Below are positions 1 to 64,000 of a DNA stretch of 64,000 nt, one piece after another. This DNA is from Actinomadura logoneensis (GTDB taxonomy: Bacteria; Actinomycetota; Actinomycetes; Streptosporangiales; Streptosporangiaceae). The stretch lies in contig NZ_QURH01000180.1 in the NCBI RefSeq assembly GCF_003428695.1, positions 1 through 64,000 of the forward strand, given 5' to 3'. Under the pieces are notes generated by a model. The model made no database searches. It had not been told where the DNA came from and saw only the letters and a list, made by a program, of their open reading frames with translations. The position numbers were made by a program, and so were the translations under genes. How positions within the stretch are numbered: the stretch's first letter is position 1; each line of letters opens with the position of its first letter.

Positions 1-103
1 CCAGGACGGCCGTCGTGCCGCGCGCGGGCGGGTGGGGCGCGCGGCAGACGCGCAGCGGACGGTCCGGCTCGTAGGTCCGGACCAGCATCACCAGATCGTT
101 CAT
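1..103 (-). CDS. N-terminal fragment of an unrecognised protein
   Basis: The first 34 codons run off the left edge. The ATG at 103 follows the stop of the upstream gene (115) by 11 nt and is preceded by a purine-rich GGGGACGA, so the two genes are probably co-transcribed. The visible residues (MNDLVMLVRTYEPDRPLR...) contain no motif that I can assign to a family. The function is unknown; only the presence of a translated start is supported. Confidence 0.45.
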   Translation of the reverse strand, partial: MNDLVMLVRTYEPDRPLRVCRAPHPPARGTTAVL

Positions 104-114
104 GTCGTCCCCGT

Positions 115-1323
115 TCACCGGGTCAGGAAGGGCGGGTCGGCGGGCGGCGTCCCCGCGATGGTCGGCGGCTGCGGCAGGCGCAGCCGCCGGTAGACGAGGC
201 GGCGCATCAGCCGGTCGAACCGGCCGGGCCGGGAGGTGATGCGCGCGACGACGTCGCGGTGCCGGTCGGCGGAGAAGCCCTCGGCGGCCTGCGCGAGCTG
301 GCGGGTGAGCGAGGCCCGCCCGATCCGGGGCACGACCTCGGCCAGCCTGGCCGCCGCCGAGCCGGGCGCGACCTCGCCGGCCGCGTAGCTGCCGAGCAGG
401 ACCGGCACCCCGGCCGCCGCGCCGTACACGGTCGCCGAGCCCTGGTCGCCGACGATCCAGTCCGCGGCGGCGAGCACCGCGATCCAGTCCGCCTCCGGCG
501 GCACCAGGCTCAGCCCGCGTCTCAGCCGGCCGGCGAGCCACGTCCGCACCTGGAAGGAGCCGTGCGCGGCCCACACGTGCGGGTGCAGGAGCGTGACCAC
601 CTGGTACTCGTCCTCGGGAAGCTCGTCCAGCAGCCGCGACCACAGGTCGGGACGCCGTCCGAGCAGCGACTTCGGGCCCCAGGTCGAGCACACCACCACC
701 AGCTTGCGGCCGTCGCCCGCGCCCAGCGCCACCTGGTAGGAGGAGCGCCGCGCCAGGCTGGCCGCCAGCACGTCGAAGCTCGGGTCGCCCACGACGTGCG
801 CCGCGGGCACCGCCTCCGGGCAGGACCGGCCGAGCGCGGCCAGGTCGTCCTCGTGCGGCAGCACCAGCGCGGCGGGGACCAGCGTGCCGTCCCGGACGAG
901 GCGCTGCGGGTCCAGCCCGTAGGCCACCCGCTCGCCCACCGCGCGGCCCACCCCCCGCCGGACCAGCTTGGTGTGGCCGATCCCGTGCGGCATGACGACG
1001 ACGGGGGCGTGCAGCTCGGCCAGGCCGCCGTAGCCGGCCGCGAGCGCGAGGTCGAACTCGGTCCGCACCGCCTGCCGCCACGGCACGCGGGCCGCGCCGA
1101 TCCCGTCGAGGAACTCGTCCACGCCCGCGCCGAACGCGTCGGGCCCCCGGGTGAACACGACCTGCACCCGCAGGTCGTTCTCCACCAGCCGCGCGGCGGA
1201 CAGCAGCCGCTGCCCGGACGTCACGGTGTGCACCACCACCAGCAGCGTCTTGCATCCACTCCGGGTCACCCACCGGCCGGCGTCCATCCCGACCGGGAAC
1301 GGACGCCACTCGCTGTCGGACAT
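115..1323 (-). CDS. GT-B/CDP-glycerol glycerophosphotransferase-like protein
   Basis: This 402-aa protein looks like a two-domain GT-B fold. The C-terminal half has the pattern VVVCSTWGPKSLLG, then a LHPHVW motif and an acidic/Ser-rich DWIVGDQGSATVYG segment followed by GVPVLLGSY. These resemble the donor-binding half of CDP-glycerol glycerophosphotransferases and related transferases of cell-envelope polymers. An in-frame ATG exists 49 codons upstream, but ATG 1323 (MSDSEWRPF) gives a more typical N-terminus and clears the repeat-bearing promoter. It is divergent from the SARP gene and overlooks three heptamer repeats that could be a SARP site. The exact acceptor is unknown; the fold is likely, the reaction uncertain. 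Confidence 0.6.
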   Translation of the reverse strand: MSDSEWRPFPVGMDAGRWVTRSGCKTLLVVVHTVTSGQRLLSAARLVENDLRVQVVFTRGPDAFGAGVDEFLDGIGAARVPWRQAVRTEFDLALAAGYGGLAELHAPVVVMPHGIGHTKLVRRGVGRAVGERVAYGLDPQRLVRDGTLVPAALVLPHEDDLAALGRSCPEAVPAAHVVGDPSFDVLAASLARRSSYQVALGAGDGRKLVVVCSTWGPKSLLGRRPDLWSRLLDELPEDEYQVVTLLHPHVWAAHGSFQVRTWLAGRLRRGLSLVPPEADWIAVLAAADWIVGDQGSATVYGAAAGVPVLLGSYAAGEVAPGSAAARLAEVVPRIGRASLTRQLAQAAEGFSADRHRDVVARITSRPGRFDRLMRRLVYRRLRLPQPPTIAGTPPADPPFLTR

Positions 1324-1400
1324 CTGGCTCCGAACCCCCTTCCGGGCGGCTCCACCACCGCCCACTTTGTACGACCCCGCGCTGATAGTCCGGAATGCAC

Positions 1401-1431
1401 CTTGCGGCGTACCTTGCGGGGACGCTTGCGG
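1401..1431. promoter_or_regulatory. Three CTTGCGG heptamers at 12-bp pitch, candidate SARP box
   Basis: Perfect copies of CTTGCGG start at 1401, 1413 and 1425 in the divergent promoter region between the GT-like gene and the SARP gene. SARP proteins are known to bind heptameric direct repeats, usually at 11-bp pitch. Read on the minus strand the copies are CCGCAAG, and about 10 nt after the last copy comes GACTAT, a plausible -10 for the leftward gene. The 12-bp pitch differs from the common spacing, so the assignment is an inference. Confidence 0.45.
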
Positions 1432-1495
1432 CGGACGGCGCGGAAGCGGCCCGAAGTGGCCAGGGAACAAAGGGCTTGCTTCTGGTCCCCGGCGC

Positions 1496-1522
1496 TTGAC
1501 AATGAAATGATCCGAATGTCAA
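1496..1522. promoter_or_regulatory. TTGACA...TGTCAA inverted repeat, likely SARP gene promoter
   Basis: A consensus -35 hexamer TTGACA (1496-1501) lies 57 nt before the SARP start codon. It is mirrored by TGTCAA at 1517-1522, giving a perfect 6-bp inverted repeat with a 15-nt spacer. A -10 would fall near 1517-1524, so the repeat would span the core promoter and could be an operator. No consensus -10 is obvious. Confidence 0.4.
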
Positions 1523-1558
1523 AAGGCCACCCCAGGAAAACTTCCGCAGGGAGCGCGG

Positions 1559-4500
1559 ATGGAATTCCGAATTCTCGGCCCGGTGGAGGCCCGGGTGGCG
1601 GGCAGGGCGGTCCCGCGCGTGTGGGCGAAGGAGCGGATCATTCTCGCCTCGCTCCTGCTGGCCGGCGACCGGCCGGTGCGGACCGAGACCCTCATCGGCC
1701 GGATCTGGGACGGCGAGCCGCCGCCGAACGCCCGGAACCTGCTCTACCCCTCGATCGCCCGGCTCCGGCACCAGCTCGCGCGCCCCGACGCCCGCGACCG
1801 CCTGACCCGCGCCCCAGGCGCCTACCTGCTGGACGCCGGCGCCGACGATGTCGACTACCGCCGCTTCTCGGAGCTGCGGAAGCAGGCCCGCGCGCTGGCC
1901 GGGCACGGCGAGCGCGCGGAGGCGGCGCGGGTTCTCGCCGACGCCGAGCGGCTGGTCTCGGGCACGCCCCTGCAGAACGTCTCGGGGGACTGGGCCGCCC
2001 GGACGCGCCGGAGGCTCGCCGAGGAACTGCTCCGCTCTGCCATTGAGAGATTCGAACTCATTCTCGAACTCGGCCGCCATGAAGAAGTCGCGGGGGAAGT
2101 CCCGGAACTGGTCGCCGCGAACCCGGAGAATGAACGCCCCGTCGCGCTGCTGATGCTCGCCCTGCACCGTTGCGGACGTTCCGGAGAAGCGCTCGCCGAA
2201 TACGAGAACGCCCGCCGGCGGCTGGACGAGCGCCTCGGCGTCGCCCCCGGGACCGCGCTCCGCGAACTGCACCGGCGGATCCTCGCCGGGGACCCCGCGC
2301 TCGACCCGCCGGCCTCGTCCGCCGCGTCCGTGGCCTCGCGGTCCCCGGCGCCCGTCAACGACCTGCCCCGCGACGTCGGCACCTTCACCGGACGCCGGCG
2401 CGAGATGGAGGCCCTGCTCGCCCTCGCCGACGACGACAGCGTCTCGGTCATCGCGATCGACGGCATGCCGGGCGTCGGCAAGACCACCCTGGCCGTCCAC
2501 CTCGCCCACCGGATCGCCGCCCGGTACCCCGACGGCTGCCTCTTCCTCCACCTGTACGGGCACAGCCGGGACCGCCGCCCCGCCGACCCGGCCGAGGCCC
2601 TCGGCACGCTGCTGCGCAAGATCGGCGTCGAACCGGACCTTGTGCCCGCCGACACCGACGGCCGCTCGGAGCTCTGGCGATCCCGGCTGGCCCACCGCCG
2701 CGTCCTGGTCGTGCTGGACGACGCGCTCGGCGTCGCCCAGGTGAACCCGCTGCTGCCCGGCGGCGCGGGCTGCCTGGTCATCGCGACCGGCAGGCGCGCC
2801 CTGGCCGGGCTCGACGACGCCCGTCCGCTGCCCCTGGACGTCCTCCCGCCGGACGAGGCCGCCGCGCTGTTCGTCCGGGTCAGCGGCACCGACCTCGCGC
2901 CGTCCGGCCCCGAGGTGGCCGAGATCGTCCGGCTCTGCGGCCACCTCCCGCTGGCCCTGCAGCTGACCGGCAACCGGCTGCGCCACCGCGCCCGCTGGAC
3001 GGTCGCCGACCTCGCCCGCCGCCTGCGCGCCCGCCCCGGCCGGCTGGCCGAGATCCGGGCCGAGGACCGGCGCCTGCGCACCGCGTTCGAACTGTCCTTC
3101 GAGGGCCTGCCCCGCCCCCTGCAGGACGCCTTCCGGCTGCTCTCCCTGCACCCCGGCCCGACCATCACCGCCGAGGCGGCGGGCGCGCTGCTGAACATGC
3201 CGCAGACCCGCGCGGAGGCGGTGCTGGAGGAACTGGCCGACCACCACCTGCTGGCCGAGACCGAGCGCGGCCACCACCGCTTCCACGACCTGCTCCACGA
3301 GTACGCGCAGGAGCTCGCCGACCCGCCCCCGCCGCCCGCGGTGCCCGGCTCGGTGCGCCGCCTCCTCGGCCACTACCTCGCCCTCGCCGAGAGCGCCGAC
3401 CGGACGCGGCTGGAGGAGGAGTCCGGCAACCTCGTCCCGGTGACCGCCTACAGCGCCGCGCACGGCCTCGACGACTACACCGGCCGGTTCGGCGACGCGC
3501 TGGCCGACCACCTGGAGGAGTCCGGACGCTGGGACGACGCGCTGCACGTCCACCGCGCCGCCGTCCGCGCCCGGCGGGCCCAGGGGGACGACGCCGGCAC
3601 CGCGCGCGCCCTGGCTCACCTGGCCAGGACCCAGTGGCGGACGGGCGACCAGCCCGCAGCTCTGGAATCGGCCGCCGAAGCCCTCCGCATCCACCAGCGC
3701 CTCGGGGACGAGGAGGGCACCGCGGGGGTCCTGGACCAACTCGGCCTCATCCACTGGACCCGCTCGGAATTCGATGTCGCGTCCGGATATTTCGAGCAGG
3801 CGCTGCGACTGCGACGCTCTCTGGGCGACCAGAGCGGCGAAGCGACGACTCTGGACCACGCCGCCATCGTCAGATTCCATCAAGGGCGCTACGCGGAGGC
3901 CGTCGGACTTCTGCGGGAGGCTTTGAAACTGCACGAGGCCGCCGGTGACAGGGTCGGGGAAAGGAAAACGCTCAACAATCTCGCTGAACTGGAAATCACC
4001 TTCGAGCGCCCGCGGGCAGCACTGTCCTATTTTCAGCGCATCGGAAACATGGCCGGACTGAGTAGGCAGCACCGGGCCAATCTGCTGCACAATTTCGGCA
4101 GGGTGTACGACAAGCTCGGCCGATACGACGAAGCCCTCGTGAACTACCGCGACGCCCTGGCGATCTATTCCGAGATAGGGGACCGCCGGGGAGAGGCCGA
4201 CTGCCTGGTCAACCTCGGCGAGCACTATGCGAACGCCGCCGGGCGGGACGGCGAGGCCCTCCTGCACCTCAACAAGGCGCTGCAACTGGCCCGCGACATC
4301 CGTGAACCGTTCCAGCAGGTCCGGGCACTCCTGGGCCTCGCGCGCACGCACCACCGGGCGGGTCGTGCGTCCGCGGCGCTCACCGCTTTCGAGGAGGCCC
4401 GCGACCTGGCCCGCTCCGTCGGGGACGCCAACCAGGAAGCCTGGGCGCTATGGGGGATTGGTTCGGTTAAGGCCGTATTGCACGGAGAAGTGGCGGCGCG

Positions 4501-4609
4501 TCCTTTCCTTCGGCGGTCCCTCCAGCTCTTCACCGCTCTCGGCCTCCCGCCGGCCGACGCCGTCCGAGCCCAACTCGAAGGCGGCACCGACGCCTCCTCC
4601 CACGCCTGA
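1559..4609 (+). CDS. AfsR/SARP family transcriptional regulator (wHTH-BTAD-NB-ARC-TPR)
   Basis: This is a 1016-aa large SARP. The N-terminus (MEFRILGPVEARV, about residues 1-90) is the OmpR-type winged helix. It is followed by the bacterial transcriptional activation domain (about 95-245), an NB-ARC STAND ATPase with Walker A GMPGVGKTT at about 302-310, a VLVVLDDA Walker B and a CGHLPLALQL motif. A long run of TPR repeats occupies about 650-1000. The family activates secondary metabolism, with NTP-dependent switching by the STAND module. The ATG at 1559 has GGGAG upstream. It lies about 12 kb from the BGC edge, so it may control the BGC, but the sequence shows a candidate site only in its own divergent promoter. 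Confidence 0.93.
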   Translation: MEFRILGPVEARVAGRAVPRVWAKERIILASLLLAGDRPVRTETLIGRIWDGEPPPNARNLLYPSIARLRHQLARPDARDRLTRAPGAYLLDAGADDVDYRRFSELRKQARALAGHGERAEAARVLADAERLVSGTPLQNVSGDWAARTRRRLAEELLRSAIERFELILELGRHEEVAGEVPELVAANPENERPVALLMLALHRCGRSGEALAEYENARRRLDERLGVAPGTALRELHRRILAGDPALDPPASSAASVASRSPAPVNDLPRDVGTFTGRRREMEALLALADDDSVSVIAIDGMPGVGKTTLAVHLAHRIAARYPDGCLFLHLYGHSRDRRPADPAEALGTLLRKIGVEPDLVPADTDGRSELWRSRLAHRRVLVVLDDALGVAQVNPLLPGGAGCLVIATGRRALAGLDDARPLPLDVLPPDEAAALFVRVSGTDLAPSGPEVAEIVRLCGHLPLALQLTGNRLRHRARWTVADLARRLRARPGRLAEIRAEDRRLRTAFELSFEGLPRPLQDAFRLLSLHPGPTITAEAAGALLNMPQTRAEAVLEELADHHLLAETERGHHRFHDLLHEYAQELADPPPPPAVPGSVRRLLGHYLALAESADRTRLEEESGNLVPVTAYSAAHGLDDYTGRFGDALADHLEESGRWDDALHVHRAAVRARRAQGDDAGTARALAHLARTQWRTGDQPAALESAAEALRIHQRLGDEEGTAGVLDQLGLIHWTRSEFDVASGYFEQALRLRRSLGDQSGEATTLDHAAIVRFHQGRYAEAVGLLREALKLHEAAGDRVGERKTLNNLAELEITFERPRAALSYFQRIGNMAGLSRQHRANLLHNFGRVYDKLGRYDEALVNYRDALAIYSEIGDRRGEADCLVNLGEHYANAAGRDGEALLHLNKALQLARDIREPFQQVRALLGLARTHHRAGRASAALTAFEEARDLARSVGDANQEAWALWGIGSVKAVLHGEVAARPFLRRSLQLFTALGLPPADAVRAQLEGGTDASSHA

Positions 4610-4641
4610 GTCGAAACATTCTTCGATAGCCCGGTTCTTAC

Positions 4642-4655
4642 TTACCGGTTGGTAA
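4642..4655. promoter_or_regulatory. TTACC-GGTT-GGTAA palindrome, TetR-type operator candidate
   Basis: A perfect 5-bp-arm palindrome sits 33 nt after the SARP stop and ahead of the leader-like transcription unit. TTACC/GGTAA arms around a 4-nt centre are typical of TetR-family operators. No TetR gene is in the window, so the regulator would act in trans. A weak TAGAGT -10-like hexamer lies at 4710-4715, between the palindrome and the small ORF. Confidence 0.35.
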
Positions 4656-4736
4656 AAGTCCGCCCGAGCGAGATCGTCGATCAAGGTGCGCCCTCGCTTC
4701 GATCTTGTGTAGAGTCGCCGGAGTTCGGGGGAGTAG

Positions 4737-4750
4737 CCCGCGTTGGCGGG
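4737..4750 (+). promoter_or_regulatory. Leader hairpin before the 17-codon ORF
   Basis: CCCGC-GTTG-GCGGG forms a short perfect stem-loop. It is preceded by GGGGGAGTAG and followed about 15 nt later by the GGAGAGGAGG ribosome binding site of the tiny ORF. With that ORF and the strong terminator after it, this looks like a structured regulatory leader. I cannot assign it to a named riboswitch class. Confidence 0.35.
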
Positions 4751-4779
4751 AAAAGCCCGTCTTGTGGAGAGGAGGTCGA

Positions 4780-4833
4780 GTGCTGCCGGCACTGCTGCAC
4801 GTCGTCTCGATCGTGACGATCTTCATGACGTGA
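4780..4833 (+). CDS. 17-residue leader-like peptide rich in Leu, Val and Ile
   Basis: A GTG start 4 nt after a near-perfect GGAGAGGAGG ribosome binding site opens a 17-codon ORF, VLPALLHVVSIVTIFMT. Nine of its residues are Leu, Val or Ile. The stop at 4831 is followed 17 nt later by a strong intrinsic terminator. This is the classic layout of an attenuator leader peptide, and the core ALLHVVSIVTI resembles the ALLRVISLVVI stretch of the E. coli ilvG leader. However, no branched-chain biosynthesis gene follows, so it is an orphan leader, a remnant or a small hydrophobic peptide with its own role. The start is chosen from the ribosome binding site. Confidence 0.5.
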   Translation: MLPALLHVVSIVTIFMT

Positions 4834-4848
4834 TCCCATAGATGAAGC

Positions 4849-4888
4849 GTGGCCCTCGCCGATTTCGGCAGGGCCGCGTTTTTCCTTT
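4849..4888 (+). terminator. Rho-independent terminator after the leader ORF
   Basis: GGCCCT (4851-4856) pairs with AGGGCC (4870-4875) around an inner CCGA-TT-TCGG stem, and GCG then TTTTT and CCTTTT follow. An intrinsic terminator with a U-tract is uncommon in such GC-rich DNA. From here to the ATPase start (about 200 bp) I see no further gene or clear signal. Confidence 0.7.
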
Positions 4889-5095
4889 TCCTGAGGGAAC
4901 GGGCGTGAACCGGGGCGGGATCGGGTGGCCTCCCGGCTCCGCTTCCCTCGCATCGCACCGGGTTTGAGGGGCGTGACCTGCGGGTTCGGCTGTGCGGGCG
5001 GCGAAAATCCGGTATCGATGGGGTGACCGATGGTGACGATGAGAGGCGTCCGAACCGTCGGGACAGGCGACGGCCCCGTCCCCGCGAGGTGATCG

Positions 5096-5539
5096 ATGTT
5101 GCTCACCACTCCCGTCCCCGCCACGTCGGCCGCGCCCATGTACTGGCGGCGGACGTTCCCCGGCGACCCGGTGCAGGCCAAGGCGGCCCGCGCGTTCGCC
5201 GCGCAGCTCCTGCACGGCTGCCCGATGCTGGACGACATCCTGCTCGTGCTGGACGAACTGGCGGTCAACGCCGTGCGGCACACCCGCTCGGGGGAGGACG
5301 GCGGCTGCTTCACCGTCGAGCTGAGCCAGGACCCGCGCCAGGTGATCGTCGGGGTCGCCGACCAGGGCGGGACGTCGGTGCCCCGGCTGCGCCGGCCGTG
5401 CGTGCCGGGAGACCTGGCGCGTCTGGAGGAGTGCGGTCGGGGTCTGCTCACCGTGGACGCCCTGGCCGCCCGCTGGTCCTGGACGGGCGGTGAGCAGGGA
5501 CGCACCGTCCGCGCCGTGTTCGGGAACCCGCCCGGTTGA
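5096..5539 (+). CDS. RsbW-like ATP-binding (HATPase_c_2) protein
   Basis: This 147-aa protein is a GHKL-type ATPase domain without a receptor. The N box is DELAVNAVRHT (E54, N58), the G1 box is VGVADQGG (about 86-92), and a CGRGLLTVDALA stretch matches the G2/ATP-lid region. Such small actinobacterial proteins act as serine kinases/anti-sigma factors of the RsbW/SpoIIAB group or as stand-alone regulators. ATG 5096 follows GCGAGGTGATCG. No anti-anti-sigma factor or SigB-type gene is adjacent; the neighbour on the opposite strand is an ECF factor, which is not a known RsbW partner. The biological partner is therefore unknown. Confidence 0.8.
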   Translation: MLLTTPVPATSAAPMYWRRTFPGDPVQAKAARAFAAQLLHGCPMLDDILLVLDELAVNAVRHTRSGEDGGCFTVELSQDPRQVIVGVADQGGTSVPRLRRPCVPGDLARLEECGRGLLTVDALAARWSWTGGEQGRTVRAVFGNPPG

Positions 5540-5565
5540 CGCGCGGGGCGACGGGGCACCGCCGG

Positions 5566-6438
5566 TCAGGCCACCCACGAGGGGACGATCTGACCGAGCC
5601 GGGCCGGCGAGGTCAGACCGCGGATCGCGGTGACCGCGCCGTCCGCGACCGTGAACGCCAGCACCGTGACCGGCCGCCCTCCGATGGTGATGAGGACGCC
5701 CGGAACCCCGTCCACGAGGGCCGGGTGCGCCACGGCGTCCGGATTCGCGAACCGCGTCGCCTGCGCGGCCACCTCCCGCGCGCCGCGGACGACGGCCAGA
5801 CCTCCCCGGCCCTCCGTCCGCAGCTCGACCTCCGGGGCCAGCGCGTCGAGCAGCCCCGCGACGTCCCCGCGGCCCGCCGCCGCGAGGAACGCGTCGATGA
5901 CCTCCCGCGCCGCGGCGTGCGAGTCGGACGCGGACGTGCCCGAGCGCAGCCGCCCCCGCGCGCGGCTGGCGAGCATCTTGGTGGCCGCGGTGCTCCGCCC
6001 GAGGACGGCCGCGATCGCGTCGAACGGAACGTCGAAGACGTCGTGCAGCACGAACGACACGCGCTCCGCCGGCGTCAGGGCGTCCATCACGACGTACAGC
6101 GCCAGTCCCACCGAGTCGGCGAGGACGGCCTCCTCCTCCGGATCGACGCCCGCGTCTCCCGGAATCCCGGACGGCAGCGCGCCGATATGGAGTTCGAGCG
6201 GCTGCTCGCCGCGCACGCCGCGCCGCCGCAGCGCGTCCAGGCAGATCCTGCCGGTCACCGTGGTGAGCCAGCCGCGCAGTTCATCGATGTCGCCGCGTCC
6301 CGTCCGCGCGAGCCGCAGCCAGGCCTCCTGGACGGCGTCGTCGGCGTCGGCGTGCGAGCCGAGCATGCGGAACGCGATCGTGTGGAGGTAGGGGCGGTGG
6401 GTCTCGAACTCGGCGGCGAGGCCGTCCTGGTCGGTCAC
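5566..6438 (-). CDS. sigJ: ECF41-type (SigJ-like) RNA polymerase sigma factor with SnoaL domain
   Basis: This 290-aa sigma factor has region 2 (HTIAFRMLGSHADADDAVQE, about 16-36), region 4 (about 115-165, SFVLHDVFDVPFDAIAAVLG) and a C-terminal SnoaL-like domain (about 175-290). This arrangement defines ECF41 factors, in which the C-terminal domain controls activity without a separate anti-sigma factor. The linker here reads LELHIGALPSGIP, so the WLPEP motif typical of ECF41 is not visible, and I do not see an exact DGGGK motif. It is divergent from an AhpD/carboxymuconolactone decarboxylase-like gene, the family-typical neighbour. A perfect inverted repeat lies between them. Confidence 0.9.
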   Translation of the reverse strand: MTDQDGLAAEFETHRPYLHTIAFRMLGSHADADDAVQEAWLRLARTGRGDIDELRGWLTTVTGRICLDALRRRGVRGEQPLELHIGALPSGIPGDAGVDPEEEAVLADSVGLALYVVMDALTPAERVSFVLHDVFDVPFDAIAAVLGRSTAATKMLASRARGRLRSGTSASDSHAAAREVIDAFLAAAGRGDVAGLLDALAPEVELRTEGRGGLAVVRGAREVAAQATRFANPDAVAHPALVDGVPGVLITIGGRPVTVLAFTVADGAVTAIRGLTSPARLGQIVPSWVA

Positions 6439-6490
6439 TGTTCTCCTCGGCGTGCGGCGGTGTCACCACCACGACGTGCCGCACCCCGGA

Positions 6491-6518
6491 AAGGTAACCG
6501 GCCGCCCCGCGTTACCTT
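6491..6518. promoter_or_regulatory. AAGGTAAC-N12-GTTACCTT inverted repeat in divergent promoter
   Basis: Perfect 8-bp arms (6491-6498 and 6511-6518) extend to near-perfect CCGGA/TCCGG flanks with one bulged base. The repeat is centred in the 132-bp region between sigJ and the AhpD-like gene. It could serve both divergent promoters as paired -35 elements or as an operator. I do not see a clean ECF41 consensus (TGTCACA-N16-CGTC) here. Confidence 0.5.
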
Positions 6519-6570
6519 CCGGCGGACCGGGACGTCGTGGGGGCACAGAACATCCCGACGCGGAGGAACC

Positions 6571-7026
6571 ATGACGGCACGCATCAAGAACACGGCCGGC
6601 GGACCGGACATCACCAAGGGCGTCCAGCACATCTTCAAGGAGGTGTACTCCGGCGGCGTCCCGAAGGAGACGCTGGAGCTGGTGCATCTGCGGGTGAGCC
6701 AGATCAACGGCTGCAGCGCCTGCGCCGACGCGGGCGTCGCGAGCGCGGCCAGGGCCGGGATCGACACCGGCACGCTGCTCGCCGTCGCCACCTGGTACGA
6801 GAACCCGGTCTTCGACGACGCGCAGCGGGCCGCGCTGGCGCTCGCCGAGGCCGCGACCCGGCTGGCGGACCGTCCCGGCGCGGTCACCGACGAGATCTGG
6901 GACGCGGCGGCCCGGCACTACGACGAACGGCAGCTCGGGTCGCTGGTGCTGATGGTGGCGATCACCAACTTCTTCAACCGGATCAACACCACGTTCCGGA
7001 TCCCCGCCGGGACCGACTGGAGCTGA
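6571..7026 (+). CDS. Carboxymuconolactone decarboxylase/AhpD-like protein
   Basis: This 151-aa CMD-fold protein carries the redox motif GCSACAD (C48, C51) in the helix that follows HLRVSQIN. The His usually found four residues after the second Cys in AhpD is replaced by Gly55, so the classical AhpD proton relay is incomplete. ECF41 sigma factors are known to be linked to, and to transcribe, genes of the carboxymuconolactone decarboxylase, oxidoreductase and epimerase (COE) type, so this is the predicted target of the divergent sigJ. ATG 6571 has GGAGGAACC immediately upstream. The substrate is unknown; peroxidase-linked or disulfide chemistry is likely. Confidence 0.88.
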   Translation: MTARIKNTAGGPDITKGVQHIFKEVYSGGVPKETLELVHLRVSQINGCSACADAGVASAARAGIDTGTLLAVATWYENPVFDDAQRAALALAEAATRLADRPGAVTDEIWDAAARHYDERQLGSLVLMVAITNFFNRINTTFRIPAGTDWS

Positions 7027-7074
7027 CGCCGGATCGGTGCCGTGCCCCCGTGACACGTCACCGACCCACGCACC

Positions 7075-7106
7075 GGGGACGGACGGGCCTCTCGCCGTCC
7101 GTCCCC
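7075..7106. terminator. 12-bp stem bidirectional terminator
   Basis: GGGGACGGACGG (7075-7086) pairs perfectly with CCGTCCGTCCCC (7095-7106) around an 8-nt loop. It sits between the convergent AhpD-like and MFS genes. There is no T-tract, as is usual in actinomycetes. Confidence 0.65.
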
Positions 7107-7141
7107 GTACCGGCGACACGCGAAGCGCTCGCAAGTTCGCG

Positions 7142-8428
7142 TCACCCTTCGGTGGCTGCCGCCTCCAGGACCGCGACGTCCATCCCCGGCGCGGCGGGGA
7201 CCGGTCCGGCCACCACCGCGCCGCGACCCCGGCCCTCGCGGGCCGCGATGCGGACGACCGGACCGACGGCCAGCCCGCTGAGCAGGAACATCCCGCCCAG
7301 CAGCAGCCAGCCCGGCGCTCCCCAGCCGATCAGCAGGGAGGTCGTCACCAGCGGTCCCGCCATCCGCGCGATCTGCGGAGCCATGCTGAAGAAGCCCTGG
7401 TACTGGCCCTGCCTGCCGTCCGGCGCGAGCCCGAAGCCGAGTTCGGCGGCGCTCGCGCTGTGCGCCATCTCGGCGAACACCTGGACCAGCGCGCCGGCCA
7501 GCAGGAGCGCGACGGCGAGGCCCGCCCCGGAGGGGAACGACGACAGCGCGAAGACGGCGCAGGCCGCGACCATCAGCGTCCCGGCCCGCCGGGACGCCCG
7601 GGCGGCGCCGCGCGGACCGTCCACCCGCCGGCTGACCCGCACCTGGAACAGCACGACGCCGAGCATGTTCACCACGAGGATCACCGCCGCCACCGAGCCC
7701 GGCGCGTGGGTGTGCCCGACGATCCACAGCGGCAGCCCGAGGCTGAGGATCGGCATGTTCAGGTACATGACGGCGCTCAGCAGCATGAGCATCGCGTACG
7801 GACGGTCGCGCAGCACCACCAGTCGCGGCCCGCCGGTGGACGTCCCGGCCGCCGGAGCCACCTCCGGAAGCCGCCGCAGGACGAGTGCCGCGATGACGAA
7901 GCTCGCGGCGTCCATCCCGAAGACGGTCAGGTAGGCCGGGGCGGTGTCGACGGTCAGGGCGAGGCCTCCCAGGCCCGCGCCGACCGCCAACCCCGCGTTC
8001 AGGGTGGACTGCAGGTGCGCGCGCACGACCGTCCGCCGCGCCGGTTCGACCAGCCCGGCGAACAGGGCCTGCCGTGCCGCGTTCAGCCCGCCCTGGCAGC
8101 AGGCGTACACGCTCACCAGCAGCAGGAACAGCGGGAACGACCGCACGGACATCAGCCCGGCGAGCGCCGCGCCGGTGGCCAGGGCCAGCTCCACGGTGGT
8201 GCGGCGCGGGCCCCGCCGGTCGGCGAGGTGGCCGAGCGGGACGCCGGCCAGCATCCCGCAGCCCCAGCCCACCGTCAGCGCGACGCCCACCTCGGACGGC
8301 GACAGGCCGACGACGCGGGTGAAGAACAGCGCCGAGGTCGCGTAGAACGCGCCCTCCCCGACCGCGTTGGCCAGCTGGCCGAGCGCGAGGAGGCGGGCCG
8401 GGCCGGCGGGCGGGAGCAGGCCGTTCAT
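7142..8428 (-). CDS. MFS transporter
   Basis: This 428-aa membrane protein has about 12 hydrophobic segments and the MFS signature GHLADRRGPRR in the loop after helix 2 (about residues 62-72). The family exports drugs or metabolites using the proton gradient; the substrate cannot be read from the sequence. ATG 8428 overlaps the stop of the upstream DsbA-like gene by 4 nt (ATGA), so the two are translationally coupled. The pair is divergent from a MocR regulator that probably controls it. A much longer reading frame continues upstream only because of the overlap region. Confidence 0.9.
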   Translation of the reverse strand: MNGLLPPAGPARLLALGQLANAVGEGAFYATSALFFTRVVGLSPSEVGVALTVGWGCGMLAGVPLGHLADRRGPRRTTVELALATGAALAGLMSVRSFPLFLLLVSVYACCQGGLNAARQALFAGLVEPARRTVVRAHLQSTLNAGLAVGAGLGGLALTVDTAPAYLTVFGMDAASFVIAALVLRRLPEVAPAAGTSTGGPRLVVLRDRPYAMLMLLSAVMYLNMPILSLGLPLWIVGHTHAPGSVAAVILVVNMLGVVLFQVRVSRRVDGPRGAARASRRAGTLMVAACAVFALSSFPSGAGLAVALLLAGALVQVFAEMAHSASAAELGFGLAPDGRQGQYQGFFSMAPQIARMAGPLVTTSLLIGWGAPGWLLLGGMFLLSGLAVGPVVRIAAREGRGRGAVVAGPVPAAPGMDVAVLEAAATEG

Positions 8429-9042
8429 CCGACCCGCGGGGACTCGGTGCGACCGCGCTTCAGCTCGAAGAAGCCCGGCGAGCCGGAGACGAGCAGGACG
8501 CCGTCCCACAGCCGTCCCGCGTCCTCGCCGCGCGGGACGGGCGTGACGACCGGTCCGAAGAACGCGTTGACGCGCCCGTCCGGGCCCGGGACGTGGATCG
8601 CCGGGGTCCCGAGGTTCTCGCCGACCGGGTCCAGGCCCGCGTGGTGGCTCGCCAGCAGGGCCTCGTCGTGGTCGGCGGTGTCGGCGGCGTCCGCCAGCCC
8701 GGTGTCCAGGCCCGCCGCCTCCAGCGCGCTCACGTACAGCGCCGGTCCGATCGGCATCCTCTCGTGGTGGATGCGGTCCCCGAGCGCGTTGTAGAGGTCG
8801 CGCAGGGCGGGCGTGCCGTACTTCTGCTCGGCGGCGATCGCCACCCGGACCGGCCCGAGGGTGTCGGCCAGCCACCGCTCGTACCACTCCTCCAGCCCCT
8901 CGCGCCCCTCGTTCAGCAGCCACAGGCTCATGACGTGGAAGCGCACCTCCACGTCGCGGACGCGCTCCACTTCGAGCAGCCAGCGCGAGGCGTTCCACGC
9001 CCAGGGGCATTTCGGGTCGAACCACATGTCGACGGTGGTCAA
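8425..9042 (-). CDS. DsbA-family, Rv2466c-like mycothiol-dependent nitroreductase homologue
   Basis: This 205-aa thioredoxin-fold protein with a helical insertion matches the Rv2466c group: WFDPKCPWAWNASRW near the N-terminus, then TPAIHVPGPDG around the cis-Pro region. Rv2466c has CPWC; here the motif is CPWA, so C12 remains and the resolving Cys is Ala15. A mycothiol-dependent mechanism using a single Cys is possible but the usual intramolecular disulfide is not. The gene is first in an operon with the MFS transporter and is divergent from mocR. ATG 9042 is preceded by AGGAGTACCCCCTTG on the coding strand. Confidence 0.85.
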   Translation of the reverse strand: MTTVDMWFDPKCPWAWNASRWLLEVERVRDVEVRFHVMSLWLLNEGREGLEEWYERWLADTLGPVRVAIAAEQKYGTPALRDLYNALGDRIHHERMPIGPALYVSALEAAGLDTGLADAADTADHDEALLASHHAGLDPVGENLGTPAIHVPGPDGRVNAFFGPVVTPVPRGEDAGRLWDGVLLVSGSPGFFELKRGRTESPRVG

Positions 9043-9095
9043 GGGGGTACTCCTCGGTCGTTCACGGTTTCGCGCGTCCCAGTCAACGGCCTACG

Positions 9096-9141
9096 ATTGG
9101 CGCCGGGTAGTGCCAATATCCGCGTAACTCGATGGGCCAAT
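9096..9141. promoter_or_regulatory. ATTGGC/GCCAAT half-sites between DsbA operon and mocR
   Basis: ATTGGC at 9096-9101 and GCCAAT at 9112-9117 form a perfect inverted pair, and a third GCCAAT lies at 9136-9141, exactly 24 bp after the second. Arrays of half-sites in inverted and direct orientation suit MocR/PdxR regulators, which carry two winged helices per dimer. The third site overlaps the expected mocR start region, consistent with autoregulation. Confidence 0.45.
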
Positions 9142-9151
9142 CGCGATCGAC

Positions 9152-10588
9152 CTGCACATCAGCCTGGACGGCTCGGGCGACCTCACCGCGCGCATCCACC
9201 GGCAGCTCCTGGACGCGATCCTGGACGGGCGGCTGCGCCCGGGGGAGCGCCTGCCCGCCACCCGCGAGTTCGCCCGGCGGCTGGACGTGTCGCGCAACAC
9301 CGTCGCGGTCGCCTACGAGCGGCTGACCGCCGAGGGCCTGCTGGTCGCCCGCGTCGGATCCGGCACGTTCGTCGGCCACGCCCCCGTCGGCCGGGCCCGC
9401 ACCGCCCCGGAGGGCGACGCCGTCCGTCCGCGCCCGCTCTGGGACCACCCGCCGGAAACGGCGCCGCCCGTCCCGGCGGTCCACGACTTCCGCGTGGGCA
9501 CCCCCGACGCGGAGCTGTTCCCCCTCGCCGTCTGGCGGCGGCTGCTCGCCGGGGAGTGGCGCGCGTCGGCCGTCAGGACCGCCGGGTACGGCGACCCGGC
9601 CGGGCACCACGGCCTGCGCGAGGCCGTCGCCCGCTACGTGGGCCTCGCCCGGTCGGTCCGCGCCCGCGCCGACGACGTCCTGGTCACACAGGGCGCCCAG
9701 CAGGCGCTCGACCTCATCGGACGCGTCCTCATCGAACCCGGCGACGTCGTGGCCGTGGAGGACCCCGGCTACCCGCCCGCCCGCCGCCTGTTCCGCTCGC
9801 TCGGGGCGCGCGTCGCGCCCGTCCGCGTCGACCGCGAAGGCCTCGACGTGGACGCGCTCCCGGCCGGCGCGCGGCTGGTCTACGTGACGCCCTCGCACCA
9901 GTTCCCGCTCGGCACCCCGATGTCCCTCGACCGCCGCGCCGCGCTGCTCGACTGGGCCGGACGCCACGACGCGGTGATCGTCGAGGACGACTACGACAGC
10001 GAGTTCCGCTTCTCCGACCGTCCGCTCGACCCGCTGCAGAGCCTCGACCGCGCCGGACGCGTCGTCTACGTCGGCACGTTCTCCAAGACGCTGCTGCCGC
10101 TGCTGCGGATCGGCTTCCTCATCGCGCCCACCTCGCTGCGCCCGGCGCTGCACGCGGCCAAGCGGCTCTCCGACTGGCACGGCGATCCCGTCACGCAGGC
10201 GGCGCTCGCCCGGTTCATCGACTCGGGCGAGCTGCCCCGCCACGTCCGCAAGGCCACCCGCGTCTACGCCGCCCGCCACGAGCGGGTCGCCGAGGCGCTG
10301 GACGGACCCCTGTCGGCCTGGCTCGACCCGATCCCCTCGACCGCCGGCCTGCACCTGTGCGCCCTGCTCGCGTCCGGCGGCCCCGGCGACGTGCGCGCGG
10401 TGCTGACCAGGGCGGGGGAGCTGGGTGTCGCCGCCGAGGACCTCTCGGCCTACTGCGCCGGCGACACCCCGCTCCCCGGCATCGTGCTCGGCTACGGCGC
10501 CGTCCCGACCGAACGCGTCGCGACGGGCCTCCGCCTGCTCACCCGTGCGTTCCGGGAGGTCATGCCACGCCCGCCCGGACGGCCGTGA
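9152..10588 (+). CDS. MocR/PdxR-family regulator (GntR wHTH + aminotransferase fold); start anomalous
   Basis: An N-terminal GntR winged helix (RIHRQLLDAILDGRLRPGER, then LPATREFARRLDVSRNTVAV) is followed by a class I aminotransferase-like domain. Landmarks are VTQGAQQALDLI, EDPGYPPARR and the PLP lysine in YVGTFSKTLLPLLRIGF. The winged helix is readable in frame upstream of the first standard start (GTG 9287), but the frame closes at TAA 9125 with no ATG, GTG or TTG between. The first codon of the usable kind is CTG 9152. An ATG at 9132 is one frame off; a single inserted base near 9144 would join it (MGQSAIDLHISLD). Either a rare start or a 1-nt deletion or error is present. It probably controls the divergent DsbA/MFS operon. 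Confidence 0.85.
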   Translation: MHISLDGSGDLTARIHRQLLDAILDGRLRPGERLPATREFARRLDVSRNTVAVAYERLTAEGLLVARVGSGTFVGHAPVGRARTAPEGDAVRPRPLWDHPPETAPPVPAVHDFRVGTPDAELFPLAVWRRLLAGEWRASAVRTAGYGDPAGHHGLREAVARYVGLARSVRARADDVLVTQGAQQALDLIGRVLIEPGDVVAVEDPGYPPARRLFRSLGARVAPVRVDREGLDVDALPAGARLVYVTPSHQFPLGTPMSLDRRAALLDWAGRHDAVIVEDDYDSEFRFSDRPLDPLQSLDRAGRVVYVGTFSKTLLPLLRIGFLIAPTSLRPALHAAKRLSDWHGDPVTQAALARFIDSGELPRHVRKATRVYAARHERVAEALDGPLSAWLDPIPSTAGLHLCALLASGGPGDVRAVLTRAGELGVAAEDLSAYCAGDTPLPGIVLGYGAVPTERVATGLRLLTRAFREVMPRPPGRP

Positions 10589-10692
10589 AACACCGTCCCG
10601 GCGGGCGTGAAACACCGTCCCGGCGGCCGTGGCGTACCGTCCGGACGGCCGTGACGCACTGTCCGGGCGGGCGTGTCGCACCGTCCGTCGGG
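10583..10692. repeat. Five tandem 22-bp repeats between convergent genes
   Basis: Units start at 10583, 10605, 10627, 10649 and 10671. The first two differ at one base; later ones diverge but keep CGTG at the front and ACCGTCC in the second half. Unit 3 contains the perfect palindrome CCGTCCGGACGG and the others imperfect versions. The array begins at the mocR stop codon and ends 12 bp before the VOC stop. The last codons of mocR (PRPPGRP) are built from a preceding partial unit. It may work as a terminator cluster or be a REP-like array; no spacers exist, so it is not CRISPR. Confidence 0.75.
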
Positions 10693-10703
10693 TTCGGGCC
10701 CGG

Positions 10704-11198
10704 CTACTCCGCCGCGTCCTCGGCCGTGCCCGGCGCGGTCAGGTCGTACTTGGGGTCCTGGAACCGGAACGAGTGGCCGCCGGGCGGCAGGTGGCCGATC
10801 TCCCACCAGTTGCGGTCGAGGTCCTGCAGGTAGAACGCGTACGTCCCGTGCTGGTCGACCGGCCGGGTCAGCTTCCGGATGCCGTACTCCTCGCGGACGG
10901 CCGAGAGCTTGGCGTGCGCGTCGTCAACCTCCTCGCGGCTGCCCACGTCGATCCCGTTGTGCCCGAGCAGCGGCATCTCGTGCTGCTCGGCCTTCGGCGT
11001 CTCCACGCACACGTACACGTGGTCGCCCCCGAGCCGCACCAGCAGCCCGATCGGCGCGTGCTGGATCACCTCCAGCCCGAGGACCTCCTCATAGAAGCGC
11101 CGCGAGGCCTGGAGGTTCACCACCTCCAGCGTCCCGTGCGACAGGAACCGCGTCTTCAGCAGCGGTTCCTTCTCCGACCGCCGCGTAATCCCGGCCAT
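10704..11198 (-). CDS. VOC (glyoxalase/extradiol dioxygenase-like) protein
   Basis: This 164-aa vicinal oxygen chelate protein has two beta-alpha-beta-beta-beta modules. Probable metal ligands are H21 (SHGTLEV), H80 (LLGHNGIDV) and E133 (RNWWEIGHL), the His-His-Glu set of extradiol dioxygenase-type members. The phrase FYEEVLGLEVI is typical of the fold. The substrate is unknown; the gene stands alone, facing the mocR gene across the 22-bp repeats. ATG 11198 is followed by a charged lead-in (MAGITRRSEKEP), and a later start is possible but no better one is visible. Confidence 0.85.
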   Translation of the reverse strand: MAGITRRSEKEPLLKTRFLSHGTLEVVNLQASRRFYEEVLGLEVIQHAPIGLLVRLGGDHVYVCVETPKAEQHEMPLLGHNGIDVGSREEVDDAHAKLSAVREEYGIRKLTRPVDQHGTYAFYLQDLDRNWWEIGHLPPGGHSFRFQDPKYDLTAPGTAEDAAE

Positions 11199-11811
11199 GA
11201 ATCTCCCTCACCCAACGTCTCCACCCCGAAGAGCCGTCCCCGCGCCCGAAGTCTGTCACCTCCCGGACCGGCGCGGACCCCCTTCCAACCAGTCAGTTGG
11301 CCGAATTTGTCCTGAAATGGCCGCAAGCGATTCCCCGCCGCGGGTCCCCGGCACACCACGTGTTTCCTTGATCACGTGCCGGTCCCTCCCAGCTCCGGAG
11401 GGCCGTGGGCGGGCCGCCGGTGCGCCGCCGTCCCGGCGAGCGCGACGCCCACCGAGCAGCCCGGAACAGTGCCCCCGCCAGGACGCACAAGTAACGCACC
11501 AGTGAGACAAGGCAACAGCGGCCGTCTCCGGAGAGGACGCCAGCAAGCTTCTCCGGGCGGGGGCGGGGGGGCGAGGAGAAGGATGGCCGATTCACTCTCT
11601 TCGCGGCGGCGGCGCATGGATTCGCCTTTCTCCGCCCGGTGAAACCATTCCGGGACTCTGGCCGACATTGGACGGCACTCGCCTTTACGGCGACAAGGCA
11701 CTCGCCATGGCGGCAACGCCGTGCCTACGAGACGTGGGGGGCACCACGAGCGGCGAGGCCGCACCGGCAGCAGGTGCCCGCCGGATCGTCCAGCCGGGCC
11801 GAAAATGCGAA
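11199..11811. other. Gene-free interval before the first tRNA pair
   Basis: I find no ORF here with recognisable protein features. Two CACGTG hexamers at 11357-11362 and 11373-11378 are 16 bp apart, and there is a G-rich run near 11550-11580. The interval could hold the VOC promoter and decayed sequence. Confidence 0.4.
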
Positions 11812-11842
11812 ATGCAGGCCGGACATGTCGTCTGACCTGCAT
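11812..11842 (-). terminator. Terminator of tRNA array 1
   Basis: ATGCAGG and CCTGCAT form 7-bp outer arms with an imperfect inner stem. On the minus strand this follows tRNA-Val directly and ends in CATTTCGCATTTTC. The same arms occur after array 2, which supports a shared terminator. Confidence 0.65.
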
Positions 11843-11850
11843 CGCGATAG

Positions 11851-11922
11851 TGGGCGATACTGGGATTGAACCAGTGACCTCTACCGTGTCAAGGTAGCGC
11901 TCTCCCACTGAGCTAATCGCCC
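11851..11922 (-). tRNA. tRNA-Val (GAC)
   Basis: This is a 72-nt cloverleaf with acceptor GGGCGAT/ATCGCCC, T-arm GGTTCAATCC and anticodon loop TTGACAC, which gives anticodon GAC. CCA is not encoded. It is base-for-base identical to the tRNA-Val at 52489-52560. Confidence 0.96.
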
Positions 11923-11953
11923 GGAACGTCCACCTTGGGAGGGTGGGCCGGAG

Positions 11954-12025
11954 AGCGGAAGACGGGATTTGAACCCGCGACCCTCACCTTGGCAAGGTGA
12001 TGCTCTACCCCTGAGCCACTTCCGC
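11954..12025 (-). tRNA. tRNA-Gly (GCC)
   Basis: This is a 72-nt cloverleaf with acceptor GCGGAAG/CTTCCGC, T-arm GGTTCAAATCC and anticodon loop TTGCCAA, which gives anticodon GCC. It is transcribed before tRNA-Val. A TAAAGT -10-like hexamer lies at 12080-12085 on the minus strand, in a GCTAAAGTTTTC context that recurs before array 2. It is identical to the tRNA-Gly at 52663-52734. Confidence 0.96.
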
Positions 12026-12166
12026 GTGTGCTGCTCGGTGCCTTCCCTTTCGGGCCGGTCCCTCGCGGCGACAAGGAAAACTTTAGCGTGGATTCCGAGT
12101 GGATGTGACATCGAGGCCCAGCCGGTCAGGGCCGCCGACCGGCTCGGCCGGGGGAGGCGCGGACGG

Positions 12167-13477
12167 TCAGCGGCGCCTGGCGGTGAAGCCGTGGCGGCCC
12201 GCGTAGGCGGCCAGGTCGTGCCAGTCGTCGCCGGTGTGGGCGTGGGGATCGAGGCAGCCGACGGTGGTCGGCCGGGGGACGGTGTAGCGGGGCGCGTGCA
12301 GGTTCGGCTCGGACTCGAAGTCCAGGACCTCGGCGATGTTGCGCGCGGCGGCGTCCCGGACCGACAGCGGCTCCAGGCCCCAGCGCCACTCGACGGCCTT
12401 CAGGACGGACGTGTGGTCGTAGACCTCGTGCGCGACCGAGCGGCGCCGGGCGCGCGGGGAGATCAGCAGGCAGGGGACGCGGAAGCCGCGCAGGCCGGTG
12501 CCGAGGTCGGGGCGCGGGTCCGGGCCCACGGGCGGCGGGACGTGGTCGAAGAAGCCGCCCCACTCGTCGTAGTTGATCACGAAGAGGGTGCGCGGCCAGT
12601 TCGGGGACGTGGTGACGGCCGTGTAGACCCGGTTGAGGAAGCTCTGGCCGAGCCGGATGTCGGCGAGCGGATGCTCGTCCTCGGACATCCCGGGCAGCGC
12701 CTCACCGAGGAAGCCGGGCTCGACGAAGCTGACGGCGGGCAGCCGTCCGGCCCTGGCGTCGGCGTAGAACTCGGCGATGCCCCGGCTGATGTCCAGGTGC
12801 CGCAGACCCCACAGCGCCGTGAACGGGACGTCGCTGAAGTAGTAGCGGCACGGGATCCTCTTCGCCTTCAGCCGGTCCCAGATGGTGGTGAGCCGCGAGA
12901 TCGTGAAGGTGTTGGACGTCCGGTCGGTCTGCCCGGCGTGCTGGAAGATCCGGTTCGGGAAGGTGGACGACATGATCGCCGGGAAGTAGCGGTCGCAGAC
13001 CGTCCAGTCCCGTCCGGCGTGGCCGTGGAAGCCCAGGTCGGCGCCCTTGTAGTAGCCGATGGCGAACACGTCGTTGCTCCCGGCGCGCAGCCAGCCGTCG
13101 CACTTGCCGCCGTTGTACTCGACGCGTCCGCCGCCGTAGGAGTGGTCGGGGTCGTTGAACCCGCACCCCCACGGGACGGTCAGGTGGTGCGTGGCGTGCT
13201 CGGCGCCCCGGGCGTCGGTGAAGGTCAGCCCCTCCTGCCTGCCGTCCGCGCCCGGCAGCCAGCCCATGTAGTGGTCGAAGGAGCGGTTCTCCATCATCAC
13301 GACGACGATGTGGTCGATGCCCGAGCGGGACGGTTCGGGGAGCGCCGAGACGGGCGCGCGGGTGGACGGGCGGGTGGAGGCGGACGCCTCGCCCTCGGTC
13401 CCGCCCGCCGCCAGGACGGCCGCCGCGCCCGCCGTTCCCGCGAGGAATCCGCGCCGTGTCAGGTCGTCGATGCCCAT
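12167..13477 (-). CDS. Tat-exported phospholipase C/phosphoesterase family protein
   Basis: The 436-aa precursor starts with the twin-arginine signal TRRGFLAGTAGAAAVLA (R8, R9), so it folds before export. The mature part has HIVVVMMENRSFDHYMG (E63, N64, S66), the metal and nucleophile region of the phosphoesterase/acid phosphatase A-like superfamily. It also has a FVINYDEWGGFFDHVPPP block and VPCLLISPRARR. Members hydrolyse phospholipids or other phosphodiesters outside the cell. The gene stands alone, divergent from a hypothetical gene. ATG 13477 immediately precedes the signal. The substrate cannot be decided from sequence. Confidence 0.92.
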   Translation of the reverse strand: MGIDDLTRRGFLAGTAGAAAVLAAGGTEGEASASTRPSTRAPVSALPEPSRSGIDHIVVVMMENRSFDHYMGWLPGADGRQEGLTFTDARGAEHATHHLTVPWGCGFNDPDHSYGGGRVEYNGGKCDGWLRAGSNDVFAIGYYKGADLGFHGHAGRDWTVCDRYFPAIMSSTFPNRIFQHAGQTDRTSNTFTISRLTTIWDRLKAKRIPCRYYFSDVPFTALWGLRHLDISRGIAEFYADARAGRLPAVSFVEPGFLGEALPGMSEDEHPLADIRLGQSFLNRVYTAVTTSPNWPRTLFVINYDEWGGFFDHVPPPVGPDPRPDLGTGLRGFRVPCLLISPRARRRSVAHEVYDHTSVLKAVEWRWGLEPLSVRDAAARNIAEVLDFESEPNLHAPRYTVPRPTTVGCLDPHAHTGDDWHDLAAYAGRHGFTARRR

Positions 13478-13600
13478 GGGGGTCCCTCCGCTCGCCGGGC
13501 CGCGTGAGGAGTATCACCGCGTCTGAGAAGGAATGGGAAGAACGCGACTCGGAGGCTGGAGGACAAAATCCCGAAAAACCCTCACCCGAATTGTTCCGGC

Positions 13601-14491
13601 ATGCTTTGTCACACTGGGGGAGTGCGAGACGAGGACGCGGGGGCCGAGGCGGCGTCGCGGGTCGAAGCCGTCCGGGACGGCCCCCCGGCCGGACGCCTGC
13701 GCCTCGCCGCCGCCTTCTACCGGGGCCGCCACGCCCGGTACGGCCGGGCCGAGCTGAGCTTCCTGCGCTGGACGATCCTTCGCGGCGTCCTCGACCCACC
13801 GGACGGCGATCCGCCCGGAAGCCCCTGGTGGCGGGCCGTCAACGAGCGCCTCCTGCTCGACAAGACCGAAGCGGCCCTGCTGGACGGCTCCCCGGCGTCC
13901 GATCCGCGCGTGGCGCTCTGGCAGCGGTTCCTGCGCGATCCGTCGCCGGCGTCCTGGTACCGCGCCCACAACGCCAGCGTCGTGGCCGGCTACCTGGAGA
14001 ACCTGCACCTGGCGGTCGCCGAACTGCCCGCCGAACGCTTCATGATGAACGTCGCGCTGATGCGGGTCCTCTACACCCACGCCATGGTCGCCCACCCGCG
14101 CCTCGCGCTCGGGCCGCTGGCGCCGCTCGGCCCCTTCCTCGGCGACCCGCGCAAGGGCACGGTCGGGTTCTTCCTCGACCTGCGCCGCGCGTTCCCCGAG
14201 CGCTACCCGCTCACCGGCCTCAGCGCCGAGTCGCTGATCGGCGCCCAGGGCGGTCTGCCCCGGCTGCTCGACCACGGAGTGATCAAGGACCGTACCGCCG
14301 CCCTCTACCGCTTCACCGCCCGTTCCCTGGACGAACCGCGCGTCGCCGACCTCCACCACGACGGCCTGCCCGACTACGCGTGGCCCGCCGAGTGGCTTCC
14401 CGTCCGCCCGCCCGGAACCGTCCACCCCCGGACCCGCATCCTCCGGCTCGCCGCCCGCGCCACCCGTCCCGAACCCCCTCAGGGCCGCTGA
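13601..14491 (+). CDS. Conserved-looking actinobacterial hypothetical protein
   Basis: This is a 296-aa soluble protein without signal or membrane segments. Blocks such as LAAAFYRGRHARYGRAELSF, HNASVVAGYLEN and ERFMMNVALMRVLY look like a compact, family-specific fold, but I cannot name a function. The start is uncertain: ATG 13601 and GTG 13622 (VRDEDAGA) are both in frame, and the GGGGGA before GTG is too close to act as a ribosome binding site. It is divergent from the phosphoesterase, with a 120-bp shared promoter region. Confidence 0.7.
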   Translation: MLCHTGGVRDEDAGAEAASRVEAVRDGPPAGRLRLAAAFYRGRHARYGRAELSFLRWTILRGVLDPPDGDPPGSPWWRAVNERLLLDKTEAALLDGSPASDPRVALWQRFLRDPSPASWYRAHNASVVAGYLENLHLAVAELPAERFMMNVALMRVLYTHAMVAHPRLALGPLAPLGPFLGDPRKGTVGFFLDLRRAFPERYPLTGLSAESLIGAQGGLPRLLDHGVIKDRTAALYRFTARSLDEPRVADLHHDGLPDYAWPAEWLPVRPPGTVHPRTRILRLAARATRPEPPQGR

Positions 14492-14660
14492 GGCGGCTGT
14501 CCCCGGACGTCACTCCCTGGTGATCTCCCAGAGGATCGCCTTACGGAGAGTTACTGATTCGCCTCACCCGGCTATCAAGGGGGAGTCGACGCGTCCAGCG
14601 TCACCGGCCGCCCGCCTGCGCGCGGACGGCCGTTCCACGGTCGAAGGAGAACACGGGATC

Positions 14661-14894
14661 ATGAGACGAGCACTGGCAGCCCTCTTCCTGGCGGCTCCGG
14701 CCCTCGCGGGCGTCGCGCTGAGCGCGTTCCCCGCCTCGGCCTCGGCGCCGCCTTCCGCCGCCCGGACGGCGTCCGCCCGCGCCCTGAACGACATCACCGA
14801 ACAGCAGTGCGTCGAGGGAGGCGGCAAGGTCGTGCGGAACCCGTTCGGAGCCGTCTGCGTGGGCGGCGTCTACGACGGAATGTGGATCTTCTAG
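14661..14894 (+). CDS. Small secreted protein (77 aa)
   Basis: ATG 14661 follows GAAGGAGAACACG. The product begins with a Sec signal peptide (MRRALAALFLAAPALAGVAL, cleavage probably after ASA near residue 30), leaving about 47 residues. The mature part has two Cys in NDITEQQCVEGGG and FGAVCVGG, probably one disulfide, and ends in MWIF. I do not recognise a family. An in-frame ATG at 14520 exists but has no ribosome binding site and would bury the signal peptide. Confidence 0.75.
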   Translation: MRRALAALFLAAPALAGVALSAFPASASAPPSAARTASARALNDITEQQCVEGGGKVVRNPFGAVCVGGVYDGMWIF

Positions 14895-14910
14895 CGGGCC
14901 GTCCGCCGCG

Positions 14911-14930
14911 CCCGGGAGCCTGGCCCCGGG
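14911..14930. terminator. CCCGGG hairpin between convergent genes
   Basis: Self-complementary CCCGGG copies at 14911-14916 and 14925-14930 can pair around an 8-nt loop, between the small secreted protein gene and the ABC-F gene. No T-tract is present. Confidence 0.4.
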
Positions 14931-14931
14931 A

Positions 14932-16569
14932 TCAGAGTTCGACGACCTTGCCGTCCTCGACGCGCAACCGCCGGGTGGTGCGGACGGCGTCCAGCATCCG
15001 GCGGTCGTGCGTCACCAGCAGGAGCGTGCCGGTGTAGGCGTCGAGCGCCGACTCGAGCTGCTCGATCGCCGGAAGGTCGAGGTGGTTGGTCGGCTCGTCC
15101 AGGACGAGCAGGTTGACGCCCCGGGCCTGGAGCAGCGCCAGCGCCGCGCGGGTCCGCTCGCCGGGGGAGAGCGTGGCCGCGGGACGCAGCACGTGGTCGG
15201 CCCGCAGCCCGAACTTCGCCAGCAGCGTGCGGACCTCCGCGGCGGCCATCTCGGGGACGGCCGCGCCGAACGCGTCGAGCAGCGCCGCGTCGCCGAGGAA
15301 CAGCCCGCGCGCCTGGTCGATCTCCCCGACCAGGACGCCGGGGCCGAGCGCCGCGTGCCCCTCGTCCACCGGGACCCGCCCCAGCAGGGCGCCGAGCAGC
15401 GTCGTCTTGCCCGCGCCGTTCGCGCCCGTGATCGCGACCCGGTCCGCCCAGCGGATCTCCAGGTCGGCGGGGCCCAGCGTGAACGGCCCGCGCCGGACGA
15501 CCGCGCCGCGCAGGGTGGCCGCGACCGCGCCCGAGCGCGGCGCCGCGGCGATCTCCATGCGCAGCTCCCACTCCTTGCGGGGCTCGGCGACGACCTCCAG
15601 CCGCTCGATCGCCTTCTCCGTCTGCCGCGCCTTGGCCGCCTGCTTCTCGCTCGCCTCCGACCGGAACCTCCGTCCGATCTTGTCGTTGTCGCCCGCCTTC
15701 CGGCGCGCGTTCTTGACGCCCTTGTCCATCCACGCCCGCTGCGTCTGCGCCCGGTCCTTGAGCGAGGACAGCTTGTCCGCGTACTCCTCGTAGTCGGCCC
15801 GCGCGTGCCGCCGCGCGACCTCCCGCTCGGCCAGGTACGACTCGTACCCGCCGCCGTACGCCTTGATCTGCTGCTGCGCGAGGTCGAGCTCCAGGACGCG
15901 GGTGACCGTCCGGGCCAGGAACTCGCGGTCGTGGCTGACCAGGACCGTCCCCGCCCGCAGGTCGGCGACGAACCGCTCCAGCCGCTCCAGCCCGTCCAGG
16001 TCCAGGTCGTTGGTCGGCTCGTCCAGCAGGAACACGTCGTACCGGCTGAGCAGCAGCGACGCCAGCCCGGCCCGCGCGGCCTGCCCGCCCGACAGCGACG
16101 TCATGGGCTGGCCGAGGTCCACGGTGAGGCCGAGCTCGGCGGCCACCTCGCCCGCCCGGTCGGCCAGGTCGGCGCCGCCCAGCGCGAGCCACCGCTCCAG
16201 CGCCTCGGCGTACGCGTCGTCCGCGCCCTCGACGGCGTCGACCAGGCCCTTGGTCGCCTCGTCCAGATCGGCCTGCGCCGGGGTGACGCCCGTCCGGCGC
16301 CCCAGGAACGCCTCGACCGTCTCCCCGGGCCGCCGCTCGGGCTCCTGCGGCAGGTACCCCACCAGCGCGTTCGGCGGACTGAGCCGCACGCTCCCGGCCT
16401 CCGGCGCGTCCTCCCCGGCCAGCAGCCGCAGCAGCGACGACTTGCCGGCCCCGTTCACCCCGACCAGCCCCACGACGTCGCCGGGGGCGACGACCAGGTC
16501 GAGCCCGGAGAACAGAAGCCGGTCGCCGTGCCCGGCGGAAAGGTCCTTGGCGACGAGAGTGGCGCTCAC
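14932..16569 (-). CDS. ABC-F family ATP-binding protein
   Basis: This 545-aa protein has two ABC ATPase domains and no membrane segments. The first has Walker A GVNGAGKSS (about 37-45) and signature LSGGQAARAGLAS, the second Walker A GANGAGKTT and SPGERTRAALALL. A charged linker between them (ARRKAGDNDKIGRRFRSEAS) is typical of ABC-F. These proteins bind the ribosomal E site; some are housekeeping translation factors, others protect ribosomes from antibiotics. The start lies only 21 nt after the stop of the BGC sulfotransferase and in the same direction, so it may be read as the last gene of that operon. The linker also looks like the common conserved actinobacterial type, so a resistance role is unproven. 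Confidence 0.93.
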   Translation of the reverse strand: MSATLVAKDLSAGHGDRLLFSGLDLVVAPGDVVGLVGVNGAGKSSLLRLLAGEDAPEAGSVRLSPPNALVGYLPQEPERRPGETVEAFLGRRTGVTPAQADLDEATKGLVDAVEGADDAYAEALERWLALGGADLADRAGEVAAELGLTVDLGQPMTSLSGGQAARAGLASLLLSRYDVFLLDEPTNDLDLDGLERLERFVADLRAGTVLVSHDREFLARTVTRVLELDLAQQQIKAYGGGYESYLAEREVARRHARADYEEYADKLSSLKDRAQTQRAWMDKGVKNARRKAGDNDKIGRRFRSEASEKQAAKARQTEKAIERLEVVAEPRKEWELRMEIAAAPRSGAVAATLRGAVVRRGPFTLGPADLEIRWADRVAITGANGAGKTTLLGALLGRVPVDEGHAALGPGVLVGEIDQARGLFLGDAALLDAFGAAVPEMAAAEVRTLLAKFGLRADHVLRPAATLSPGERTRAALALLQARGVNLLVLDEPTNHLDLPAIEQLESALDAYTGTLLLVTHDRRMLDAVRTTRRLRVEDGKVVEL

Positions 16570-16590
16570 CCTTCAACGGTACCGGCCTGA

Positions 16591-17241
16591 TCAGCCCGGT
16601 CCGATCGCGTCTCCGGCGCCATGTTCCCTCAGCAGGTTCGTGAACTGATCCCTGTCGTTGCGCCAGGGGAACGGCTCGTCCGGTACGGGCTTCTCCAGGA
16701 AGGCGCACAGTGGTTCCCACCCGTCGGCGGCCTGGAAGAGGAGCAGCCGATCGGCGGGCAGCGATCGCTGAACGTCGACCATGTGTTCTTCGAAGACCCG
16801 CAGTGCGTGCTCGCGATCGGCGAATCGTCCGTCGAACAAACCGTCCCAGACCACCTCGCGGGACATCTCCCGCATCTCGGTGAGGACGGAGGAGGCCGCG
16901 GACGAGGTGTCCACGGCGGCCCGGTAGATGGTGCCGAGGGCGCTCTCGTACCAGGAATCGGGGTCGCGAACACCAAGGATGACCTTGGCCTCGGGGAAGT
17001 GGCCGGCGAGTTCACGCCAGAAGCGAGCGCCCGGCCAGTCCACGGTCGACCGGTAGCCGCGGTAGACCTCGTCCCAGTCCACGGTTCCACCGTTGGCGGC
17101 GGCACGCCAGAGTCGGATCTCGGCGGGCTTGTGCAGCATGCCGAGCATGTGATGACAGGGGCCGAACCCAAGCCGTTCCAGGGCGGCCTGGAGAGACAGG
17201 GTTCCGGTTCTGCCGAATCCTGCCCCGATGACTTCGAGCAT
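16591..17241 (-). CDS. Sulfotransferase family protein (Cpz8-like role proposed)
   Basis: The 216-aa product begins with the 5'-phosphosulfate-binding loop GAGFGRTGTLSLQAAL (about 6-21) and has the later 3'-phosphate motif region around VILGVRDPDSWYESALGTIY. This is the short P-loop sulfotransferase family that uses PAPS. It directly follows a type III PKS gene and an arylsulfotransferase gene. In caprazamycin biosynthesis the PAPS-dependent Cpz8 sulfates pyrones made by the type III PKS Cpz6, and the ester then donates sulfate to the final acceptor through Cpz4. The same role is inferred here from the three-gene context. ATG 17241 is preceded by AAAAGGAGATCCCC. Confidence 0.88.
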   Translation of the reverse strand: MLEVIGAGFGRTGTLSLQAALERLGFGPCHHMLGMLHKPAEIRLWRAAANGGTVDWDEVYRGYRSTVDWPGARFWRELAGHFPEAKVILGVRDPDSWYESALGTIYRAAVDTSSAASSVLTEMREMSREVVWDGLFDGRFADREHALRVFEEHMVDVQRSLPADRLLLFQAADGWEPLCAFLEKPVPDEPFPWRNDRDQFTNLLREHGAGDAIGPG

Positions 17242-17268
17242 GGGGATCTCCTTTTGATCAGAGGCGGG

Positions 17269-18309
17269 TCAGGCGCCCCTCAGCAGCACGGCCCAGACGG
17301 TGGCGCCCGGACCGAACGCGACGGCGACGCCGTACTGGCCGGGCGCGAGCGGGCGGGTGGCCTGCAGCCGGCCGAGGACCGCCATGACGGCGGGCGCGGC
17401 CGTGTTGCCGTACTCGCGCATCACCGCACGCGCCACGTCGGTCGAGGCGGAGGGCAGGTCGAGCTCCTCGCCCACCCGGTCGATGATGCGGCGCCCGCCG
17501 GGATGCAGAGCCCACCAGCGGACGTCGGTTCGCCGCAGGCCCGCCCGGGCCAGGAGCCGGTCGACCGGTGCGGCCACCGCGGACGCCGTGACATCGGGCA
17601 TGGTGGGGGCGAGCCGGATGCGCAAGCCCGAATCCCCGAGGTGGACCTGGAGGTCGTCAGCGAACTCGGGCACGTACAGCATCTCGGTGTCGAGGATGTC
17701 CAGGCCGGGCGAAGACGTCCTGTCCGGCCGCAGGACGATCGCCGCGGCGCCGTCGCCGAAAAGGGTGAGTACCACCGCCTGCTCCTTGTCGTAGGGCGGG
17801 GCCTGCACGTGGGGTGAGAACAGGTCGACGAGGAGCAGGACGGCCGGGCGGTCGTGCACGATGACCCAGTTGCGGACCGTCGACAGCGCGGGCAGTGCCG
17901 CGTAGCAGCCCATCGGGCCGATGGACTGGAACTCGGTGCCGGGTGCCATGCCGGTCTCGTGGACCAACGTGTCCAGACCGGGCGCGGAGTGGGTCGTGGT
18001 GGTAGCCGTGGCCAACAGGCCGATCTGGTCGGGACGCAGTCCGGCATGGCCGAGGGCGCGGCCTATCGCTTCCCGGCCGAGAGCGCGGGCCTCCGCCAGG
18101 CTCACGGCCATCCGGCGGTCGGTTCCCCAGGAACCGGGATCATCCGTGAACGGATTGACCGCCATTCCCTTGGACTCGATGGCGGAGTTGCCGATGGTGT
18201 CCACGACATGTCGGCCACCGGGACGATCGGCGAGATGGCCCGCGATCTCTGCCATCTTGACCTGCGGAGGGGTGACGAATTCGATGGTGGTGATGCGCGC
18301 GGTGGGCAT
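17269..18309 (-). CDS. Type III polyketide synthase
   Basis: This 346-aa chalcone synthase-fold homodimer subunit has the complete catalytic triad: C135 in SIGPMGCYAALPAL, H269 in WWALHPGGRRIID and N302 in MREYGNTAAPAVM. The C-terminal AFGPGATVWAVLL is the family GFGPG loop. Such enzymes make pyrones or resorcinols from acyl-CoA starters and malonyl-CoA. It lies between a sulfotransferase and an arylsulfate sulfotransferase, as in the caprazamycin cluster, so its product is probably a carrier phenol or enol for sulfate and not the antibiotic scaffold (inference). ATG 18309 follows GAGAGGCCTGTC on the coding strand. Confidence 0.93.
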   Translation of the reverse strand: MPTARITTIEFVTPPQVKMAEIAGHLADRPGGRHVVDTIGNSAIESKGMAVNPFTDDPGSWGTDRRMAVSLAEARALGREAIGRALGHAGLRPDQIGLLATATTTTHSAPGLDTLVHETGMAPGTEFQSIGPMGCYAALPALSTVRNWVIVHDRPAVLLLVDLFSPHVQAPPYDKEQAVVLTLFGDGAAAIVLRPDRTSSPGLDILDTEMLYVPEFADDLQVHLGDSGLRIRLAPTMPDVTASAVAAPVDRLLARAGLRRTDVRWWALHPGGRRIIDRVGEELDLPSASTDVARAVMREYGNTAAPAVMAVLGRLQATRPLAPGQYGVAVAFGPGATVWAVLLRGA

Positions 18310-18379
18310 GACAGGCCTCTCCGAGGAATGCCGCGGCGGGAACGACTCCGTCTGCGACGCCGGAATCCGGCGACCGGGT

Positions 18380-19861
18380 CTACCGGCCGATGCGGGGGGT
18401 GGGGTTCGAGGAGCCCATCGGTTCGCCCTGAGCGTCCAACGCCTCGACTTTGACGAGCGAGGCGTCGGCGGCGGACGGAGGAAGCGGGATTCCGGTGTCC
18501 AGTCCGTTCCACGCCGTGTCGGCGACCGGCTTCATGGAACTCTGGGCCGATCCGGCGTACAGGCGCCAGCGGGCGACGCCGGTCGCGCCGTTCCAGACGG
18601 CGTGCACGGTCTCACCCTGGACGACCGCGGTCGGTGGCGATTCCGGCTTGGCGTGCCAGGGGAACCGGAACATCCGGTACGTGCTCCAGTCCTTGTCGAG
18701 CGCGGCGTCGAACAGCAGCCCGCCGCCCTGGGAGAACTCGGAGATCCGGCCTGCGGGACCCCAGCTGACGGCTGTGTTGCCGTTCGGCAGGCTCTGCGCG
18801 TTGCCCTCCTGGATGCTGGAGAGATGTTCGGGGTGGGTCACCTGCTTGACGAGCCTCGTGGTCTTCCGCTCGGGGTCGACCTTGATCCAGGCGACCCGTG
18901 ACTCGTACCCGTCCCAGAGGAACAGGCAGCCGTTGTCGAACAGCTTGATCGTGTTCTTGCCGGCCCACTGGGCGTCGTGCTGCCAGGAGAAGCGGACGCC
19001 GATTCCGAGCGGGAAGGAGCTGCGGCGCCCGCCCAACCGCCATTCGATCTCCCCGGTCCGCCGGTCGATCTTGAAGATGGTGGAGACGAAACGGCCGGAG
19101 ACCAGAAGATCGCCTTCAGCGTCCTCGTCGACCGAGTTGATGTGGAAGTAGTCGTAGGGGGCGCCGTCGGGCCGCGCGGCGTACGGCAGGTCGGTCTGGG
19201 CGACCGGGACGTGGTCGAGGGCGCTCCATCGCCACAGCGGTCTGCCGGTGGCTATGTCGATCTCTTCGACGACCCCGTCGAAGACGGTGCCGTCCTTCGG
19301 GCCGCCGACCGCGGTGAGGTCGCGCGTCGCGCGCGGGTACAGGGTCAGCAGTGCGGTTCCGCGCGAGGTGAGCCGGAACTCGTGGAGGTCGGCCGGACTG
19401 CTGGAGCCCTTGACGGTGGCGATGACGCGGTAGTTCTCGTCCGCGATGTAGCCGACGCCGCCCCCGGAACCCACGTCGACGAGCCTGCCCTGCCACCAGG
19501 TGATGACCCTGCGGCCCTGGTAGGTCTGGACCCGCAGGTCGGTGGCGATCTCCCCGGCGGGAACCGGGCGGAACCATACCGGCCGCCCCTTCCCGTCAGT
19601 GATCGTCGGGCCGTGGGGGACCGCCAGGTCCGTCGGGTTCTGGGGGGTGGTGAAGAACAGGCCGGGCGCGGTGCCCGGACGACTGCGCAGCACGGTCACC
19701 TTGGGCGCAGGCGGCAGCCCGGAGGCCGGCGAGAAGGCGCCGGCTCGGACGGCGTGGCCGGGGCGGGCGCGGTCGGCTCCCGCGTCATGCGCGAGGACGA
19801 CCGTCAGGATCGTCGCCGCACCGATGGCGGGCAGTGCCCATCGCGCGTTCGAGAACAGCAT
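18380..19861 (-). CDS. Arylsulfate sulfotransferase (ASST) family protein
   Basis: The 493-aa precursor has an N-terminal hydrophobic export signal or anchor (about residues 6-27, ALPAIGAATILTVVLA), then a beta-propeller with repeated Trp/Asp/Gly blades. The ASST-like block DYFHINSVDEDAEGDLLVSG carries a candidate active-site His, and FSWQHDAQW another. ASST enzymes move sulfate from a phenolic sulfate ester to an acceptor without PAPS. In caprazamycin this is Cpz4, which uses sulfated triketide pyrones. Here it sits directly upstream of the type III PKS in the same operon. An export signal suggests that the transfer takes place outside the membrane, perhaps during product release. Confidence 0.9.
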   Translation of the reverse strand: MLFSNARWALPAIGAATILTVVLAHDAGADRARPGHAVRAGAFSPASGLPPAPKVTVLRSRPGTAPGLFFTTPQNPTDLAVPHGPTITDGKGRPVWFRPVPAGEIATDLRVQTYQGRRVITWWQGRLVDVGSGGGVGYIADENYRVIATVKGSSSPADLHEFRLTSRGTALLTLYPRATRDLTAVGGPKDGTVFDGVVEEIDIATGRPLWRWSALDHVPVAQTDLPYAARPDGAPYDYFHINSVDEDAEGDLLVSGRFVSTIFKIDRRTGEIEWRLGGRRSSFPLGIGVRFSWQHDAQWAGKNTIKLFDNGCLFLWDGYESRVAWIKVDPERKTTRLVKQVTHPEHLSSIQEGNAQSLPNGNTAVSWGPAGRISEFSQGGGLLFDAALDKDWSTYRMFRFPWHAKPESPPTAVVQGETVHAVWNGATGVARWRLYAGSAQSSMKPVADTAWNGLDTGIPLPPSAADASLVKVEALDAQGEPMGSSNPTPRIGR

Positions 19862-19874
19862 GAGGAGGGTCTCC

Positions 19875-21227
19875 TTAGGGCTCGGCGGGAGGACGTTCGA
19901 TCGGTTCGATCTCCGCCAGGCGCAGGTCGCCGTCGACCAGCGAGAGCAGGAGCCGTTCAATACCGAACAGAAAGGCGCGGATGGTGGGCGGAGGCAGGTG
20001 GGCGGTGTCGGCGAGAAGGCTCAGCCGGATCACGGACGTGTCCGACAGGTCCTCGTGGACTTCAAGGAAGAACGTGACCGTGGCCCGGTCCCGTTTGCGC
20101 TCCCAGTGGAACGTGGTGGGGAGCGGGGCCTCGGGACCGGGGAGGCCGGGGTCACGGACCGGCGTCCAAAGATCGTTGAACGCGATGGCGAGATCGACGT
20201 CTGATCCCGCGGTCAGAGCGGCGACGTCGTCGGCGTCGAAGCGGCCGTTGCGCTGCACGCGCAGGGAGGCCGCCCAGGTGTTCCGCACGACTTCCCCGAA
20301 GGTGTCGCCACTCAGGTCGATGACCGTCAGCACCTCTTGCGCCAGGTTGCCGACGGCATGGCGGAGCGCAGGGGAGACGCGGTTGCCCGCCATGAGCCTC
20401 ACCGCGCAGCGGTCCACGCCGGTGTGGCGGCCCAGGAGGACGGCCGTTGCGGCCAGCATGACGTGCGTGGGCCCGGCCCGGTAGCGCTCGGCGAGGACGG
20501 TCAGGGCAGTGGGGAGGGCCTGGGAACGAATACCGCCGCGCCAGTAGCGTGGCGTCTGAGGTTTGTGGCGCGCCGCCGGAAACATCCTCGGCGGGGCCGC
20601 AGCCAACTCCCGGCGCCAGTGCTCCAGACCCCTCGCCAGAGCGCGGCGCCCCCGGGGTGAACGCTCTTCCTCGGCGACGTCGACGGGCGCCAGGCCCGGC
20701 GGGTGGTCGAGCCCGCCTTCCAGCAGGTGGACCAGTTCATCGGCGAGAATCCGGCCGCTGATGAAGTCCGCGGCGAGATGCGACATCCACAGTTGGAAGA
20801 ACACCGGCCTGCCGTCGAGCATCCCGATCCGCGCGCCGAAGGGAATCATGGTCGCGGGGTCGTGGGGGGCCTCCGCGCAGAACGGGGACCAGTCGCCCAC
20901 CGTCTCCTCCGGACCGAGCGCCGCCAGGTCGACGAACCCCACGTCGACCTCCCCCTCGGCGACGACCTCCTGAACGAGGGTGCCGTCGTCGGTGAGTCGG
21001 AACAGGGTGCGGAGTGACTCATGGCGTTCGACCAGGGCACCGAGACCCGACAGGATCGTCGCGATGGAGATGCCGTCGGGCAGCGTCCCTCCCGCGGTCA
21101 TGTCGCCGAACGAGGGCTCGTCCGGACGGTGCGTCCGCAGCCAGAAGTCCCACTGTCCCACCGTGCAGGGTGCCGTGACCGCCCGATCACCACGGAACGG
21201 GATACGGCACGGTGAATACCTGGTCAT
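19875..21227 (-). CDS. Free-standing NRPS condensation-domain protein
   Basis: This 450-aa protein has the two-lobed chloramphenicol-acetyltransferase fold of NRPS condensation domains. The active-site HHxxxDG motif reads SHLAADF: the second His (H150) and the Asp (D154) are kept, the first His is Ser149. VGNLAQEVLTVIDL further on resembles the latch/DFGWG-region strands. Stand-alone members form amide or ester bonds between an ACP-bound acyl group and a free acceptor. It is a good candidate for joining the aminoacyl or fatty acyl part to the cyclitol or sugar part of the product. ATG 21227 overlaps the upstream stop by 4 nt. Confidence 0.85.
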   Translation of the reverse strand: MTRYSPCRIPFRGDRAVTAPCTVGQWDFWLRTHRPDEPSFGDMTAGGTLPDGISIATILSGLGALVERHESLRTLFRLTDDGTLVQEVVAEGEVDVGFVDLAALGPEETVGDWSPFCAEAPHDPATMIPFGARIGMLDGRPVFFQLWMSHLAADFISGRILADELVHLLEGGLDHPPGLAPVDVAEEERSPRGRRALARGLEHWRRELAAAPPRMFPAARHKPQTPRYWRGGIRSQALPTALTVLAERYRAGPTHVMLAATAVLLGRHTGVDRCAVRLMAGNRVSPALRHAVGNLAQEVLTVIDLSGDTFGEVVRNTWAASLRVQRNGRFDADDVAALTAGSDVDLAIAFNDLWTPVRDPGLPGPEAPLPTTFHWERKRDRATVTFFLEVHEDLSDTSVIRLSLLADTAHLPPPTIRAFLFGIERLLLSLVDGDLRLAEIEPIERPPAEP

Positions 21228-21820
21228 TGCTTTCCCTCTCGCCGACGGAGCAGCGCCGCCCGGCGCACCGCCCTGTAGTGGTGCTCCATCCACGCGGGCA
21301 ACGCGGCGTGCGGAGAAATGCAGAAGGGGAACAGCTCCCGGCGGTGGGTCGGCCAGCTCGTCCGGGCGCGGTGCACCCGCGTTGAGGCCGGAAGCGTGAA
21401 CGCTGGAGGATCAGTGGCTCCTCCCGCCCAGCGTTCGGCGAGCTCGAGCCGCCGGACGGCCTCCGGGAGAGGGAGGTGTGCGAGCCCGGTCCACGCCACC
21501 GCCCGGCTGGTGAAACGCGCGCCGCGCAGTTCGGGACGGTGTTCCGCACCGAGCACGATCGGCAGGACGGCGCGGGAGGTGAGCTTCTCGCACGCGAGCA
21601 TGGACAGTTCCGGCTGGTCGTCCGTGCCGCGCATCGGGGCCGGCCAGCACCTGTCCGCACCGCTCACGCCGCAGACCGGACAGGTGACGAGGCGCACCCG
21701 GACGGATGGGCCTGCTCGTCCGGTGGGCGTGAACGGAGGGGCCGTGAGTTCACTGCGGGCCTCCCTGACGGCCAACCGCGCCAGCAGCTCACGCAGTTCA
21801 GCGGACATGGGCACCACCAT
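21224..21820 (-). CDS. Unknown protein with CPVC motif in the BGC
   Basis: The product has 198 aa and I do not recognise it. It shows a short Cys cluster, TCPVCGVSGADRCW (three Cys) with one more in LACEK, that could bind zinc. It ends in a basic tail (AVRRAALLRRREGKQ) after PHAALPAWMEHHYRAVRR. The start may be ATG 21820 (MVVPMSAEL) or ATG 21808; both overlap the preceding glycosyltransferase-like gene, by 23 or 11 nt, and no strong ribosome binding site decides. Tight overlap with both neighbours shows that it belongs to the biosynthetic operon, perhaps as a partner of the condensation or glycosyltransferase-like protein. Confidence 0.65.
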   Translation of the reverse strand: MVVPMSAELRELLARLAVREARSELTAPPFTPTGRAGPSVRVRLVTCPVCGVSGADRCWPAPMRGTDDQPELSMLACEKLTSRAVLPIVLGAEHRPELRGARFTSRAVAWTGLAHLPLPEAVRRLELAERWAGGATDPPAFTLPASTRVHRARTSWPTHRRELFPFCISPHAALPAWMEHHYRAVRRAALLRRREGKQ

Positions 21821-22892
21821 GGGCGGCGAGGGCGCACCGTACGGCGGCGACGCCCAGGTCGATCAGCGGGTCCAGGGCGAACGCGGTCCGGTCGGGTTCC
21901 GCTAGTCCGCTCTCGACCCAGGAGGAGACGGCCGGGCGGGTCAGCGGACCACCGCAAGTGGGAGGCGGGGCGAGCGCGGAGGCATGGGCGACGTCGGCGC
22001 CGAGGAGATATCCGGCCGCCCACACCTCGACGGCCACGGGGACCTGATCGCTGGGGACCGCGCTCAACCACGGCTCCGCCCGGTCGAGGACCTCCTCCGG
22101 GTCCGGACCGATCGACGAGCACGCGTCGTACCAGTACCAGCCGTACCGGTGCTCCACCGGCTCGCCGTGCACGATCCGGACAGCGCAGAGGGAGTCGAGG
22201 AGCTCCACGGTGTAGGGACCGGGTTCGAGGCCCTCCCTTCGCCGCCAATGCCCGTCGCGGATCGGCATGCCCGGTGTGTGGACAGTGGCGTGCAGGCGGC
22301 CATGATGACCGACGATCGTCGTTTCGTGGCCGTGGTCGAGCAGATGCGGCACGGTCGCGACGACCGGGATCCCCTGTTCGCGGCAGAAGATGACCACCAT
22401 CTCGTCGTCGTCCTGCGCTTCGTCCGGCATGTCCGCCAGGAAGGCGGCGAGTCGGCGGGCCAGGTCAACGGGAAGGACGAAGCCCTGGGTGGGAGTCCAC
22501 TCCGTTGACGAGAGCGGCGCATAGGCCCGGTCGGCGACGGCTGCGCGGCGGGTGAGGTAGGAGTTGTGCGGGCTGTCCCAGTGGGAGTACATCGCGATGC
22601 CGTGGGCGGGGAGGGCGGTCACCGCCTCGTGCAGGTGCCGCGCGAAGTCCGGGGTGGGAACGGCGTCGTCCTGAAGCACCAGGTGGTGGGTCGCCCCGTC
22701 CTCGATCTCCGCCCAGGCTCGCTTCGCCGTGCGCAGGGGACTCGGGGGGCCGAGCGGATCCGGGTCGGGGACGACCCGGGGCCTGAGCGGCTCGAAGGAC
22801 GCCAGGACCGCCGGCAGCCGCCCGGCGCGGCGTGGATGGTGCATCATCGCGACGCTGAGCCGGACCGAGGCCGTCCGCGAACCGCCTGCCAT
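21798..22892 (-). CDS. Glycosyltransferase-like protein (GT25/GT2-like), first gene of leftward operon
   Basis: The product has 364 aa. The N-terminal third resembles a nucleotide-sugar GT-A fold: VRLSVAMMHHPRRAGRL, then THHLVLQDDAVPTPDFARHL, whose QDDAV is a DxD-like metal site as in GT25-type enzymes. Later a WTPTQGFVLPVDLARRL segment and DDDEMVVIFCREQGIPV fit acceptor and catalytic regions. The C-terminal 120 residues are not recognised. It opens the operon that runs to the sulfotransferase, so it may add a sugar to the product. Assignment rests on these short motifs only. ATG 22892 is the first in-frame start. Confidence 0.55.
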   Translation of the reverse strand: MAGGSRTASVRLSVAMMHHPRRAGRLPAVLASFEPLRPRVVPDPDPLGPPSPLRTAKRAWAEIEDGATHHLVLQDDAVPTPDFARHLHEAVTALPAHGIAMYSHWDSPHNSYLTRRAAVADRAYAPLSSTEWTPTQGFVLPVDLARRLAAFLADMPDEAQDDDEMVVIFCREQGIPVVATVPHLLDHGHETTIVGHHGRLHATVHTPGMPIRDGHWRRREGLEPGPYTVELLDSLCAVRIVHGEPVEHRYGWYWYDACSSIGPDPEEVLDRAEPWLSAVPSDQVPVAVEVWAAGYLLGADVAHASALAPPPTCGGPLTRPAVSSWVESGLAEPDRTAFALDPLIDLGVAAVRCALAAHGGAHVR

Positions 22893-23174
22893 GGCGTCTC
22901 CCGTTCACCCGGTGGCACGAAAGGCCGCTCCGGGCGACCACGCCCTCATATTCGCGGTCATCGCCGCCGGCGGTGAATGTCCGTGTGGACACGCCAATGA
23001 CCGGACGATCAACCGGATCCGACGGGCATGCCCGTCCTGTCGGCCGCGGCCTTGACGGGGGGTCTTCCGGCGGGGGCGAGCGTGCGGAACCCCGGGCATG
23101 CCCATGCGTCCATGGGGAACGTTCGTCCGTTCGCGGCTGGCAGGGGGAGCGTTCCGCGGCCAAGAGTCGTCAGA
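22893..23174. promoter_or_regulatory. Divergent promoter region inside the BGC
   Basis: The 282 bp between the leftward operon and the second sulfotransferase contain a CGTGT-GG-ACACG palindrome at 22982-22993, itself within TGTCC-GTGT-GGACA. This could be the site of one of the three LuxR-type regulators nearby. No gene is seen. Confidence 0.35.
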
Positions 23175-23909
23175 GTGAAAGAGACGGAGAGCGCCGCCCA
23201 GACGATGGTCTTCATCGGAGGGCTGCACAGGAGCGGCACGACACTGTTGGCCTCGGTCATGGCCACCCACCCGGCGATAGGCGGGTTCAGGCACACCGGA
23301 GCCCCCGAGGACGAGGGGCAACATCTCCAAACGGTGCTCCCCATCGACGAGCATCACGGTGGCCCAGGAAGGTTCGCCTTTTCCCCGGATGCTCATCTCA
23401 CAGAGTCATCGCCCTATGGTTCGGCAGCGGTGGCCCGGCGGCTTCGCACCCAGTGGAACCGCTACTGGGATCTGTCAAAACCCCTGCTGCTGGAGAAGTC
23501 GCCGCCGAACCTGACCCGGTTCCGCCTCCTTCAGGAACTCTTTCCGGACTCGAAGTTCATCCTGATGATGCGAGACCCGGTCTCCGTGACGCTCAGCACT
23601 CGCAAGTGGACGCCCGCGCTCTCTCACCGCGACCTCGTGAGGCACTGGCTCCAGGCCCACCGGATCGCCTTCGAGGACTCGCGGTCGCTGCGGCACTTCA
23701 CAGTGGTCCGCTATGAGGACCTGATGGATGCTCCTGAGAAGACCACTGAATCCCTGGCGGATTTCCTCGGCATCGCCGACGAGTTCGACACCTCGCGCAT
23801 CAGGTCCTCCCTGGACGGCCTTTACGCCGCCAGGTGGAGATCCGAGGTGGACCAGGCGACGCTCGACGACCTCCGGGACGCCGTGGCGGAACACGGCTAC
23901 ATGCTGTGA
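23175..23909 (+). CDS. Second sulfotransferase
   Basis: This 244-aa P-loop sulfotransferase is distinct in sequence from the one at 16.6 kb. It has the 5'-PSB loop FIGGLHRSGTTLLASV near the N-terminus and the 3'-PB region FPDSKFILMMRDPVSVTLS, followed by FTVVRYEDLM. The likely donor is PAPS, the acceptor unknown. GTG 23175 gives a normal N-terminus; ATG 23112 and ATG 23205 are alternatives, and no strong ribosome binding site is seen. Having two PAPS-type enzymes plus an ASST suggests either two sulfated positions or separate carrier and direct sulfation. Confidence 0.88.
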   Translation: MKETESAAQTMVFIGGLHRSGTTLLASVMATHPAIGGFRHTGAPEDEGQHLQTVLPIDEHHGGPGRFAFSPDAHLTESSPYGSAAVARRLRTQWNRYWDLSKPLLLEKSPPNLTRFRLLQELFPDSKFILMMRDPVSVTLSTRKWTPALSHRDLVRHWLQAHRIAFEDSRSLRHFTVVRYEDLMDAPEKTTESLADFLGIADEFDTSRIRSSLDGLYAARWRSEVDQATLDDLRDAVAEHGYML

Positions 23910-23957
23910 CCGGAAGAGGGGGCCGACGGATGAAGCCGAGCGAAGACGCCTTCGGCC

Positions 23958-24680
23958 TCACGCCCGGCCCTCCAGCTCGGCGTCACGCGAACGCCAGAGC
24001 CCTCGCCAGGAACGGCCTCGGAAGTTCGCCTTGGCGAGCCTCATCCCCAGTTCGAAACGGCTGTCCACACCGAACTCCTCCTTGGCCTTCCTCACATGAC
24101 GCTGGACCGTGCGCGGTGAGACCCCCAGTTCCTTGGCGACGGCCTGGTCGGTGAGTCCTGCGGCCAGCCTGCCGAGGATCTCCCGTTGCAGGGTGTCGGC
24201 GGTGTTGGAGGTCTTGTCGAACGTTCGGCCGTGCCCCCAGCACCGCTCGAAGGCGGCCACGAGTCTCGCGATCTGCGAACGAGCTTCCAGCACCTGGAGC
24301 GCACACCCCTCTCCGATGAGGACGGCTACTTCCCGGTCGGCCAGCAGCAGGTGGGACCTGAGTTCCGGATTGATGCGGACGTCGCTGGTACACGCGGGCG
24401 GGAGGTGGTTCATCGCGCCGCGGGCCTGCTCCACATCACCGACGACCATGCGCAGTCTCCGACTCGCTCCCGAGCCGATCGTCGGCCCGATCCCGGTCCA
24501 GTCACAGGCACCCGCCGGAAGCAGGATGAGGAGTTCGTCCCGTGCGAAGGCGGCGACGGCCTCGATCAGAATGTGGTGGTCGGGCGCTGGGGAGTACTCG
24601 GAGGCTCGCCGATCAGACGAGGGCGGGCGGACGGCGCGGGTGGGCGGCACCCAGGGCTGGGCCTCGCCAAGCGGGCTCAC
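23958..24680 (-). CDS. LuxR-type HTH regulator (TrmB/PLD-like sensor region)
   Basis: The C-terminus is a LuxR/NarL helix-turn-helix (LQREILGRLAAGLTDQAVAK, then ELGVSPRTVQRHVRKAKEEF). The N-terminal 150 residues (FARDELLILLPAGACDW...) have no receiver Asp pattern and resemble the sensor half of TrmB-like LuxR proteins. GTG 24680 lies 7 nt after the stop of the upstream paralogue; ATG 24761 is in frame but would overlap that gene by 74 nt. The two tandem paralogues are probably cluster-situated regulators. The ligand is unknown. Confidence 0.85.
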   Translation of the reverse strand: MSPLGEAQPWVPPTRAVRPPSSDRRASEYSPAPDHHILIEAVAAFARDELLILLPAGACDWTGIGPTIGSGASRRLRMVVGDVEQARGAMNHLPPACTSDVRINPELRSHLLLADREVAVLIGEGCALQVLEARSQIARLVAAFERCWGHGRTFDKTSNTADTLQREILGRLAAGLTDQAVAKELGVSPRTVQRHVRKAKEEFGVDSRFELGMRLAKANFRGRSWRGLWRSRDAELEGRA

Positions 24681-24687
24681 CGACCGC

Positions 24688-25323
24688 TCACCGATGTGTT
24701 CCGGTACCGGCGGCGGCGAATCTCGCGGTGCCGTCGGCCGGCAGGTCGGGTAGACCGGCAAGCCGGCAGACGAAGCCCAGCTCGAGGCGGCTGCGGGCGC
24801 CCAGGAGGTTCATCGTGGTGGTGATGTGTCTTTGCACTGTGCGGGTCGATAGGCCCAGCCCTTCGGCGATCTCCTCGTCGGTCAACCCGGCCGCGAGTCC
24901 GATGAGGATCTCCTGCTGCACCGCAGAGACCTGCCCGCGAGCGGCGGCATGCCGTCCCGCGCGGCGCCACAGCCACTCGAAGAGCGAGACCAGGGAGTCG
25001 ACCGCCGCGTTCGGTCGCGTGATGCCGGTCCAGTGAGTGCCCCCCTTCGACGCGGACACCCAGGCGATGGTGCGGTCCACGACGATCAGGCACATCGGGA
25101 CCTCTGGCGAGAAGCGGACCTGGCGGTGCGGAACGGCGGCGTGCTCCTCGGCGAGCGGTGGCGTCGGGCCGTGCACGATGAGCCGGGTGGCGATGCTCGT
25201 CCACGGACCTGTGATGTCGTAATCCGCGGGGAGGATCGCAAGAATCTCCTGGCGAGCAGCGGCCATGAGTTCGGTCGCTTCTCTCTTGTCCCCATCGGAG
25301 CCGTTCGGAGCCGTCGGCCTCAT
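24688..25323 (-). CDS. LuxR-type HTH regulator, paralogue of the next gene
   Basis: This 211-aa protein has a C-terminal LuxR HTH (VQQEILIGLAAGLTDEEIAE, then GLGLSTRTVQRHITTTMNLL) and an N-terminal region (ARQEILAILPADYDITGPWT) that matches its downstream paralogue in layout. Both keep HxxLxxLxxW-like helices before the HTH. ATG 25323 is followed by MRPTAPNGSDGDKREATEL. It is transcribed away from the AT-rich control region and reads into the second regulator. Confidence 0.86.
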   Translation of the reverse strand: MRPTAPNGSDGDKREATELMAAARQEILAILPADYDITGPWTSIATRLIVHGPTPPLAEEHAAVPHRQVRFSPEVPMCLIVVDRTIAWVSASKGGTHWTGITRPNAAVDSLVSLFEWLWRRAGRHAAARGQVSAVQQEILIGLAAGLTDEEIAEGLGLSTRTVQRHITTTMNLLGARSRLELGFVCRLAGLPDLPADGTARFAAAGTGTHR

Positions 25324-25639
25324 TCACCCCTCCCCGCCGAGCAGGGGCGCCGATGATGGGAACAGGGCAGGTGAGGTCCTGTACAAGAAGGCGCCGGAAG
25401 AGAACAAACCATCCTCCAGTGATCATCAACACCAATCCGCCCACTCCACGTCGTCGGCCATGACGGAGGGTTTCAAGGCGAGCAATCCTCATGTCAGCGG
25501 CGGGGGAGTGCCGTGCGGATGTGCCCTGAACCTCGTCTGCATGGCTGGCGCTGCCTTGATCAGGATCACACGCAGGATGGATTGGACGCCCCCTGAATGG
25601 CCGATTGCGGACGAAGGCGGATCGAAGTCCGATCGGGGG

Positions 25640-25760
25640 GCGCTCCAGGTGACGGTCAGCGGCACATCTGTGACATACAGTATTTCATATTATTTTGGTC
25701 GGAAATATACATTGACTGACCAATAGTCGGCTTTGTCGGAAAAACGACAACTGTCTTGCT
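25640..25760. promoter_or_regulatory. AT-rich regulatory patch with two inverted repeats
   Basis: This stretch (around TACAGTATTTCATATTATTT) is far richer in A and T than anything else in the window. TTGGTC (25695-25700) and GACCAA (25718-25723) form an inverted repeat with a 17-nt spacer. TTGTCG-GAAAAA-CGACAA (25733-25750) is a perfect hairpin. It lies between the leftward LuxR pair and the rightward LuxR gene. Low-melting promoter DNA with operators is the simplest reading. The rest of 25324-25835 shows no gene. Confidence 0.55.
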
Positions 25761-25835
25761 CTGCTGCCGCTTCGCCGATGTGATGAGGCTCACTCGGAGG
25801 ATGTGGCATCCACGGGGGCGCGTCGAAAGGTGAGC

Positions 25836-26552
25836 ATGTCGTCATCAGCATCAGCAGCAGCAGAGGACACGGGGACGAGGGGCACGGAAGCCGGGACCGG
25901 CTTGAGAGTGGCACTGGATGTGGGGAACGAGGTGCTCGCGCGGGGACTGGCCGACGCACTCGGTCAGCTCGCGGAGGTCGCCGGTGTCACCTGCCGCGGC
26001 GGAGGCCCACAGGCCCAGCCGCCGTGGGGCGGGGAGAGCGCGGACGTGGTCATCATCACCAGTGCGCGAGCGGCCCGGCTGCGTGACGACCCGCACCCGG
26101 CCGGCTGCCCGCGCCCGAAGATCCTGGTGCTTCTCGACGAGGCGGAGGTCGCCCGGTCCTCGGCGGCCGCCCTGCCCGCGGACGGCTTCCTGCTCCAGAT
26201 GGACCTCACCGTGGACGCCCTGCGCGACGCGCTCGCGCGCATGGCCAGGGGAGAGATCCCCATGCCGGCCAGGCTGACCAGGGACCTCCTCTCCCGCGCG
26301 GGGTCGCCGGTGCACGACGTGATGCCGCGGCTGGTCAGGCTCACGGCGCGCGAGAAGGAGACGCTGACCCTGCTGGCCGAGGGGTTGAGCAACAAACAGA
26401 TCGCCCGGCGACTCGCGATCTCCGACCACGGAGTGAAGCGCCTGGTGACCAGTGTGCTGCTCAAGCTCGGCGCACCGAACCGCACCGCGGCGGTGGTGAC
26501 CGCCATCGGGGTCGGCATCATCGGGCATCCGCGGGACTCCCAGCCGGCCTAG
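25836..26552 (+). CDS. NarL/LuxR-type orphan response regulator-like protein
   Basis: The 238-aa product has a degenerate receiver-like N-terminal domain (LRVALDVGNEVLARGLADAL ... ADVVIITSA) and a C-terminal LuxR HTH (RLTAREKETLTLLAEGLSNK, QIARRLAISDHGVKRLV). No clear phospho-acceptor Asp context (typically DLxMP) is seen, so phosphorylation control is doubtful. No sensor kinase is adjacent. ATG 25836 is preceded by GAAAGGTGAGC; an upstream ATG (25803) is in frame but lacks a ribosome binding site. This is the third LuxR-type gene of the BGC and it precedes the IMPase/aminotransferase/oxidoreductase genes. Confidence 0.87.
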   Translation: MSSSASAAAEDTGTRGTEAGTGLRVALDVGNEVLARGLADALGQLAEVAGVTCRGGGPQAQPPWGGESADVVIITSARAARLRDDPHPAGCPRPKILVLLDEAEVARSSAAALPADGFLLQMDLTVDALRDALARMARGEIPMPARLTRDLLSRAGSPVHDVMPRLVRLTAREKETLTLLAEGLSNKQIARRLAISDHGVKRLVTSVLLKLGAPNRTAAVVTAIGVGIIGHPRDSQPA

Positions 26553-26569
26553 CGCAGGCCGCCGGACGT

Positions 26570-26581
26570 GGTTTCGAAACC
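26570..26581. promoter_or_regulatory. GGTTTCGAAACC perfect palindrome
   Basis: A perfect 12-bp palindrome lies in the 70-bp gap between the LuxR-type gene and the IMPase gene. Its place directly upstream of the IMPase gene suggests an operator. It could also be part of a terminator for the regulator gene. Confidence 0.4.
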
Positions 26582-26622
26582 GTCATCCCCCAGAACCGAC
26601 ACCGACGGGCCGGTGAGAAGTC

Positions 26623-27456
26623 GTGAAGACCACTCGTGCGGAGGGTGACGGCGGTGCCGAGGAGGCCGCCATCGAACTCGTGGAGGTCGCCGCGCGTTCC
26701 GCCGTCATGGCCGGTCGCCATCTCGCCGGCCATTTCCAGCGGGAGGTGGGCACACGACAGAAGACCGGTGTCCACGAGCATGACGTCGTGACGGTGGTGG
26801 ACGGAGAGGCGGAAGCCCTCATCCGGCGCGAGCTGACCACCGCCTTTCCCGCATCGGTGATCATCGGCGAGGAGGAGGGGACCAGCGGCGCCGGCGACAT
26901 CTGCTGGTTCGTGGACCCGATCGACGGCACCCACAATTTCTCCCGCGGTATCCCCCTCTTCTGCTGCTCGATCGGCGTGACGGTGCGCGGACGGCCTGTC
27001 GGCGGTTGCGTGTACGACCCCGTCCACGATGAGCTCTACACCGCCGACCCCCGGGGCCTGCGGCTCAACGGCGCGCCGGTGGCCGAACCCCGGGCACGGC
27101 CGGTGCCCATGGTGCTCACCGACATTCCCAACGCCGGGATGACCAACGACCCGGTGGAGCTGGAGCTGTTCACGGCGCTCCTGGCGGCGGCCGACGTCCG
27201 GCGGATCGGGTCCTCGGCGCTCGCGCTGGCCTACGTCGCGACCGGCCGGGCGGACATGGCCCTCAACGCCGATACCTTCGCCTGGGACGTCGCGGCGGGC
27301 CGCGCTCTGGTGACCGCCGCCGGCGGCACCTTCGTGGCGGTCCCCGAGCCGCCGCCCACCACGCGGCCCGGAGGGTTCGTCGCCTGGCGCCGAGGATTCG
27401 ACGAAACGGGAGCCGCCGCTCTGACGGCGCTGAACAGCATTCCCGCCCTTCGGTAA
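26623..27456 (+). CDS. Inositol monophosphatase-family phosphatase
   Basis: The 277-aa product has both metal motifs of the family: GEEEG (about residues 85-89) and WFVDPIDGTHNFSRGIP (about 103-119), and the third Asp in AFAWDVAAG-like FAWDVAAGRAL near the C-terminus. It most resembles inositol-1-phosphate phosphatases; CysQ-type PAP phosphatases usually have a DPLDGTKEF form, which is not seen here. In the cluster it could release inositol or a sugar from its phosphate for an amino sugar or cyclitol branch. Removal of PAP made by the sulfotransferases is a less likely alternative. GTG 26623 follows GGTGAGAAGTC. Confidence 0.88.
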   Translation: MKTTRAEGDGGAEEAAIELVEVAARSAVMAGRHLAGHFQREVGTRQKTGVHEHDVVTVVDGEAEALIRRELTTAFPASVIIGEEEGTSGAGDICWFVDPIDGTHNFSRGIPLFCCSIGVTVRGRPVGGCVYDPVHDELYTADPRGLRLNGAPVAEPRARPVPMVLTDIPNAGMTNDPVELELFTALLAAADVRRIGSSALALAYVATGRADMALNADTFAWDVAAGRALVTAAGGTFVAVPEPPPTTRPGGFVAWRRGFDETGAAALTALNSIPALR

Positions 27457-27782
27457 GGCCGAAATGCAGTGTCCTGGGGCGGGCCCACGCCCCCCGCCGC
27501 CTTCGGCACGCCCCTGCGCGAACGCAGCCGAAATGGTGGGAATCGGCGAGACGCCCTCACGAAAGCCGGTCGTTGGCCGTGGGCCGGCATGAAGCGGAAG
27601 AAAGCAAACGGCTCAGCCGAGTCATTCTCGGACGAAGGGCCACATGGGCATGGCCGTTCGTCCGGAAGAAAAGGAAGTCGTCGGGGCATGACACAGGCGC
27701 GGCCAGGCGAACGAGGATGACAGAGGCTGAGCACTCTTCCGCATGGCCGACGCAGCGGCGTTGCCGAAAGAAAGGCGAAAGC
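27457..27782. other. Intergenic stretch with a GC hairpin
   Basis: GGGGCG (27476-27481) and CGCCCC (27488-27493) form a terminator-like hairpin soon after the IMPase stop. The remaining roughly 290 bp are purine-rich near the end and carry no recognisable gene. A long in-frame extension of the aminotransferase ORF to 27573 looks random in composition, so I treat it as leader. Confidence 0.4.
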
Positions 27783-29117
27783 ATGTCCGAGACGCTCGAA
27801 CCGGGGATTCGGCATCCGCGCGACCGGTCGTCCGAGCATTGGCAGGCCGAACAGGAGGTCCTCGGGCCGGGCCTTCAGGCGGTCATGCTGTGGTCCGAAC
27901 TGTGCGTGGAGAAGGCGTCCGGCACCGTCCTGACCGACCTGGACGGCAACCGGATCCTCGACCTTCAGGGGGCGGGAGGCGTCAACTCCATCGGTCACGC
28001 GCACCCTCGGATGGTGGACGCGCTCACCGCCGAGGCCGCCACGGCCCCGGCGGGGGCGTTCGGGTCCCGAGCCCGCCACGCCATGACCGACTCCCTGCGC
28101 AAGGTGCTTCCCGGTGGACTCGACCGGATCCAGCTCTACAGCGGCGGCACCGAGGCCGTCGAGGCGGGTTTGCGGCTCGCCAAGTCCGTCACCGGCAAGC
28201 ACGAGTTCTTGTCGTTCTGGGGCGGTTTCCATGGGAAGACCGCCGGCAGCCTGGCCTTGACCGCAGGTGCGCGCACGAAGCTCGGCCCGCTGCCGCCCGG
28301 GTACTTCAGCGCTCCCTATGCCAACTGCTACCGCTGCCCGTTCGCGCTGGAGCCGACGTCCTGCGGTTTCGCCTGTGTGGATCACGCCCGCGATGTGATC
28401 AGGGAGAACTCCACCGGAGCGCTCGCAGCCGTCGTCCTGGAGCCGGTCCAGGGCCGTTCGGGCAACGTGGTCCCGCCGCCGGGTTACCTCTCGGCCCTGA
28501 GGGATCTCGCCACGGAGTTCGGTGCGCTGCTCCTGGTCGACGAGATGATGACGGGCTTCGGCCGCACCGGCGGCATGTTCGCCTTCACCCGGGAGGACAT
28601 CGAGCCGGACATCGTCACGGTCGGCAAGGGCATGGGCGGCGGCTACCCGGTCACCGGTGTGATCGCTTCGGCCGACACGATGTCGGCCTCCCCGTTCTCT
28701 GATCCCAGCGCCAGTTCGTCCAGCTTCGGGGCGTTCCCGATGGCGTGCCGGGCGGTGGCCACCGTCACCGACGTCCTGGTGGAGGACGATCTCCCGGCGC
28801 GCGCGGCCAAACTCGGCGCCGAGATGCTGGCCCTGCTCGCCCCACTCGTCGAGGAGGCGCCGCTGGTCGGTGACGTGCGCGGACTGGGGCTGGCGATCGG
28901 GATCGAGCTGGTCGCCGACAAGCAGACCCGTGAACCGGTGGGGAAGGACGTCGTGCGCAAGGTGTTCCTGGCGCTCATGGAGGCTGGGGTGCTGGTCATG
29001 GTCGGCGGTAACAGCCTCCGTCTGTACCCGCCCCTCACCATTGACGCAGAGGAGGCGCACCAGGCCGTCGCGCTGGTCCGACGCACCCTCATCGGCCTCC
29101 CGAGCGGGGGCGCGTGA
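27783..29117 (+). CDS. Class III PLP-dependent aminotransferase
   Basis: This 444-aa protein has the class III landmarks: a YSGGTEAVEAGLRLA cofactor-phosphate segment, SFWGGFHGKT, VLLVDEM-like LLLVDEMMTGFGRTG and the PLP lysine K282 in VTVGKGMGGGYP. It belongs to a subgroup with a Cys cluster, NCYRCPF...SCGFACV. It donates an amino group to a ketone or aldehyde. With the phosphatase and dehydrogenase on either side it would convert a keto-cyclitol or keto/aldehydo-sugar to the amine. An alternative is amination of an acyl aldehyde. ATG 27783 follows AAAGGCGAAAGC. Many cyclitol transaminases are DegT-type, so the substrate remains open. Confidence 0.9.
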   Translation: MSETLEPGIRHPRDRSSEHWQAEQEVLGPGLQAVMLWSELCVEKASGTVLTDLDGNRILDLQGAGGVNSIGHAHPRMVDALTAEAATAPAGAFGSRARHAMTDSLRKVLPGGLDRIQLYSGGTEAVEAGLRLAKSVTGKHEFLSFWGGFHGKTAGSLALTAGARTKLGPLPPGYFSAPYANCYRCPFALEPTSCGFACVDHARDVIRENSTGALAAVVLEPVQGRSGNVVPPPGYLSALRDLATEFGALLLVDEMMTGFGRTGGMFAFTREDIEPDIVTVGKGMGGGYPVTGVIASADTMSASPFSDPSASSSSFGAFPMACRAVATVTDVLVEDDLPARAAKLGAEMLALLAPLVEEAPLVGDVRGLGLAIGIELVADKQTREPVGKDVVRKVFLALMEAGVLVMVGGNSLRLYPPLTIDAEEAHQAVALVRRTLIGLPSGGA

Positions 29118-30106
29118 TGGATCTGGCCATCGTCGGATTCGGTACCGCGGGTGAGGCGCGGCTCAGCGCCTACGCCACCATCGAGGACGCGCGCGTCGCC
29201 TGCGTCGTGGACCCTTCGCCGGACCGGCGAGCGCGTGCCGCGGCACACGGTCTCGACGGATTCGCGGATCTGGGCTCCATGCTGGCGACGACCACGGTGG
29301 ACGCGATCGACGTCTGCGCGCCACCGGCCTTCCATGCCGAACTCGTCACCGCCGGGCTGACCGCCGGGTGCCACGTGATCTGCGAGAAGCCCGTGGCGTT
29401 CGAGGCGGCACAGGCGGCCGACCTCGTCGCGCGGTCACGGCGGACGGGCCGCCTGCTGTACCCGGCGCACAACTACGGTTTCTCACCCATGATGCGGATG
29501 TTCGTCGAGGCGGTGGCGGAACCGATCGGCGGGCCCATGACCGCCTCGTTCACGATCCGACGTCCGACCCATGCCCGCGGAGTGTCGTCCTGGAGGCCGG
29601 ACTGGCGGCGCGATCCCGCCATGGCGTGCGGCGGCATCCTCCTGGACCACGGCACCCACTGCATCTACATGGCGACCCGGCTTTTCGGCGCCCTGCCCAC
29701 CAAGGTGTCCTGCACGACGATTCTGAACGATCAGGGCTTGGACCACGCGGCCGAGGCCACGTTGCGTTTCCCGAACGGATCCTGCGAGATCGCGCTGAGC
29801 TGGATCAGCGACGAGCGTTCCAACCTGTACGAGCTGAGCGGACCGGCGGGTTCCGTCTCCCTGCACGACGGTCAGGCGCTCATCACGGGACCGAACGGCT
29901 CCGAGGTGCGTGAACTCATCTCGCCCACCGGCAGCGGCACGCACGAGGAATGGTTCGCCGACATGTTCGCCGACTTCGCCTACCTGGTCGACCGCCCCCA
30001 GGAGTGGGGCAGACCGCTGGACGAGACGCTGGGGACCGCGCAGATCATCGAAGCGGCCTACCGCTCCGCCGCCCGGAACGGGACAGCGGTCTCCGTCGAC
30101 GGCTGA
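29117..30106 (+). CDS. Gfo/Idh/MocA-family NAD(P)-dependent oxidoreductase
   Basis: The 329-aa product has an N-terminal Rossmann fold (LAIVGFGTAGEARLSAY) and the catalytic-region EKP motif (E90-K91-P92 in HVICEKPVAF). GGILLDHGTHCIYMATRLFG corresponds to the substrate-binding Asp/His motif of sugar and inositol dehydrogenases. The ATG shares one base with the stop of the aminotransferase (TGATG); GTG 29114 is an alternative. The natural pairing is oxidation of a hydroxyl to a ketone that the aminotransferase then converts, as StrI-type and inositol dehydrogenases do. Confidence 0.91.
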   Translation: MDLAIVGFGTAGEARLSAYATIEDARVACVVDPSPDRRARAAAHGLDGFADLGSMLATTTVDAIDVCAPPAFHAELVTAGLTAGCHVICEKPVAFEAAQAADLVARSRRTGRLLYPAHNYGFSPMMRMFVEAVAEPIGGPMTASFTIRRPTHARGVSSWRPDWRRDPAMACGGILLDHGTHCIYMATRLFGALPTKVSCTTILNDQGLDHAAEATLRFPNGSCEIALSWISDERSNLYELSGPAGSVSLHDGQALITGPNGSEVRELISPTGSGTHEEWFADMFADFAYLVDRPQEWGRPLDETLGTAQIIEAAYRSAARNGTAVSVDG

Positions 30107-30204
30107 CCGCCCCGTCCACCCCGGTGGCTCGGCCCTCCCCGGGGACTCGGCAGTCCGCGCTCGGGCGGGGAATCGCGGCGCCCCCCGAGCGCGGTCACCG
30201 AAAG

Positions 30205-30966
30205 TCAGCCGGCTGACACGCCGGACCCGGCGAGGTCGAGGGCGCGGAGGAGGGCCCGGCCGAACTCGGGGCTGGCGATGTAGGGGCGCGGGGCGCGAAG
30301 GCGGGGGTCGCAGTCCATCACGATGTCCTGGACTCGCCGGCCGTACCGCGACGCGAGGCCCTCACCTCCGGCCAGACCGTCCCCGACATCGGCGAGATTG
30401 ATCCACTCCCGCACGCGGGGCACGACGGCGCGGCCCCGTCCCGCCAGCGGCGAACCCACGGTGATCAGCGTGGGGGCCGCGTGGTGAGCGGTCGGCCGCC
30501 GGGCGAGGACGTCCACGGCCGCGACAGCACCGAGCCCGAATCCGACGACGATCCGGGTGCGGGGTGTGAGCGCCTCACGGACCGCCCGGCGGTCGGCGAC
30601 CGTGGAGCCGGACGTCACCGCACGGACCGTCCGGATCAGCTCCCCTGGTGGCAGACCGACGAAGAAGCGGGACCGGCCCAGCGCGGCCAGGCGATCGGGT
30701 GCGGGCTCCCGGCGGACGGTCTCGTCGTCGAAGCGCGCCGTGTTCCACCACCGCTCGACGACCTCCGCGTCTCGCCGGTTCAAGGGAGGCTCCCCGGAGT
30801 GCTCCGTGATTCCGTCAAGGTCGACGATCGTCATTTCGGGTGCCTCAGGCGCGACGACCCCGGCGAGCGCCAGGCCGTCCTGCGCGGAAGTGAGCCACTC
30901 CAGCCGCAGCGAGGACGGGTCCCGGCGCGGCCCGCCGGTTCCGTGCACAACGAGAACGGATGTCAC
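30205..30966 (-). CDS. Alpha/beta-hydrolase-like protein lacking the nucleophile Ser
   Basis: This 253-aa protein starts with the hydrolase strand-loop SVLVVHGTGGPRRDPS. Where the GxSxG nucleophile elbow is expected it has VVGFGLGAVAAVDVL, with Gly in place of Ser, so a normal serine hydrolase mechanism is not possible. Late TLITVGSPLAGRG and WINLADVGDGLAG follow the layout of actinobacterial lipase-like proteins. It may be a binding protein or a degenerate enzyme. GTG 30966 has GGAGG 5 nt upstream, preferred to ATG 30999. It faces the aminotransferase/dehydrogenase genes and is divergent from the FAAL operon. Confidence 0.7.
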   Translation of the reverse strand: MTSVLVVHGTGGPRRDPSSLRLEWLTSAQDGLALAGVVAPEAPEMTIVDLDGITEHSGEPPLNRRDAEVVERWWNTARFDDETVRREPAPDRLAALGRSRFFVGLPPGELIRTVRAVTSGSTVADRRAVREALTPRTRIVVGFGLGAVAAVDVLARRPTAHHAAPTLITVGSPLAGRGRAVVPRVREWINLADVGDGLAGGEGLASRYGRRVQDIVMDCDPRLRAPRPYIASPEFGRALLRALDLAGSGVSAG

Positions 30967-31248
30967 CGTCGCCTCCAGGCCCCGAGGAACGAGTACCACC
31001 GCTCCTCGCTTTATCAGTGTTTGTCCTCCGCCACGCTAACCGCATATTCGGACGTTGGCTTCCCGGCATCCGGACGGCGGCCCGTGGGCCTCTTGTTCAC
31101 ACAGCTCAGGCTCGGAATGGGAAGTTCGGGCCTACCCGATCGGACGGGGCATCCGTACAGATCCACGGTGCACCCTTTATGGACTTATGAACAATTCCCC
31201 CGCTGAGTGATCCTTGGTTACCCAACGACCCACGGAGGCTGGCGGCGC
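30967..31248. promoter_or_regulatory. Promoter region of the long acyl operon
   Basis: The 282 bp between the hydrolase-like gene and the FAAL gene must hold the promoter of the 14-kb rightward operon. CGAGGA...TCCTCG near 30980-31010 is an inverted repeat close to the hydrolase start. A TTTATGGACTTATGAACAATT stretch about 60 bp upstream of the FAAL start is the most AT-rich part. No consensus promoter is clear. Confidence 0.35.
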
Positions 31249-33009
31249 ATGAACGAGCACAGCACCCTTGTCGAACTCATGTGCGCCAGAGCGGCCGAGC
31301 ACGGCGACCGGACGGCTCTGGTCTTCAGCGCGGATCCCTTCCGTCCGGAGCGGGACGAGATCCTCACCTACCAGGGGCTCGACCAGGCCGCCCGGCGGGT
31401 GGCCGCGCTGCTCCAGGCCCGGTTCGCCGCCGGCGCCCGCGTCCTGGTGCTCCACCCCACCGGGCCGGCGTTCGCGGAGAGCTTCCTCGGCTGCGTTTAT
31501 GCGGGCATGGTGCCCGTGGCCGCTCCGACGCCCCATGACAACCGCCGCCTGACGGACCGGGTGGCGGCGATCGCGCGGGACGCGGACGCGGTCGCGGCCC
31601 TGGTCGATGCCTCTGACCTGGAGACGCTCACGGCCTGGGCCAAGGAGCGAGACCTCCCCGAGATCACCCTTCTTGCCCCCGCCTCCGAGGTGCTCCCGCC
31701 GGCCGACGCCTGGAAGCGGCCGCCGGCCGACCCTGGCGCCCTGGTCTTCCTCCAGTACACCTCCGGGTCGACCAGCGACCCCAAGGGCGTCATGGTCGAC
31801 CACGCCAACCTCCTGGCCAACGCGCGGCTGCTCTCGTTGGTGCTCGACGTCGACTCCACGACCGTCACCGGCGGCTGGCTGCCGATGTACCACGACTTCG
31901 GACTGATCGGGCTGCTGCTGAGCCCGCTGATCATGGGCGCGCACACCGTCCTGATGCCGACGATGGCCTTCCTCAAACGCCCCCACGCCTGGCTGACCCT
32001 CATCGACCGGTACGACATCGACTTCTCGCCCGCGCCCAACTTCGCCTTCGAGTTCGTCACCCGGCGCGTCACCGACGCGGAGATCGCCGAACTCGACCTG
32101 TCCCGCTGGCGGCTCGCGGTGAACGGTGCGGAGCCGGTCCGCGCCGCGACACTGGAGGAGTTCGCCCGGCGGTTCGCGCCGGCCGGTCTGCCTCCGACGG
32201 CCCCGACACCCGGGTACGGCATGGCCGAGACGACGCTGGTGGTGTGCGGCAACCGGTCCGGCCATCCGCCCGTGGTCACCTCGGTGGACCGGGCCGCGTA
32301 CGAACGGGGCGAGCTGGTGCCCGCGGCCGACGGCGCGAAGGCGCACCGGCTGGTGAGCTGCGGCCCCGCCGAGGTGATCGACATCCTCGTGGTCGAACCC
32401 CTGTCCCGCCGCCCCCTGCCCGACGGCCGGGTAGGGGAGATCTGGGTGCGCGGCCCGAACATCGCGCGGGGCTACTGGAACCGTCCCGAGGAGACCGCCC
32501 GGGTCTTCGCCGCCGCCACGGCGGACGGCGACTCCGGCTACCTGCGCACCGGCGACCTCGGGGTCCTGTGGAAGGGCGAACTCTACGTCACGGGTCGCCT
32601 CAAGGAGGTCATCATCGTCCGGGGCGGAAATCTCTACCCCCAGGACCTGGAGGCGGTGACCCACACCGCGCACCCCTCCCTGGAGCGCGGTGTCGGCGCC
32701 GCCTTCGCCGTTTCGGCCCCCGACGAGGGAGTGGTGATCGTCCGGGAGTGCCGCGAGCGGGATCCCGGTGGTCTTGCCGATGTCGCAGGGGCCGTCCGCG
32801 ACCGGTTGAGCCGCGAGTACGGAGTCAACGCCCACGGTGTCGTCCTCGTGCGCCCGGGCGGGGTGGCCCGGACCACGAGCGGGAAGATCCAGCGCCGCCT
32901 CGTCCGCCGCCAGTTCCTGACGGGCGGGTTGGACTGCGTCTACGCGGACCTCAGCCCGGCCCTTCGCGCCGCTCTCCCCGCCGCGAGGACCGGGGAGACG
33001 GCACGGTGA
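31249..33009 (+). CDS. Fatty acyl-AMP ligase (FAAL)
   Basis: The 586-aa adenylating enzyme has the P-loop YTSGSTSDPKGVMVDHANL (from residue 170), LPMYHDFGLIGLL, PGYGMAETTLVV and YLRTGDLG, then RLKEVIIVRGGNLYPQDLE. The MYHDFGLIG wording and the mode of the C-terminal domain are those of FAALs, which activate fatty acids and pass them to an ACP, not to CoA. It begins the operon whose third and ninth genes are ACPs. ATG 31249 follows GGAGGCTGGCGGCGC. The acyl chain length cannot be read from the sequence. Confidence 0.92.
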   Translation: MNEHSTLVELMCARAAEHGDRTALVFSADPFRPERDEILTYQGLDQAARRVAALLQARFAAGARVLVLHPTGPAFAESFLGCVYAGMVPVAAPTPHDNRRLTDRVAAIARDADAVAALVDASDLETLTAWAKERDLPEITLLAPASEVLPPADAWKRPPADPGALVFLQYTSGSTSDPKGVMVDHANLLANARLLSLVLDVDSTTVTGGWLPMYHDFGLIGLLLSPLIMGAHTVLMPTMAFLKRPHAWLTLIDRYDIDFSPAPNFAFEFVTRRVTDAEIAELDLSRWRLAVNGAEPVRAATLEEFARRFAPAGLPPTAPTPGYGMAETTLVVCGNRSGHPPVVTSVDRAAYERGELVPAADGAKAHRLVSCGPAEVIDILVVEPLSRRPLPDGRVGEIWVRGPNIARGYWNRPEETARVFAAATADGDSGYLRTGDLGVLWKGELYVTGRLKEVIIVRGGNLYPQDLEAVTHTAHPSLERGVGAAFAVSAPDEGVVIVRECRERDPGGLADVAGAVRDRLSREYGVNAHGVVLVRPGGVARTTSGKIQRRLVRRQFLTGGLDCVYADLSPALRAALPAARTGETAR

Positions 33010-34823
33010 CGTCCTCCGCTCGGACCTCGGCGTCCGCCCTCTCCCCGGCGTCCGTCCCGTCCACGGGACCGGCGAGGCCCGATGCCTCCGGCGCGGGCGT
33101 GGTGACGGCCACGGCCTCGAAACCCGTTCTCAGCGGTGGCACGGTCGATCTGGAGGCATTCGAGCAGGCGCTCGGTGACCCCTTCGATCCGAGCGCGCCG
33201 CTGTCGTTCGCCCGCAGCGCCGAGTCGGACCGGCGGGAGCAGTTCCCCGCCGACATGTGCCGGCTGCTCGATCGGCTGGGAATGCCGAGCCTCTACGTTC
33301 CGGTCGAGCACGGCGGCGCGCTCGCACGGTACGACGAGTTGACGGCGGCCGTCCGGTCGGTCGCACGCCGCGACCTGACCCTGGCGGTCGGACATGCCAA
33401 GACCTTCCTCGGCGGCGTCTGTGTGTGGCTCGCCGGGAGACCCGAGCAGGCTCGCGCGCTCGGCGCGGACATCGTCGCCGGCGTGCCCGTCGCATGGGGG
33501 CTGACCGAGCACGGTCACGGCAGTGACCTGCTCGCGGGCACGATGCAGGCGCGGCGCGACGGGGACGGCTACCGCGTCCGAGGTGAGAAATGGCCGATCA
33601 ACAACGCCACCCGGGGTGACCTGATCTGCCTGCTGGTCCGGACCCGGCCCGAGGGCGGACCACGCGGATTCAGCCTGCTGCTGGTGGACAAGCGGCGACT
33701 TCCCCACGACCGGTACCGGCACTTGCCGAAGGTGCCCACCCACGGCATCCGGGGAGCCGACATCAGCGGCCTGGCGATGGACGACTGTCCCGTTCCGGCC
33801 GGCGCGCTGGTCGGGACGGAGGGCGGAGGGTTGGAGACGGTGCTCAAGGCCCTCCAACTCACCCGGACGGTGTGCACGGCGCTCTCGTTGGGGGCGGCCG
33901 ACCAGGCGCTCCGGATCACGGTGGAGCATGCCGCGCGGCGCGGTCTCTACGGCCGCACCATGGTGGACCTGCCGCACGTCCGGCGGGCGCTCGGCCGAGC
34001 CCACGCCGCGTTGTTCACGGCCGAGGTCGTCAGCGTGTTCGCCGCACGCGCCGTGCACACCATGCCGGAGGAGCTGAGCGTGATCTCCGCGGTGGCCAAG
34101 GCGTACGTTCCGTCCCGCGTCGACGAGCTGATCATGACGTGCGAGGAACTGCTGGGAGTCCGGGGGTTCCTCGCCGACTACCACGAGCACGGCGCTTTCC
34201 AGAAACTCCATCGCGACCACCGGGTGGTCGGCGTCTTCGACGGCAGCACCTTCGTCAACCGGCACTCCCTGATCAGCCAGTTCACGCTGCTCGCGCGGGG
34301 CCACGCACGCATCACGGCGAACCCGGCCGGGGTGGAGGGGGCCGCCGACCTCACGGCTGCACTACCCACCCCGCGGATGCACCGGTTGAGCCTGACGGCG
34401 CGCGGCGGTTGCGGCCTCACCCAGGGCCTGGCCGGTGCCGCTGCCGACCTGCGCGGCCTGACGGCCGACGGGCGGGCACCCGCACGACTCGCTGATCTCG
34501 CCGACGAATTGAACGGCCACTGTGAGCGCCTTCATGAGGAACTGGCCCTGTGTCCGCCCTCGTCCCAGTTCGCCCCGCCGGAGGCGTTCACGCTCGCCCG
34601 CCGGTTCGAGCTGTGCTTCGCCGGCGCCGCTGCGCTCCGGGTCTGGCTGCACAACGCCGCGGCCGGTCATGACGGGCTCTGGCTGGAGGCGTGCCTCGTC
34701 CACGTCCTGCAGTCCCTGCGTCCTGCCCGGACGGCGGCCGACGAGGCGGTCTTCGACCGGCTCTTCGACGCGTTGCGAACCGGTGCCCCCGTCGCACCGC
34801 CCACCACGGGAGGAGGACTGTGA
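33006..34823 (+). CDS. Acyl-CoA/acyl-ACP dehydrogenase homologue, large type
   Basis: The 605-aa product has ACAD core motifs: WGLTEHGHGSDLLAGTMQA (FAD-adjacent), EKWPINNATRGDLICLL and TRTVCTALSLGAADQAL. The catalytic base region, YEGT in medium-chain ACADs, reads VFDGSTFVN with Asp412, so an acidic base is conserved. A C-terminal extension (about residues 430-605) is predicted helical. The GTG start overlaps the FAAL stop by 4 nt. The next gene is a paralogue without the acidic base, suggesting a heteromeric enzyme. Probable role: alpha,beta-dehydrogenation of the FAAL-loaded acyl-ACP. Confidence 0.88.
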   Translation: MTSSARTSASALSPASVPSTGPARPDASGAGVVTATASKPVLSGGTVDLEAFEQALGDPFDPSAPLSFARSAESDRREQFPADMCRLLDRLGMPSLYVPVEHGGALARYDELTAAVRSVARRDLTLAVGHAKTFLGGVCVWLAGRPEQARALGADIVAGVPVAWGLTEHGHGSDLLAGTMQARRDGDGYRVRGEKWPINNATRGDLICLLVRTRPEGGPRGFSLLLVDKRRLPHDRYRHLPKVPTHGIRGADISGLAMDDCPVPAGALVGTEGGGLETVLKALQLTRTVCTALSLGAADQALRITVEHAARRGLYGRTMVDLPHVRRALGRAHAALFTAEVVSVFAARAVHTMPEELSVISAVAKAYVPSRVDELIMTCEELLGVRGFLADYHEHGAFQKLHRDHRVVGVFDGSTFVNRHSLISQFTLLARGHARITANPAGVEGAADLTAALPTPRMHRLSLTARGGCGLTQGLAGAAADLRGLTADGRAPARLADLADELNGHCERLHEELALCPPSSQFAPPEAFTLARRFELCFAGAAALRVWLHNAAAGHDGLWLEACLVHVLQSLRPARTAADEAVFDRLFDALRTGAPVAPPTTGGGL

Positions 34824-36496
34824 CCGCCACGGAGCTGGCACGCCGCCTCGGCGACCCGTGGGACACCGCCAATCCCGCCGGGCACACCGCTGTGCTGGCC
34901 GCCGACGAGCGAGGGGAGCCGTTCGGCGCCGGGGAGCAGATCCTTGACGCCATCGGGCTGAACGCCGAGTTCGTCCCGGCCGACCTCGGCGGAAGGCTGG
35001 CCCGCCTTGACGATCTGATCCGAGTGATGCGGCAGGTGTTCCGCCGTGACCCCGCGCTCGGTCTGGGGTACGGGGCGAGCAGCCTGATCGCCGCCGTGAA
35101 CGTCTGGACCGCCGGGGACGGACGCCAGCGGCGCCGTGCCGCCGACCTGCTGCTCGGAGGCGGCCGGATCGCGGCGGGCTACCACGAGCTCGCCCATGGC
35201 AACGACTTCGCCGGAAGCGCCTTGTCCGCGTACGCCGGTCCGGATGGACGGCGCCGCCTCGACGGGCGCAAGGAAGTGATCGCCAATGCCGCGCGCGCCG
35301 AGGCCCTGGTGCTCTTCGCGCGCACGTCCGCCTCGCCCGGAAGCCGCAGTCACTCGCAGCTCCTGGTGGAGCGGGCCGACCTGCCCGCGGCCGGGTGTCG
35401 CGACCTCCCGCGCTTCCTCACGTCGGGGATGCGCGGGGTGCTCCTCGGCGGCCTGGCCTTCCGGGACTGCCCCGTCCCGGCCGATGCCGTCCTCGGCGAG
35501 CCGGGCCGCGGGATCGAGACGGCCCTGCGGTCGTTCCAGATCACCCGTACCGCGCTGCCCGCGATGGCCGTCGGCGTCCTCGAGGCCGGTCTGGACGCCA
35601 CCGCCCGTTTCACCGACGCGCGCGTGCTGTACGGGCGGCCTCTGGGCGACATGCCGCTCATCCGTTCCGTCCTCGCCGACGCGTACGCCGACCTGCTGAT
35701 CTGCGACTGCCTGGGACTGGTGGCGGCGCGTTCGGCGCACCTCGTCCCCGACCAGATGAGCCTTTACGCCTCTGCGGTCAAGTACTTCGTCGCGACACTG
35801 CTGACCGACGCCATGTACGAGCTGTCCCGGGTGCTGGGCGCGCAGTTCTACATCCGCGACGGTGAGTACGGCATCTTCCAGAAGCTTCTGCGGGACCTTC
35901 CCCCGGCGGGTTTCGGACACGCCGCGCGGGCGGCCTGCCTGGGGACGGTGCTCCCGCAGCTGCCCCGTCTGGCGCGCAGGGCATGGCGGGCGGGTGACGT
36001 CCCGCCCGTCGAGACGTACCGGCTCGGCGGGTCGCTGCCACCACTGTCATTCGACCGGCTCACTGTCACCTCCGGGGGGCGCGACGGCCACAGTGCGGCG
36101 CTCACCCTGGCGCTCGACGCTCCGGACGTGCCCGCCGAGGTGCGTCGGCTCCTGCACATCGTCGCAGTCGAGTTCGACGCCTTGGTCCGCGAGTGCGCCG
36201 CCTTGCCTCCCGGCGACCTGAGCGTGGACGCCCGACCCGAAGCCCTCGACCTGCCGGCGCGGTACGCGGCGGTGCTGGCCGCGACCGCCTGCGTGAACGT
36301 CTGGCTGCACAACAGGGACCGGGGTGGGGAGTTCCTCGCCGATCCGCGGTGGGTCGTGGCTGCGCTGCGCCGCATCGTCATACGGCTGAGGAGGGACCCC
36401 GGGCCCCGGTCCCGCGACCAGGACCGCGTGCTGGCGGCGGAGGCCCTCGCCCGGCACCACCGCAACAGCGGCTTCGGCCTGTCGGACGAACGATGA
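34820..36496 (+). CDS. Acyl-CoA dehydrogenase homologue without the catalytic acid
   Basis: The 558-aa product is collinear with the preceding dehydrogenase. AGYHELAHGNDFAGSALSAY matches its TEHGHGSD segment, and EYGIFQKLLRD matches AFQKLHRD. At the catalytic position the preceding VFDGST aligns with GFGHAAR, so Asp/Glu is replaced by His367. FAD contacts look partly altered as well. Heterotetrameric ACADs with one catalytically incomplete subunit are known in mycobacterial FadE pairs; the same arrangement is inferred here. GTG 34820 overlaps the previous stop by 4 nt (GTGA), with GGAGGA upstream. Confidence 0.85.
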   Translation: MTATELARRLGDPWDTANPAGHTAVLAADERGEPFGAGEQILDAIGLNAEFVPADLGGRLARLDDLIRVMRQVFRRDPALGLGYGASSLIAAVNVWTAGDGRQRRRAADLLLGGGRIAAGYHELAHGNDFAGSALSAYAGPDGRRRLDGRKEVIANAARAEALVLFARTSASPGSRSHSQLLVERADLPAAGCRDLPRFLTSGMRGVLLGGLAFRDCPVPADAVLGEPGRGIETALRSFQITRTALPAMAVGVLEAGLDATARFTDARVLYGRPLGDMPLIRSVLADAYADLLICDCLGLVAARSAHLVPDQMSLYASAVKYFVATLLTDAMYELSRVLGAQFYIRDGEYGIFQKLLRDLPPAGFGHAARAACLGTVLPQLPRLARRAWRAGDVPPVETYRLGGSLPPLSFDRLTVTSGGRDGHSAALTLALDAPDVPAEVRRLLHIVAVEFDALVRECAALPPGDLSVDARPEALDLPARYAAVLAATACVNVWLHNRDRGGEFLADPRWVVAALRRIVIRLRRDPGPRSRDQDRVLAAEALARHHRNSGFGLSDER

Positions 36497-36552
36497 CCGC
36501 CGCGTCAGTGGCGCCTCCGGGCGGCTCCGCCCGTCACGACAAGGAGAGTGTG

Positions 36553-36840
36553 ATGAACGGTTCGGAATCTGATCCGCTGGAGCCGGGACTGGGGCATTGG
36601 TTGCGCGAGCGCGTCGCCCACTACGCGCAGCGCGAGCCCGCTGAGATCGACCCGTCGGCCAATCTGACCAGCTACGGCCTTGACTCCGTCTACGCGCTGA
36701 GCCTCTGCGGCGATATCGAGGACCGTCTCGGACTCGTCCTCGAGCCCACCGTGGCGTGGGACCATCCGACGATCGAGGCTCTGGCCGCGCACGTCGAGGG
36801 CATGCTGACCGACGCCCGCCGACCGCAGGACGCCGGATGA
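36553..36840 (+). CDS. Acyl carrier protein 1
   Basis: The 95-aa product has the phosphopantetheine attachment Ser45 in the classic YGLDSVYALSL motif, followed by a four-helix ACP pattern ending in WDHPTIEALAAHV. ATG 36553 is preceded by AAGGAGAGTGTG; an ATG at 36493 overlapping the dehydrogenase stop is in frame but would add a Gly/Pro-rich leader. It is probably loaded by the FAAL and acted on by the dehydrogenases and the KAS III that follows (overlap ATGA). Activation is expected from the Sfp-type transferase at 44960. Confidence 0.92.
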   Translation: MNGSESDPLEPGLGHWLRERVAHYAQREPAEIDPSANLTSYGLDSVYALSLCGDIEDRLGLVLEPTVAWDHPTIEALAAHVEGMLTDARRPQDAG

Positions 36841-37769
36841 CGTCCCTGGAGGACGTGGCAGCGTACCTGCCGTCCGAACGGGTCCCCGTGAGCGACATGA
36901 CCGAGGAGCTGGGGCTCGGCCCCGACGAGGCGAAGGTCTTCCAGCGGTTCTACGGGCTGTCGGAAGTCCGCCGGGAACCCGGGGGCACCCTCACCGATCT
37001 GCTGCTGGCGGCCGCCGGGAAACTCACCACCCTGCGCGGACGGGAGCACCATGTCCGGTACGTGGTGCAGGCACGGACCATGCCGGTCGTCGTCCCGCAC
37101 CCCGTCAACCCCGTCCACGAGGTGCGGGACGCGCTCGGACTGCGCCACGCGCAGGCGTTCGCGCTGACCCACCACGCGTGCGCGTCCGGGCTCCTCGCGG
37201 TCGATCTGTGCGGCAAGCTGCTGGGCGCTGACGGCCACCCGGACGGCCTGGCCCTGGTCCTCACCGGAGAGAAGACGTTCACGCGTGCCGCGCGGACGGT
37301 CCCGGGCACCGCCATCAACGGCGAGGGGGCCGCCGCCGTCCTGGTGGGGATCCGCGGCGATCGGGACCGGATGCTCGGATACGCCACACGAACGATCGGC
37401 CGCTTCTACGAGTGCCTGTCGCTCGCCGACGCGCTGTTCACCGAGTTCCGGCAGATCTACGCCGACTCGCTGGCCGAGGTGATGCTGGCCGCCGTCGAGG
37501 CGGCGGGGCTGGCTCTCGACGACATCGCCCTGGTGCTCCCGCACAACGTCAACCGGGTGTCCTGGGTCCGGCTGGCCAAGGGCCTCGGGCTTCCGCTCGA
37601 CCGGGTGTTCCTGGACAACATCCCGGTCACCGGTCACTGCTTCTGCGCCGATCCCTTCATCAACTACCAGACGGCCGTGGAACTGGGCCGGCTCCACTCC
37701 GGAGACCGCTACCTGCTGGCCACGGTCGGGCTCGGGGCGACCTTCTCGGCGATGGTCTTCGAGCACTGA
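36837..37769 (+). CDS. 3-Oxoacyl-ACP synthase III (KAS III)-like enzyme
   Basis: The 310-aa thiolase-fold protein has nucleophile Cys115 in THHACASGLLAV and His236 in VLPHNVNRVSW (HxxN). The third active-site residue, normally Asn, is His267 in VTGHCFCADP. A Cys-His-His set occurs in some KAS III-like acyltransferases and C-acylating enzymes of secondary metabolism, so it may condense or transfer acyl groups without usual decarboxylation (inference). ATG 36837 overlaps the ACP stop by 4 nt. A Cys-less homologue is encoded at 40842 in the same operon. Confidence 0.88.
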   Translation: MTSLEDVAAYLPSERVPVSDMTEELGLGPDEAKVFQRFYGLSEVRREPGGTLTDLLLAAAGKLTTLRGREHHVRYVVQARTMPVVVPHPVNPVHEVRDALGLRHAQAFALTHHACASGLLAVDLCGKLLGADGHPDGLALVLTGEKTFTRAARTVPGTAINGEGAAAVLVGIRGDRDRMLGYATRTIGRFYECLSLADALFTEFRQIYADSLAEVMLAAVEAAGLALDDIALVLPHNVNRVSWVRLAKGLGLPLDRVFLDNIPVTGHCFCADPFINYQTAVELGRLHSGDRYLLATVGLGATFSAMVFEH

Positions 37770-37778
37770 GGAGAGTCA

Positions 37779-39200
37779 GTGGATTTCAACGAGCGGCTGA
37801 AGTCGGCTCTGACCGGCGAAACCACCACGAGTCTGGTCCTCCTCGGCAACTTCGAGGTGGAGGACCGGTGGGCGCGCGGAGAGGTCGGACTGCCGCGCCT
37901 CGCCTTCGGGTCCGACAACGTGATCGTCAACAGGATGGACGAGTTCGCCCTGCTGTTGGCGGCCAAGGGGGACCACGTCCTGCTGAAGGCCGACCCCGAC
38001 GCCGACTTCCTGGCCTACCTGGAAACGCTGGGCTTCGAGATGCCGGCCGTCCTCACGCCTTCCCGCCACGACCCCCGCAAGCTGGTCACCGAGGATGCGC
38101 TCGACGACCCCGGGTTGTGCGCCGAGCTGGGCGAGCTGGGCGCCCGGGGCGCCGTCCTCAGCCCCCACGGGGTGTCGGAACTGGAGGAGCAGCTGGCCGG
38201 AGCGGCCGGCCTCCCGCTCGCCGCGCCCTCCGCCGCCGTCTGCAAGGCCGTCAACAGCAAGATCTACAGTCGGCGACTGGCCGACGCTCTCGGCGTCCGC
38301 CAGGCGCGCGGCTGGACCTGTGACGACGTCGCCGAGATGGAGGAGGCGTTCGGCGCGGCGCGCACCCTGCTGGCCGCCGGGCGGCGCGTCGTCGTCAAGG
38401 ACGCTTTCGGCGTCTCCGGCAAGGGCATCGAACTCGTCGAGGCCGAACCCCGGCTGGACCGGTTGCTTCGCATGATCAGCAGAAACGTGCGGCGGGCGGG
38501 CGGCGACCGGCTCGGTGTCGTCGTGGAGGAGTGGGTCGACAAGCGCGCCGACCTGAACTACCAGTTCACCGTGGGCCGTGGCGGCAGCGTGCACTTCGAC
38601 TTCGTCAAGGAGGCATTGACAGAGTCAGGGGTGCACAAGGGCCACCGTATCCCCGCGCGGCTCGCCGAGCACCAGGTCGCCGAGCTGAAGGACGTCTCCC
38701 ACCGCCTCGGCGAGAAGCTGGCCGCGGACGGCTACTACGGAGTGGTGGGCGTCGACGCGATGGTCGATCCGGACGGCGGTCTCTATCCGGTGGTCGAGAT
38801 CAACGCCCGGAACAACATGTCGACCTACCAGGCCGCCATCCAGGAGGCGTTCCTGGAGGGGTGGGGAGGGAGGACGGCACTGGCCCGGCAGTACCCGCTG
38901 CGGCTCACCCGCCCGCTGCCGTTCGGCCGGTTGCGCGACCTGCTGACCGACCTGCTGTTCACCCACGCCTCCGGAACGGGACTGCTGGTCAACAATCACG
39001 CGACGGTCAACGCGGCGGCGCCGGAGGACGGCGCGGCAGCGGTCGGCGCGTCCTCCACCGCCGGGCCGGGCGAGTCGTTCGCCGGCCGCCTGTACGGCGT
39101 GGTCATCGCGTCCTCGGACGCGCAGCTGACCGCACTGGACGGCGAGATCACCCGCCGGCTGGCGGCTCTCCGAGAAGGGACCTCGTCCGATGCCGCGTGA
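37779..39200 (+). CDS. ATP-grasp ligase, BtrJ-like role proposed
   Basis: The 473-aa ATP-grasp protein has RVVVKDAFGVSGKGIELVEA (nucleotide-binding Lys and glycine loop), VVEEWVDKRADLNYQF and the metal-binding VVEINARNNMSTY. Such ligases activate a carboxylate as acyl phosphate. The order ATP-grasp, PLP decarboxylase, ACP copies BtrJ, BtrK and BtrI of butirosin biosynthesis, in which L-glutamate is loaded on an ACP and decarboxylated. The same role is inferred; the sequence alone does not fix the amino acid. GTG 37779 has GAGGAGAG upstream. The C-terminal about 120 residues are less typical and Ala-rich. Confidence 0.82.
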   Translation: MDFNERLKSALTGETTTSLVLLGNFEVEDRWARGEVGLPRLAFGSDNVIVNRMDEFALLLAAKGDHVLLKADPDADFLAYLETLGFEMPAVLTPSRHDPRKLVTEDALDDPGLCAELGELGARGAVLSPHGVSELEEQLAGAAGLPLAAPSAAVCKAVNSKIYSRRLADALGVRQARGWTCDDVAEMEEAFGAARTLLAAGRRVVVKDAFGVSGKGIELVEAEPRLDRLLRMISRNVRRAGGDRLGVVVEEWVDKRADLNYQFTVGRGGSVHFDFVKEALTESGVHKGHRIPARLAEHQVAELKDVSHRLGEKLAADGYYGVVGVDAMVDPDGGLYPVVEINARNNMSTYQAAIQEAFLEGWGGRTALARQYPLRLTRPLPFGRLRDLLTDLLFTHASGTGLLVNNHATVNAAAPEDGAAAVGASSTAGPGESFAGRLYGVVIASSDAQLTALDGEITRRLAALREGTSSDAA

Positions 39201-40500
39201 GTACCAGGTGCAGGGCGTACCGGTGTCCGACCTCGCCCGCAGATACGGCACACCCTTCTTCGTCTACGACGGGCAGGTCCTGCACGACCGTTTCCACGGT
39301 CTGCGCCGCCGGCTGCACTCGGCGGTCGAGATCTTCTACTCGCTGAAGGCCAACCCCAACGTCTCGGTCTGCGCCCTCCTGCGGTCGTTCGGCGCCCGCG
39401 CGGAGATCTCCTCGCTGGTGGAGCTGCGGACGGCGCGTCGTGCCGGCGTCGCGCCGGAGGACATCATCTTCCTCGGGCCGGGAAAGAGCCGCCAGGAACT
39501 CGCGGCCTGCCTGGACGAGGGCGTCTTCGCGATCGTCTGTGAGTCCTTCCCCGAACTGGCGCTGGTGGACGAGCTGGCCCGCGACCGCGGCGTGCGGGCC
39601 CCGGTCGCGCTGCGGATCAACCCGAGCTTCGCGGTCAAACGGTCCGGGCTGGCGATGGGAGGGAAGCCCCGGCAGTTCGGCATCGACGAAGAGCAGGTGT
39701 TCGCCGAGGCCGGCCTCGCCGGGCGGTTCCCCGGCGTGGAGGTCATCGGCGTGCACGTCTACATGGGCACCCGCATCCTCGAAGAGGACGTGGTGGTGGA
39801 GAACACCACCCGCATTCTGGAACTGGCCGAAAGGGTCGCCGCCCACCTGGCCGTGCCCCTGCGGATGGTCGACGTCGGAGGCGGGCTGGGCGTCGACTAC
39901 TTCTCCGGCGAGACCGGCCTGGATCCTGCCGTGCTGGCCGGGAAGCTCGACCCCGTGATCGCCGGATTCACCGCCCGGCACCCCGGCACACGACTGATCA
40001 TGGAGGTGGGGCGGTACCTCACGGCCGAGTCCGGCACCTACGTGGTCGCCGTCCGCTATGTGAAGACCTCCATGGGCGAGCGGTTCGCGGTCGCCGACGG
40101 CGGCACCAACCACCACATGGCCGCCGTGGGCATCGGCTCCTTCGTGAAGCGCAACTTCCCGATGGCGGTGCTCAACCGGCTCGACGAGCCCGCCACCGAG
40201 GACTGGAACATAACCGGACCGCTGTGCACGCCCAACGACACCCTCGGTAAGAAAGTGCCGCTCCCGCCAGTGCGCGCCGGTGACCTGATCGGCGTACTGC
40301 GGTCCGGGGCGTACGGCCCCACCGCCTCACCCGTCCTCTTCCTCAGCCACGGCTATCCCGCCGAGGTGCTCGTCCACGAGGGCAGGCCGCATCTGATCCG
40401 CGAACGAGACCTCCCCGAAGACCTCATGGCCCGGCAGCGCCTCTACGACCCGGCCGAGCCGGACCCCGCGGCGCGGAACGCGACCGACATCGTCCCGTGA
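39190..40500 (+). CDS. PLP-dependent decarboxylase (DAP/ornithine decarboxylase fold), BtrK-like role proposed
   Basis: The 436-aa fold-type III enzyme has the PLP lysine K53 in FYSLKANPN, a DVGGGLGVDY loop, IMEVGRYLTAESGTYV, the interface Cys in GPLCTPNDTLGKKV and GAYGPTASPVLF near the end. LysA members decarboxylate D-stereocentres; relatives in BGCs (BtrK, VinO) decarboxylate ACP-bound amino acids. Flanked by an ATP-grasp ligase (11-nt overlap) and an ACP, decarboxylation of an aminoacyl-ACP is the likely job, giving an omega-amino acyl group such as 4-aminobutyryl-ACP (inference). Confidence 0.9.
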   Translation: MPREYQVQGVPVSDLARRYGTPFFVYDGQVLHDRFHGLRRRLHSAVEIFYSLKANPNVSVCALLRSFGARAEISSLVELRTARRAGVAPEDIIFLGPGKSRQELAACLDEGVFAIVCESFPELALVDELARDRGVRAPVALRINPSFAVKRSGLAMGGKPRQFGIDEEQVFAEAGLAGRFPGVEVIGVHVYMGTRILEEDVVVENTTRILELAERVAAHLAVPLRMVDVGGGLGVDYFSGETGLDPAVLAGKLDPVIAGFTARHPGTRLIMEVGRYLTAESGTYVVAVRYVKTSMGERFAVADGGTNHHMAAVGIGSFVKRNFPMAVLNRLDEPATEDWNITGPLCTPNDTLGKKVPLPPVRAGDLIGVLRSGAYGPTASPVLFLSHGYPAEVLVHEGRPHLIRERDLPEDLMARQRLYDPAEPDPAARNATDIVP

Positions 40501-40529
40501 AGCCCCTGCACACGAAAGGTGACCTTCTG

Positions 40530-40835
40530 ATGGAGAACACGACCCCGGGTAACGCCGCCGACCTGCACGGCAGGGTGGTCGGCACGATCGTGGCCGCGCT
40601 CGCCGAGGCGACCCGACTCGACCCCCGCACGATCGGTGAGGACAGCACTCTCTTCGACGAGCTGGGGCTCGACTCCACCACGGTGCTCGGGCTGCTCATG
40701 ACGATCGAGGAGGAGCTCGGGATCGAGTTCGACACCGACTCCCTCGAACAGCACCACTTCGAGTCGGTGGGCACCCTCGCCGCGTTCGTGGAGACGCAGG
40801 TGGTCGAGCAGGTGCCCGATCTGGCCGAAGCGTAG
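40530..40835 (+). CDS. Acyl carrier protein 2
   Basis: The 101-aa ACP has Ser49 in DELGLDSTTVLGLL, with surrounding acidic helices II and III (IEEELGIEFDTDSLEQ). ATG 40530 has AAAGGTGA 9 nt upstream; a GTG at 40497 overlapping the decarboxylase stop is also in frame. Its place right after the ATP-grasp and decarboxylase genes makes it the probable carrier for the amino acid-derived unit, while ACP 1 probably carries the fatty acyl unit. Confidence 0.93.
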   Translation: MENTTPGNAADLHGRVVGTIVAALAEATRLDPRTIGEDSTLFDELGLDSTTVLGLLMTIEEELGIEFDTDSLEQHHFESVGTLAAFVETQVVEQVPDLAEA

Positions 40836-40841
40836 CCGCCG

Positions 40842-41723
40842 ATGTACCTCGCCACGGCCCCTGGCCCGGGGGCCCTCGATCCGGCCGCTCGGACGCCCCT
40901 CCGCCTGTCACGTCTCCTGAGCCTGACGTTCGGGGCGGGGCAGCCGTTCCACCCCGACCCGATGGAACCGAGTCTGGAACGGATGCAGACGGACCTGCTC
41001 CGTCCCTATCGGAGGGAACTGCGCGCGGAGGTGCTCGCCCAGGGGCGACGCAACACCTTCACCGAGATGAGCCAGGCACTGCTGGCCGCGCTCGGGCCGC
41101 TCAAGGACCCGCTCGACATGATCCTGGTGGTCAACAGCGTGCCGGACGCCGACCCGCGCCGGTCGCCGTCCTGTCACCTCACCGACGTCGCGCCCGGCGA
41201 CGCACTGGCCTTCAACCTCTCCGACCAGGGGGCCGCCGGACCCTTCACAGCGCTGCGGCTGGTCACCGAGTACGCCAAGGTCAGCGGCTTCCGTCATGCC
41301 CTGGTCGTCGTCCTGGACCAGCGGACCTTTCCCTACGACGTGACCGGGGCCGACGGCGTCCCCGAGCACGACTGCGCGGTCGGCCTGCTTCTCGGCCCCA
41401 CCGGGCCCGCCGGAGAGCCGGCCGTCCACCAGCGGGCGGACGTCGCCCCTGAGGAGGTCCCCGCCCACCTCAACGCCGAGGGCGAGACCTCTGCCGTACT
41501 GGTGGCAGGGGAGGGCATCGAGCCGGACTGGATCGCGCCGGGACGGTTCACCGAAGTGATCTGGGCGCCCGAGGGGCGTCCCTGTACCGGTCCATGGTCC
41601 GCGCTCGCCGCCTCGCTGCCGCGCCTCGCCGCGCGCGGCCCCGACCACCTCGTCGTCGCGGACTACGACCGCGCCCAGCGGTACCTGTGTCTGAGCAGCA
41701 TGGACTTGGAGGAGGCCCTGTGA
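40842..41723 (+). CDS. KAS III-like protein without catalytic Cys
   Basis: The 293-aa product follows the KAS III N-terminal pattern: PLDMILVVNSVPDADP, then LAFNLSDQGAAGPFTALRLV and HALVVVLDQ. In KAS III the middle segment holds the nucleophile (AACSG); here it is SDQGAAG with Gln129 and Gly130, so no Cys is available. C-terminal His/Asn catalytic motifs are not evident. It may be a structural partner for the active KAS III at 36837, in the manner of chain-length-factor subunits, or a binding protein. It starts 6 nt after ACP 2. Assignment rests on motif similarity only. Confidence 0.6.
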   Translation: MYLATAPGPGALDPAARTPLRLSRLLSLTFGAGQPFHPDPMEPSLERMQTDLLRPYRRELRAEVLAQGRRNTFTEMSQALLAALGPLKDPLDMILVVNSVPDADPRRSPSCHLTDVAPGDALAFNLSDQGAAGPFTALRLVTEYAKVSGFRHALVVVLDQRTFPYDVTGADGVPEHDCAVGLLLGPTGPAGEPAVHQRADVAPEEVPAHLNAEGETSAVLVAGEGIEPDWIAPGRFTEVIWAPEGRPCTGPWSALAASLPRLAARGPDHLVVADYDRAQRYLCLSSMDLEEAL

Positions 41724-42427
41724 CGAGTCTGGAGACGCCCGACACCGAAACGGTCACAGGCACATGGAGGAGACTGCGGGGGCTCGCCCGTGGAGCGGGG
41801 GTGGTTCCCGCTCTGACCGCGCTGCGGACGGCCGTCTGCCCGGAAGCCCTGCCGTGCGGACCGGCGGGGCACGCGCTGGTCCCGGAGGACATCGCCGAGA
41901 CCTTCGACCACGGCTGGGCCGACGGCAGCGGGGCTCCCCGCGCCGCGGACCGGGAGGACAGGCTGACTGAAATCGCCGTATCCGGCGGTGTCCTGGTCGC
42001 GCTCCGGAGGAGGGACGAGGCGCCGGTGGACGTTCACCGGGCACCGGTACGGGCGTGGACGCTGGGCCTGGCCTGGGTGCGCCTCGGCCTCTCGGAACAG
42101 ATGCTGGACACCTGCATGACCTACCTCAGGGGCCGCGTCACCGGTGCCGGCACACTGCTCAACCAGCAGATGGTCAAGGGATCGCTCGCGGAGGTGGCCA
42201 TCGAGCATCTCGAGATCGAGACCATGATGGACGGCGCCCTCCCCGGTGACCTCGACATCGCGGCGACGGTCCACCTGCACGCCCAGATCACCCGTGCCGA
42301 CCGGATGCTCCTCCGGCTGCTCGGCGCCTACGGGTTCCTGGCCGATGGTCCGGGCCAGGTCGCCTGGGTGTCGGAGTTGCTCGCGGATGTCTATGTCGGT
42401 CCACCGGCGGAAGGCGGCCCACGATGA
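41720..42427 (+). CDS. Protein resembling the C-terminal half of an acyl-CoA dehydrogenase
   Basis: The 235-aa product is mostly alpha-helical. MVKGSLAEVAIEHLEIETMM and ADRMLLRLLGAYGFLADG resemble the C-terminal helical bundle of ACADs, but no FAD-binding TEP/GSD motif, N-terminal domain or EGT base is present. GTG 41720 overlaps the previous stop by 4 nt and the stop overlaps the next gene by 4 nt. The adjacent full-length dehydrogenase suggests a two-subunit enzyme. The function is not proven. Confidence 0.6.
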   Translation: MTSLETPDTETVTGTWRRLRGLARGAGVVPALTALRTAVCPEALPCGPAGHALVPEDIAETFDHGWADGSGAPRAADREDRLTEIAVSGGVLVALRRRDEAPVDVHRAPVRAWTLGLAWVRLGLSEQMLDTCMTYLRGRVTGAGTLLNQQMVKGSLAEVAIEHLEIETMMDGALPGDLDIAATVHLHAQITRADRMLLRLLGAYGFLADGPGQVAWVSELLADVYVGPPAEGGPR

Positions 42428-43581
42428 TCGAGCTGGACGACCGGACGAGGGCGATCCAGCGACGCGCCCGCGAGTGGGCCCGGGAGCTCAAGCCACTGGC
42501 CTTGGAGCTGGACGGGGACCCGGACGCGATCTACCGCCACCTCGACGTGGCGATCGTGTCGTACCTGACCCGGATGCCGGTCCCCCCGCGACACAACCCC
42601 GACCCGGTGGTCATCGACGGGCACAGGTTCTATGGCACCGGAACGCTGGAACGAGTCGTCTTCGCCGAGGAGGTGGCGGTCGGTGACGCCGGGATGCTGC
42701 TGGCCGCGCCGGGCCCGGTGATGTCGGGTGTCCTGGTCGACTCACTGGGCGACGAACGGCAGAAGGAGTGGTTCTACAGCCGTATCCTCCAGCGCCCCAC
42801 CTGGACGTTCTTCGCGTTGACCGAGCCCGCGCGCGGCTCTGACGCCGGGGCGATGGAGACCACCCTCGCGCCGGACGGTGACGGTTATGTGTTGAACGGC
42901 CGTAAGAGGTACATCGGCAACGCCGCCCGCGCCGACATCGGTGTCGTCTTCGCCCGGACCCGGCCCGGTCCGCTCGGGGTCACCGCGGTCCTCGCCGAAA
43001 CGTCCGACCCCGGGTTCACCGCCGAGCCCCTCGAAACCATCGGACTCCGTGGTCTGCGCATCACGAACGTGACGCTGGACAGAGTGCGGATCTCTGCGGG
43101 AAACGTCCTCGGCCAGCATCTGCGGCCCACGCAGCGGGGCATGTGGAGTGCCGTCCAAGGGCTGAACCGGCTCCGCCCCGGGGTCGCCGCGTTCGGGCTG
43201 GGCATCGCCCGTTCGGCGTATGAGTACGTCCGGGAGAACCGGCCCGGCCTCCCGCTTCGGGACCGGGAACGGCTGGACGACCTCGGCCGCCGCATCACCG
43301 GCGTCCGCCAGCTGATCTGGCGGGCCGCCCTCGCGGTCGACGCCGCCCGTCCGAGCGCGGGGTACGAGGCCTCCGCCGCGAAGGCGAAGGCGTCCCGACT
43401 CGCCGAGGACGCGACCATGGAGGCGCTCGGCTTCTTCGGAGCCGGCGCCCGGCTGGAGCATCCGCTTCTGGACAAGCTCGCCAGGGACGCCCGCGCCGTC
43501 GAGTTCATGGAAGGCACGGGCAACATCCAGAAGCTCAACCTCTTCACCGGCCTGCTCCAGGGCCGTCTGCACCGTGGCTGA
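42424..43581 (+). CDS. Acyl-CoA dehydrogenase family protein, catalytic type
   Basis: The 385-aa product is of standard ACAD length. It has FFALTEPARGSDAGAMETTL (FAD and substrate region), LNGRKRYIGNAARADIGVVF, GLRGLRITNVTLDRVRI and the C-terminal FMEGTGNIQKLN with catalytic Glu363. It is thus a complete flavin dehydrogenase and the probable active partner of the preceding helical protein. The substrate is probably the ACP-bound acyl or aminoacyl chain. ATG 42424 overlaps the previous stop by 4 nt (ATGA). Confidence 0.9.
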   Translation: MIELDDRTRAIQRRAREWARELKPLALELDGDPDAIYRHLDVAIVSYLTRMPVPPRHNPDPVVIDGHRFYGTGTLERVVFAEEVAVGDAGMLLAAPGPVMSGVLVDSLGDERQKEWFYSRILQRPTWTFFALTEPARGSDAGAMETTLAPDGDGYVLNGRKRYIGNAARADIGVVFARTRPGPLGVTAVLAETSDPGFTAEPLETIGLRGLRITNVTLDRVRISAGNVLGQHLRPTQRGMWSAVQGLNRLRPGVAAFGLGIARSAYEYVRENRPGLPLRDRERLDDLGRRITGVRQLIWRAALAVDAARPSAGYEASAAKAKASRLAEDATMEALGFFGAGARLEHPLLDKLARDARAVEFMEGTGNIQKLNLFTGLLQGRLHRG

Positions 43582-44944
43582 CGCGGGTCCCGCCCTGGTG
43601 GGCGGTGAGGAGGCGGGCCGTGAGGAACCGGGCCGCGGGAGAAGGCGCCGCGAGATCCGCAGGCTCGCCGGACCCATGATGCTGGCCGGAACGGCCGGGG
43701 TGCTGGTACCGACTGTGGTTTTGGCCCTGGTCTCGCGGTTGGGTGCCGACGAACTGACGATCCGAGCCCTCTACACTCCGCTGGCCTTCCTCTTCCTCGC
43801 GCTCCAGATGGCCTTCGACCTCAGCAACCAGGCCGGCGCCGCGTTCCATTTCGGGCGGGGGACCGATCGGTACGTGCCTTCCCACGCGGTCAGCCTGCTG
43901 GGGATCTGGGTCGGCCTCGCGGTGGCCATCTGCGTTCTGGTCGCGGCGGCGGCCCCCGTCCTGACCGGCGTCCTGCATGTGGAGCCGGCGGTGGGGCCGC
44001 GATTCGAGGCGTTCCTGCGCTGGATGGCGATCGCCCACCTCGCCCTGCCCGGGTCGGTTCTGGCCGCGTCCTGCCTGCGCGGAACGGGAAGGCCCCGGGC
44101 GGCGGCGTCGATCACTGTGACCAACGCCGTGGTCGAGATCGGCGCCGTCGCAGCCCTCGGCCCCGGCAGTGGTCTCGGGATCATGGCGGTGCCGGTGGCG
44201 ACGGCCCTCGCCGGGCTGTCCGGGACCGTTCTCGGCCTGGTGCACCTGCGCCGGGCGGGCCTGTGGGGACGGCCGCTCGGGTGGCGGCCGGACGCCATCG
44301 GGCGCCTGGTGTCGGTGGGACTGCCGGTCGGCGCCTCCTACCTGGTCCTCTTCGCGATGAACCTGGCCCTGTTGTGGGTACTCGGCCCGTTCGGCCGAGA
44401 TGTCCGCGATGGATTCGCGGTCGGTGCCGTCGTGCAGAGCCTGGTCGTCATCCCGGCGATCGCGCTCGGATCGGCTACGGCGATCGTCATGAACCAGCAG
44501 CGCGGCGCCGGGAAGCTGCCGTGGCTGGAGGACACGCTGAGGGCCGGGCTCCAGGTGGCCTTCGTGATGTACGCGGTCCTCGCCCCGGCCGTCTGGCTCG
44601 GGAGGGAGGTCCTCGGCGTGCTGCTGGCAGGGGACACCCGGGTGGCTGAGGAAGGCGTCCGCTTCCTCGGCGTCGTCGCCCCCACCTACCTGGTCTTCGG
44701 CATGGTCCTGGTCGCCGTCACGGCCATCGAGCAGATCGGAGGAGGCGCCCTGGTGCTCGGCATGAACGCCGCCTACACGGTCGGGATCGTCGGACTGGGC
44801 GGCCTGCTGGCCCGGTGGCTCGACGCTCCCGGCGCCCTGTACACCACGATCGCGCTCTTCAATCTCGCGGGAATCGGGGGAGTGGCACTGACCCTCCGGT
44901 TCGTCCGCGGTCTGAGCAGGGGGCGCCCGTGCCCGGCCGAGTGA
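43574..44944 (+). CDS. MATE-family efflux transporter
   Basis: The 456-aa protein has about 12 hydrophobic helices with an internal duplication typical of MATE transporters. Helix 1 follows a basic lead (REIRRLAGPMMLAGTAG). VVQSLVVIPAIALGSATAIV begins the second-half pattern with a conserved small-residue helix and MNQQRGAGK loop. It is the probable exporter of the BGC product, driven by H+ or Na+. GTG 43574 overlaps the dehydrogenase stop by 8 nt. Confidence 0.87.
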   Translation: MADAGPALVGGEEAGREEPGRGRRRREIRRLAGPMMLAGTAGVLVPTVVLALVSRLGADELTIRALYTPLAFLFLALQMAFDLSNQAGAAFHFGRGTDRYVPSHAVSLLGIWVGLAVAICVLVAAAAPVLTGVLHVEPAVGPRFEAFLRWMAIAHLALPGSVLAASCLRGTGRPRAAASITVTNAVVEIGAVAALGPGSGLGIMAVPVATALAGLSGTVLGLVHLRRAGLWGRPLGWRPDAIGRLVSVGLPVGASYLVLFAMNLALLWVLGPFGRDVRDGFAVGAVVQSLVVIPAIALGSATAIVMNQQRGAGKLPWLEDTLRAGLQVAFVMYAVLAPAVWLGREVLGVLLAGDTRVAEEGVRFLGVVAPTYLVFGMVLVAVTAIEQIGGGALVLGMNAAYTVGIVGLGGLLARWLDAPGALYTTIALFNLAGIGGVALTLRFVRGLSRGRPCPAE

Positions 44945-44959
44945 CGAGGAGGGCCGCCG

Positions 44960-45682
44960 GTGGTTGAAGTCCTGCCGGCGAGCGGCGCTGTGGAGGTCTG
45001 GAGAATCCCCCTGGACCTGCCGTCAGAGGCCGTGGTGCGACTACGGGCGACCCTGGACCGGGAGGAGACGGAAAGGCTCCATCGCAGCCGCTGCGCCCGT
45101 GAACGGCGTCGGCTCATCGTCGCCCGCGGCACGCTACGGCAGATTCTCGCGGCCTACCTTGGGGAGGCCCCGGGAGAGCTGCGCTGGACGCGGGGTCCCT
45201 ACGGGAAGCCCGGGATCGCCCGGGTGGACACCGAGCTCCGGTTCAACCTCTCGCACGCGGGGGAGGTGGCTCTGGTCGCGGTGACCTCCCGTGACGAAGT
45301 CGGGGTCGACGTGGACCTACCGCGGCCCCGAGTGCCGGTTCGGCCGTTCTCCGCCCGCTACTTCCCCCCTGCTGAGGCGGCTTTGGTCGACCGAGCGGAC
45401 CCGTCCCACGCCCGGACCGCCTTCCTGCGGCTCTGGACCCGCAAGGAGGCGGTGGTCAAGGCGGCGGGAGCACGCGTGACGCAGGGGCTGCGCCTTCCGG
45501 TGGCCACGGGCGGCCCCGCGGGGGCGTCCGGGGCCGTAGTGGTGCGTGATCCCACCGGTGTGATCGCGGGGACATGGACGGTGCAGGATCTGCCGATGCC
45601 GGGCGAGTACGTGGCCGCGGTGGCCGTCGAGGGACGACGGGCGCCACGGGTCGTCATCAGGCGCGTCGACCGCTGGTGGTGA
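44960..45682 (+). CDS. Sfp-type 4'-phosphopantetheinyl transferase
   Basis: The 240-aa product has the two Sfp signatures: VGVDVDLPRP (metal-binding Asp pair) and FLRLWTRKEAVVKAAG (Trp, Lys-Glu, Lys). FNLSHAGEVALVAV is the preceding substrate strand. It transfers phosphopantetheine from CoA to the serine of carrier proteins, here ACP 1 and ACP 2. It is the last gene of the operon; GTG 44960 has GAGGAGG upstream. The BGC probably ends here, because the next 300 bp carry tandem repeats and then an unrelated methyltransferase. Confidence 0.95.
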   Translation: MVEVLPASGAVEVWRIPLDLPSEAVVRLRATLDREETERLHRSRCARERRRLIVARGTLRQILAAYLGEAPGELRWTRGPYGKPGIARVDTELRFNLSHAGEVALVAVTSRDEVGVDVDLPRPRVPVRPFSARYFPPAEAALVDRADPSHARTAFLRLWTRKEAVVKAAGARVTQGLRLPVATGGPAGASGAVVVRDPTGVIAGTWTVQDLPMPGEYVAAVAVEGRRAPRVVIRRVDRWW

Positions 45683-45692
45683 GGTTCAGCCG

Positions 45693-45764
45693 AGTGTCGT
45701 CTCTGAGGGCAGTGTCGCCTCTGAGGGGAGTGTCGTCTCTGAGGGGAGTGTCGTCTCTGAGGGG
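45693..45764. repeat. Four tandem 18-bp repeats after the BGC
   Basis: The unit AGTGTCGTCTCTGAGGGG starts at 45693, 45711, 45729 and 45747. Copies 3 and 4 are identical and the others differ by one base. It begins 10 bp after the PPTase stop. On the minus strand it would code for LPSETT hexapeptides within a 66-codon ORF (45886-45686) that I do not accept as a gene. The remaining 216 bp up to the methyltransferase hold only its promoter region. Confidence 0.8.
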
Positions 45765-45980
45765 ATGAGCGACGGTCGGTGAAGTAGTGGGAGTCGGATC
45801 GCGATTTGCCCGTCATCGAGCGCCGGGCCGCGGTCACCGAGGGCGGCCAGTACCGCCGCGAGCGAGGCCCGCCGCGACGCGGCCACCGTACGCGACGGCT
45901 CTCCGGAACCCGTGAATTCGGGCGAGTCGGACCGCTAGGTTGACCCTCACTGAGAACCCCGGTCGAAAAGGGACTGACTC

Positions 45981-46775
45981 ATGGCCGATCCGAACGTCGT
46001 GCCCGACCCCACCGTCCCGCATTCGGCGCGCGTGTGGAACTACTGGCTGGGCGGCAAGGACCACTACCCGGTGGACCGCGAGGTCGGCGAGAAGGTGCGC
46101 GAGGTGTACCCCGCGATCGTGGACGTCGCCCGGCACTCCCGCAGGTTCCTCAGACGGTCGGTCAGGTTCCTCACCGAGGAGGCGGGCATCCGGCAGTTCC
46201 TCGACATCGGGACCGGGCTGCCCACCGCCGACAACATCCACCAGGTCGCGCAGCGGGCCGCCCCCGAGTCCCGCGTCGTCTACGTCGACAACGACCCGCT
46301 GGTGCTGGTCCACGCCCGGGCGCTGCTGTCGAGCACCCCGGAAGGGGCGTGCGACTACCTCGACGCCGACGTCCGGGACCCCGAGGCCGTCCTGCGGCGG
46401 GCGGCGCGGACCCTGGACCTCACCCGCCCCGTCGCCCTGATGATGCTGGGCATCCTCGGGAACATCTGGGACGACGACGAGGCGATGGCGATCCGCGACC
46501 ACCTCGTCGACGCCCTCCCGCCGGGGAGCTACCTCGTCCTGGAGGACGGCACCGACGCCGTGGACCCCGACGCCGCGGCCGACGCCGAGCGCACCCGGGC
46601 GGAGGCCGGAGACCCCTACCGCCTGCGCACCCCCGAGCAGATCGCCGCGTACTTCCACGGCCTCACCCTCGTCGAACCCGGTGTCGTCTCGGTCTCCCAC
46701 TGGCGCCCCGACCCCAACCGCTGGGGCCTCCCACCCGAGGTCACGGCGTACTGCGGAGTAGCCCGCAAACCCTGA
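45981..46775 (+). CDS. SAM-dependent methyltransferase (DUF574/PF04672)
   Basis: The 264-aa product begins with SARVWNYWLGGKDHYPVDRE, a hallmark of this actinobacterial family, and has the SAM motif FLDIGTGLPTADNIHQVA and acidic YVDNDPLVLVHA. The family is abundant in actinomycetes; substrates are not established. It is probably not part of the BGC, since the repeat array and its own promoter separate it. ATG 45981 follows AAAAGGGACTGACTC. Confidence 0.93.
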   Translation: MADPNVVPDPTVPHSARVWNYWLGGKDHYPVDREVGEKVREVYPAIVDVARHSRRFLRRSVRFLTEEAGIRQFLDIGTGLPTADNIHQVAQRAAPESRVVYVDNDPLVLVHARALLSSTPEGACDYLDADVRDPEAVLRRAARTLDLTRPVALMMLGILGNIWDDDEAMAIRDHLVDALPPGSYLVLEDGTDAVDPDAAADAERTRAEAGDPYRLRTPEQIAAYFHGLTLVEPGVVSVSHWRPDPNRWGLPPEVTAYCGVARKP

Positions 46776-46977
46776 CCCCGCGAACCCGGCGAGGTTCCGC
46801 CGCCGGCGTCTCCCATCGGCCAGGGCCCGTGGTCCGCGACCCGTGCGAGCCGCCGTGGGCATTCCGGGATAGGGGAAAGGGACTTGGATGATCAAACATG
46901 CGACCCCGCACAGGCCCTGGCGGCCATGGTGTTCGTGAAGCCTGCCTGGTTGGAGGGGCTGGTCGCGGGGCACGAGG

Positions 46978-48972
46978 TCACTCGGTGAGGGCGTCGGCCG
47001 GGGTGTTCGGGGTGGGGCGGTAGGCGGATGCCTGGAGGTCGTACAGCTCGGCGTACAGGCCGTTCGCGGCGAGCAGGGCGGGGTGGTCGCCCTCCTCGAT
47101 GACCCGGCCGTCCCTGAGGACGTAGATGTGGTCGGCGTGGCGGACGCTGGCGAGGCGGTGGGTGATCAGCAGGACGGTCCGGCCGTGGCGCCGGGCGTGG
47201 ACGCGGATCCGCTCGAACATGCGGTGTTCGGCGCGGGCGTCCAGGGCGGCGGTCGGCTCGTCGCAGACCAGGAGCGGCGCGTCGCGGTAGAAGCCGCGGG
47301 CGGCGGCCAGGCGCTGCCACTGCCCGCCGGACAGCTCCTGGCCTCCTTCGAAGCGCTTGTCCAGCAGCGTCTCGTACGCGTGGGGGAAGGCGCCGATCAT
47401 CTCGTCGGCGCCGGAGTCCGCCGCGGCGGCGAGCATCCGGTGCCTCACCCGGGCGTCGGTCAGGTCGTCGCCCATGACGATGTTGTCGGCGGCGGTCATC
47501 GGCCAGTGGGTGTGGTCCTGCGCGACGACCGCGATGTCGCGGCGGACGAGGTCGGGGTCGAGCCTGGTGACGACGGTGTCGTCCCAGCGGACCTGTCCGC
47601 TGTCGGGCGCGTACAGCCCGGAGATGATCTTCGCGAGGGTGGTCTTGCCCGATCCGTTCTCACCGACCAGCGCGACGATCTGGCCGCGCCGCAGCCGCAC
47701 CGACACGTCGCGCAGGGTGGGCTCGTCACTGCTGGGGTAGGTGAAGGTGACGCGGTCCACGGTGATCTCCCGGAAGGAACGCAGGGCCCGGCGTGTCTCG
47801 GCGTCGTCCTCCGGGACCGAGGGCGGCGCCGGGCGGGACGACGGCTCCCCGGCCGTCTCGACATAGGCGAGGTAGTCGGCGAAGTACAGGCCGTCCTCGT
47901 AGGTGCGGTTCAGCGCGTGGACGAGGTTCAGCAGCGACTGCTGACCGGTGCGGATCGCCAGGACGGCGGTCCCCGCGACGGCCAGCGGCATCATGCTCCG
48001 CCACAGCAGCACCCCGAGCACCACATACAGAACGGCGGTCGCGAGCCCGCGCAGCACGTCGCCGTAGCCCTGGACCAGGGTCCGGCTCCGCGCGACCCCC
48101 ACCAGGACGCGTTGGATCCGGTCGGCGAGCACGGCGTACTGGCGGAGCAGGTAGGCCCGCACCGTGAACGACCGCACCTCCGCCGCGTGCCGGCGTTCGG
48201 TCATCAGGTCGGAGAGGATCCACGCGCGCCGCCGGACGGCGATCAGCGAGAGCTGCGCGCGGTAGCCCAGCCGCGCCGAGCGGACGGCGGCCCACGCCTC
48301 GGGGAGCGCGGTCAGCACCAGCAGCGGCAGCAGGACCGGGTGCAGGACGCCCAGCGCCCCGGCGGCGGCGACGACGCCCACGGCGGCGGTGCCGAGATCG
48401 ACCGCGTTGTCGACCATGGACGACGCGGACTGCAGTCCGCGGATCTGCGCGCGGTGCAGCGCGTCCTGGTGGTCGCTGTCGTCGAAGCGGGCCAGGTCGA
48501 CCACGGTGGTCGTCTCGTACAGCCGCTGCTCGACGATGCGCGCGACCCGCGGACGCAGCCGCTGCTGCGACCACTGCGCGACCAGCGCCAGCGCGGCGCG
48601 GACGGTGATCGCGGCCCCCACGAGCGCCAGCCCCGGAGCCGCCGCGCCGACCCGCTCGGGCGTCGGCCCGGCCGCGAACAGCGCGGTCAGGACGCGGGTC
48701 GTCGCCAGCAGTCCGAACGCGGTGAACACCCCCGCGACGGCGTTGCACACGACCGTGATGAGCAGGTCGCGCCGGTCGGCCCGCCAGCCGAGCCGCACGA
48801 CCTGCCCGATCAGGCGCGGCAGCTCGCGGGCCATGGACAGCGTGCTGGTCTCGGCCATCTCCTTCGACCGGCGGTCCCAGCCCCTCGAGGGGACGAACCG
48901 GGGCCCCGCGTCCACGGGGGGTTCCTCGGCGGACGGCCGAAGTCGGGTGAGCAGCCGGGTGATACGCGTCAT
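46978..48972 (-). CDS. ABC exporter, fused permease and ATPase
   Basis: The 664-aa product has an N-terminal membrane domain (helices from about residue 70 to 360) and a C-terminal ATPase with Walker A GENGSGKTTLAK, signature QELSGGQWQRLAAARG, Walker B LLVCDEPTAALDA and H-loop LLITHRLASVRHAD. Such half-transporters dimerise and export lipids, peptides or drugs. ATG 48972 is preceded by GAGGAGGCCCGCCC. It lies 3' of an XRE regulator in the same orientation, with a strong hairpin between them. The substrate is unknown. Confidence 0.93.
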   Translation of the reverse strand: MTRITRLLTRLRPSAEEPPVDAGPRFVPSRGWDRRSKEMAETSTLSMARELPRLIGQVVRLGWRADRRDLLITVVCNAVAGVFTAFGLLATTRVLTALFAAGPTPERVGAAAPGLALVGAAITVRAALALVAQWSQQRLRPRVARIVEQRLYETTTVVDLARFDDSDHQDALHRAQIRGLQSASSMVDNAVDLGTAAVGVVAAAGALGVLHPVLLPLLVLTALPEAWAAVRSARLGYRAQLSLIAVRRRAWILSDLMTERRHAAEVRSFTVRAYLLRQYAVLADRIQRVLVGVARSRTLVQGYGDVLRGLATAVLYVVLGVLLWRSMMPLAVAGTAVLAIRTGQQSLLNLVHALNRTYEDGLYFADYLAYVETAGEPSSRPAPPSVPEDDAETRRALRSFREITVDRVTFTYPSSDEPTLRDVSVRLRRGQIVALVGENGSGKTTLAKIISGLYAPDSGQVRWDDTVVTRLDPDLVRRDIAVVAQDHTHWPMTAADNIVMGDDLTDARVRHRMLAAAADSGADEMIGAFPHAYETLLDKRFEGGQELSGGQWQRLAAARGFYRDAPLLVCDEPTAALDARAEHRMFERIRVHARRHGRTVLLITHRLASVRHADHIYVLRDGRVIEEGDHPALLAANGLYAELYDLQASAYRPTPNTPADALTE

Positions 48973-49168
48973 GGGCGGGCCTCCTCGCGCGGCACGGTGA
49001 GTTCGGTGGACGGACGGTTCGGCGTCCGAGCGGCCCCGGCTGGGAGCCGAGTCCCAGGTGACCTCAAACGCGTCCGTCGCGGCAGGACGACGGACGCACC
49101 CGGACGGCCGCCTCCTCGACCCCTGCGGACACGCGATGGACGAGCGCCGAAGACGAGCCCCCCGTCCC

Positions 49169-49215
49169 CGTCTCGGACGCCGTCGGACACCTCCGGACGG
49201 TCGCCTTCCGAGACG
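49169..49215 (-). terminator. Long hairpin between XRE regulator and ABC exporter
   Basis: CGTCTCGG (49169-49176) pairs with CCGAGACG (49208-49215), and inner CCGTC/GACGG arms pair again. The position suits a terminator of the XRE gene (leftward transcription). Otherwise the 346-bp gap 48973-49318 holds only two 15-bp direct repeats (49291 and 49306, AGCGGGGCACGGGTC), the second of which touches the XRE stop codon. No gene is seen. Confidence 0.5.
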
Positions 49216-49318
49216 CAACGGCGCGGCGGGAACAGTCGTGGGGGAGCAGGCCGCCGCGTCCGAGGACGCGGAGAACGAGGACCGGCGTTCAGCGGGGCAC
49301 GGGTCAGCGGGGCACGGG

Positions 49319-50173
49319 TCAGCGGGCGGGGCGGCTGCCGGTTTCGATCGCCTGGAGTTCGCTCGTGACGAAGCGGAAGAGGTCGCCCGGCTCGCTGCAC
49401 ACCAGCACCGGCACCGCCGCGGCTCGGGACCGGCCGTGGCTGTAGAGGCCGAGTACCGCGGTGGTGTCGAAGCGGTAGCAGGAGAACGCCCGGTCGCCGG
49501 GCCAGTAACGCACGTCCACCTCGGCGCCGCCCGGCACGGCCAGCGCCTGGTAGTCGCGCCTGGTGTTCTCGATGCGGCTGACCAGTTCCGGAGGGTCGAT
49601 CGCGAAACGGTCGGACAGGACCCGGACGGTCAGCGCGTCGGCGGGGTCGGCGAGGAAGACCCGGATCCTCGCCCCCGGACGCCGCGCGAGCTCGGTCAGC
49701 TCCGGAGCGTGCAGGTGCCGCCAGGTCTGGCCGTAGACGACGAAGATGTCCAGTTCGCCGACCGTCGCGAACAACCGCTTCCACTCGAAGTCGGGAAGGT
49801 AGGTGGTGCCGAGCCGGAGCAGGCCGGCCGTCCGGATGTCGGCGGCGAGCCGGTCGGGAAGGTCCTTCGGCGCGGCGGCGACGCCGCTCCTGTCGGCGGC
49901 GAGCAGCGTCCATGCGGCCAGCCACCGGGTGTCTTCGACGGGGTCCACGCCGCAGGCCTCGAGGAACGCCAGCAGCAGCTCCCGCGACGGCAGCCGTCCG
50001 CCCCTCAGCAGATCCGACACGCTGCTGCGCGCGAGCGGCCTGCCGTTCTGCTGCCCCCACAGCTCCAGCCGGCGGAGCGAGGGGTTCCCGGCCTGTGCCC
50101 GAAGCCGCCGCAGGCACTCCGCGAACCCCGCGACGGTCGTCCCGCCCCGCAGCGGATCAAGTCTTCGTTCCAT
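49319..50173 (-). CDS. XRE-type helix-turn-helix regulator with unknown C-terminal domain
   Basis: The 284-aa product has an N-terminal XRE HTH (about 15-70; LARSSVSDLLRGGRLPSREL holds the recognition helix). The C-terminal part starts with DIFVVYGQTWRHLHAPE and RPGARIRVFLADP, an arrangement seen in actinobacterial transcriptional regulators with a PLD-like sensor domain. ATG 50173 has AGGTGACCGTC upstream; an upstream in-frame ATG (50218) exists without a clear ribosome binding site. It may regulate the ABC exporter downstream. The ligand is unknown. Confidence 0.8.
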   Translation of the reverse strand: MERRLDPLRGGTTVAGFAECLRRLRAQAGNPSLRRLELWGQQNGRPLARSSVSDLLRGGRLPSRELLLAFLEACGVDPVEDTRWLAAWTLLAADRSGVAAAPKDLPDRLAADIRTAGLLRLGTTYLPDFEWKRLFATVGELDIFVVYGQTWRHLHAPELTELARRPGARIRVFLADPADALTVRVLSDRFAIDPPELVSRIENTRRDYQALAVPGGAEVDVRYWPGDRAFSCYRFDTTAVLGLYSHGRSRAAAVPVLVCSEPGDLFRFVTSELQAIETGSRPAR

Positions 50174-50295
50174 GACGGTCACCTGCTCACGGTGTGTTCC
50201 GGCGGATCCTTCCAACATCGCCCCGGACGCATCCGCGCGGGAGCGAGAAGCGCGCCGTCACATGTGCGGAGGCGGGGGCGCCGCGGTCAAGGCCG

Positions 50296-50763
50296 TCATG
50301 CTCGATCCCAGCCGAGGTTGCTCTGCAGGACGCCACGACGGAAGGCGGCCAGGCCGTGGGCTGTGTAGGGATAGGTCGCGTCCGGAAGCCGGTCCAGCGG
50401 GAACCAGCCGATGCCGGAGCACTTGTCCGGCTCGGCGTTGTGAGGCTCGCCCTGCCATCGCCTGACGTGGAAGAAGGTTCCCATCCGGGCGTGGCCGGTG
50501 TCGCTGCGGTAGTGGATGAGGTGGACGAACTCCAGGTCCGGTTCGGCGATGTGGACGCCGATCTCCTCCCGCGCCTCCCGGACCGCGGCCCGGGTGATGC
50601 TCTCACCGTGTTCGAGCTTGCCCGAGGGCAGGTTCCACTGCCCGTCGGCGTACCCGGTCCCCGCGCGCCGGGCCAGCAGGACCCGGTCGTCCCGGACCAG
50701 GATCACCAGCGCGTCCATGATCGTGCTGTACGGGGCCGGCCGGGCGGGTGTGCTGGGGCTCAT
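50296..50763 (-). CDS. NUDIX hydrolase
   Basis: The 155-aa product has the complete Nudix box, G48 to V70 (GKLEHGESITRAAVREAREE then IGV), within the expected fold. MDALVILVRDDRVLLARRAG precedes it and GWFPLDRLPD follows. Such enzymes clean up or metabolise nucleoside diphosphate derivatives; the substrate is not predictable. ATG 50763 starts the frame. It stands alone between the XRE gene and the SGNH gene. Confidence 0.92.
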   Translation of the reverse strand: MSPSTPARPAPYSTIMDALVILVRDDRVLLARRAGTGYADGQWNLPSGKLEHGESITRAAVREAREEIGVHIAEPDLEFVHLIHYRSDTGHARMGTFFHVRRWQGEPHNAEPDKCSGIGWFPLDRLPDATYPYTAHGLAAFRRGVLQSNLGWDRA

Positions 50764-51016
50764 AGGCCGGTCAGGTTAGCGAGGTGACCAGGCCCGCTGT
50801 CGCCTGACGCGCGGAATTCGCATGACGCGTGCCAGCCCTCCAGCCCGAACGTCAGAACCTTGGCACCCGAGGGCTACGACCTTCCGTCCAGTGGTGCCGT
50901 CGAACCAGTGCGCAGTGCTGGACGCTGCGGGCGCAGCGACGGTGGACGACTCCGGGCCGTGGGCAGTCCGGCCCGGAGCCCCCCGGCTCGTCACGCGGGA
51001 AGGCGAGGACTCGAAG

Positions 51017-52240
51017 TCAGTTCAGTGTCATGAGGGGTTCGCCGTTGGCGTTGGTGCCGGTGCCCGTCCGGGTGCAGGCGCCGCCTCGGGGGGAGCCGCT
51101 GTTGTACGCCTGGCGCAGGCAGTTGCGCAGCGCGAGCTGGCCCCAGTAGTTCGGGTGGATGGATTCCTGGATGTAGTAGTTCGAGCCGATGGTGGTCACC
51201 GTGCGGATCTGGTTGATCCACTCGGTCCTGTCCACCGCGCCGGGGCTCCGCCAGGAACTGAGGCCCTTCTCCTCCACGAGGCCGACGGTGTTCTCGCACA
51301 GCCGCCGGGAGTTGAACGCCGAGGCCAGGCGGAGGGTGACCAGGTTGGACAGGCCGCTGTCGGACGCCGCGCCCGCCACCGCCTGGTCGATCACCGTCAG
51401 CGCGGTGGAGTTGGCGTAGTTCGCGTCGGCGTTCCAGAAGCCGCAGCCGCCCGTCGACTGCCGGGTGTAGCCCGACTGCGAGTAGCGGAAGCCCGAGCTC
51501 GCGGGGATCGGCGACGGGTAGTCCTGCGCGACGATCGTGTAGGAGGACGGGGAGTACCCGGCGTTCGCCATGGCCTGGGCGACGTTCCGGAACGCCTGCG
51601 CGATCTTGGCCCGCTGCGCCGCGACGTTGGCGGAGGTGAAGTTGGACGTCACCGCCGAGTCGTCGTTGCAGTAGTTGGGCAGCCACGAGGGCGAGGTCAG
51701 GAAGTCGGTGACGCACTTCTGCACGATCGGGCCGAAGCTGAAGTCGTTCCCGCCGATGGACACCACGACCATCCTGACGTTGTGCGACGCGGCGAAGTTC
51801 TGCAGCATGAGCGCCTGGCCCTGGTTCCCGCCGCTGCTGTAGAAGTCGATGCCGGGCTTGAAGTTCCCGCTGGAGTCGGTGTGGGTGCCGGTCGTGGCCC
51901 CGGAGCAGGCGAGGTTCATGCCGTTCACACCGCCGCCGATGTGCACCTCGGCCGACCGCGAGCGGTGGCACCGGGTGATCTGCTCGGCCGTGTGGGCGGC
52001 GTTGTCGTAGTAGGCCGTCGGGCCCAGCGCGTCGACCAGCGACTCGCCGTCGTTGCTGTTGCCCGCCCAGCGGCCCGCCTCGCCGGAGATGTAGGAGTCG
52101 CCGAGGCTGACGACCCACGGCGTCCCGGATCCGGGGCCGTCGGCGAACGCGGGTGGGGCGGCGGTGAGGCCGGCGGTCAGCAGGCCCGCCGCCAGGGCGA
52201 GCGCGCGGACGCGTCGGAGAGCAACACGAGATCGGGCCAC
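51017..52240 (-). CDS. Secreted SGNH/GDSL-type esterase
   Basis: The 407-aa precursor has a Sec signal (ALRRVRALALAAGLLTAGLT, cleavage near AFA, residue 33). The mature enzyme has VVSLGDSYISGEAGRW (block I; catalytic S49), NLACSGATTGT (block II), VVVSIGGNDFSFG (block III) and a late ESIHPNYWGQ (block V; Glu in place of the usual Asp). Several Cys pairs suggest extracytoplasmic stability. GTG 52240 has GGAGGACCGGCC upstream. Role: esterase or lipase on an extracellular substrate. The 248 bp upstream hold its promoter and the tRNA terminator; I see no riboswitch there. Confidence 0.9.
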   Translation of the reverse strand: MARSRVALRRVRALALAAGLLTAGLTAAPPAFADGPGSGTPWVVSLGDSYISGEAGRWAGNSNDGESLVDALGPTAYYDNAAHTAEQITRCHRSRSAEVHIGGGVNGMNLACSGATTGTHTDSSGNFKPGIDFYSSGGNQGQALMLQNFAASHNVRMVVVSIGGNDFSFGPIVQKCVTDFLTSPSWLPNYCNDDSAVTSNFTSANVAAQRAKIAQAFRNVAQAMANAGYSPSSYTIVAQDYPSPIPASSGFRYSQSGYTRQSTGGCGFWNADANYANSTALTVIDQAVAGAASDSGLSNLVTLRLASAFNSRRLCENTVGLVEEKGLSSWRSPGAVDRTEWINQIRTVTTIGSNYYIQESIHPNYWGQLALRNCLRQAYNSGSPRGGACTRTGTGTNANGEPLMTLN

Positions 52241-52449
52241 GGCCGGTCCTCCAAGAAGGCTGGTGCGTCGGGACCCCCTGAGGGCCGCGCACGCAGCCAT
52301 CCCGGCCGAAATGTGACATCGCGGAGTGAACGCGACAAGAAGGCGGTTTGATCTGTTGCCTGTTCGTGTCCGAAGCCCGCGGGGGAGAGGCGTGACGCGG
52401 TAACGCCCGGCGACTTCGCGCACCGGCACTTGATCGAGCGCAATGAGAA

Positions 52450-52480
52450 ATGCAGGCCAGGCACATGGCCTGACCTGCAT
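52450..52480 (-). terminator. Terminator of tRNA array 2
   Basis: ATGCAGG-C-CAGGC-ACATG-GCCTG-A-CCTGCAT is a near-perfect hairpin directly after tRNA-Val on the minus strand, followed by TTTCTCATT. Its outer arms equal those after array 1. Confidence 0.75.
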
Positions 52481-52488
52481 TCATGTGG

Positions 52489-52560
52489 TGGGCGATACTG
52501 GGATTGAACCAGTGACCTCTACCGTGTCAAGGTAGCGCTCTCCCACTGAGCTAATCGCCC
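52489..52560 (-). tRNA. tRNA-Val (GAC)
   Basis: This is a 72-nt tRNA, identical to the copy at 11851-11922. The anticodon GAC lies in TTGACAC. It is the last gene of the Gly-Cys-Val transcript. Confidence 0.96.
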
Positions 52561-52564
52561 TTGG

Positions 52565-52635
52565 AGGTGGAGACGGGATTTGAACCCGTGTACACGGCTT
52601 TGCAGGCCGTTGCCTCGCCTCTCGGCCACTCCACC
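52565..52635 (-). tRNA. tRNA-Cys (GCA)
   Basis: This is a 71-nt cloverleaf with acceptor GGTGGAG/CTCCACC, T-arm GGTTCAAATCC and anticodon GCA in CTGCAAA. It lies between tRNA-Gly and tRNA-Val and is the only gene missing from array 1. Confidence 0.96.
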
Positions 52636-52662
52636 AGAGCGAGGCCGTGTCCGGCCTCTCAG

Positions 52663-52734
52663 AGCGGAAGACGGGATTTGAACCCGCGACCCTCACCTTG
52701 GCAAGGTGATGCTCTACCCCTGAGCCACTTCCGC
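52663..52734 (-). tRNA. tRNA-Gly (GCC)
   Basis: This is a 72-nt tRNA, identical to the copy at 11954-12025, and the first gene of the transcript. A TAATGT -10-like hexamer at 52767-52772 (minus strand) lies in a GCTAATGTTCTC context very like the one before array 1. Confidence 0.96.
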
Positions 52735-52868
52735 TTGCCGTCCGGGTCTCCCCGGCGACACAGAGAACATTAGCGTGTCCGCGCCGCTTCCCCAAACCGG
52801 ATTCCGCGAGCCGGCGCGCGAGGACGCTTCCACGGGCGTCGAAACGTCCACCGTCTAGGCTCGCGGGC

Positions 52869-53591
52869 ATGAGCCAGGTCTACGACTCCGACATCGCCCC
52901 GGTGGCCGTGCTGATGGCCGACCGGGCGCGGGCGGCGATGCTGACGGCGCTGCTGGACGGGCGTCCGCTGGCGGCCGGGGAGCTCGCCCGGGTCGCCGGG
53001 GTGAGCCCCCAGACCGCGAGCGCGCACCTCGCGAAGCTGCTGGACGGCGGCCTGGTCGGCGTCGTCGCGCAGGGCCGGTGGCGGTACTACCGGCTGGCCG
53101 GGGAGGAGGTCGCCGCGGTGATCGAGGCCCTCAGCCGGATCAGTCCCGGCGTCGAGGTGAAGGGGCTGCGGCAGTCGCGGCTGGCGCGGCGGCTGCACAC
53201 GGCCCGCACCTGCTACGACCACCTGGCCGGGGAGGCCGGGGTGGCGCTGTTCGCGGCGCTGCTGGACGGCGGCATGATCGAGCCGGACGGCGGCCGTCCG
53301 GTGGAGACGGGCGTTCCGTACGAGACGACGGAGAAGGGCGAGCACCGGTTGGCGGAGATCGGGCTCGACGTGGCCGCGCTGCGCGGCGGGAGGCGGCGGT
53401 TCGCGGGCGCCTGCCTGGACTGGACCGAGCGCCGCCCGCACCTGAACGGGGCGCTCGGCGCGGCCCTGACCGACCGGATGATCGACCTCGGCTGGTTCGA
53501 GCGGGGTGCCGAGCGGCGCGCGCTGACCGTCACCGCGGACGGCCTCGCGGGCCTCGCCGACTCCTTCGGGTGCGTCCTGGCGGAGCACTAG
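52869..53591 (+). CDS. ArsR-like winged-helix transcriptional regulator
   Basis: The 240-aa product has an N-terminal ArsR/helix-turn-helix domain (about 8-90; LARVAGVSPQTASAHLAKLL, then RWRYYRLAGEEV beta wing) and a C-terminal helical domain of about 130 residues with a second HTH-like region. No Cys pair for metal binding is seen in the winged helix, so it is probably not a metal sensor. ATG 52869 has no ribosome binding site at the usual distance. Its stop codon lies in the CTAG that borders a MITE-like insertion. Confidence 0.88.
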   Translation: MSQVYDSDIAPVAVLMADRARAAMLTALLDGRPLAAGELARVAGVSPQTASAHLAKLLDGGLVGVVAQGRWRYYRLAGEEVAAVIEALSRISPGVEVKGLRQSRLARRLHTARTCYDHLAGEAGVALFAALLDGGMIEPDGGRPVETGVPYETTEKGEHRLAEIGLDVAALRGGRRRFAGACLDWTERRPHLNGALGAALTDRMIDLGWFERGAERRALTVTADGLAGLADSFGCVLAEH

Positions 53592-53764
53592 GCTGTGTTT
53601 CAAAGTCCCGGCCCACTTCGCTCGCCTGGCGGCTCGCTACGTGACCGTGCCTGGGCGAACGCGGCATCGCTTCGCGATCTGCCCGGCTCCGCTCGCCTCC
53701 GGCTTCGCTCCACCGGGCAGGTAACGCGTTCGCGCGCGTGGCCGAGGCCACTTCGAGACAGACC
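53592..53764. mobile_element. MITE-like element (173 bp) flanked by CTAG
   Basis: Imperfect terminal inverted repeats start GCTGTGTTTCAAAGTCC on the left and GGTCTGTCTCGAAGTGG on the right (12 of 17 matches). Both ends abut a CTAG (53588-53591 and 53765-53768), which fits the target duplication of IS5-family elements. The interior (repeats of CTCGCCTNCGG type) has no ORF. The left CTAG contains the TAG stop of the winged-helix gene, so the insertion leaves that gene intact. Between it and pabB two GCCGCGCTGCGGCG hairpins occur at 53797 and 53831. Confidence 0.7.
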
Positions 53765-53919
53765 CTAGGACCCGGCGGGGCCGCAGGCCCTGCCCTGCCG
53801 CGCTGCGGCGCCCCGCCGTGCCCTTGCCCCGCCGCGCTGCGGCGCGTCGTCGCGGGCTTACCGCCGGGGCGGGGGTGGCGTGGACGGGGGTGTGCCGGGG
53901 AGGCGGCAGACTGGGGGCC

Positions 53920-54897
53920 ATGTTCGCGCATGTCGGGGGGATGCTCGCGACCGGGCTGGCCGAGGTGACCAGCGATCCGGCCGCGCTCGACTCGCGCGGC
54001 TGGTGGGCGGTCGTCGTGAGCTACGAGGGCAAGATCACCTGCGCCCGGTTCGAGGACGTCCGGCCCGCTCCGCATCCGGACGGCCCGTGGCGTCCGCCGG
54101 GGGAGTGGCGGTCGTCGCTGGACCGGGACGAGTACCTGCGGGGCGTCGAGCGGATCCGCGCGGCGATCGCCGACGGCGTGGTCTACCAGGCGAACCTGTG
54201 CCGGGTGCTGTCCGCGCCGCTGCCGGACGGCGCCGGCATCGCGGGTCTCGGCGCGCGGCTGGCCAGGGGGAACCCGGGCCGGTACGCGATGACGGCGCGG
54301 CTGCCGGGGATGGCGGTCGCGTCCGCGTCGCCCGAGCTGTATTTGGAGCGGGCGGGGCGGGTCGTGACGTCCAGGCCGATCAAGGGCACCGGGCGGACCG
54401 AGGCCGACCTGCTGCCCAAGGACCGGTCCGAGAACGTGATGATCGTGGACCTGGTCCGCAACGACCTCGGGCGGGTCGCGGCGGTCGGGTCGGTGACGGT
54501 GCCCGAGCTGCTGGCGGCCGAGGAGTATCCGGGGCTCGTGCACCTGGTCTCGACCGTCCGGGCGGAGCTGGAGCCGGGCGCGGGGTGGCCGGAGCTGATC
54601 GACGCGACGTTCCCGCCGGGGTCGGTGACCGGGACGCCGAAGGCGAGCGCGCTGGCGCTGCTGGAGGCGCTGGAGCCGGTCCCGCGCGGGCCGTACTGCG
54701 GCGCGGTCGGCTGGGTGGACGCGGACCGGCGGCGCGGGGCGCTCGCGGTCGGCATCCGGACGTTCTGGGCCGAGGACGGGCTGCTGCGGTTCGGGACGGG
54801 GGCCGGGATCACCTGGGGGTCCGACCCGCTGGGAGAATGGGACGAGACCGAGCTGAAGGCGGCTCGGCTTCTGGAGGTGGCATCCGGTGAGCGGTGA
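53920..54897 (+). CDS. pabB: Aminodeoxychorismate synthase component I-like (chorismate-binding)
   Basis: The 325-aa product corresponds to the chorismate-binding catalytic domain: VYQANLCRVLS, RPIKGTGRTEADLLP, NVMIVDLVRNDLGRV and FPPGSVTGTPKASAL are family motifs. It lacks a glutamine amidotransferase domain and most of the N-terminal TrpE/PabB lobe, a size seen in short actinobacterial members. With the adjacent class IV aminotransferase-like lyase it would make 4-aminobenzoate for folate. ATG 53920 is chosen; longer in-frame starts have poor composition. Confidence 0.87.
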   Translation: MFAHVGGMLATGLAEVTSDPAALDSRGWWAVVVSYEGKITCARFEDVRPAPHPDGPWRPPGEWRSSLDRDEYLRGVERIRAAIADGVVYQANLCRVLSAPLPDGAGIAGLGARLARGNPGRYAMTARLPGMAVASASPELYLERAGRVVTSRPIKGTGRTEADLLPKDRSENVMIVDLVRNDLGRVAAVGSVTVPELLAAEEYPGLVHLVSTVRAELEPGAGWPELIDATFPPGSVTGTPKASALALLEALEPVPRGPYCGAVGWVDADRRRGALAVGIRTFWAEDGLLRFGTGAGITWGSDPLGEWDETELKAARLLEVASGER

Positions 54898-55726
54898 GCG
54901 GGCGAAGGTGTGGGTCAACGGGACCCTGCTGGATCCCGACGAGGCGGTCGTGTCGGTCTTCGACCACGGCGTTCTGGTCGGCGACGGCGTGTTCGAGACG
55001 GTCAAGGCGGTGGACGGCGAGCCGTTCGCGCTGACCCGGCACCTGGCGCGGCTGAGCCGGTCGGCGGCCGGGCTCGGGCTGCCCGCCCCGGACGAGGCGG
55101 CGCTCGCCGCCGGGGTCCGGGACGCCCTCGCCACCGCCCCGGACTGGCCGCTGGCCCGCGTCCGCGTCACCTACACCTCCGGTCCGGGGCCGCTCGGCTC
55201 CGAGCGCGGCAGGGAGGGCACGACCGCGACGATCATCGTGGCGGAGCAGACCCCGTTCCCCGAGACCGCCGACGTGGTCGTGGTGCCGTGGGCGCGCAAC
55301 GAGCGCGGCGCGCTGGCCGGGCTGAAGACGACGTCCTACGCCGAGAACGCCCTGGCGCTCGCCTACGCCAAGGAGCGCGGCGGCGGCGAGGCGATCTTCG
55401 GGAACATCGCCGGGAACCTGTGCGAGGGCACCGGCACCAACGTCTTCCTCGTCCTGGACGGAGAGCTGGTCACCCCGACGCTGGAGGCGGGCTGCCTGGC
55501 GGGCGTGACGCGCGCCCTGGTCCTGGAGTGGTGCGGGGGCGTCGAGCGCGACGTGCCGCTGTCGGAGCTGTACCGCGCGGAGGAGGCGTTCCTGGCCTCC
55601 ACGACCAGGAACGTCCAGCCGATCCGGAAGGTGGACGGGACGCCGCTGCCCGCCGCGCCCGGCCCGCTCACCCTGAAGGCGATGGAGGTCTTCGCGGCCC
55701 ACTCGGCCGAGCTGACCGACCCGTGA
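54887..55726 (+). CDS. pabC: Aminodeoxychorismate lyase-like class IV PLP enzyme
   Basis: The 279-aa fold-type IV PLP protein begins VWVNGTLLDPDEAVVSVFDH and has the PLP lysine in GALAGLKTTSYAENALAL. NLCEGTGTNVFLVLDG and PTLEAGCLAGVTR are family landmarks. It is either 4-amino-4-deoxychorismate lyase or a branched-chain/D-amino acid transaminase; overlap of 11 nt with pabB supports the lyase. GTG 54887 has GGAGGTGGC upstream. Confidence 0.88.
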   Translation: MSGERAKVWVNGTLLDPDEAVVSVFDHGVLVGDGVFETVKAVDGEPFALTRHLARLSRSAAGLGLPAPDEAALAAGVRDALATAPDWPLARVRVTYTSGPGPLGSERGREGTTATIIVAEQTPFPETADVVVVPWARNERGALAGLKTTSYAENALALAYAKERGGGEAIFGNIAGNLCEGTGTNVFLVLDGELVTPTLEAGCLAGVTRALVLEWCGGVERDVPLSELYRAEEAFLASTTRNVQPIRKVDGTPLPAAPGPLTLKAMEVFAAHSAELTDP

Positions 55727-55783
55727 CCGGGCGCCGGGGCGGAACGGAGATCCTTTAGGGCCTTTACGTCACGCGCCTCATCA

Positions 55784-55800
55784 GTCACGTTAGCGGTGAC
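55784..55800. promoter_or_regulatory. GTCAC-N7-GTGAC operator candidate before the sugar importer
   Basis: A perfect 5-bp inverted repeat lies 17 bp before the GTG start of the sugar-binding protein, in the short 91-bp intergenic region. It overlaps the likely core promoter and could bind a LacI/GntR-type sugar regulator, which is not encoded in this window. Confidence 0.4.
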
Positions 55801-55817
55801 GCCTGTTGGAGGTCACC

Positions 55818-57254
55818 GTGCACATCTCCGGACGGTCCACGAGCTCCCGACCCCACCCCCGGCTCACGGCCGCGCTCGCCCTTCTCCTGGCGGGCGCGGC
55901 CGTCTCGTCCTGCGGGGGCGGCTCGTCCTCGACCGACCCGCAGCGCAACGCCAAGGCCAGGACGTTCACCCTCACGATCGCCCGCAACGCCATCGTCGGC
56001 GGCAAGAACGACGCCGAGGCGTCGTGGATCACCAAGACCGTCATCCCCGGGTTCGTGGCCGCGGAGAAGGCCAAGGGCCTGCGCGTCAAGGTCGTCTACC
56101 ACGGCTACGGGGTGGACGACGACGCCTACAAGACCAAGACCGCGCTGGACCTGAAGTCCAAGGCGGGCGCCGACATCGTCAGCCTGGACGGGATCTGGGT
56201 CGGCGAGTTCGCGCAGGCCCGGTACATCAAGCCGCTCGCCGACGTGGTGGGCGCGCGGGCCGACTCCTGGGACGGCTGGAGCCAGATCAGTCCTTCGGTC
56301 CAGCAATTGGGATCGTTCCAGGGCAAGCGGTACGGAATCCCGCCGTCCACCGACGGACGGGTGCTGTTCTACAACAAGAAGCTGTTCGCTCGGGCGGGGC
56401 TTCCGGTGAACTGGCAGCCCCGGAGCTGGGACGAGATCCTCGCCGCCGGACGGGCGCTGAAGAAGCTGCCCGGGGTCACGCCGCTGCAGTTCGACGCCGG
56501 TACGGCGATGGGCGAGGCCACGACGATGCAGGGCGTCCTGCCGCTGCTCGCCGGGGCGGGCGCGCAGATCTACTCCGGCGGCAAGTGGACGGGCGGCGGG
56601 GCCGCGATGAAGCAGGTCCTCGGCTTCTACCAGCACCTGTACGGGCCGGAGGGGCTCGGCGACCGGAAGCTGCAGCAGGAGGCCAAGGGCCGCGACAAGT
56701 CGTTCGAGGAGTTCGCGAACAACCGGATCGGCGTCCTGCTGGAGGGCGTCTACCTGTGGCGCGCGGTGCTGAACCCCAAGGACGGCATCGCCAGGATGCC
56801 GGACCGCGACCAGGCGGTCGGCTACGCGCTGATCCCGGCGGTGGCGCCCGGCAAGGGCGTCCAGGGGCGGTCGTTCGTCAGCATGTCCGGCGGGTCGGTC
56901 GCCACGGTCAACCCGCACACCAAGTACCCGCAGCAGGCGTTCGACCTGCTCGCGTACCTGAACCGGCCGGACGTGGTGAAGGCGCGCATCGCCGGGAACC
57001 CCGAAGTCACCTCGCGCAATGACGTCAACGCCGAGGCGCTGAAGAACGACCCGTTCCTGTCCTTCGTCGCGCAGAAGGTGCTGCCGGTCACCCTGTTCCG
57101 GCCGGGGCTCGCGGCGTACACGCAGGTGTCGACGGCGCTGCAGGAGGCGACGGCGGGCATCGTCGCGGGGCACAGCCCCGACGACGCGGCCGGGCAGTAC
57201 AACGGGAAGCTGGAGGGGATCGTCGGTGGTGCCGGCAACGTCAACGCCGGCTGA
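55818..57254 (+). CDS. Sugar ABC transporter substrate-binding lipoprotein
   Basis: The 478-aa protein has a signal peptide ending in a lipobox-like AAVSSCGGGSSS, so it is anchored by a lipidated Cys. The mature part follows the cluster-B binding protein pattern: YGIPPSTDGRVLFYNKKLF, a hinge region, GVLLEGVYLWRAV and YPQQAFDLLAYLNRPD. GTG 55818 has GGAGGTCACC upstream; TTG 55806 is less likely. It is the first gene of an operon with two permeases and an ATPase. The operon also encodes an alpha-mannosidase, so mannose-containing sugars are a plausible ligand (inference). Confidence 0.92.
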   Translation: MHISGRSTSSRPHPRLTAALALLLAGAAVSSCGGGSSSTDPQRNAKARTFTLTIARNAIVGGKNDAEASWITKTVIPGFVAAEKAKGLRVKVVYHGYGVDDDAYKTKTALDLKSKAGADIVSLDGIWVGEFAQARYIKPLADVVGARADSWDGWSQISPSVQQLGSFQGKRYGIPPSTDGRVLFYNKKLFARAGLPVNWQPRSWDEILAAGRALKKLPGVTPLQFDAGTAMGEATTMQGVLPLLAGAGAQIYSGGKWTGGGAAMKQVLGFYQHLYGPEGLGDRKLQQEAKGRDKSFEEFANNRIGVLLEGVYLWRAVLNPKDGIARMPDRDQAVGYALIPAVAPGKGVQGRSFVSMSGGSVATVNPHTKYPQQAFDLLAYLNRPDVVKARIAGNPEVTSRNDVNAEALKNDPFLSFVAQKVLPVTLFRPGLAAYTQVSTALQEATAGIVAGHSPDDAAGQYNGKLEGIVGGAGNVNAG

Positions 57255-58158
57255 GCCCGCCGGGGCCGCGCCCGCGAGGGCGGAGGCCGCCGACGTCGTC
57301 GGGCTGGGGCGGCGCCGCGCCGCGGCGTTCGTCGCCCCGGCGCTGGTGCTCGTCCTGGTGTTCCTGGTCTTCCCGGCGCTCTGGACGCTGTACCTGGGCG
57401 TCACCGACTACCGGCTGACCGGTCTGGCGGCGACGCGTCCGCACTTCGTGGGCGTCCGCAACTACACCGACGTGCTCGCGGACGGGCGGTTCCACGACTC
57501 GCTGTGGCTGACGCTGCAGTTCGTCGGCGGGTCGGCGGTGCTCGGGCAGACGGTGCTCGGGTTCGCCGTCGCGTGGGTGATGCGGGAGCGCCCGGCGGCC
57601 GTGCGCCGCACCGTCGAGGCGCTGGTGCTGCTCGCGTGGATCCTGCCGGGGTCGGTCGTCGCGTTCCTCTGGCTGGCGCTGCTGGACCGGGACGGCGGGA
57701 CGCTGAACACGCTGCTCGGCACGCCGGGCACGGCCTGGCTGCTGGACCATCCCATGGCCAGCATCATCGTGTTCAACATCTGGCGGGGGACGGCGTTCTC
57801 GATGATGCTCTACACCGCCGCGCTCGGGAACGTTCCGCCGTCCCACCTGGAGACGGCGAAGCTGGCGGGCGCGTCCACCTGGCAGACGCTGCGCGACGCG
57901 GTGCTGCCGAAGATCCGCGGGCACGTCCTGACGAGCCTGCTGCTGGTCAGCCTGTGGACGTTCAACGACTTCACCCCCTACCTGATCACCGCGGGCGGGC
58001 CGGAGAACCGGTCGGAGGTCCTGTCGGTCTACGTGTACCGGACCGCGCTCGGCGAGGGACGGCTCGGCTTCGGCGCGGCGATCTCCCTGGTGATGCTGCT
58101 GGTCAACCTGGCCATCGCCACCGCCTACCTGCGGGCGCTGCGGCGGAGGCGGGCATGA
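57226..58158 (+). CDS. Sugar ABC transporter permease 1 (MalF-type)
   Basis: The 310-aa inner-membrane protein has six hydrophobic segments and the EAA loop region SHLETAKLAGASTWQTLRDA followed by LPKIRGHV. The start GTG 57226 overlaps the binding protein by 29 nt and has GGAGGGG upstream. It pairs with the next permease. Confidence 0.92.
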   Translation: MVPATSTPAEPAGAAPARAEAADVVGLGRRRAAAFVAPALVLVLVFLVFPALWTLYLGVTDYRLTGLAATRPHFVGVRNYTDVLADGRFHDSLWLTLQFVGGSAVLGQTVLGFAVAWVMRERPAAVRRTVEALVLLAWILPGSVVAFLWLALLDRDGGTLNTLLGTPGTAWLLDHPMASIIVFNIWRGTAFSMMLYTAALGNVPPSHLETAKLAGASTWQTLRDAVLPKIRGHVLTSLLLVSLWTFNDFTPYLITAGGPENRSEVLSVYVYRTALGEGRLGFGAAISLVMLLVNLAIATAYLRALRRRRA

Positions 58159-59000
58159 GGGCGGCGGGTATGACGGCGGCGGCCGTGAGGGCGGCGCTGC
58201 GGCGGATCGCCGCCACCACGTTCGTGTCGCTCGTCCTCGCGTTCTTCGCGCTGCCGATGCTGTGGCTGGCCAGCGCGCCGTTCGACGCCGACCCGAGGAT
58301 CAACGTGTCGCTGCCGAGCTTCACGCTGGCCAACTTCCGCGTCCTGATGGACGACCCGTACGCGCTGCGGTCGCTGCGGAACTCGGCGGTCCTGGCGGCG
58401 GGCACGGCGGCGGTCGTGGTGGTGTCCGCCGCGCTCGCCGCGTACGCGCTCAGCCGGGTCCGGCTGCCCGGCCGGGACGTGCTGCTGTACCTGCTGCTCC
58501 TGCTGTCGTCCATCATCACCGGGACGGCCGCGATGGTGCCGATCTTCCTGCTGGCCACCCAGCTTCACCTGGTCGACTCCCACCTCGGCGTGGTGCTGGT
58601 GCTGTCCGGCGGGCTGCTTCCGACGGCGATCTTCCTGCTCAAGGACTTCACCGACGCGACGCCCGCGTCCTACGAGGAGGCGGCGCGGGTGTTCGGGGCC
58701 TCGCCGCTGCAGACGCTGCGGCACGTGGTCGTCCCGGTGATCCGGCCGGGCCTGGCGATGGTCGGGATCTGGACGGTCGCGCAGGTGTGGGGCGACTTCC
58801 TCATGCCGTTCCTGCTGCTGCGCGATCCGGACAAGGCCCCGGCCTCGGTGATCATGTACACCTTCTACACCGAGGGCGGCCAGCCGGACCTGGCCCTCAT
58901 CGGGGCCTTCTCGCTGCTCTACTCGGTGCCCGTCGTGGCGATGTACCTGCTGGTCAGCCGCCGGTACGGGTTCCGGTTCCACGGAGGGATCAAGCGGTGA
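58155..59000 (+). CDS. Sugar ABC transporter permease 2 (MalG-type)
   Basis: The 281-aa protein has six membrane helices and the EAA motif YEEAARVFGASPLQTLRHVV followed by VPVIRPGLA, which contacts the ATPase. The C-terminus has the typical MYLLVSRRYGFRFHGGIK tail. ATG 58155 overlaps the previous stop by 4 nt (ATGA). Confidence 0.93.
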   Translation: MRAAGMTAAAVRAALRRIAATTFVSLVLAFFALPMLWLASAPFDADPRINVSLPSFTLANFRVLMDDPYALRSLRNSAVLAAGTAAVVVVSAALAAYALSRVRLPGRDVLLYLLLLLSSIITGTAAMVPIFLLATQLHLVDSHLGVVLVLSGGLLPTAIFLLKDFTDATPASYEEAARVFGASPLQTLRHVVVPVIRPGLAMVGIWTVAQVWGDFLMPFLLLRDPDKAPASVIMYTFYTEGGQPDLALIGAFSLLYSVPVVAMYLLVSRRYGFRFHGGIKR

Positions 59001-60085
59001 CCGGTGTCGAGCTGAGCGCGCTGACCAAGGACTACCCCGGCGGCGTCCGGGCGGTGGACGGGCTGGACCTGGCCGTCCCGGACGGCGCGTTCTTCGCGCT
59101 GCTCGGACCGTCCGGATGCGGGAAGACGACGCTGCTGCGCACGGTCGCGGGGCTGGAGACCGCCACGTCCGGGACCGTCCGGATCGGCGACCGCGACGTG
59201 ACGCGGCTGCCGCCGGGCCGCCGCGACGTCGGGATGGTCTTCCAGGACTACGCGCTGTTCCCGCACATGACCGTCGCCGACAACATCGCCTACCCGCTGC
59301 GGATCAAGAAGGCCGGGAAGGCCGAGCGGCACGCGGCGGCGGCCCGCGTCGCGGCCTCGCTCGGGCTGGCGGACCTGCTGGGGCGCCGTCCGGCGGAGCT
59401 GAGCGGCGGGCAGCAGCAGCGGGTCGCGCTCGCCCGTGCGATGGCGGCGCGGCCGAAGGTGTTCCTGCTGGACGAGCCGCTGTCGAACCTGGACGCGCGG
59501 CTGCGGCTGGAGGCGCGCACGTTCCTCAAGAAGCTGCAGCACGAGCTGGGCGTGACCACGCTGTTCGTCACGCACGACCAGGCCGAGGCGCTGGCGATGG
59601 CCGACCTGATCGCGGTCATGGAGGCGGGGCGGATCCGGCAGCTCGGGACGCCCGCCGAGGTGTTCCGGCGGCCGGCGAACCTGTTCGTCGCCTCGTTCAT
59701 CGGCTCCACCCCGATGAACCTGGTGGACGCCCGCGTCGTGGACGGCCTCGTCGAGGCGGCCGGGGCGCGGCTGCCGTCCCCGGTGCGGGTGGTCGGGGAC
59801 GAGGCGGGAGAGTCCCTGGTGTACGGCGTCCGGCCCGAGTACCTGGACTTCTCGCCGGTGCCCGTGGACGGCGCGTTCCACGGCCGTGTCGTGGTGGTGG
59901 AGAACCTGGGTACCAGCTCATTGACGACCCTGGAGACCGGCGGCGGCGTGCTCGTGCACGTGGTCGTCCCGGAGGACGCCGAGCCCCGGCCGGGCGACGA
60001 GGGCTGGGCGGTCCCGCGGCCCGGCCGGTCGCTGCTCTATCGCGGAGGAGAGCTTATGACCGACGACGTCGCGGCGGCGGCATGA
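58997..60085 (+). CDS. ABC transporter ATPase (MsmX/UgpC-like)
   Basis: The 362-aa protein has Walker A GPSGCGKTT (37-45), Q-loop MVFQDYALFPHMT, signature LSGGQQQRVALARA, Walker B VFLLDEPLSNLDA and the switch His in FVTHDQAEALAMA, and a C-terminal TOBE/OB domain (RPEYLDFSPVPVDG). It energises the sugar importer; GTG 58997 overlaps the permease stop by 4 nt. Having an own ATPase makes the system self-contained. Confidence 0.94.
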   Translation: MTGVELSALTKDYPGGVRAVDGLDLAVPDGAFFALLGPSGCGKTTLLRTVAGLETATSGTVRIGDRDVTRLPPGRRDVGMVFQDYALFPHMTVADNIAYPLRIKKAGKAERHAAAARVAASLGLADLLGRRPAELSGGQQQRVALARAMAARPKVFLLDEPLSNLDARLRLEARTFLKKLQHELGVTTLFVTHDQAEALAMADLIAVMEAGRIRQLGTPAEVFRRPANLFVASFIGSTPMNLVDARVVDGLVEAAGARLPSPVRVVGDEAGESLVYGVRPEYLDFSPVPVDGAFHGRVVVVENLGTSSLTTLETGGGVLVHVVVPEDAEPRPGDEGWAVPRPGRSLLYRGGELMTDDVAAAA

Positions 60086-61293
60086 TCCGCTTCGAGGGGG
60101 TCTGGACGCTGGAGGACCGGCTCGAACGGCCCCTGCGCGAGCTGCCGTTCGAGGTGCCGCCGGGCACCGCCGCGCTGACCGTCCGGCTGGCCCACGCGGG
60201 CGGGGTGATCGACCTCGGCTGCGGCGGCCCCGGCGGGTTCCGGGGGTGGTCGGGCGGCGCGCGCGACGCCTACACGATCGCCGCCGGCTGGGCGACGCCC
60301 GGCTACCTGCCGGGCGAGCCGGAACCGGGGGAGTGGCAGGTGTGGCTGCGGCTGCACCGGATTCCGCCGGACGGCGTGCCGTACACGGTCGAGGTCACGC
60401 TGGACGACCGCGCGCCCGGACGTCCCGAGACGCCCGTGCCGCCCGCCGCGTCCGCCGCGTCCGGCCGTCCGGCCCGGCGGGGCGGGCTGCCCGAGCCGTC
60501 CGGGATGCGGTGGCTGGCCGGTGACCTGCACGCGCACACCGTGCACAGCGACGGGACGCTGACGGTGCCGGAACTGGCCGGCCTCGCGGCGCGGCAGGGG
60601 CTGGACTTCCTCGCCGTCACCGACCACAACACCGTCAGCCACCATCGGGAGCTGCCCGCCGCCTCCCGGCACGCCGAGGTCGTCCTGGTGCCGGGGCAGG
60701 AGGTGACGACCGACCACGGGCACGCCAACGTGTTCGGCGACGTCGGCTGGATCGACTTCCGGCGTCCGGCGGCCGAGTGGGACCCGGGCGACGGCGGCGT
60801 CCTGTCGATCAACCACCCGCTGTCGGGGGACTGCGCGTGGCGGCACGACGTCCCGCCGGACGCGCGGACCCGGCATGTCGAGCTGTGGCACTCGTCCTGG
60901 TGGGACCGGACCTGGGGCGCGCCGCTCGCCTGGACGGCGCTCTGGCGGGACGGCACCGTCGCGCTCGGCGGGAGCGACTTCCACGATCCGGGCCAGCACA
61001 AGACACTCGGCGAGCCGACGACGTGGGTGCTCGCCGAGGACGCCTCGCCCGAGGCGGTCGTCGCCGCGATCGCCGCGGGGCGCACCGCCGTGACGCCCGG
61101 CCCGCGCGGCGGCCCGATCCTGCTGCGCGTCGGCGACGAGCTGCACGCCCTCGACGCCGACGGGACCGTGCTGTGCGGTCCGGACGGCCGCCGGGCCGCC
61201 GTCCGCGGCGACCGGGTGACGCTCCCCGCCCTCCACCCCGGAACACACCGCCTCGAAACAGACAGGAACGAGGTGATCGCGCTATGCGGTTGA
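60082..61293 (+). CDS. PHP-domain metallophosphoesterase/CehA-like protein
   Basis: The 403-aa protein has a 145-residue N-terminal beta domain (FRGWSGGARDAYTIAAG ...) and a C-terminal PHP domain: GDLHAHTVHSDGTL (metal HxH), AVTDHNTVSHHRELP, VPGQEVTTDHGHANVFG, SINHPLSGDCAW and LGGSDFHDPG. It is related to CehA/McbA hydrolases and trehalose/sugar phosphoesterases. ATG 60082 overlaps the ATPase stop. In a sugar-uptake operon it may dephosphorylate or hydrolyse a sugar phosphodiester such as a glycerophosphoryl-mannoside, but this is an inference. Confidence 0.88.
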   Translation: MIRFEGVWTLEDRLERPLRELPFEVPPGTAALTVRLAHAGGVIDLGCGGPGGFRGWSGGARDAYTIAAGWATPGYLPGEPEPGEWQVWLRLHRIPPDGVPYTVEVTLDDRAPGRPETPVPPAASAASGRPARRGGLPEPSGMRWLAGDLHAHTVHSDGTLTVPELAGLAARQGLDFLAVTDHNTVSHHRELPAASRHAEVVLVPGQEVTTDHGHANVFGDVGWIDFRRPAAEWDPGDGGVLSINHPLSGDCAWRHDVPPDARTRHVELWHSSWWDRTWGAPLAWTALWRDGTVALGGSDFHDPGQHKTLGEPTTWVLAEDASPEAVVAAIAAGRTAVTPGPRGGPILLRVGDELHALDADGTVLCGPDGRRAAVRGDRVTLPALHPGTHRLETDRNEVIALCG

Positions 61294-63653
61294 CGGACAC
61301 GGCGCCCTTGGCGGACACGGCGGACGACGACGGCCTCGTGGTGGTCCCCCACACGCACTGGGACCGCGAGTGGTACCTGCCGTTCCAGCGGTTCCGGCTG
61401 CGGCTGGTCGGGCTGCTGGACGACGTGCTCGCCCGGATGGACCGCGACCCCCGGCTGCGGTTCACCCTCGACGGCCAGATGGCCGCCGTGGACGACTACC
61501 TGGAGATCCGCCCCGAGCGCGCCGACCTGGTCGCACGGCTCGTCCGGGACGGGCGGCTCGCGGTCGGGCCGTGGCAGATCCTCATGGACGAGTTCCTGTG
61601 CTCGGGCGAGACGATCGTCCGGAACCTGGAGCTCGGCCTGCGCCGCGCGGACGCCCTCGGCGGCGCCATGCGCATCGGCTACCTGCCCGACATGTTCGGG
61701 CACATCGCGCAGATGCCGCAGATCCTGCGGGGGTTCGGGATCGACCGGGCGTGCGTGTGGCGCGGCGTCCCGGCCCGCGTGACGACCCACGCGTTCGTGT
61801 GGGCGGCCCCGGACGGCTCGCGCGTCCGCACCGAGTACCTGCCGGGCGGCTACGGCAACGCCGTCCACATGTTCGGCGACGCGGGGCTCGTGGACGACCG
61901 CGCGCGGGAGGTCGCGGCCTGGCTGCGCGAGTGGCGTCCCGAGGGCGGGGCGTCGCTGGCGATGTACGGGTCCGACCACACCGCGCCCGCCGCCGACCTG
62001 GCCGAGCAGGTCGAACGCGCGTCGCTGCCGATGCGGCTGGCGACGCTCGGCGAGTTCCTCACCGACTCCTCTCTCGACGGGCTGCCCGTGGTGGAAGGGG
62101 AGATGCGCTCGCACGCGCGCGCGAACATCCTGCCGGGCGTGTTCTCGGTGCGCGTCCCGCTGAAGGCGGCGATGGGCGCGGCCGAACGCCGCGTCGCCCG
62201 CTACGCCGAACCGCTCGCCGCGCTCTGGCTCGCCGACGGCTCCGCCGACCGGTTCCTGGAACTCGCCTGGCGCAAGCTGATCGAGGTCAGCTGCCACGAC
62301 TCGGTCACCGGCTGCGGCAGCGACGCCACCGCGCAGCAGGTCGCCGCCCGCATGGCCGAGGCCGAGCAGCTCGGCCACGCCGTCTTCGACCTGGTCACCG
62401 CGCGCCTGGCAGCCGGGGTCGGCCGGGACGACCGGCTCGTGGTCAACCCCTCGCCGGTGCTGCGGCGCGGCGTCGTCCGGGACGGTCCGGGCGGGGAACC
62501 GGTGCTCGTCGAGGTGCCGCCGCTCGGTGTCGCCACCGTCCGGTCCGCGGCCGTCGCGCCACGGCATCCGGCGCGCGTGGAGGCGGGCCGTCCGCGCAAC
62601 GACCTGGTCGCCGTCCCGAACCTTGGCCGCATCGTGGACGGCGGCGACATCGGGGACACCTACAACTACGCCCCGCCCGCCCGCGACACCGTGGTGGACG
62701 AGCCGGTGTCCGAGGACGTCCGGGTGGTCGAGGAAGGGCCGCTCGTCGCGTCCGTGGCCATCGACCGCGAGTACGGCTGGCCCCTCGCGGCCGACGCGGC
62801 CGACGCGGGCGCCCGGGCGGACGAGGTCGCCAAGGTCGTGGTGCGCACGGTCGCGGAGGTCCATGCGGACGAGCCGTTCACGCGGATGTCCGTCATCTTC
62901 GACAATCCGTGCCGCGACCACCGCGTCCGGCTGCACCTCCCGCTGCCGCGCCGGGCGGACGGCTCGTTCGGCGAAGGGCAGTTCGCGGTCGTCGAGCGCG
63001 GCCTGACCGGGGAGGGCGGGCACGGCGAGGTGCCGGTCCCGACCTTCTCCGCGCACGCGTTCGTCGCGGCGGGCGGCCTGGCGGTGCTGCTGCGGCACGT
63101 CACCGAGTACGAGGTCGTCAACGACGGCACCGAGCTCGCGCTGACGCTGCTGCGGTCGGTGAACTGGCTCTCGCGCGACGACAACGGCCTGCGCGCCGAG
63201 CCCGCGGGGCCGCAGATCGCCACCCCGGACGCGCAGTGCCCCGGCCGCCACGTCTTCGAGCTGGCGCTGATGCACTACGACGGCGACCGTCCGGGACCGG
63301 AGGTGCTCGCGGCGGCCGAGCGGTTCGGGCACGAGGTGAAGACCGTTCCGGGACGCGCGCCGGAGGGGACGCCCGCGCCCGCGCCGCGCCCGGGGCTCGC
63401 GGTCGAGGGGGACGGCGTGGTCCTGTCGTCGCTGCGCCGCCGCGACGGGAAGCTGGAGCTGCGGGTGGTGAACGAACAGCCGGAGCCCGCCGAGGCCATG
63501 GTGACCGGCGATTTCGCCTCGGCGGCCCGCTGCGACCTGGCGGGCCGTCCCGAGGCGCCGGACGCGGCGGGCGGCGGGGCGTTGGACGTCACCCCCGGAC
63601 GCTGCGTCCTGCCGCTGCGGCCGTGGGAGATCGCGACCGTCCGGCTCGACTGA
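61284..63653 (+). CDS. GH38 family alpha-mannosidase-like glycoside hydrolase
   Basis: The 789-aa protein has the GH38 metal site VPHTHWDREW (H23, H25, D27), the catalytic nucleophile D136 in IGYLPDMFGHIAQMPQIL, and the family AMYGSDHTAP and LEVSCHDSVTGCGSD-type SCHDSVTGCGSD segment near residue 340. No signal peptide is seen, so it acts in the cytoplasm on imported sugar. The start ATG 61284 overlaps the PHP gene by 10 nt. A long antisense frame covers most of the gene but is a codon-bias artefact. Confidence 0.93.
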   Translation: MRLTDTAPLADTADDDGLVVVPHTHWDREWYLPFQRFRLRLVGLLDDVLARMDRDPRLRFTLDGQMAAVDDYLEIRPERADLVARLVRDGRLAVGPWQILMDEFLCSGETIVRNLELGLRRADALGGAMRIGYLPDMFGHIAQMPQILRGFGIDRACVWRGVPARVTTHAFVWAAPDGSRVRTEYLPGGYGNAVHMFGDAGLVDDRAREVAAWLREWRPEGGASLAMYGSDHTAPAADLAEQVERASLPMRLATLGEFLTDSSLDGLPVVEGEMRSHARANILPGVFSVRVPLKAAMGAAERRVARYAEPLAALWLADGSADRFLELAWRKLIEVSCHDSVTGCGSDATAQQVAARMAEAEQLGHAVFDLVTARLAAGVGRDDRLVVNPSPVLRRGVVRDGPGGEPVLVEVPPLGVATVRSAAVAPRHPARVEAGRPRNDLVAVPNLGRIVDGGDIGDTYNYAPPARDTVVDEPVSEDVRVVEEGPLVASVAIDREYGWPLAADAADAGARADEVAKVVVRTVAEVHADEPFTRMSVIFDNPCRDHRVRLHLPLPRRADGSFGEGQFAVVERGLTGEGGHGEVPVPTFSAHAFVAAGGLAVLLRHVTEYEVVNDGTELALTLLRSVNWLSRDDNGLRAEPAGPQIATPDAQCPGRHVFELALMHYDGDRPGPEVLAAAERFGHEVKTVPGRAPEGTPAPAPRPGLAVEGDGVVLSSLRRRDGKLELRVVNEQPEPAEAMVTGDFASAARCDLAGRPEAPDAAGGGALDVTPGRCVLPLRPWEIATVRLD

Positions 63654-63788
63654 CCGGAGAAGGGTCCCGGCCGGACGGTGCTCGCACACCGCCCGGCCGG
63701 TCGGCCCTGTCGTCCCGCCCGGTCGGCGCGGACAGCCCGTTCGGTCGGCCCGGCCCGGCCCGTCAGGACGCCGGGAGGGCGCGTGCCG

Positions 63789-64000
63789 TCAGGACTCCGG
63801 TGGCATGGCCGGGCCGCCGGGCGCGTTCGGCAGGGTGCGCTCGGCGGCCTTGGCCGCCGCCATCGCGGCGCCGACGATCCCCGCCGAGTTCTGCAGCGAG
63901 GCCGGGACGATCGGCGCCCGCACGTCGGTCAGCAGCGGGACGAACCTCTCCGCCTTGCGGCTCACGCCCCCGCCGAGGATGATCAGTTCGGGGTTGACCA
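63789..64000 (-). CDS. ppgK: Polyphosphate glucokinase (ROK family), C-terminal part
   Basis: Only the last 70 residues are in the window. [20 protein letters not shown] and [20 protein letters not shown] match the C-terminus of PpgK and other ROK kinases. The gene runs leftward and faces the mannosidase across 135 bp. PpgK phosphorylates glucose with polyphosphate; the N-terminal catalytic part is outside the window. Confidence 0.85.

Follow-up and report, generated by a model that had tools for sequence, protein, structure and literature searches.

In the biosynthesis of bolagladin (bol) in Burkholderia gladioli and of AFC-BC11 (afc) in the Burkholderia cepacia complex, a BtrK-like decarboxylase, a KAS III-like acyltransferase and an acyl-CoA-dehydrogenase-type enzyme (ACAD) turn carrier-bound aspartate into N-acyl-dehydro-β-alanine, which is backed by gene deletions and in vitro work (PMC7756342, PMC12186527). 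The afc cluster and the locus described here have in common a fatty acyl-AMP ligase (FAAL), a carrier protein, a PLP decarboxylase for carrier-bound aspartate, two KAS III-like proteins (among them AfcL with its Cys/His/Asp residues), an ACAD-type dehydrogenase and the NRPS-free assembly of an acyl peptide (PMC12186527). With bol our locus would share the Asp-derived β-alanyl-ACP formed via a BtrK-like enzyme, the proposed N-acylation by a KAS III and the desaturation by an ACAD (PMC7756342). The afc pathway has a VinN-type adenylating enzyme, a citrate synthase and a terminal lysine, and bol feeds an NRPS, adenylates with BolO and starts from a fatty acid primed with citrate, whereas our locus differs from afc in its ATP-grasp enzyme, in the lack of a second adenylating enzyme, in its cyclitol-type genes and in sulfation. 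The butirosin proteins BtrI, BtrJ and BtrK bring together, as our locus does by family, an ATP-grasp enzyme (BtrJ, which loads glutamate onto the ACP), the decarboxylase BtrK and an ACP, but there is no KAS III/ACAD part.

The window analysed here, a stretch of 64,000 nucleotides from a 68-kb contig of an 8.1-Mb genome, belongs to a soil bacterium of the genus Actinomadura and contains a genuine self-contained gene cluster of about 29 kb (positions 16591–45682, Table 1). Using gene calls, codon-position GC and Pfam/NCBIfam profile scans of the ORFs we found all gene classes that an earlier note on this DNA had listed for the region, including both ACPs and the KAS III pair, as well as a type III polyketide synthase that had not been singled out there. 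The ORF at 25265–25726 is probably not a gene, as it is unmatched in A. xylanilytica and shows a low third-position GC.

Table 1: Genes of the cluster with their positions in the window, strand and main evidence for the assignment.
Gene	Assignment	Position	Strand	Evidence
ST4	PAPS-type sulfotransferase	16591..17241	-	PF17784, 214 bits; 78% identical copy beside T3PKS in A. xylanilytica
T3PKS	type III polyketide synthase	17269..18309	-	PF02797/PF00195; Cys-His-Asn motifs intact
ASST	PAPS-independent arylsulfate sulfotransferase	18380..19861	-	PF14269, 182 bits; N-terminal hydrophobic segment by hydropathy
Cdom	free-standing condensation-type acyltransferase (predicted)	19875..21293	-	PF00668, 68 bits; SHxxAD motif; conserved in FAAL clusters from further genera
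U198	conserved partner of U364	21224..21820	-	no Pfam/NCBIfam match; homologues in related clusters
U364	glycosyltransferase-like (GT-A type)	21798..22892	-	invariant QDD motif in alignment; predicted model, Foldseek
ST3	second PAPS-type sulfotransferase	23028..23909	+	PF13469, 98 bits
LuxR1	LuxR-type regulator 1	23958..24761	-	PF00196
LuxR2	LuxR-type regulator 2	24688..25323	-	PF00196
LuxR3	LuxR-type regulator 3	25803..26552	+	PF00196, 54 bits; found again in homologous clusters
IMP	inositol-monophosphatase-family phosphatase	26623..27456	+	PF00459, 183 bits; adjoins AT3 in four genera without ASST
AT3	class III aminotransferase	27573..29117	+	PF00202, 286 bits; copies 71–75% identical in four other genera
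MocA	Gfo/Idh/MocA dehydrogenase	29114..30106	+	PF01408, 80 bits; TIGR04380, 62 bits
U264	no family named	30205..30999	-	conserved in A. xylanilytica and A. geliboluensis
FAAL	fatty acyl-AMP ligase	31207..33009	+	fatty acyl-AMP ligase models, top scores 379/372 bits
ACAD1	acyl-CoA-dehydrogenase-type	33006..34823	+	Asp (FDG) where the catalytic motif usually has Glu
ACAD2	acyl-CoA-dehydrogenase-type	34820..36496	+	no acidic residue at the catalytic motif
ACPa	acyl carrier protein, GLDSV	36493..36834	+	PF00550 at 36598–36795, 56.6 bits
KAS3	KAS III-like acyltransferase	36837..37769	+	Cys117-His269-Asp274 (homologue-alignment numbering)
GRASP	pre-ATP-grasp ligase	37779..39200	+	PF18604, 62 bits; top PDB matches include BesA and PGM1
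DAPDC	BtrK-like PLP aminoacyl-ACP decarboxylase	39190..40500	+	PDB search: BtrK, 311 bits
ACPb	acyl carrier protein, GLDST	40497..40835	+	PF00550
U293	Cys-less KAS III-fold partner	40842..41723	+	profile and fold matches to FabH/ChlB3
ACAD3	short ACAD-like subunit	41594..42427	+	weak PF00441; in 64 of 80 loci
ACAD4	acyl-CoA-dehydrogenase-type	42424..43581	+	canonical MEGT catalytic motif
MATE	MATE exporter	43574..44944	+	PF01554
PPTase	PPTase	44960..45682	+	PF01648

Within the contig the FAAL is the single PF00501 protein, and a VinN-type adenylating enzyme for the β-carboxyl group of aspartate was not found there, an ATP-grasp ligase (GRASP) being present in its place; none of the scanned ORFs encodes a citrate-synthase-like enzyme. 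The ATP-grasp assignment of GRASP holds at the family level, and as members of this family such as BesA and PGM1 produce free peptides too, the loading of an ACP is deduced from the neighbouring genes; we propose that GRASP loads a dicarboxylic amino acid onto ACPb. BtrK is the decarboxylase of glutamyl-ACP and scores far above the next best PDB match of DAPDC, a DAP decarboxylase with 179 bits, suggesting that DAPDC also acts on a carrier-bound amino acid. ACPb would then presumably be the aminoacyl carrier and ACPa the partner of the FAAL, both presumably being activated by the PPTase. As in bol and afc, a Cys-His-Asp acyltransferase is found together with a second KAS III-like protein. In alignments with CerJ and FabH, KAS3 has kept the catalytic Cys, a His replaces the Asn of FabH and an Asp follows five residues later; all three residues align with CerJ and are invariant in 13 homologues, and the His–Asp spacing is that reported for ChlB3, giving a triad of the AfcL kind. 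ChlB3 and CerJ, both acyltransferases, are reported to carry the Cys-His-Asp set (PMC9573744), and so is AfcL, which forms a C–N bond (PMC12186527). U293 of the window has no Cys at the active-site column and its predicted model (pLDDT 86) has FabH and ChlB3 as best structural matches, making a PqsBC-like heteromer of KAS3 and U293 plausible. Among the dehydrogenases, the Asp of ACAD1 and the missing acid of ACAD2 are each conserved in 11 of 11 homologues, while ACAD4 possesses the usual Glu and shows an EGT-type catalytic motif among the 30 homologues listed of 64 loci. We infer from these motifs that the dehydrogenases may be heteromeric, with ACAD1 and ACAD2 as likely partners. By analogy, the cassette probably works like the bolagladin and AFC-BC11 assembly and differs in its start, with an ATP-grasp instead of an adenylating enzyme.

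This acyl cassette, which has no name so far, is not unique to the window and recurs in dozens of other actinobacteria. Scanning one genome per species with an alignment of the ATP-grasp protein, in a search that reached relatives having two short peptide patterns in common, we obtained 80 actinobacterial loci. With locus counts depending on 10-kb flanks and contig ends, the full core KAS3-GRASP-DAPDC-ACP-U293-ACAD3-ACAD4 is present at 56 of the 80 loci from many genera, 50 of them showing the same order, and the single genes are found at 75 (KAS3, DAPDC), 65 (U293) and 64 loci (ACAD3, ACAD4). A FAAL is located near the cassette at 21 loci and an NRPS at 29, but never both together, and the NRPS-linked loci are closer to bol than our locus is. 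One annotated record lists the ATP-grasp protein as well as U293 and ACAD3 under the label ‘hypothetical protein’. Outside the actinobacteria, a Burkholderia cenocepacia locus encodes the same kinds of proteins, including both KAS III types, one of them a U293-type protein (E 3e-15), as well as a DAPDC with 40% identity. The view that the core is without precedent is not supported, as functional analogues of it have been characterised in bolagladin and AFC-BC11 assembly (PMC7756342, PMC12186527). For the gene set as a whole no described cluster turned up in the literature searched, nor did one combining an ATP-grasp enzyme, KAS III and ACADs. Of interest here are the ATP-grasp start, the wide distribution of the unnamed cassette and its modular combination.

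The sulfation part comprises three sulfation-type proteins, ST4, ASST and ST3, and T3PKS with the motifs GCYA, HPGG and GNTA, whose best PDB matches are the α-pyrone synthases pks18/Pks11. We propose that T3PKS makes a phenolic or pyrone sulfate carrier and that ST4 sulfates this product. In caprazamycin biosynthesis cpz4, cpz6 and cpz8 encode a trio of the same families, namely a type III PKS, a PAPS sulfotransferase and an arylsulfate sulfotransferase independent of PAPS. There, a sulfated pyrone donates its sulfate to the PAPS-independent sulfotransferase, and the likeness to our locus is one of families only, the rest of our cluster not being of the liponucleoside type (PMC4257720). A sulfated product, as postulated in the earlier note, is likely. 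An N-terminal hydrophobic segment, seen by hydropathy only, is shared by ASST and some of its homologues, from which one might speculate that sulfation takes place outside the cytoplasm. Two further proteins of this part are a U364 whose predicted model of moderate confidence has glycosyltransferases as best Foldseek matches, and Cdom, predicted to be of the condensation type and carrying SHxxAD instead of HHxxxDG. Eight other Actinomadura genomes each contain most of Cdom, ASST, T3PKS, ST4, IMP, LuxR3, ACPa, MATE and U364/U198, but where our locus has the FAAL/GRASP cassette they encode a type I PKS, DegT aminotransferases and an aromatic amino acid lyase. These sister clusters (e.g. L111–L112 and L127–L128) also include an inositol-phosphate synthase, and we know of no product for any of them. 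As they share most of the sulfation and cyclitol genes and differ in the acyl part, the sulfation-cyclitol set looks like a chassis for different acyl modules.

The eight genomes having sulfation genes without FAAL and GRASP, and the orientation of the two halves on opposite strands around the regulators, would also fit two adjacent clusters with separate products, one for sulfation and condensation (16.6–25.3 kb) and one for a FAAL lipid (26.6–45.7 kb). Yet 26 of the 27 genes are found with 64–91% identity in one 29-kb block of A. xylanilytica (11.0–40.2 kb of the stretch compared), the second LuxR gene being the only one without its own match. The limits assigned earlier, 16591 and 45682, coincide with this sharply bounded block, and the flanking genes are unmatched on both sides. 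Within the block the left part from ST4 to U364 has been moved across the PPTase in reverse orientation, and as both halves have stayed in one block despite this rearrangement while the flanking genes are missing, they appear to belong together. In A. geliboluensis a single contig carries FAAL to MATE, a second contig has the remainder of a MATE gene at its end and runs on to ASST, and ASST is located about 2.7 kb past MATE. A. harenae has a partial version of the cluster. Moreover, in Streptosporangium, Microbispora and Nonomuraea the left-half genes Cdom, U364 and U198 are part of FAAL clusters. Two separate clusters are therefore improbable, and the single cluster assumed before is supported by these comparisons. 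Outside the cluster, tRNA-Val/Gly genes are present at 11.9–12.0 kb and tRNA-Val/Cys/Gly genes at 52.5–52.7 kb of the window. This duplication of flanking tRNAs suggested an inserted island, but synteny around the flanking genes is absent in the relatives, in which the left flank gene does not have these tRNAs next to it.

Genes for an inositol phosphatase, an inositol dehydrogenase-type protein and an aminotransferase are, by family, found together in the window; the best NCBIfam match of MocA, inositol 2-dehydrogenase TIGR04380, stays under its cut-off. IMP and AT3 are located side by side, along with MocA, at the FAAL clusters of Microbispora, Streptosporangium, Actinoplanes and Nonomuraea, and AT3 is a class III enzyme whereas the sister clusters use the DegT family. 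An inositol-phosphate synthase is absent from the window; in two of the four genera (loci L046 and L081) inositol-1-phosphate synthase adjoins the PPTase, and it is also present in the sister clusters. Its position beside homologous clusters indicates an aminocyclitol, so that of the ‘amino sugar or cyclitol’ proposed earlier the cyclitol is favoured and an ordinary amino sugar is not, and an inositol-derived amine is the best reading of IMP, AT3 and MocA; the literature searched contained no sulfated aminocyclitol of Actinomadura. Sulfotransferases release PAP, and CysQ from the same superfamily scores 84 bits on IMP, so IMP might instead be a PAP phosphatase and the window be without a cyclitol phosphatase. 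We consider this unlikely, as HisN (133 bits) and inositol-phosphatase models (117 bits) score higher and IMP adjoins AT3 in the four genera, in whose genomes a sequence search gave no match to ASST (a search within the genus with nearly the same query served as positive control). Even less credible is the formation of an azasugar following the GabT1/YktC1/GutB1 logic, for which the three enzyme functions as well as the class III aminotransferase and the PF00459 phosphatase would match. That set is defined by PF00107/PF08240/PF16912 dehydrogenases and the aminotransferase consensus SGNxFR... (PMC8382821), but the dehydrogenase of the window belongs to PF01408, the consensus is missing on reading the AT3 sequence, and the relatives have an inositol-phosphate synthase. 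For the acyl part, KAS3 and U293 could be true C–C condensing enzymes like PqsBC that join malonyl to GABA-ACP and give not an N-acyl amide but a pyrroline-type alkaloid, as suggested by the pairing of a Cys-containing and a Cys-less KAS III protein and by PqsC among the weak matches. Against this stand the replacement of the FabH Asn by the acyltransferase-type His...Asp in 13 of 13 homologues and the analogous afc enzyme making C–N bonds, and we regard such a condensation as having little likelihood.

We thus favour, with some confidence, a single cluster producing a lipid amide that is sulfated and contains an inositol-derived amine (aminocyclitol). From the gene families and active-site residues, and from the linkage of the genes and their modular recurrence observed here, we infer all substrates, the order of steps and the product structure as follows. 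The FAAL would load a fatty acid onto ACPa, where the ACAD1/ACAD2 pair may desaturate it, while GRASP would load Asp or Glu through the side-chain carboxyl onto ACPb and DAPDC would decarboxylate it to β-alanyl- or GABA-ACPb. The amine on ACPb might then be acylated by the KAS3/U293 pair, or by the FAAL itself in an AfcA-like manner, and the N-acyl-aminoacyl thioester be desaturated by ACAD3/ACAD4. IMP, MocA and AT3 would make the aminocyclitol, to which Cdom or KAS3 could hand over the chain, and U364 may add a sugar or cyclitol. The phenol from T3PKS would be sulfated by ST4 and this sulfate moved to the product by ASST, ST3 possibly sulfating the product directly, before export by MATE. The product guessed in the earlier note, a sulfated acyl compound perhaps joined to a cyclitol, is thus reasonable in outline; that it is amine-bearing is doubtful, as after decarboxylation the amine of this unit more probably carries an acyl group than stays free.

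As a tentative wider picture, which we think possible but would not yet bet on, a widespread actinobacterial cassette with ATP-grasp replacing adenylation at the start of carrier-bound (dehydro)amino acids and with heteromeric CerJ-type KAS III and ACADs would plug interchangeably into NRPS or NRPS-free FAAL lines, and Actinomadura would add an aminocyclitol and a diffusible aryl-sulfate carrier with a membrane-anchored sulfotransferase working outside the cytoplasm. The cluster offers a testable case of KAS III-type C–N bond formation begun by ATP-grasp loading. The mutual exclusion of FAAL and NRPS together with the exchange of acyl modules around a constant sulfation-cyclitol chassis represents a natural experiment on how lipids and peptides are assembled from modules. 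As the core recurs at 56 of the 80 loci, solving the structure of a single product would account for a whole family of clusters so far unassigned.

Two tRNA arrays bracket the cluster in the window, one per side and with 40 kb between them, and their arrangement possibly marks an inserted region bounded by a duplicated tRNA array. A search of relatives for synteny found none.

Homologues of the PAPS-independent arylsulfate sulfotransferase (ASST) fall into two kinds, with and without an N-terminal hydrophobic segment (homologues in genomes G007, G013, G018, G023, G050 and G063 versus G005, G009, G014, G019, G024 and G027), and the window ASST belongs to the kind carrying the segment. Several single genomes hold both kinds, or up to three ASST copies. 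In the A. geliboluensis version of the cluster a putative carbamoyltransferase gene suggests that the product may also be carbamoylated. In two genera the gene for the Gfo/Idh/MocA dehydrogenase (MocA) is followed by one for a conserved protein resembling the N-terminal region of IS110-type transposases.

Features in the window and in homologous loci (L numbers)
Feature	Location	Strand	Remark
tRNA-Val/Gly array	window 11850-12025
tRNA-Val/Cys/Gly array	window 52486-52734
NodU/CmcH-type carbamoyltransferase (putative, by reading)	L030:12829-14823	-	adjoins ASST
IS110-transposase-like protein	L046:1121-2173, L097:1055-2122		after MocA
2,3-diaminopropionate enzyme pair (putative, by reading)	L039:15406-17481, L103:16379-17425, similar loci		adjoins NRPS-linked cassette versions

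The NRPS-linked versions of the acyl cassette likely direct the formation of lipopeptides bearing an unusual N-acyl unit. In Amycolatopsis (L051, L055, L059, L070, L079) the ATP-grasp gene lies near an NRPS without the remaining cassette. The sister Actinomadura clusters (L111-L120, L127-L130) contain one to three ASST genes each, along with inositol-phosphate synthase, DegT aminotransferases, an aromatic amino acid lyase and a type I PKS, and they apparently represent an undescribed family making sulfated cyclitol polyketides.

Follow-up and report, generated by a model that had tools for sequence, protein, structure and literature searches.

A candidate ATP-grasp-dependent gene cassette for N-acyl-dehydro-beta-alanyl thioester formation in Actinomadura logoneensis

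Our analysis of a 64,000-nt stretch of the Actinomadura logoneensis genome (the window) revealed a seven-gene cassette, its front half comprising an ATP-grasp ligase, a PLP decarboxylase and an acyl carrier protein, which probably forms an N-acyl-dehydro-beta-alanyl (N-acyl-3-aminoacryloyl) thioester on the carrier protein ACP2. We infer the aspartate substrate and the enamide product from the products of related clusters. The cassette (KS3 to ACAD3) and the lipid block preceding it consist of the following genes:

31249..33009, + strand: fatty acyl-AMP ligase, FAAL (PF00501, 226 bits; NCBIfam FAAL models)
33006..34823, + strand: ACAD1, acyl-CoA dehydrogenase family (48-50% to FAAL-linked ACADs of NRPS lipopeptide loci)
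34820..36496, + strand: ACAD2, acyl-CoA dehydrogenase family
36553..36840, + strand: ACP1, putative fatty-acyl carrier (PF00550, 54 bits)
36837..37769, + strand: KS3, KASIII-fold acyltransferase with Cys115/His267/Asp272 (Pfam ACP_syn_III_C; alignments)
37779..39200, + strand: ATP-grasp enzyme, proposed amino acid:ACP ligase (PF18604 PreATP-grasp, 62 bits; ATP-grasp models; synteny)
39190..40500, + strand: PLP decarboxylase, putatively acting on an ACP-bound amino acid (BtrK, 311 bits)
40530..40835, + strand: ACP2 with Ser49, proposed aminoacyl carrier (PF00550 PP-binding, 46.7 bits)
40842..41723, + strand: KSx, degenerate KASIII-fold partner lacking the conserved Cys (AF2 pLDDT 91.9; best Foldseek match ChlB3)
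41720..42427, + strand: SML, truncated ACAD-fold partner (AF2 pLDDT 92.3; Foldseek matches to ACADs)
42424..43581, + strand: ACAD3 with catalytic Glu363

The trio of ATP-grasp enzyme, decarboxylase (K53) and ACP (S49), which the preliminary description reported together with a FAAL and a KASIII, is real: ORFs, Pfam matches and alignments agree on it, and both the FAAL and the KASIII are present by Pfam or NCBIfam matches. The three ORFs are consecutive on the + strand: the ATP-grasp gene ends at 39200, past the point where the decarboxylase gene begins (39190), and the decarboxylase stop (40500) overlaps the earliest start candidate of ACP2 (GTG, 40497), ATG at 40530 being the better start. 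Among the best 80 of 94 related loci, K53 is kept in all 69 aligned copies (the window and 68 of 71 locus decarboxylases passing the length filter), and Ser49 in all 67 (the window and 66 of 67 locus ACPs). As a BtrK-kind decarboxylase is coupled here to an ACP and an ATP-grasp ligase, the chemistry is likely to be decarboxylation of an ACP-bound amino acid, in agreement with the general class of reaction suggested earlier.

The decarboxylase matches Orn_Arg_deC_N (138 bits) and the C-terminal sheet domain in Pfam. Its best PDB match is BtrK (2j66/7ru7), followed by diaminopimelate decarboxylase (2p3e, 179 bits); it shares 38.9% identity with BtrK and 46.7% with a roseobacterial decarboxylase that carries a fused ACAD. 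Such a decarboxylase-ACAD fusion exists in Gemmobacter, and the layout in Tritonibacter is similar by annotation. Plain LysA was set aside on a score (283 bits) under the cut-off of the NCBIfam model TIGR01048 (297.9) and on the mere 29-33% identity of the window enzyme to the two further members of the family that this genome encodes, and the exosortase-associated decarboxylase TIGR03099 (NCBIfam) on a score of 373.7 bits under the cut-off of 478. With BtrK as a query against plasmid records, no butirosin cluster was seen among the best 12 of 162, and a literature search for ATP-grasp enzymes combined with KASIII found no related paper.

Related loci were the best 80 of 94 from a scan of genome contigs with the ATP-grasp query, and, as this enzyme was the query, the sample is biased towards its carriers. 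In these, the gene order KASIII, ATP-grasp, decarboxylase, ACP, degenerate KASIII (KSx) is unbroken in 54 of 73 loci with enough flank (8 of 81 were omitted for too little flank); it extends through SML in 48, and in 44 the complete cassette is closed by an ACAD3-type acyl-CoA dehydrogenase. The cassette is spread over many actinobacterial genera, and because it is contiguous in so many loci across them, the arrangement is not due to chance. Nine of the 73 loci, from Amycolatopsis, apparently contain the ATP-grasp gene without the decarboxylase gene; however, all five genomes checked for both genes encode a 69-70% identical decarboxylase at a distance of 26-28 kb within the contig, and in a sixth case (L046) it lies on a different contig. 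As the decarboxylase is found elsewhere in the genome, these loci are no counter-example to the cassette and were rejected as cases of ATP-grasp without decarboxylase. Length filters before alignment dropped 1/71 KS3, 6/65 KSx, 3/56 SML, 3/71 decarboxylase and 1/67 ACP sequences, and the 43 and 37 rows of the structure alignments were chosen from the length-filtered copies.

KS3 residues Cys115, His267 and Asp272 are invariant in all 71 aligned copies from the best 80 of 94 loci. They align with Cys113/His296/Asp301 of ChlB3, as given in PMC9573744; an alignment with CerJ was also made. FabH enzymes have Asn at the position of KS3 His267, and Asp272 lies five residues further on, so that the FabH-type Cys-His-Asn triad is absent and the CerJ/ChlB3 pattern GHxxxxD is found instead. 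A FabH-like PHN motif is retained, with His236 in 71/71 copies from the same best 80 of 94 loci. KS3 has the Cys/His/Asp triad looked for in the KASIII-like acyltransferase of acyl-dehydro-beta-alanine cassettes; AfcL and ChlB3 also carry this triad. A Claisen-type activity was set aside on this triad evidence. The other mark of such cassettes, an ACAD with a catalytic Glu, is found in ACAD3, where Glu363 is kept in 57/57 aligned copies (best 80 of 94 loci); it is missing in the S. rimosus cluster described below.

The block of FAAL, two acyl-CoA dehydrogenases and ACP also occurs in three plasmid NRPS loci, and the same block is seen in RthH-RthI-RthJ-RthK of rotihibin (PMC8552735). The rotihibin block feeds an NRPS, whereas that of the window is proposed to feed the dehydro-beta-alanine cassette.

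Several relatives of the cassette lie next to diaminopropionate genes and to NRPSs whose modules include glycine and aromatic ones, a neighbourhood that would fit the enamidonin/autucedine lipopeptides, which bear N-acyl-dehydro-beta-alanine. In S. rimosus, SbnA/SbnB genes accompany A domains with the codes DIW..ADD (with an E domain), DIW..ADD, Gly-like and aromatic, an order apparently matching olenamidonins, in which a D-Dpr-L-Dpr-Gly-L-Phe peptide carries acyl-dehydro-beta-alanine (PMC11204786); DIW..ADD was assigned to diaminopropionate solely via the adjoining SbnA/SbnB. In this clearest NRPS match ACAD3 and SML were not found within 58 kb, and the cluster may therefore yield the beta-alanine form or rely on a different enzyme. 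In S. olivaceoviridis the complete cassette is accompanied by SbnA and by modules of the Gly-like and aromatic types; Saccharothrix has the complete cassette, SbnA/SbnB and a four-module NRPS. The likeness of the window to the Streptomyces enamidonin/autucedine/olenamidonin systems is drawn through products and descriptions; the aut genes of S. olivaceus encode WP_194276129.1-WP_194276149.1. In contrast to them, the window has neither an NRPS nor SbnA/SbnB near its cassette, but the FAAL-ACAD-ACAD-ACP block, a stand-alone condensation enzyme and sulfation-type genes. Among the best 80 of 94 loci, an NRPS or SbnA/B occurs in the flank of 0/7 FAAL-group loci versus 24/47 others. The only PP-binding matches in the 68-kb contig are ACP1 and ACP2, and, apart from the single C domain, no NRPS was detected there.

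A. logoneensis is a soil actinomycete. Further genes in the window are as follows (L numbers denote related loci):

16591..17241, - strand: sulfotransferase (PF17784; 78% in A. xylanilytica; probable cluster member by conserved linkage)
17269..18309, - strand: type III polyketide synthase-like protein (PF02797, 72 bits; linkage)
18380..19960, - strand: arylsulfotransferase, ASST (PF14269, 182 bits)
19875..21293, - strand: stand-alone condensation-domain enzyme without A or T domain (PF00668, 68 bits)
21798..22892, - strand: conserved protein without Pfam match (homologues in L030, L032, L041, L095, L109)
23028..23909, + strand: sulfotransferase (PF13469)
25803..26552, + strand: LuxR-type regulator (also near the cassettes of L067, L079, L048)
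26623..27456, + strand: inositol-monophosphatase-family phosphatase
27573..29117, + strand: class III aminotransferase (PF00202, 286 bits)
29114..30106, + strand: Gfo/Idh/MocA dehydrogenase (59-60% in L032 and L041)
43574..44944, + strand: predicted MATE exporter (PF01554, 74 bits)
44960..45682, + strand: 4'-phosphopantetheinyl transferase (PF01648, 46 bits)

The condensation enzyme has SHLAADF where HHxxxDG is expected, the full HHxxxDG motif being absent; its homologues adjoin the cassette in other NRPS-free loci. What ties the sulfation-type and amino-sugar genes to the cluster is solely that their linkage is conserved, for the most part in a single relative. Actinomadura xylanilytica contains the same cluster, with proteins about 72-91% identical to those of the window. 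Like the caprazamycin cluster, where a sulfation shuttle includes the type III PKS Cpz6 and presulficidin has its role, the window groups a type III PKS, an arylsulfotransferase and sulfotransferases.

In the proposed pathway, the ATP-grasp enzyme would load L-aspartate via its beta-carboxyl onto ACP2, and the BtrK-type decarboxylase would remove the alpha-carboxyl to give beta-alanyl-ACP2. The FAAL would place a fatty acid on ACP1 for desaturation by ACAD1/ACAD2, as proposed for rotihibin. The acyl group, carried on Cys115 of KS3 (perhaps with KSx as a partner), would then be passed to the amine of beta-alanyl-ACP2, forming an amide and no new C-C bond, and ACAD3, perhaps with SML, would convert N-acyl-beta-alanyl-ACP2 to the enamide. 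The fact that in AFC-BC11 the N-acylation is done by the FAAL and not by the KASIII counts against the assignment to KS3; the KASIII OleH/AutS is proposed to ligate acyl-CoA to dehydro-beta-alanyl-ACP (PMC11204786). With an NRPS absent nearby, the stand-alone condensation enzyme (19875-21293) could use an amine or alcohol as acceptor for the acyl-enamide. This acceptor could be an amino-sugar or aminocyclitol made by the upstream aminotransferase, dehydrogenase and phosphatase, and it might be sulfated by the sulfation-type genes; the MATE protein would export the product.

The clusters of two Burkholderia products resemble this scheme. For bolagladin, BolO/BolC/BolN/BolM/BolP/BolQ of Burkholderia gladioli are reported likewise to combine carrier-bound Asp, a BtrK-like decarboxylase, two KASIII homologues and a dehydro-beta-alanine-forming ACAD; BolN is required and is not rescued by beta-alanine feeding, and loss of the ACAD BolQ leads to a dihydro product. 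BolO is a VinN-type adenylating enzyme and the product goes on to an NRPS, whereas in the window the ATP-grasp enzyme stands in place of BolO. The afc cluster for AFC-BC11 (Burkholderia cepacia complex), like the window, has no large NRPS but a FAAL, a carrier, a PLP decarboxylase for carrier-bound Asp, a KASIII-like enzyme and an ACAD; in vitro, AfcK-bound L-Asp is decarboxylated by AfcP, and the KASIII AfcL carries the Cys/His/Asp triad. It differs in using the VinN-type AfcQ instead of ATP-grasp, making an iterative trimer, and having one carrier and no condensation domain, while the window has a free-standing one. No VinN-type adenylating enzyme (BolO/AfcQ) is encoded between 36 and 46 kb, its place being occupied by the ATP-grasp gene.

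Amide-bond formation is common among ATP-grasp enzymes. The ligase could accordingly join several Asp/beta-Ala units, so that a whole oligo-dehydro-beta-alanine chain would be acylated and then released, and the NRPS-free layout, which includes a FAAL, several ACADs and enzymes of the KASIII type, recalls AFC-BC11 with its iterative AfcQ. We consider this rather unlikely, since the same ATP-grasp family adjoins NRPSs of the kind making products with a single dehydro-beta-alanine, and the extra ACADs are explained by the separate ACP1 and the ACAD1/ACAD2 block of the rotihibin type. A reading close to the butirosin pathway, put forward in the preliminary description, in which glutamate is loaded and decarboxylated to 4-aminobutyryl-ACP2 as an omega-amino acyl unit, is unlikely. 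BtrK is the closest solved structure of the decarboxylase, and the trio corresponds in its kinds of protein to BtrJ/BtrK/BtrI, whose product is 4-aminobutyryl. But the decarboxylase resembles proteobacterial enzymes linked to ACADs more closely than it does BtrK, and a glutamyl-cyclotransferase or hydroxylase of the butirosin type was not recognised among the named cluster genes. KASIII acyltransferase, ACAD or FAAL partners are not known to have a place in butirosin biosynthesis, whereas the conserved KASIII, degenerate KASIII and ACADs match N-acyl-dehydro-beta-alanine formation, leaving the glutamate route unsupported; the earlier comparison with vicenistatin was apt, as its aspartate-to-beta-alanyl branch fits better.

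A Claisen condensation by KS3, in which the aminoacyl unit would start or extend a short polyketide chain and imine formation by cyclisation might follow, could be suspected from the KASIII fold, ACP_syn_III_C and the PHN motif. It is very improbable given the replacement of the FabH Asn by the GHxxxxD pattern, a core cassette in which no ketoreductase was recognised, and the release or N-acylation functions shown or proposed for KASIII-type enzymes in AFC-BC11 and bolagladin. That the enzyme is a housekeeping decarboxylase, or one for free amino acids, and stands beside the ACP by chance is scarcely credible: the LysA fold and the TIGR01048 score would allow it, but this score is sub-threshold, the same-genome family members are distant, and synteny is tight. 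A streptoaminal/tetrahydroquinoline route was also set aside, no link having been found in a literature search.

The N-acyl-dehydro-beta-alanyl cassette would be a portable unit of many actinobacterial genera, in which ATP-grasp takes the place of the Burkholderia adenylating enzyme; the window form has no NRPS close by. Antibacterial and antifungal lipopeptides contain dehydro-beta-alanine as a rare backbone unit that is photo-switchable. More tentatively, the NRPS-free route of the Actinomadura type might lead to a class of sulfated enoyl-dehydro-beta-alanyl amide lipids, with a possibly iterative ATP-grasp enzyme replacing the VinN type, KASIII and ACAD heteromers with degenerate partners, and condensation onto an amino-sugar or aminocyclitol. 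The invariant Cys/His/Asp KASIII with its degenerate partner makes KASIII-catalysed amide formation open to direct test, and, if true, the proposal predicts an undescribed lipid family and a small reconstitutable enamide-forming system.

The ORFs for the ATP-grasp enzyme (37779..39200), the PLP decarboxylase (39190..40500) and the carrier protein ACP2 (40530..40835), all on the forward strand, are real, with overlap and with the expected domains. In a PDB comparison the best solved relative of the decarboxylase was BtrK (311 bits), the top diaminopimelate decarboxylase being far behind (179 bits), and the protein scores under the NCBIfam cut-offs for both LysA and the exosortase-linked family; aligned relatives all retain its K53 and, for the ACP, the serine. 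The chemistry class given in the preliminary description, decarboxylation of an ACP-bound amino acid, is retained, while the substrate and product named there, glutamate and 4-aminobutyryl-ACP, are probably incorrect, an acyl-dehydro-beta-alanine cassette being the better reading.

GTDB genomes were scanned with the ATP-grasp query, and the best 80 of 94 loci, which span many actinobacterial genera, were kept; with an S. decoyicus plasmid carrying the same six genes, the set comprised 81 loci, 73 of which had flanks long enough to judge. The unbroken run of KASIII, ATP-grasp, decarboxylase, ACP and KSx (a KASIII-like orphan) was found in 54 of these 73, SML came next after KSx in 48 and ACAD3 then in 44, counts that are not frequencies in nature, because the ATP-grasp gene was the scan query. 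In even draws, strong ATP-grasp matches (>300 bits) occurred in 21 of 297 genomes of the order, and KASIII matches at E <1e-40 in 10 of 394 genomes of the class. Nine loci, all from Amycolatopsis, had the ATP-grasp gene and no other cassette gene within the flank; five Amycolatopsis genomes were examined for the two genes together, and in each of them the decarboxylase gene lay on the same contig, 26-28 kb off. The S. decoyicus plasmid (NZ_CP108348, L029) also carries consecutive TauD-type dioxygenase, asparagine-synthase-like and enoyl-CoA-hydratase-like genes (36963-39921), a trio that we take to be reminiscent of carbapenem CarC/CarA/CarB.

The cassette KASIII, KS3, has the KASIII fold, yet the CerJ/ChlB3 pattern GHxxxxD occupies the FabH asparagine position, and Cys115, His267 and Asp272 do not vary in 71/71 aligned copies. 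The Cys/His/Asp triad of ChlB3 and CerJ is described as working in acyl transfer (PMC9573744, available text), and a triad of this type also occurs in AfcL of AFC-BC11 (PMC12186527, available text). KSx had no match in a Pfam search, and in an alignment of its relatives the nucleophile site carried no conserved cysteine; the first structural match of its AlphaFold2 model (pLDDT 91.9) was ChlB3, with TM-scores of ~0.6. The SML model (pLDDT 92.3) matched acyl-CoA dehydrogenases with TM-scores of ~0.5, including chains of the Tcur3481-Tcur3483 complex, and ACAD3 retains its catalytic glutamate in 57/57 aligned copies. We infer that KS3 pairs with KSx and ACAD3 with SML.

In the bolagladin proposal, aspartate is loaded via its beta-carboxyl and decarboxylated by the BtrK-like BolN, followed by N-acylation by a KASIII and desaturation by the ACAD BolQ; according to the available text, bolN deletion abolished production, with no rescue by free beta-alanine, and bolQ deletion gave dihydro-bolagladins (PMC7756342). 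For AFC-BC11, decarboxylation of carrier-bound aspartate by AfcP was demonstrated in vitro (PMC12186527, available text). Related proteobacterial loci are as follows.

L131 (B. cenocepacia), 8692-19947: compact NRPS-free cluster with ACAD, ACP and KASIII-type genes and an AMP-binding enzyme
L133 (Gemmobacter plasmid), 6953-9427: decarboxylase-ACAD fusion
L136 (Tritonibacter plasmid), 8980-11418: gene similar to the Gemmobacter fusion in size and annotation, in a locus of similar layout by annotation

Further genes of the B. cenocepacia locus encode a BtrK-type decarboxylase, an ACAD-like protein, a homologue of KSx and a LuxR regulator of the autoinducer-binding kind. The neighbours of the Gemmobacter fusion gene are AMP-binding enzymes together with KASIII-type homologues and homologues of KSx and SML. 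Neither locus has an ATP-grasp match. Given these precedents and loci, the ATP-grasp enzyme therefore appears to stand in for a VinN-type adenylating enzyme.

The window decarboxylase shares 38.9% identity with BtrK, 40.7% with its B. cenocepacia counterpart and 46.7% with the Gemmobacter fusion. In a midpoint-rooted tree BtrK groups with Sinorhizobium and Burkholderia enzymes, apart from the window protein. Such sequence relationships weaken the case for close butirosin kinship, and do not discriminate between aspartate and glutamate. Identity is 59.7% to an enzyme beside ectoine-type genes on the plasmid of Streptomyces sp. NBC_01208, where the gene adjoins an AMP-binding enzyme, ACP, EctA and ectoine synthase (L132, 8983-13893), with no KASIII or ACAD among the annotations of the neighbourhood; these genes are perhaps a separate carrier-bound amino acid pathway.

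Contiguous cassettes that lack the FAAL block numbered 47, and the ~10-kb flanks of 24 held an NRPS or SbnA/SbnB (2,3-diaminopropionate genes). In S. rimosus, where SbnA/SbnB adjoin the NRPS, the codes in order are DIW..ADD with an epimerisation-like domain, DIW..ADD, Gly-like and aromatic. This series corresponds to the D-Dpr, L-Dpr, Gly, L-Phe sequence in olenamidonins and autucedines; in these compounds dehydro-beta-alanine is described as the link to the acyl chain (PMC11204786, available text). Despite this Dap-Dap-Gly-aromatic NRPS, neither ACAD3 nor SML was found within 58 kb in S. rimosus (L035 with L115, L116 and L151). S. olivaceoviridis and Saccharothrix have the complete cassette, diaminopropionate genes and NRPS modules, one of them Gly-like.

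Upstream of the window cassette lies the block FAAL-ACAD1-ACAD2-ACP1, also present in three plasmid NRPS loci and equivalent to rotihibin RthH-K (PMC8552735, available text). At the site of the ACAD3 catalytic Glu, ACAD1 carries aspartate (FDGST) and ACAD2 lacks an acidic residue (GFGHAAR; window 33006-36496); the two may form a heteromer. The 68-kb contig has no NRPS, a PP-binding search matching two ACPs only, and its sole condensation domain is stand-alone (19875-21293) and misses the full HHxxxDG motif; homologues of this protein occur near the cassette in L030, L032, L041, L048, L056, L067 and L079. None of seven FAAL-block relatives had an NRPS or SbnA/B in the flank, versus the 24 of 47 (Fisher p 0.013; short flanks).

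In A. xylanilytica, counterparts of window 16591-23909 directly follow the phosphopantetheinyl transferase, being on its opposite side in the window; this linkage, conserved after rearrangement, suggests that these genes belong to the cluster. Among their products are a type III PKS, an arylsulfotransferase and a pair of sulfotransferases (16591-19960 and 23028-23909), enzyme kinds resembling the two-step sulfation shuttle of caprazamycin, which includes an arylsulfotransferase step and in which the type III PKS has a presulficidin role. The class III aminotransferase, Gfo/Idh dehydrogenase and phosphatase 5' of FAAL could, as a guess, make an amino-sugar or aminocyclitol acceptor.

A literature search, with subscription papers mostly outside its scope, found no description of an NRPS-free actinobacterial version of the cassette. 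The window genes are best read as an acyl-dehydro-beta-alanine cassette in such an NRPS-free setting.
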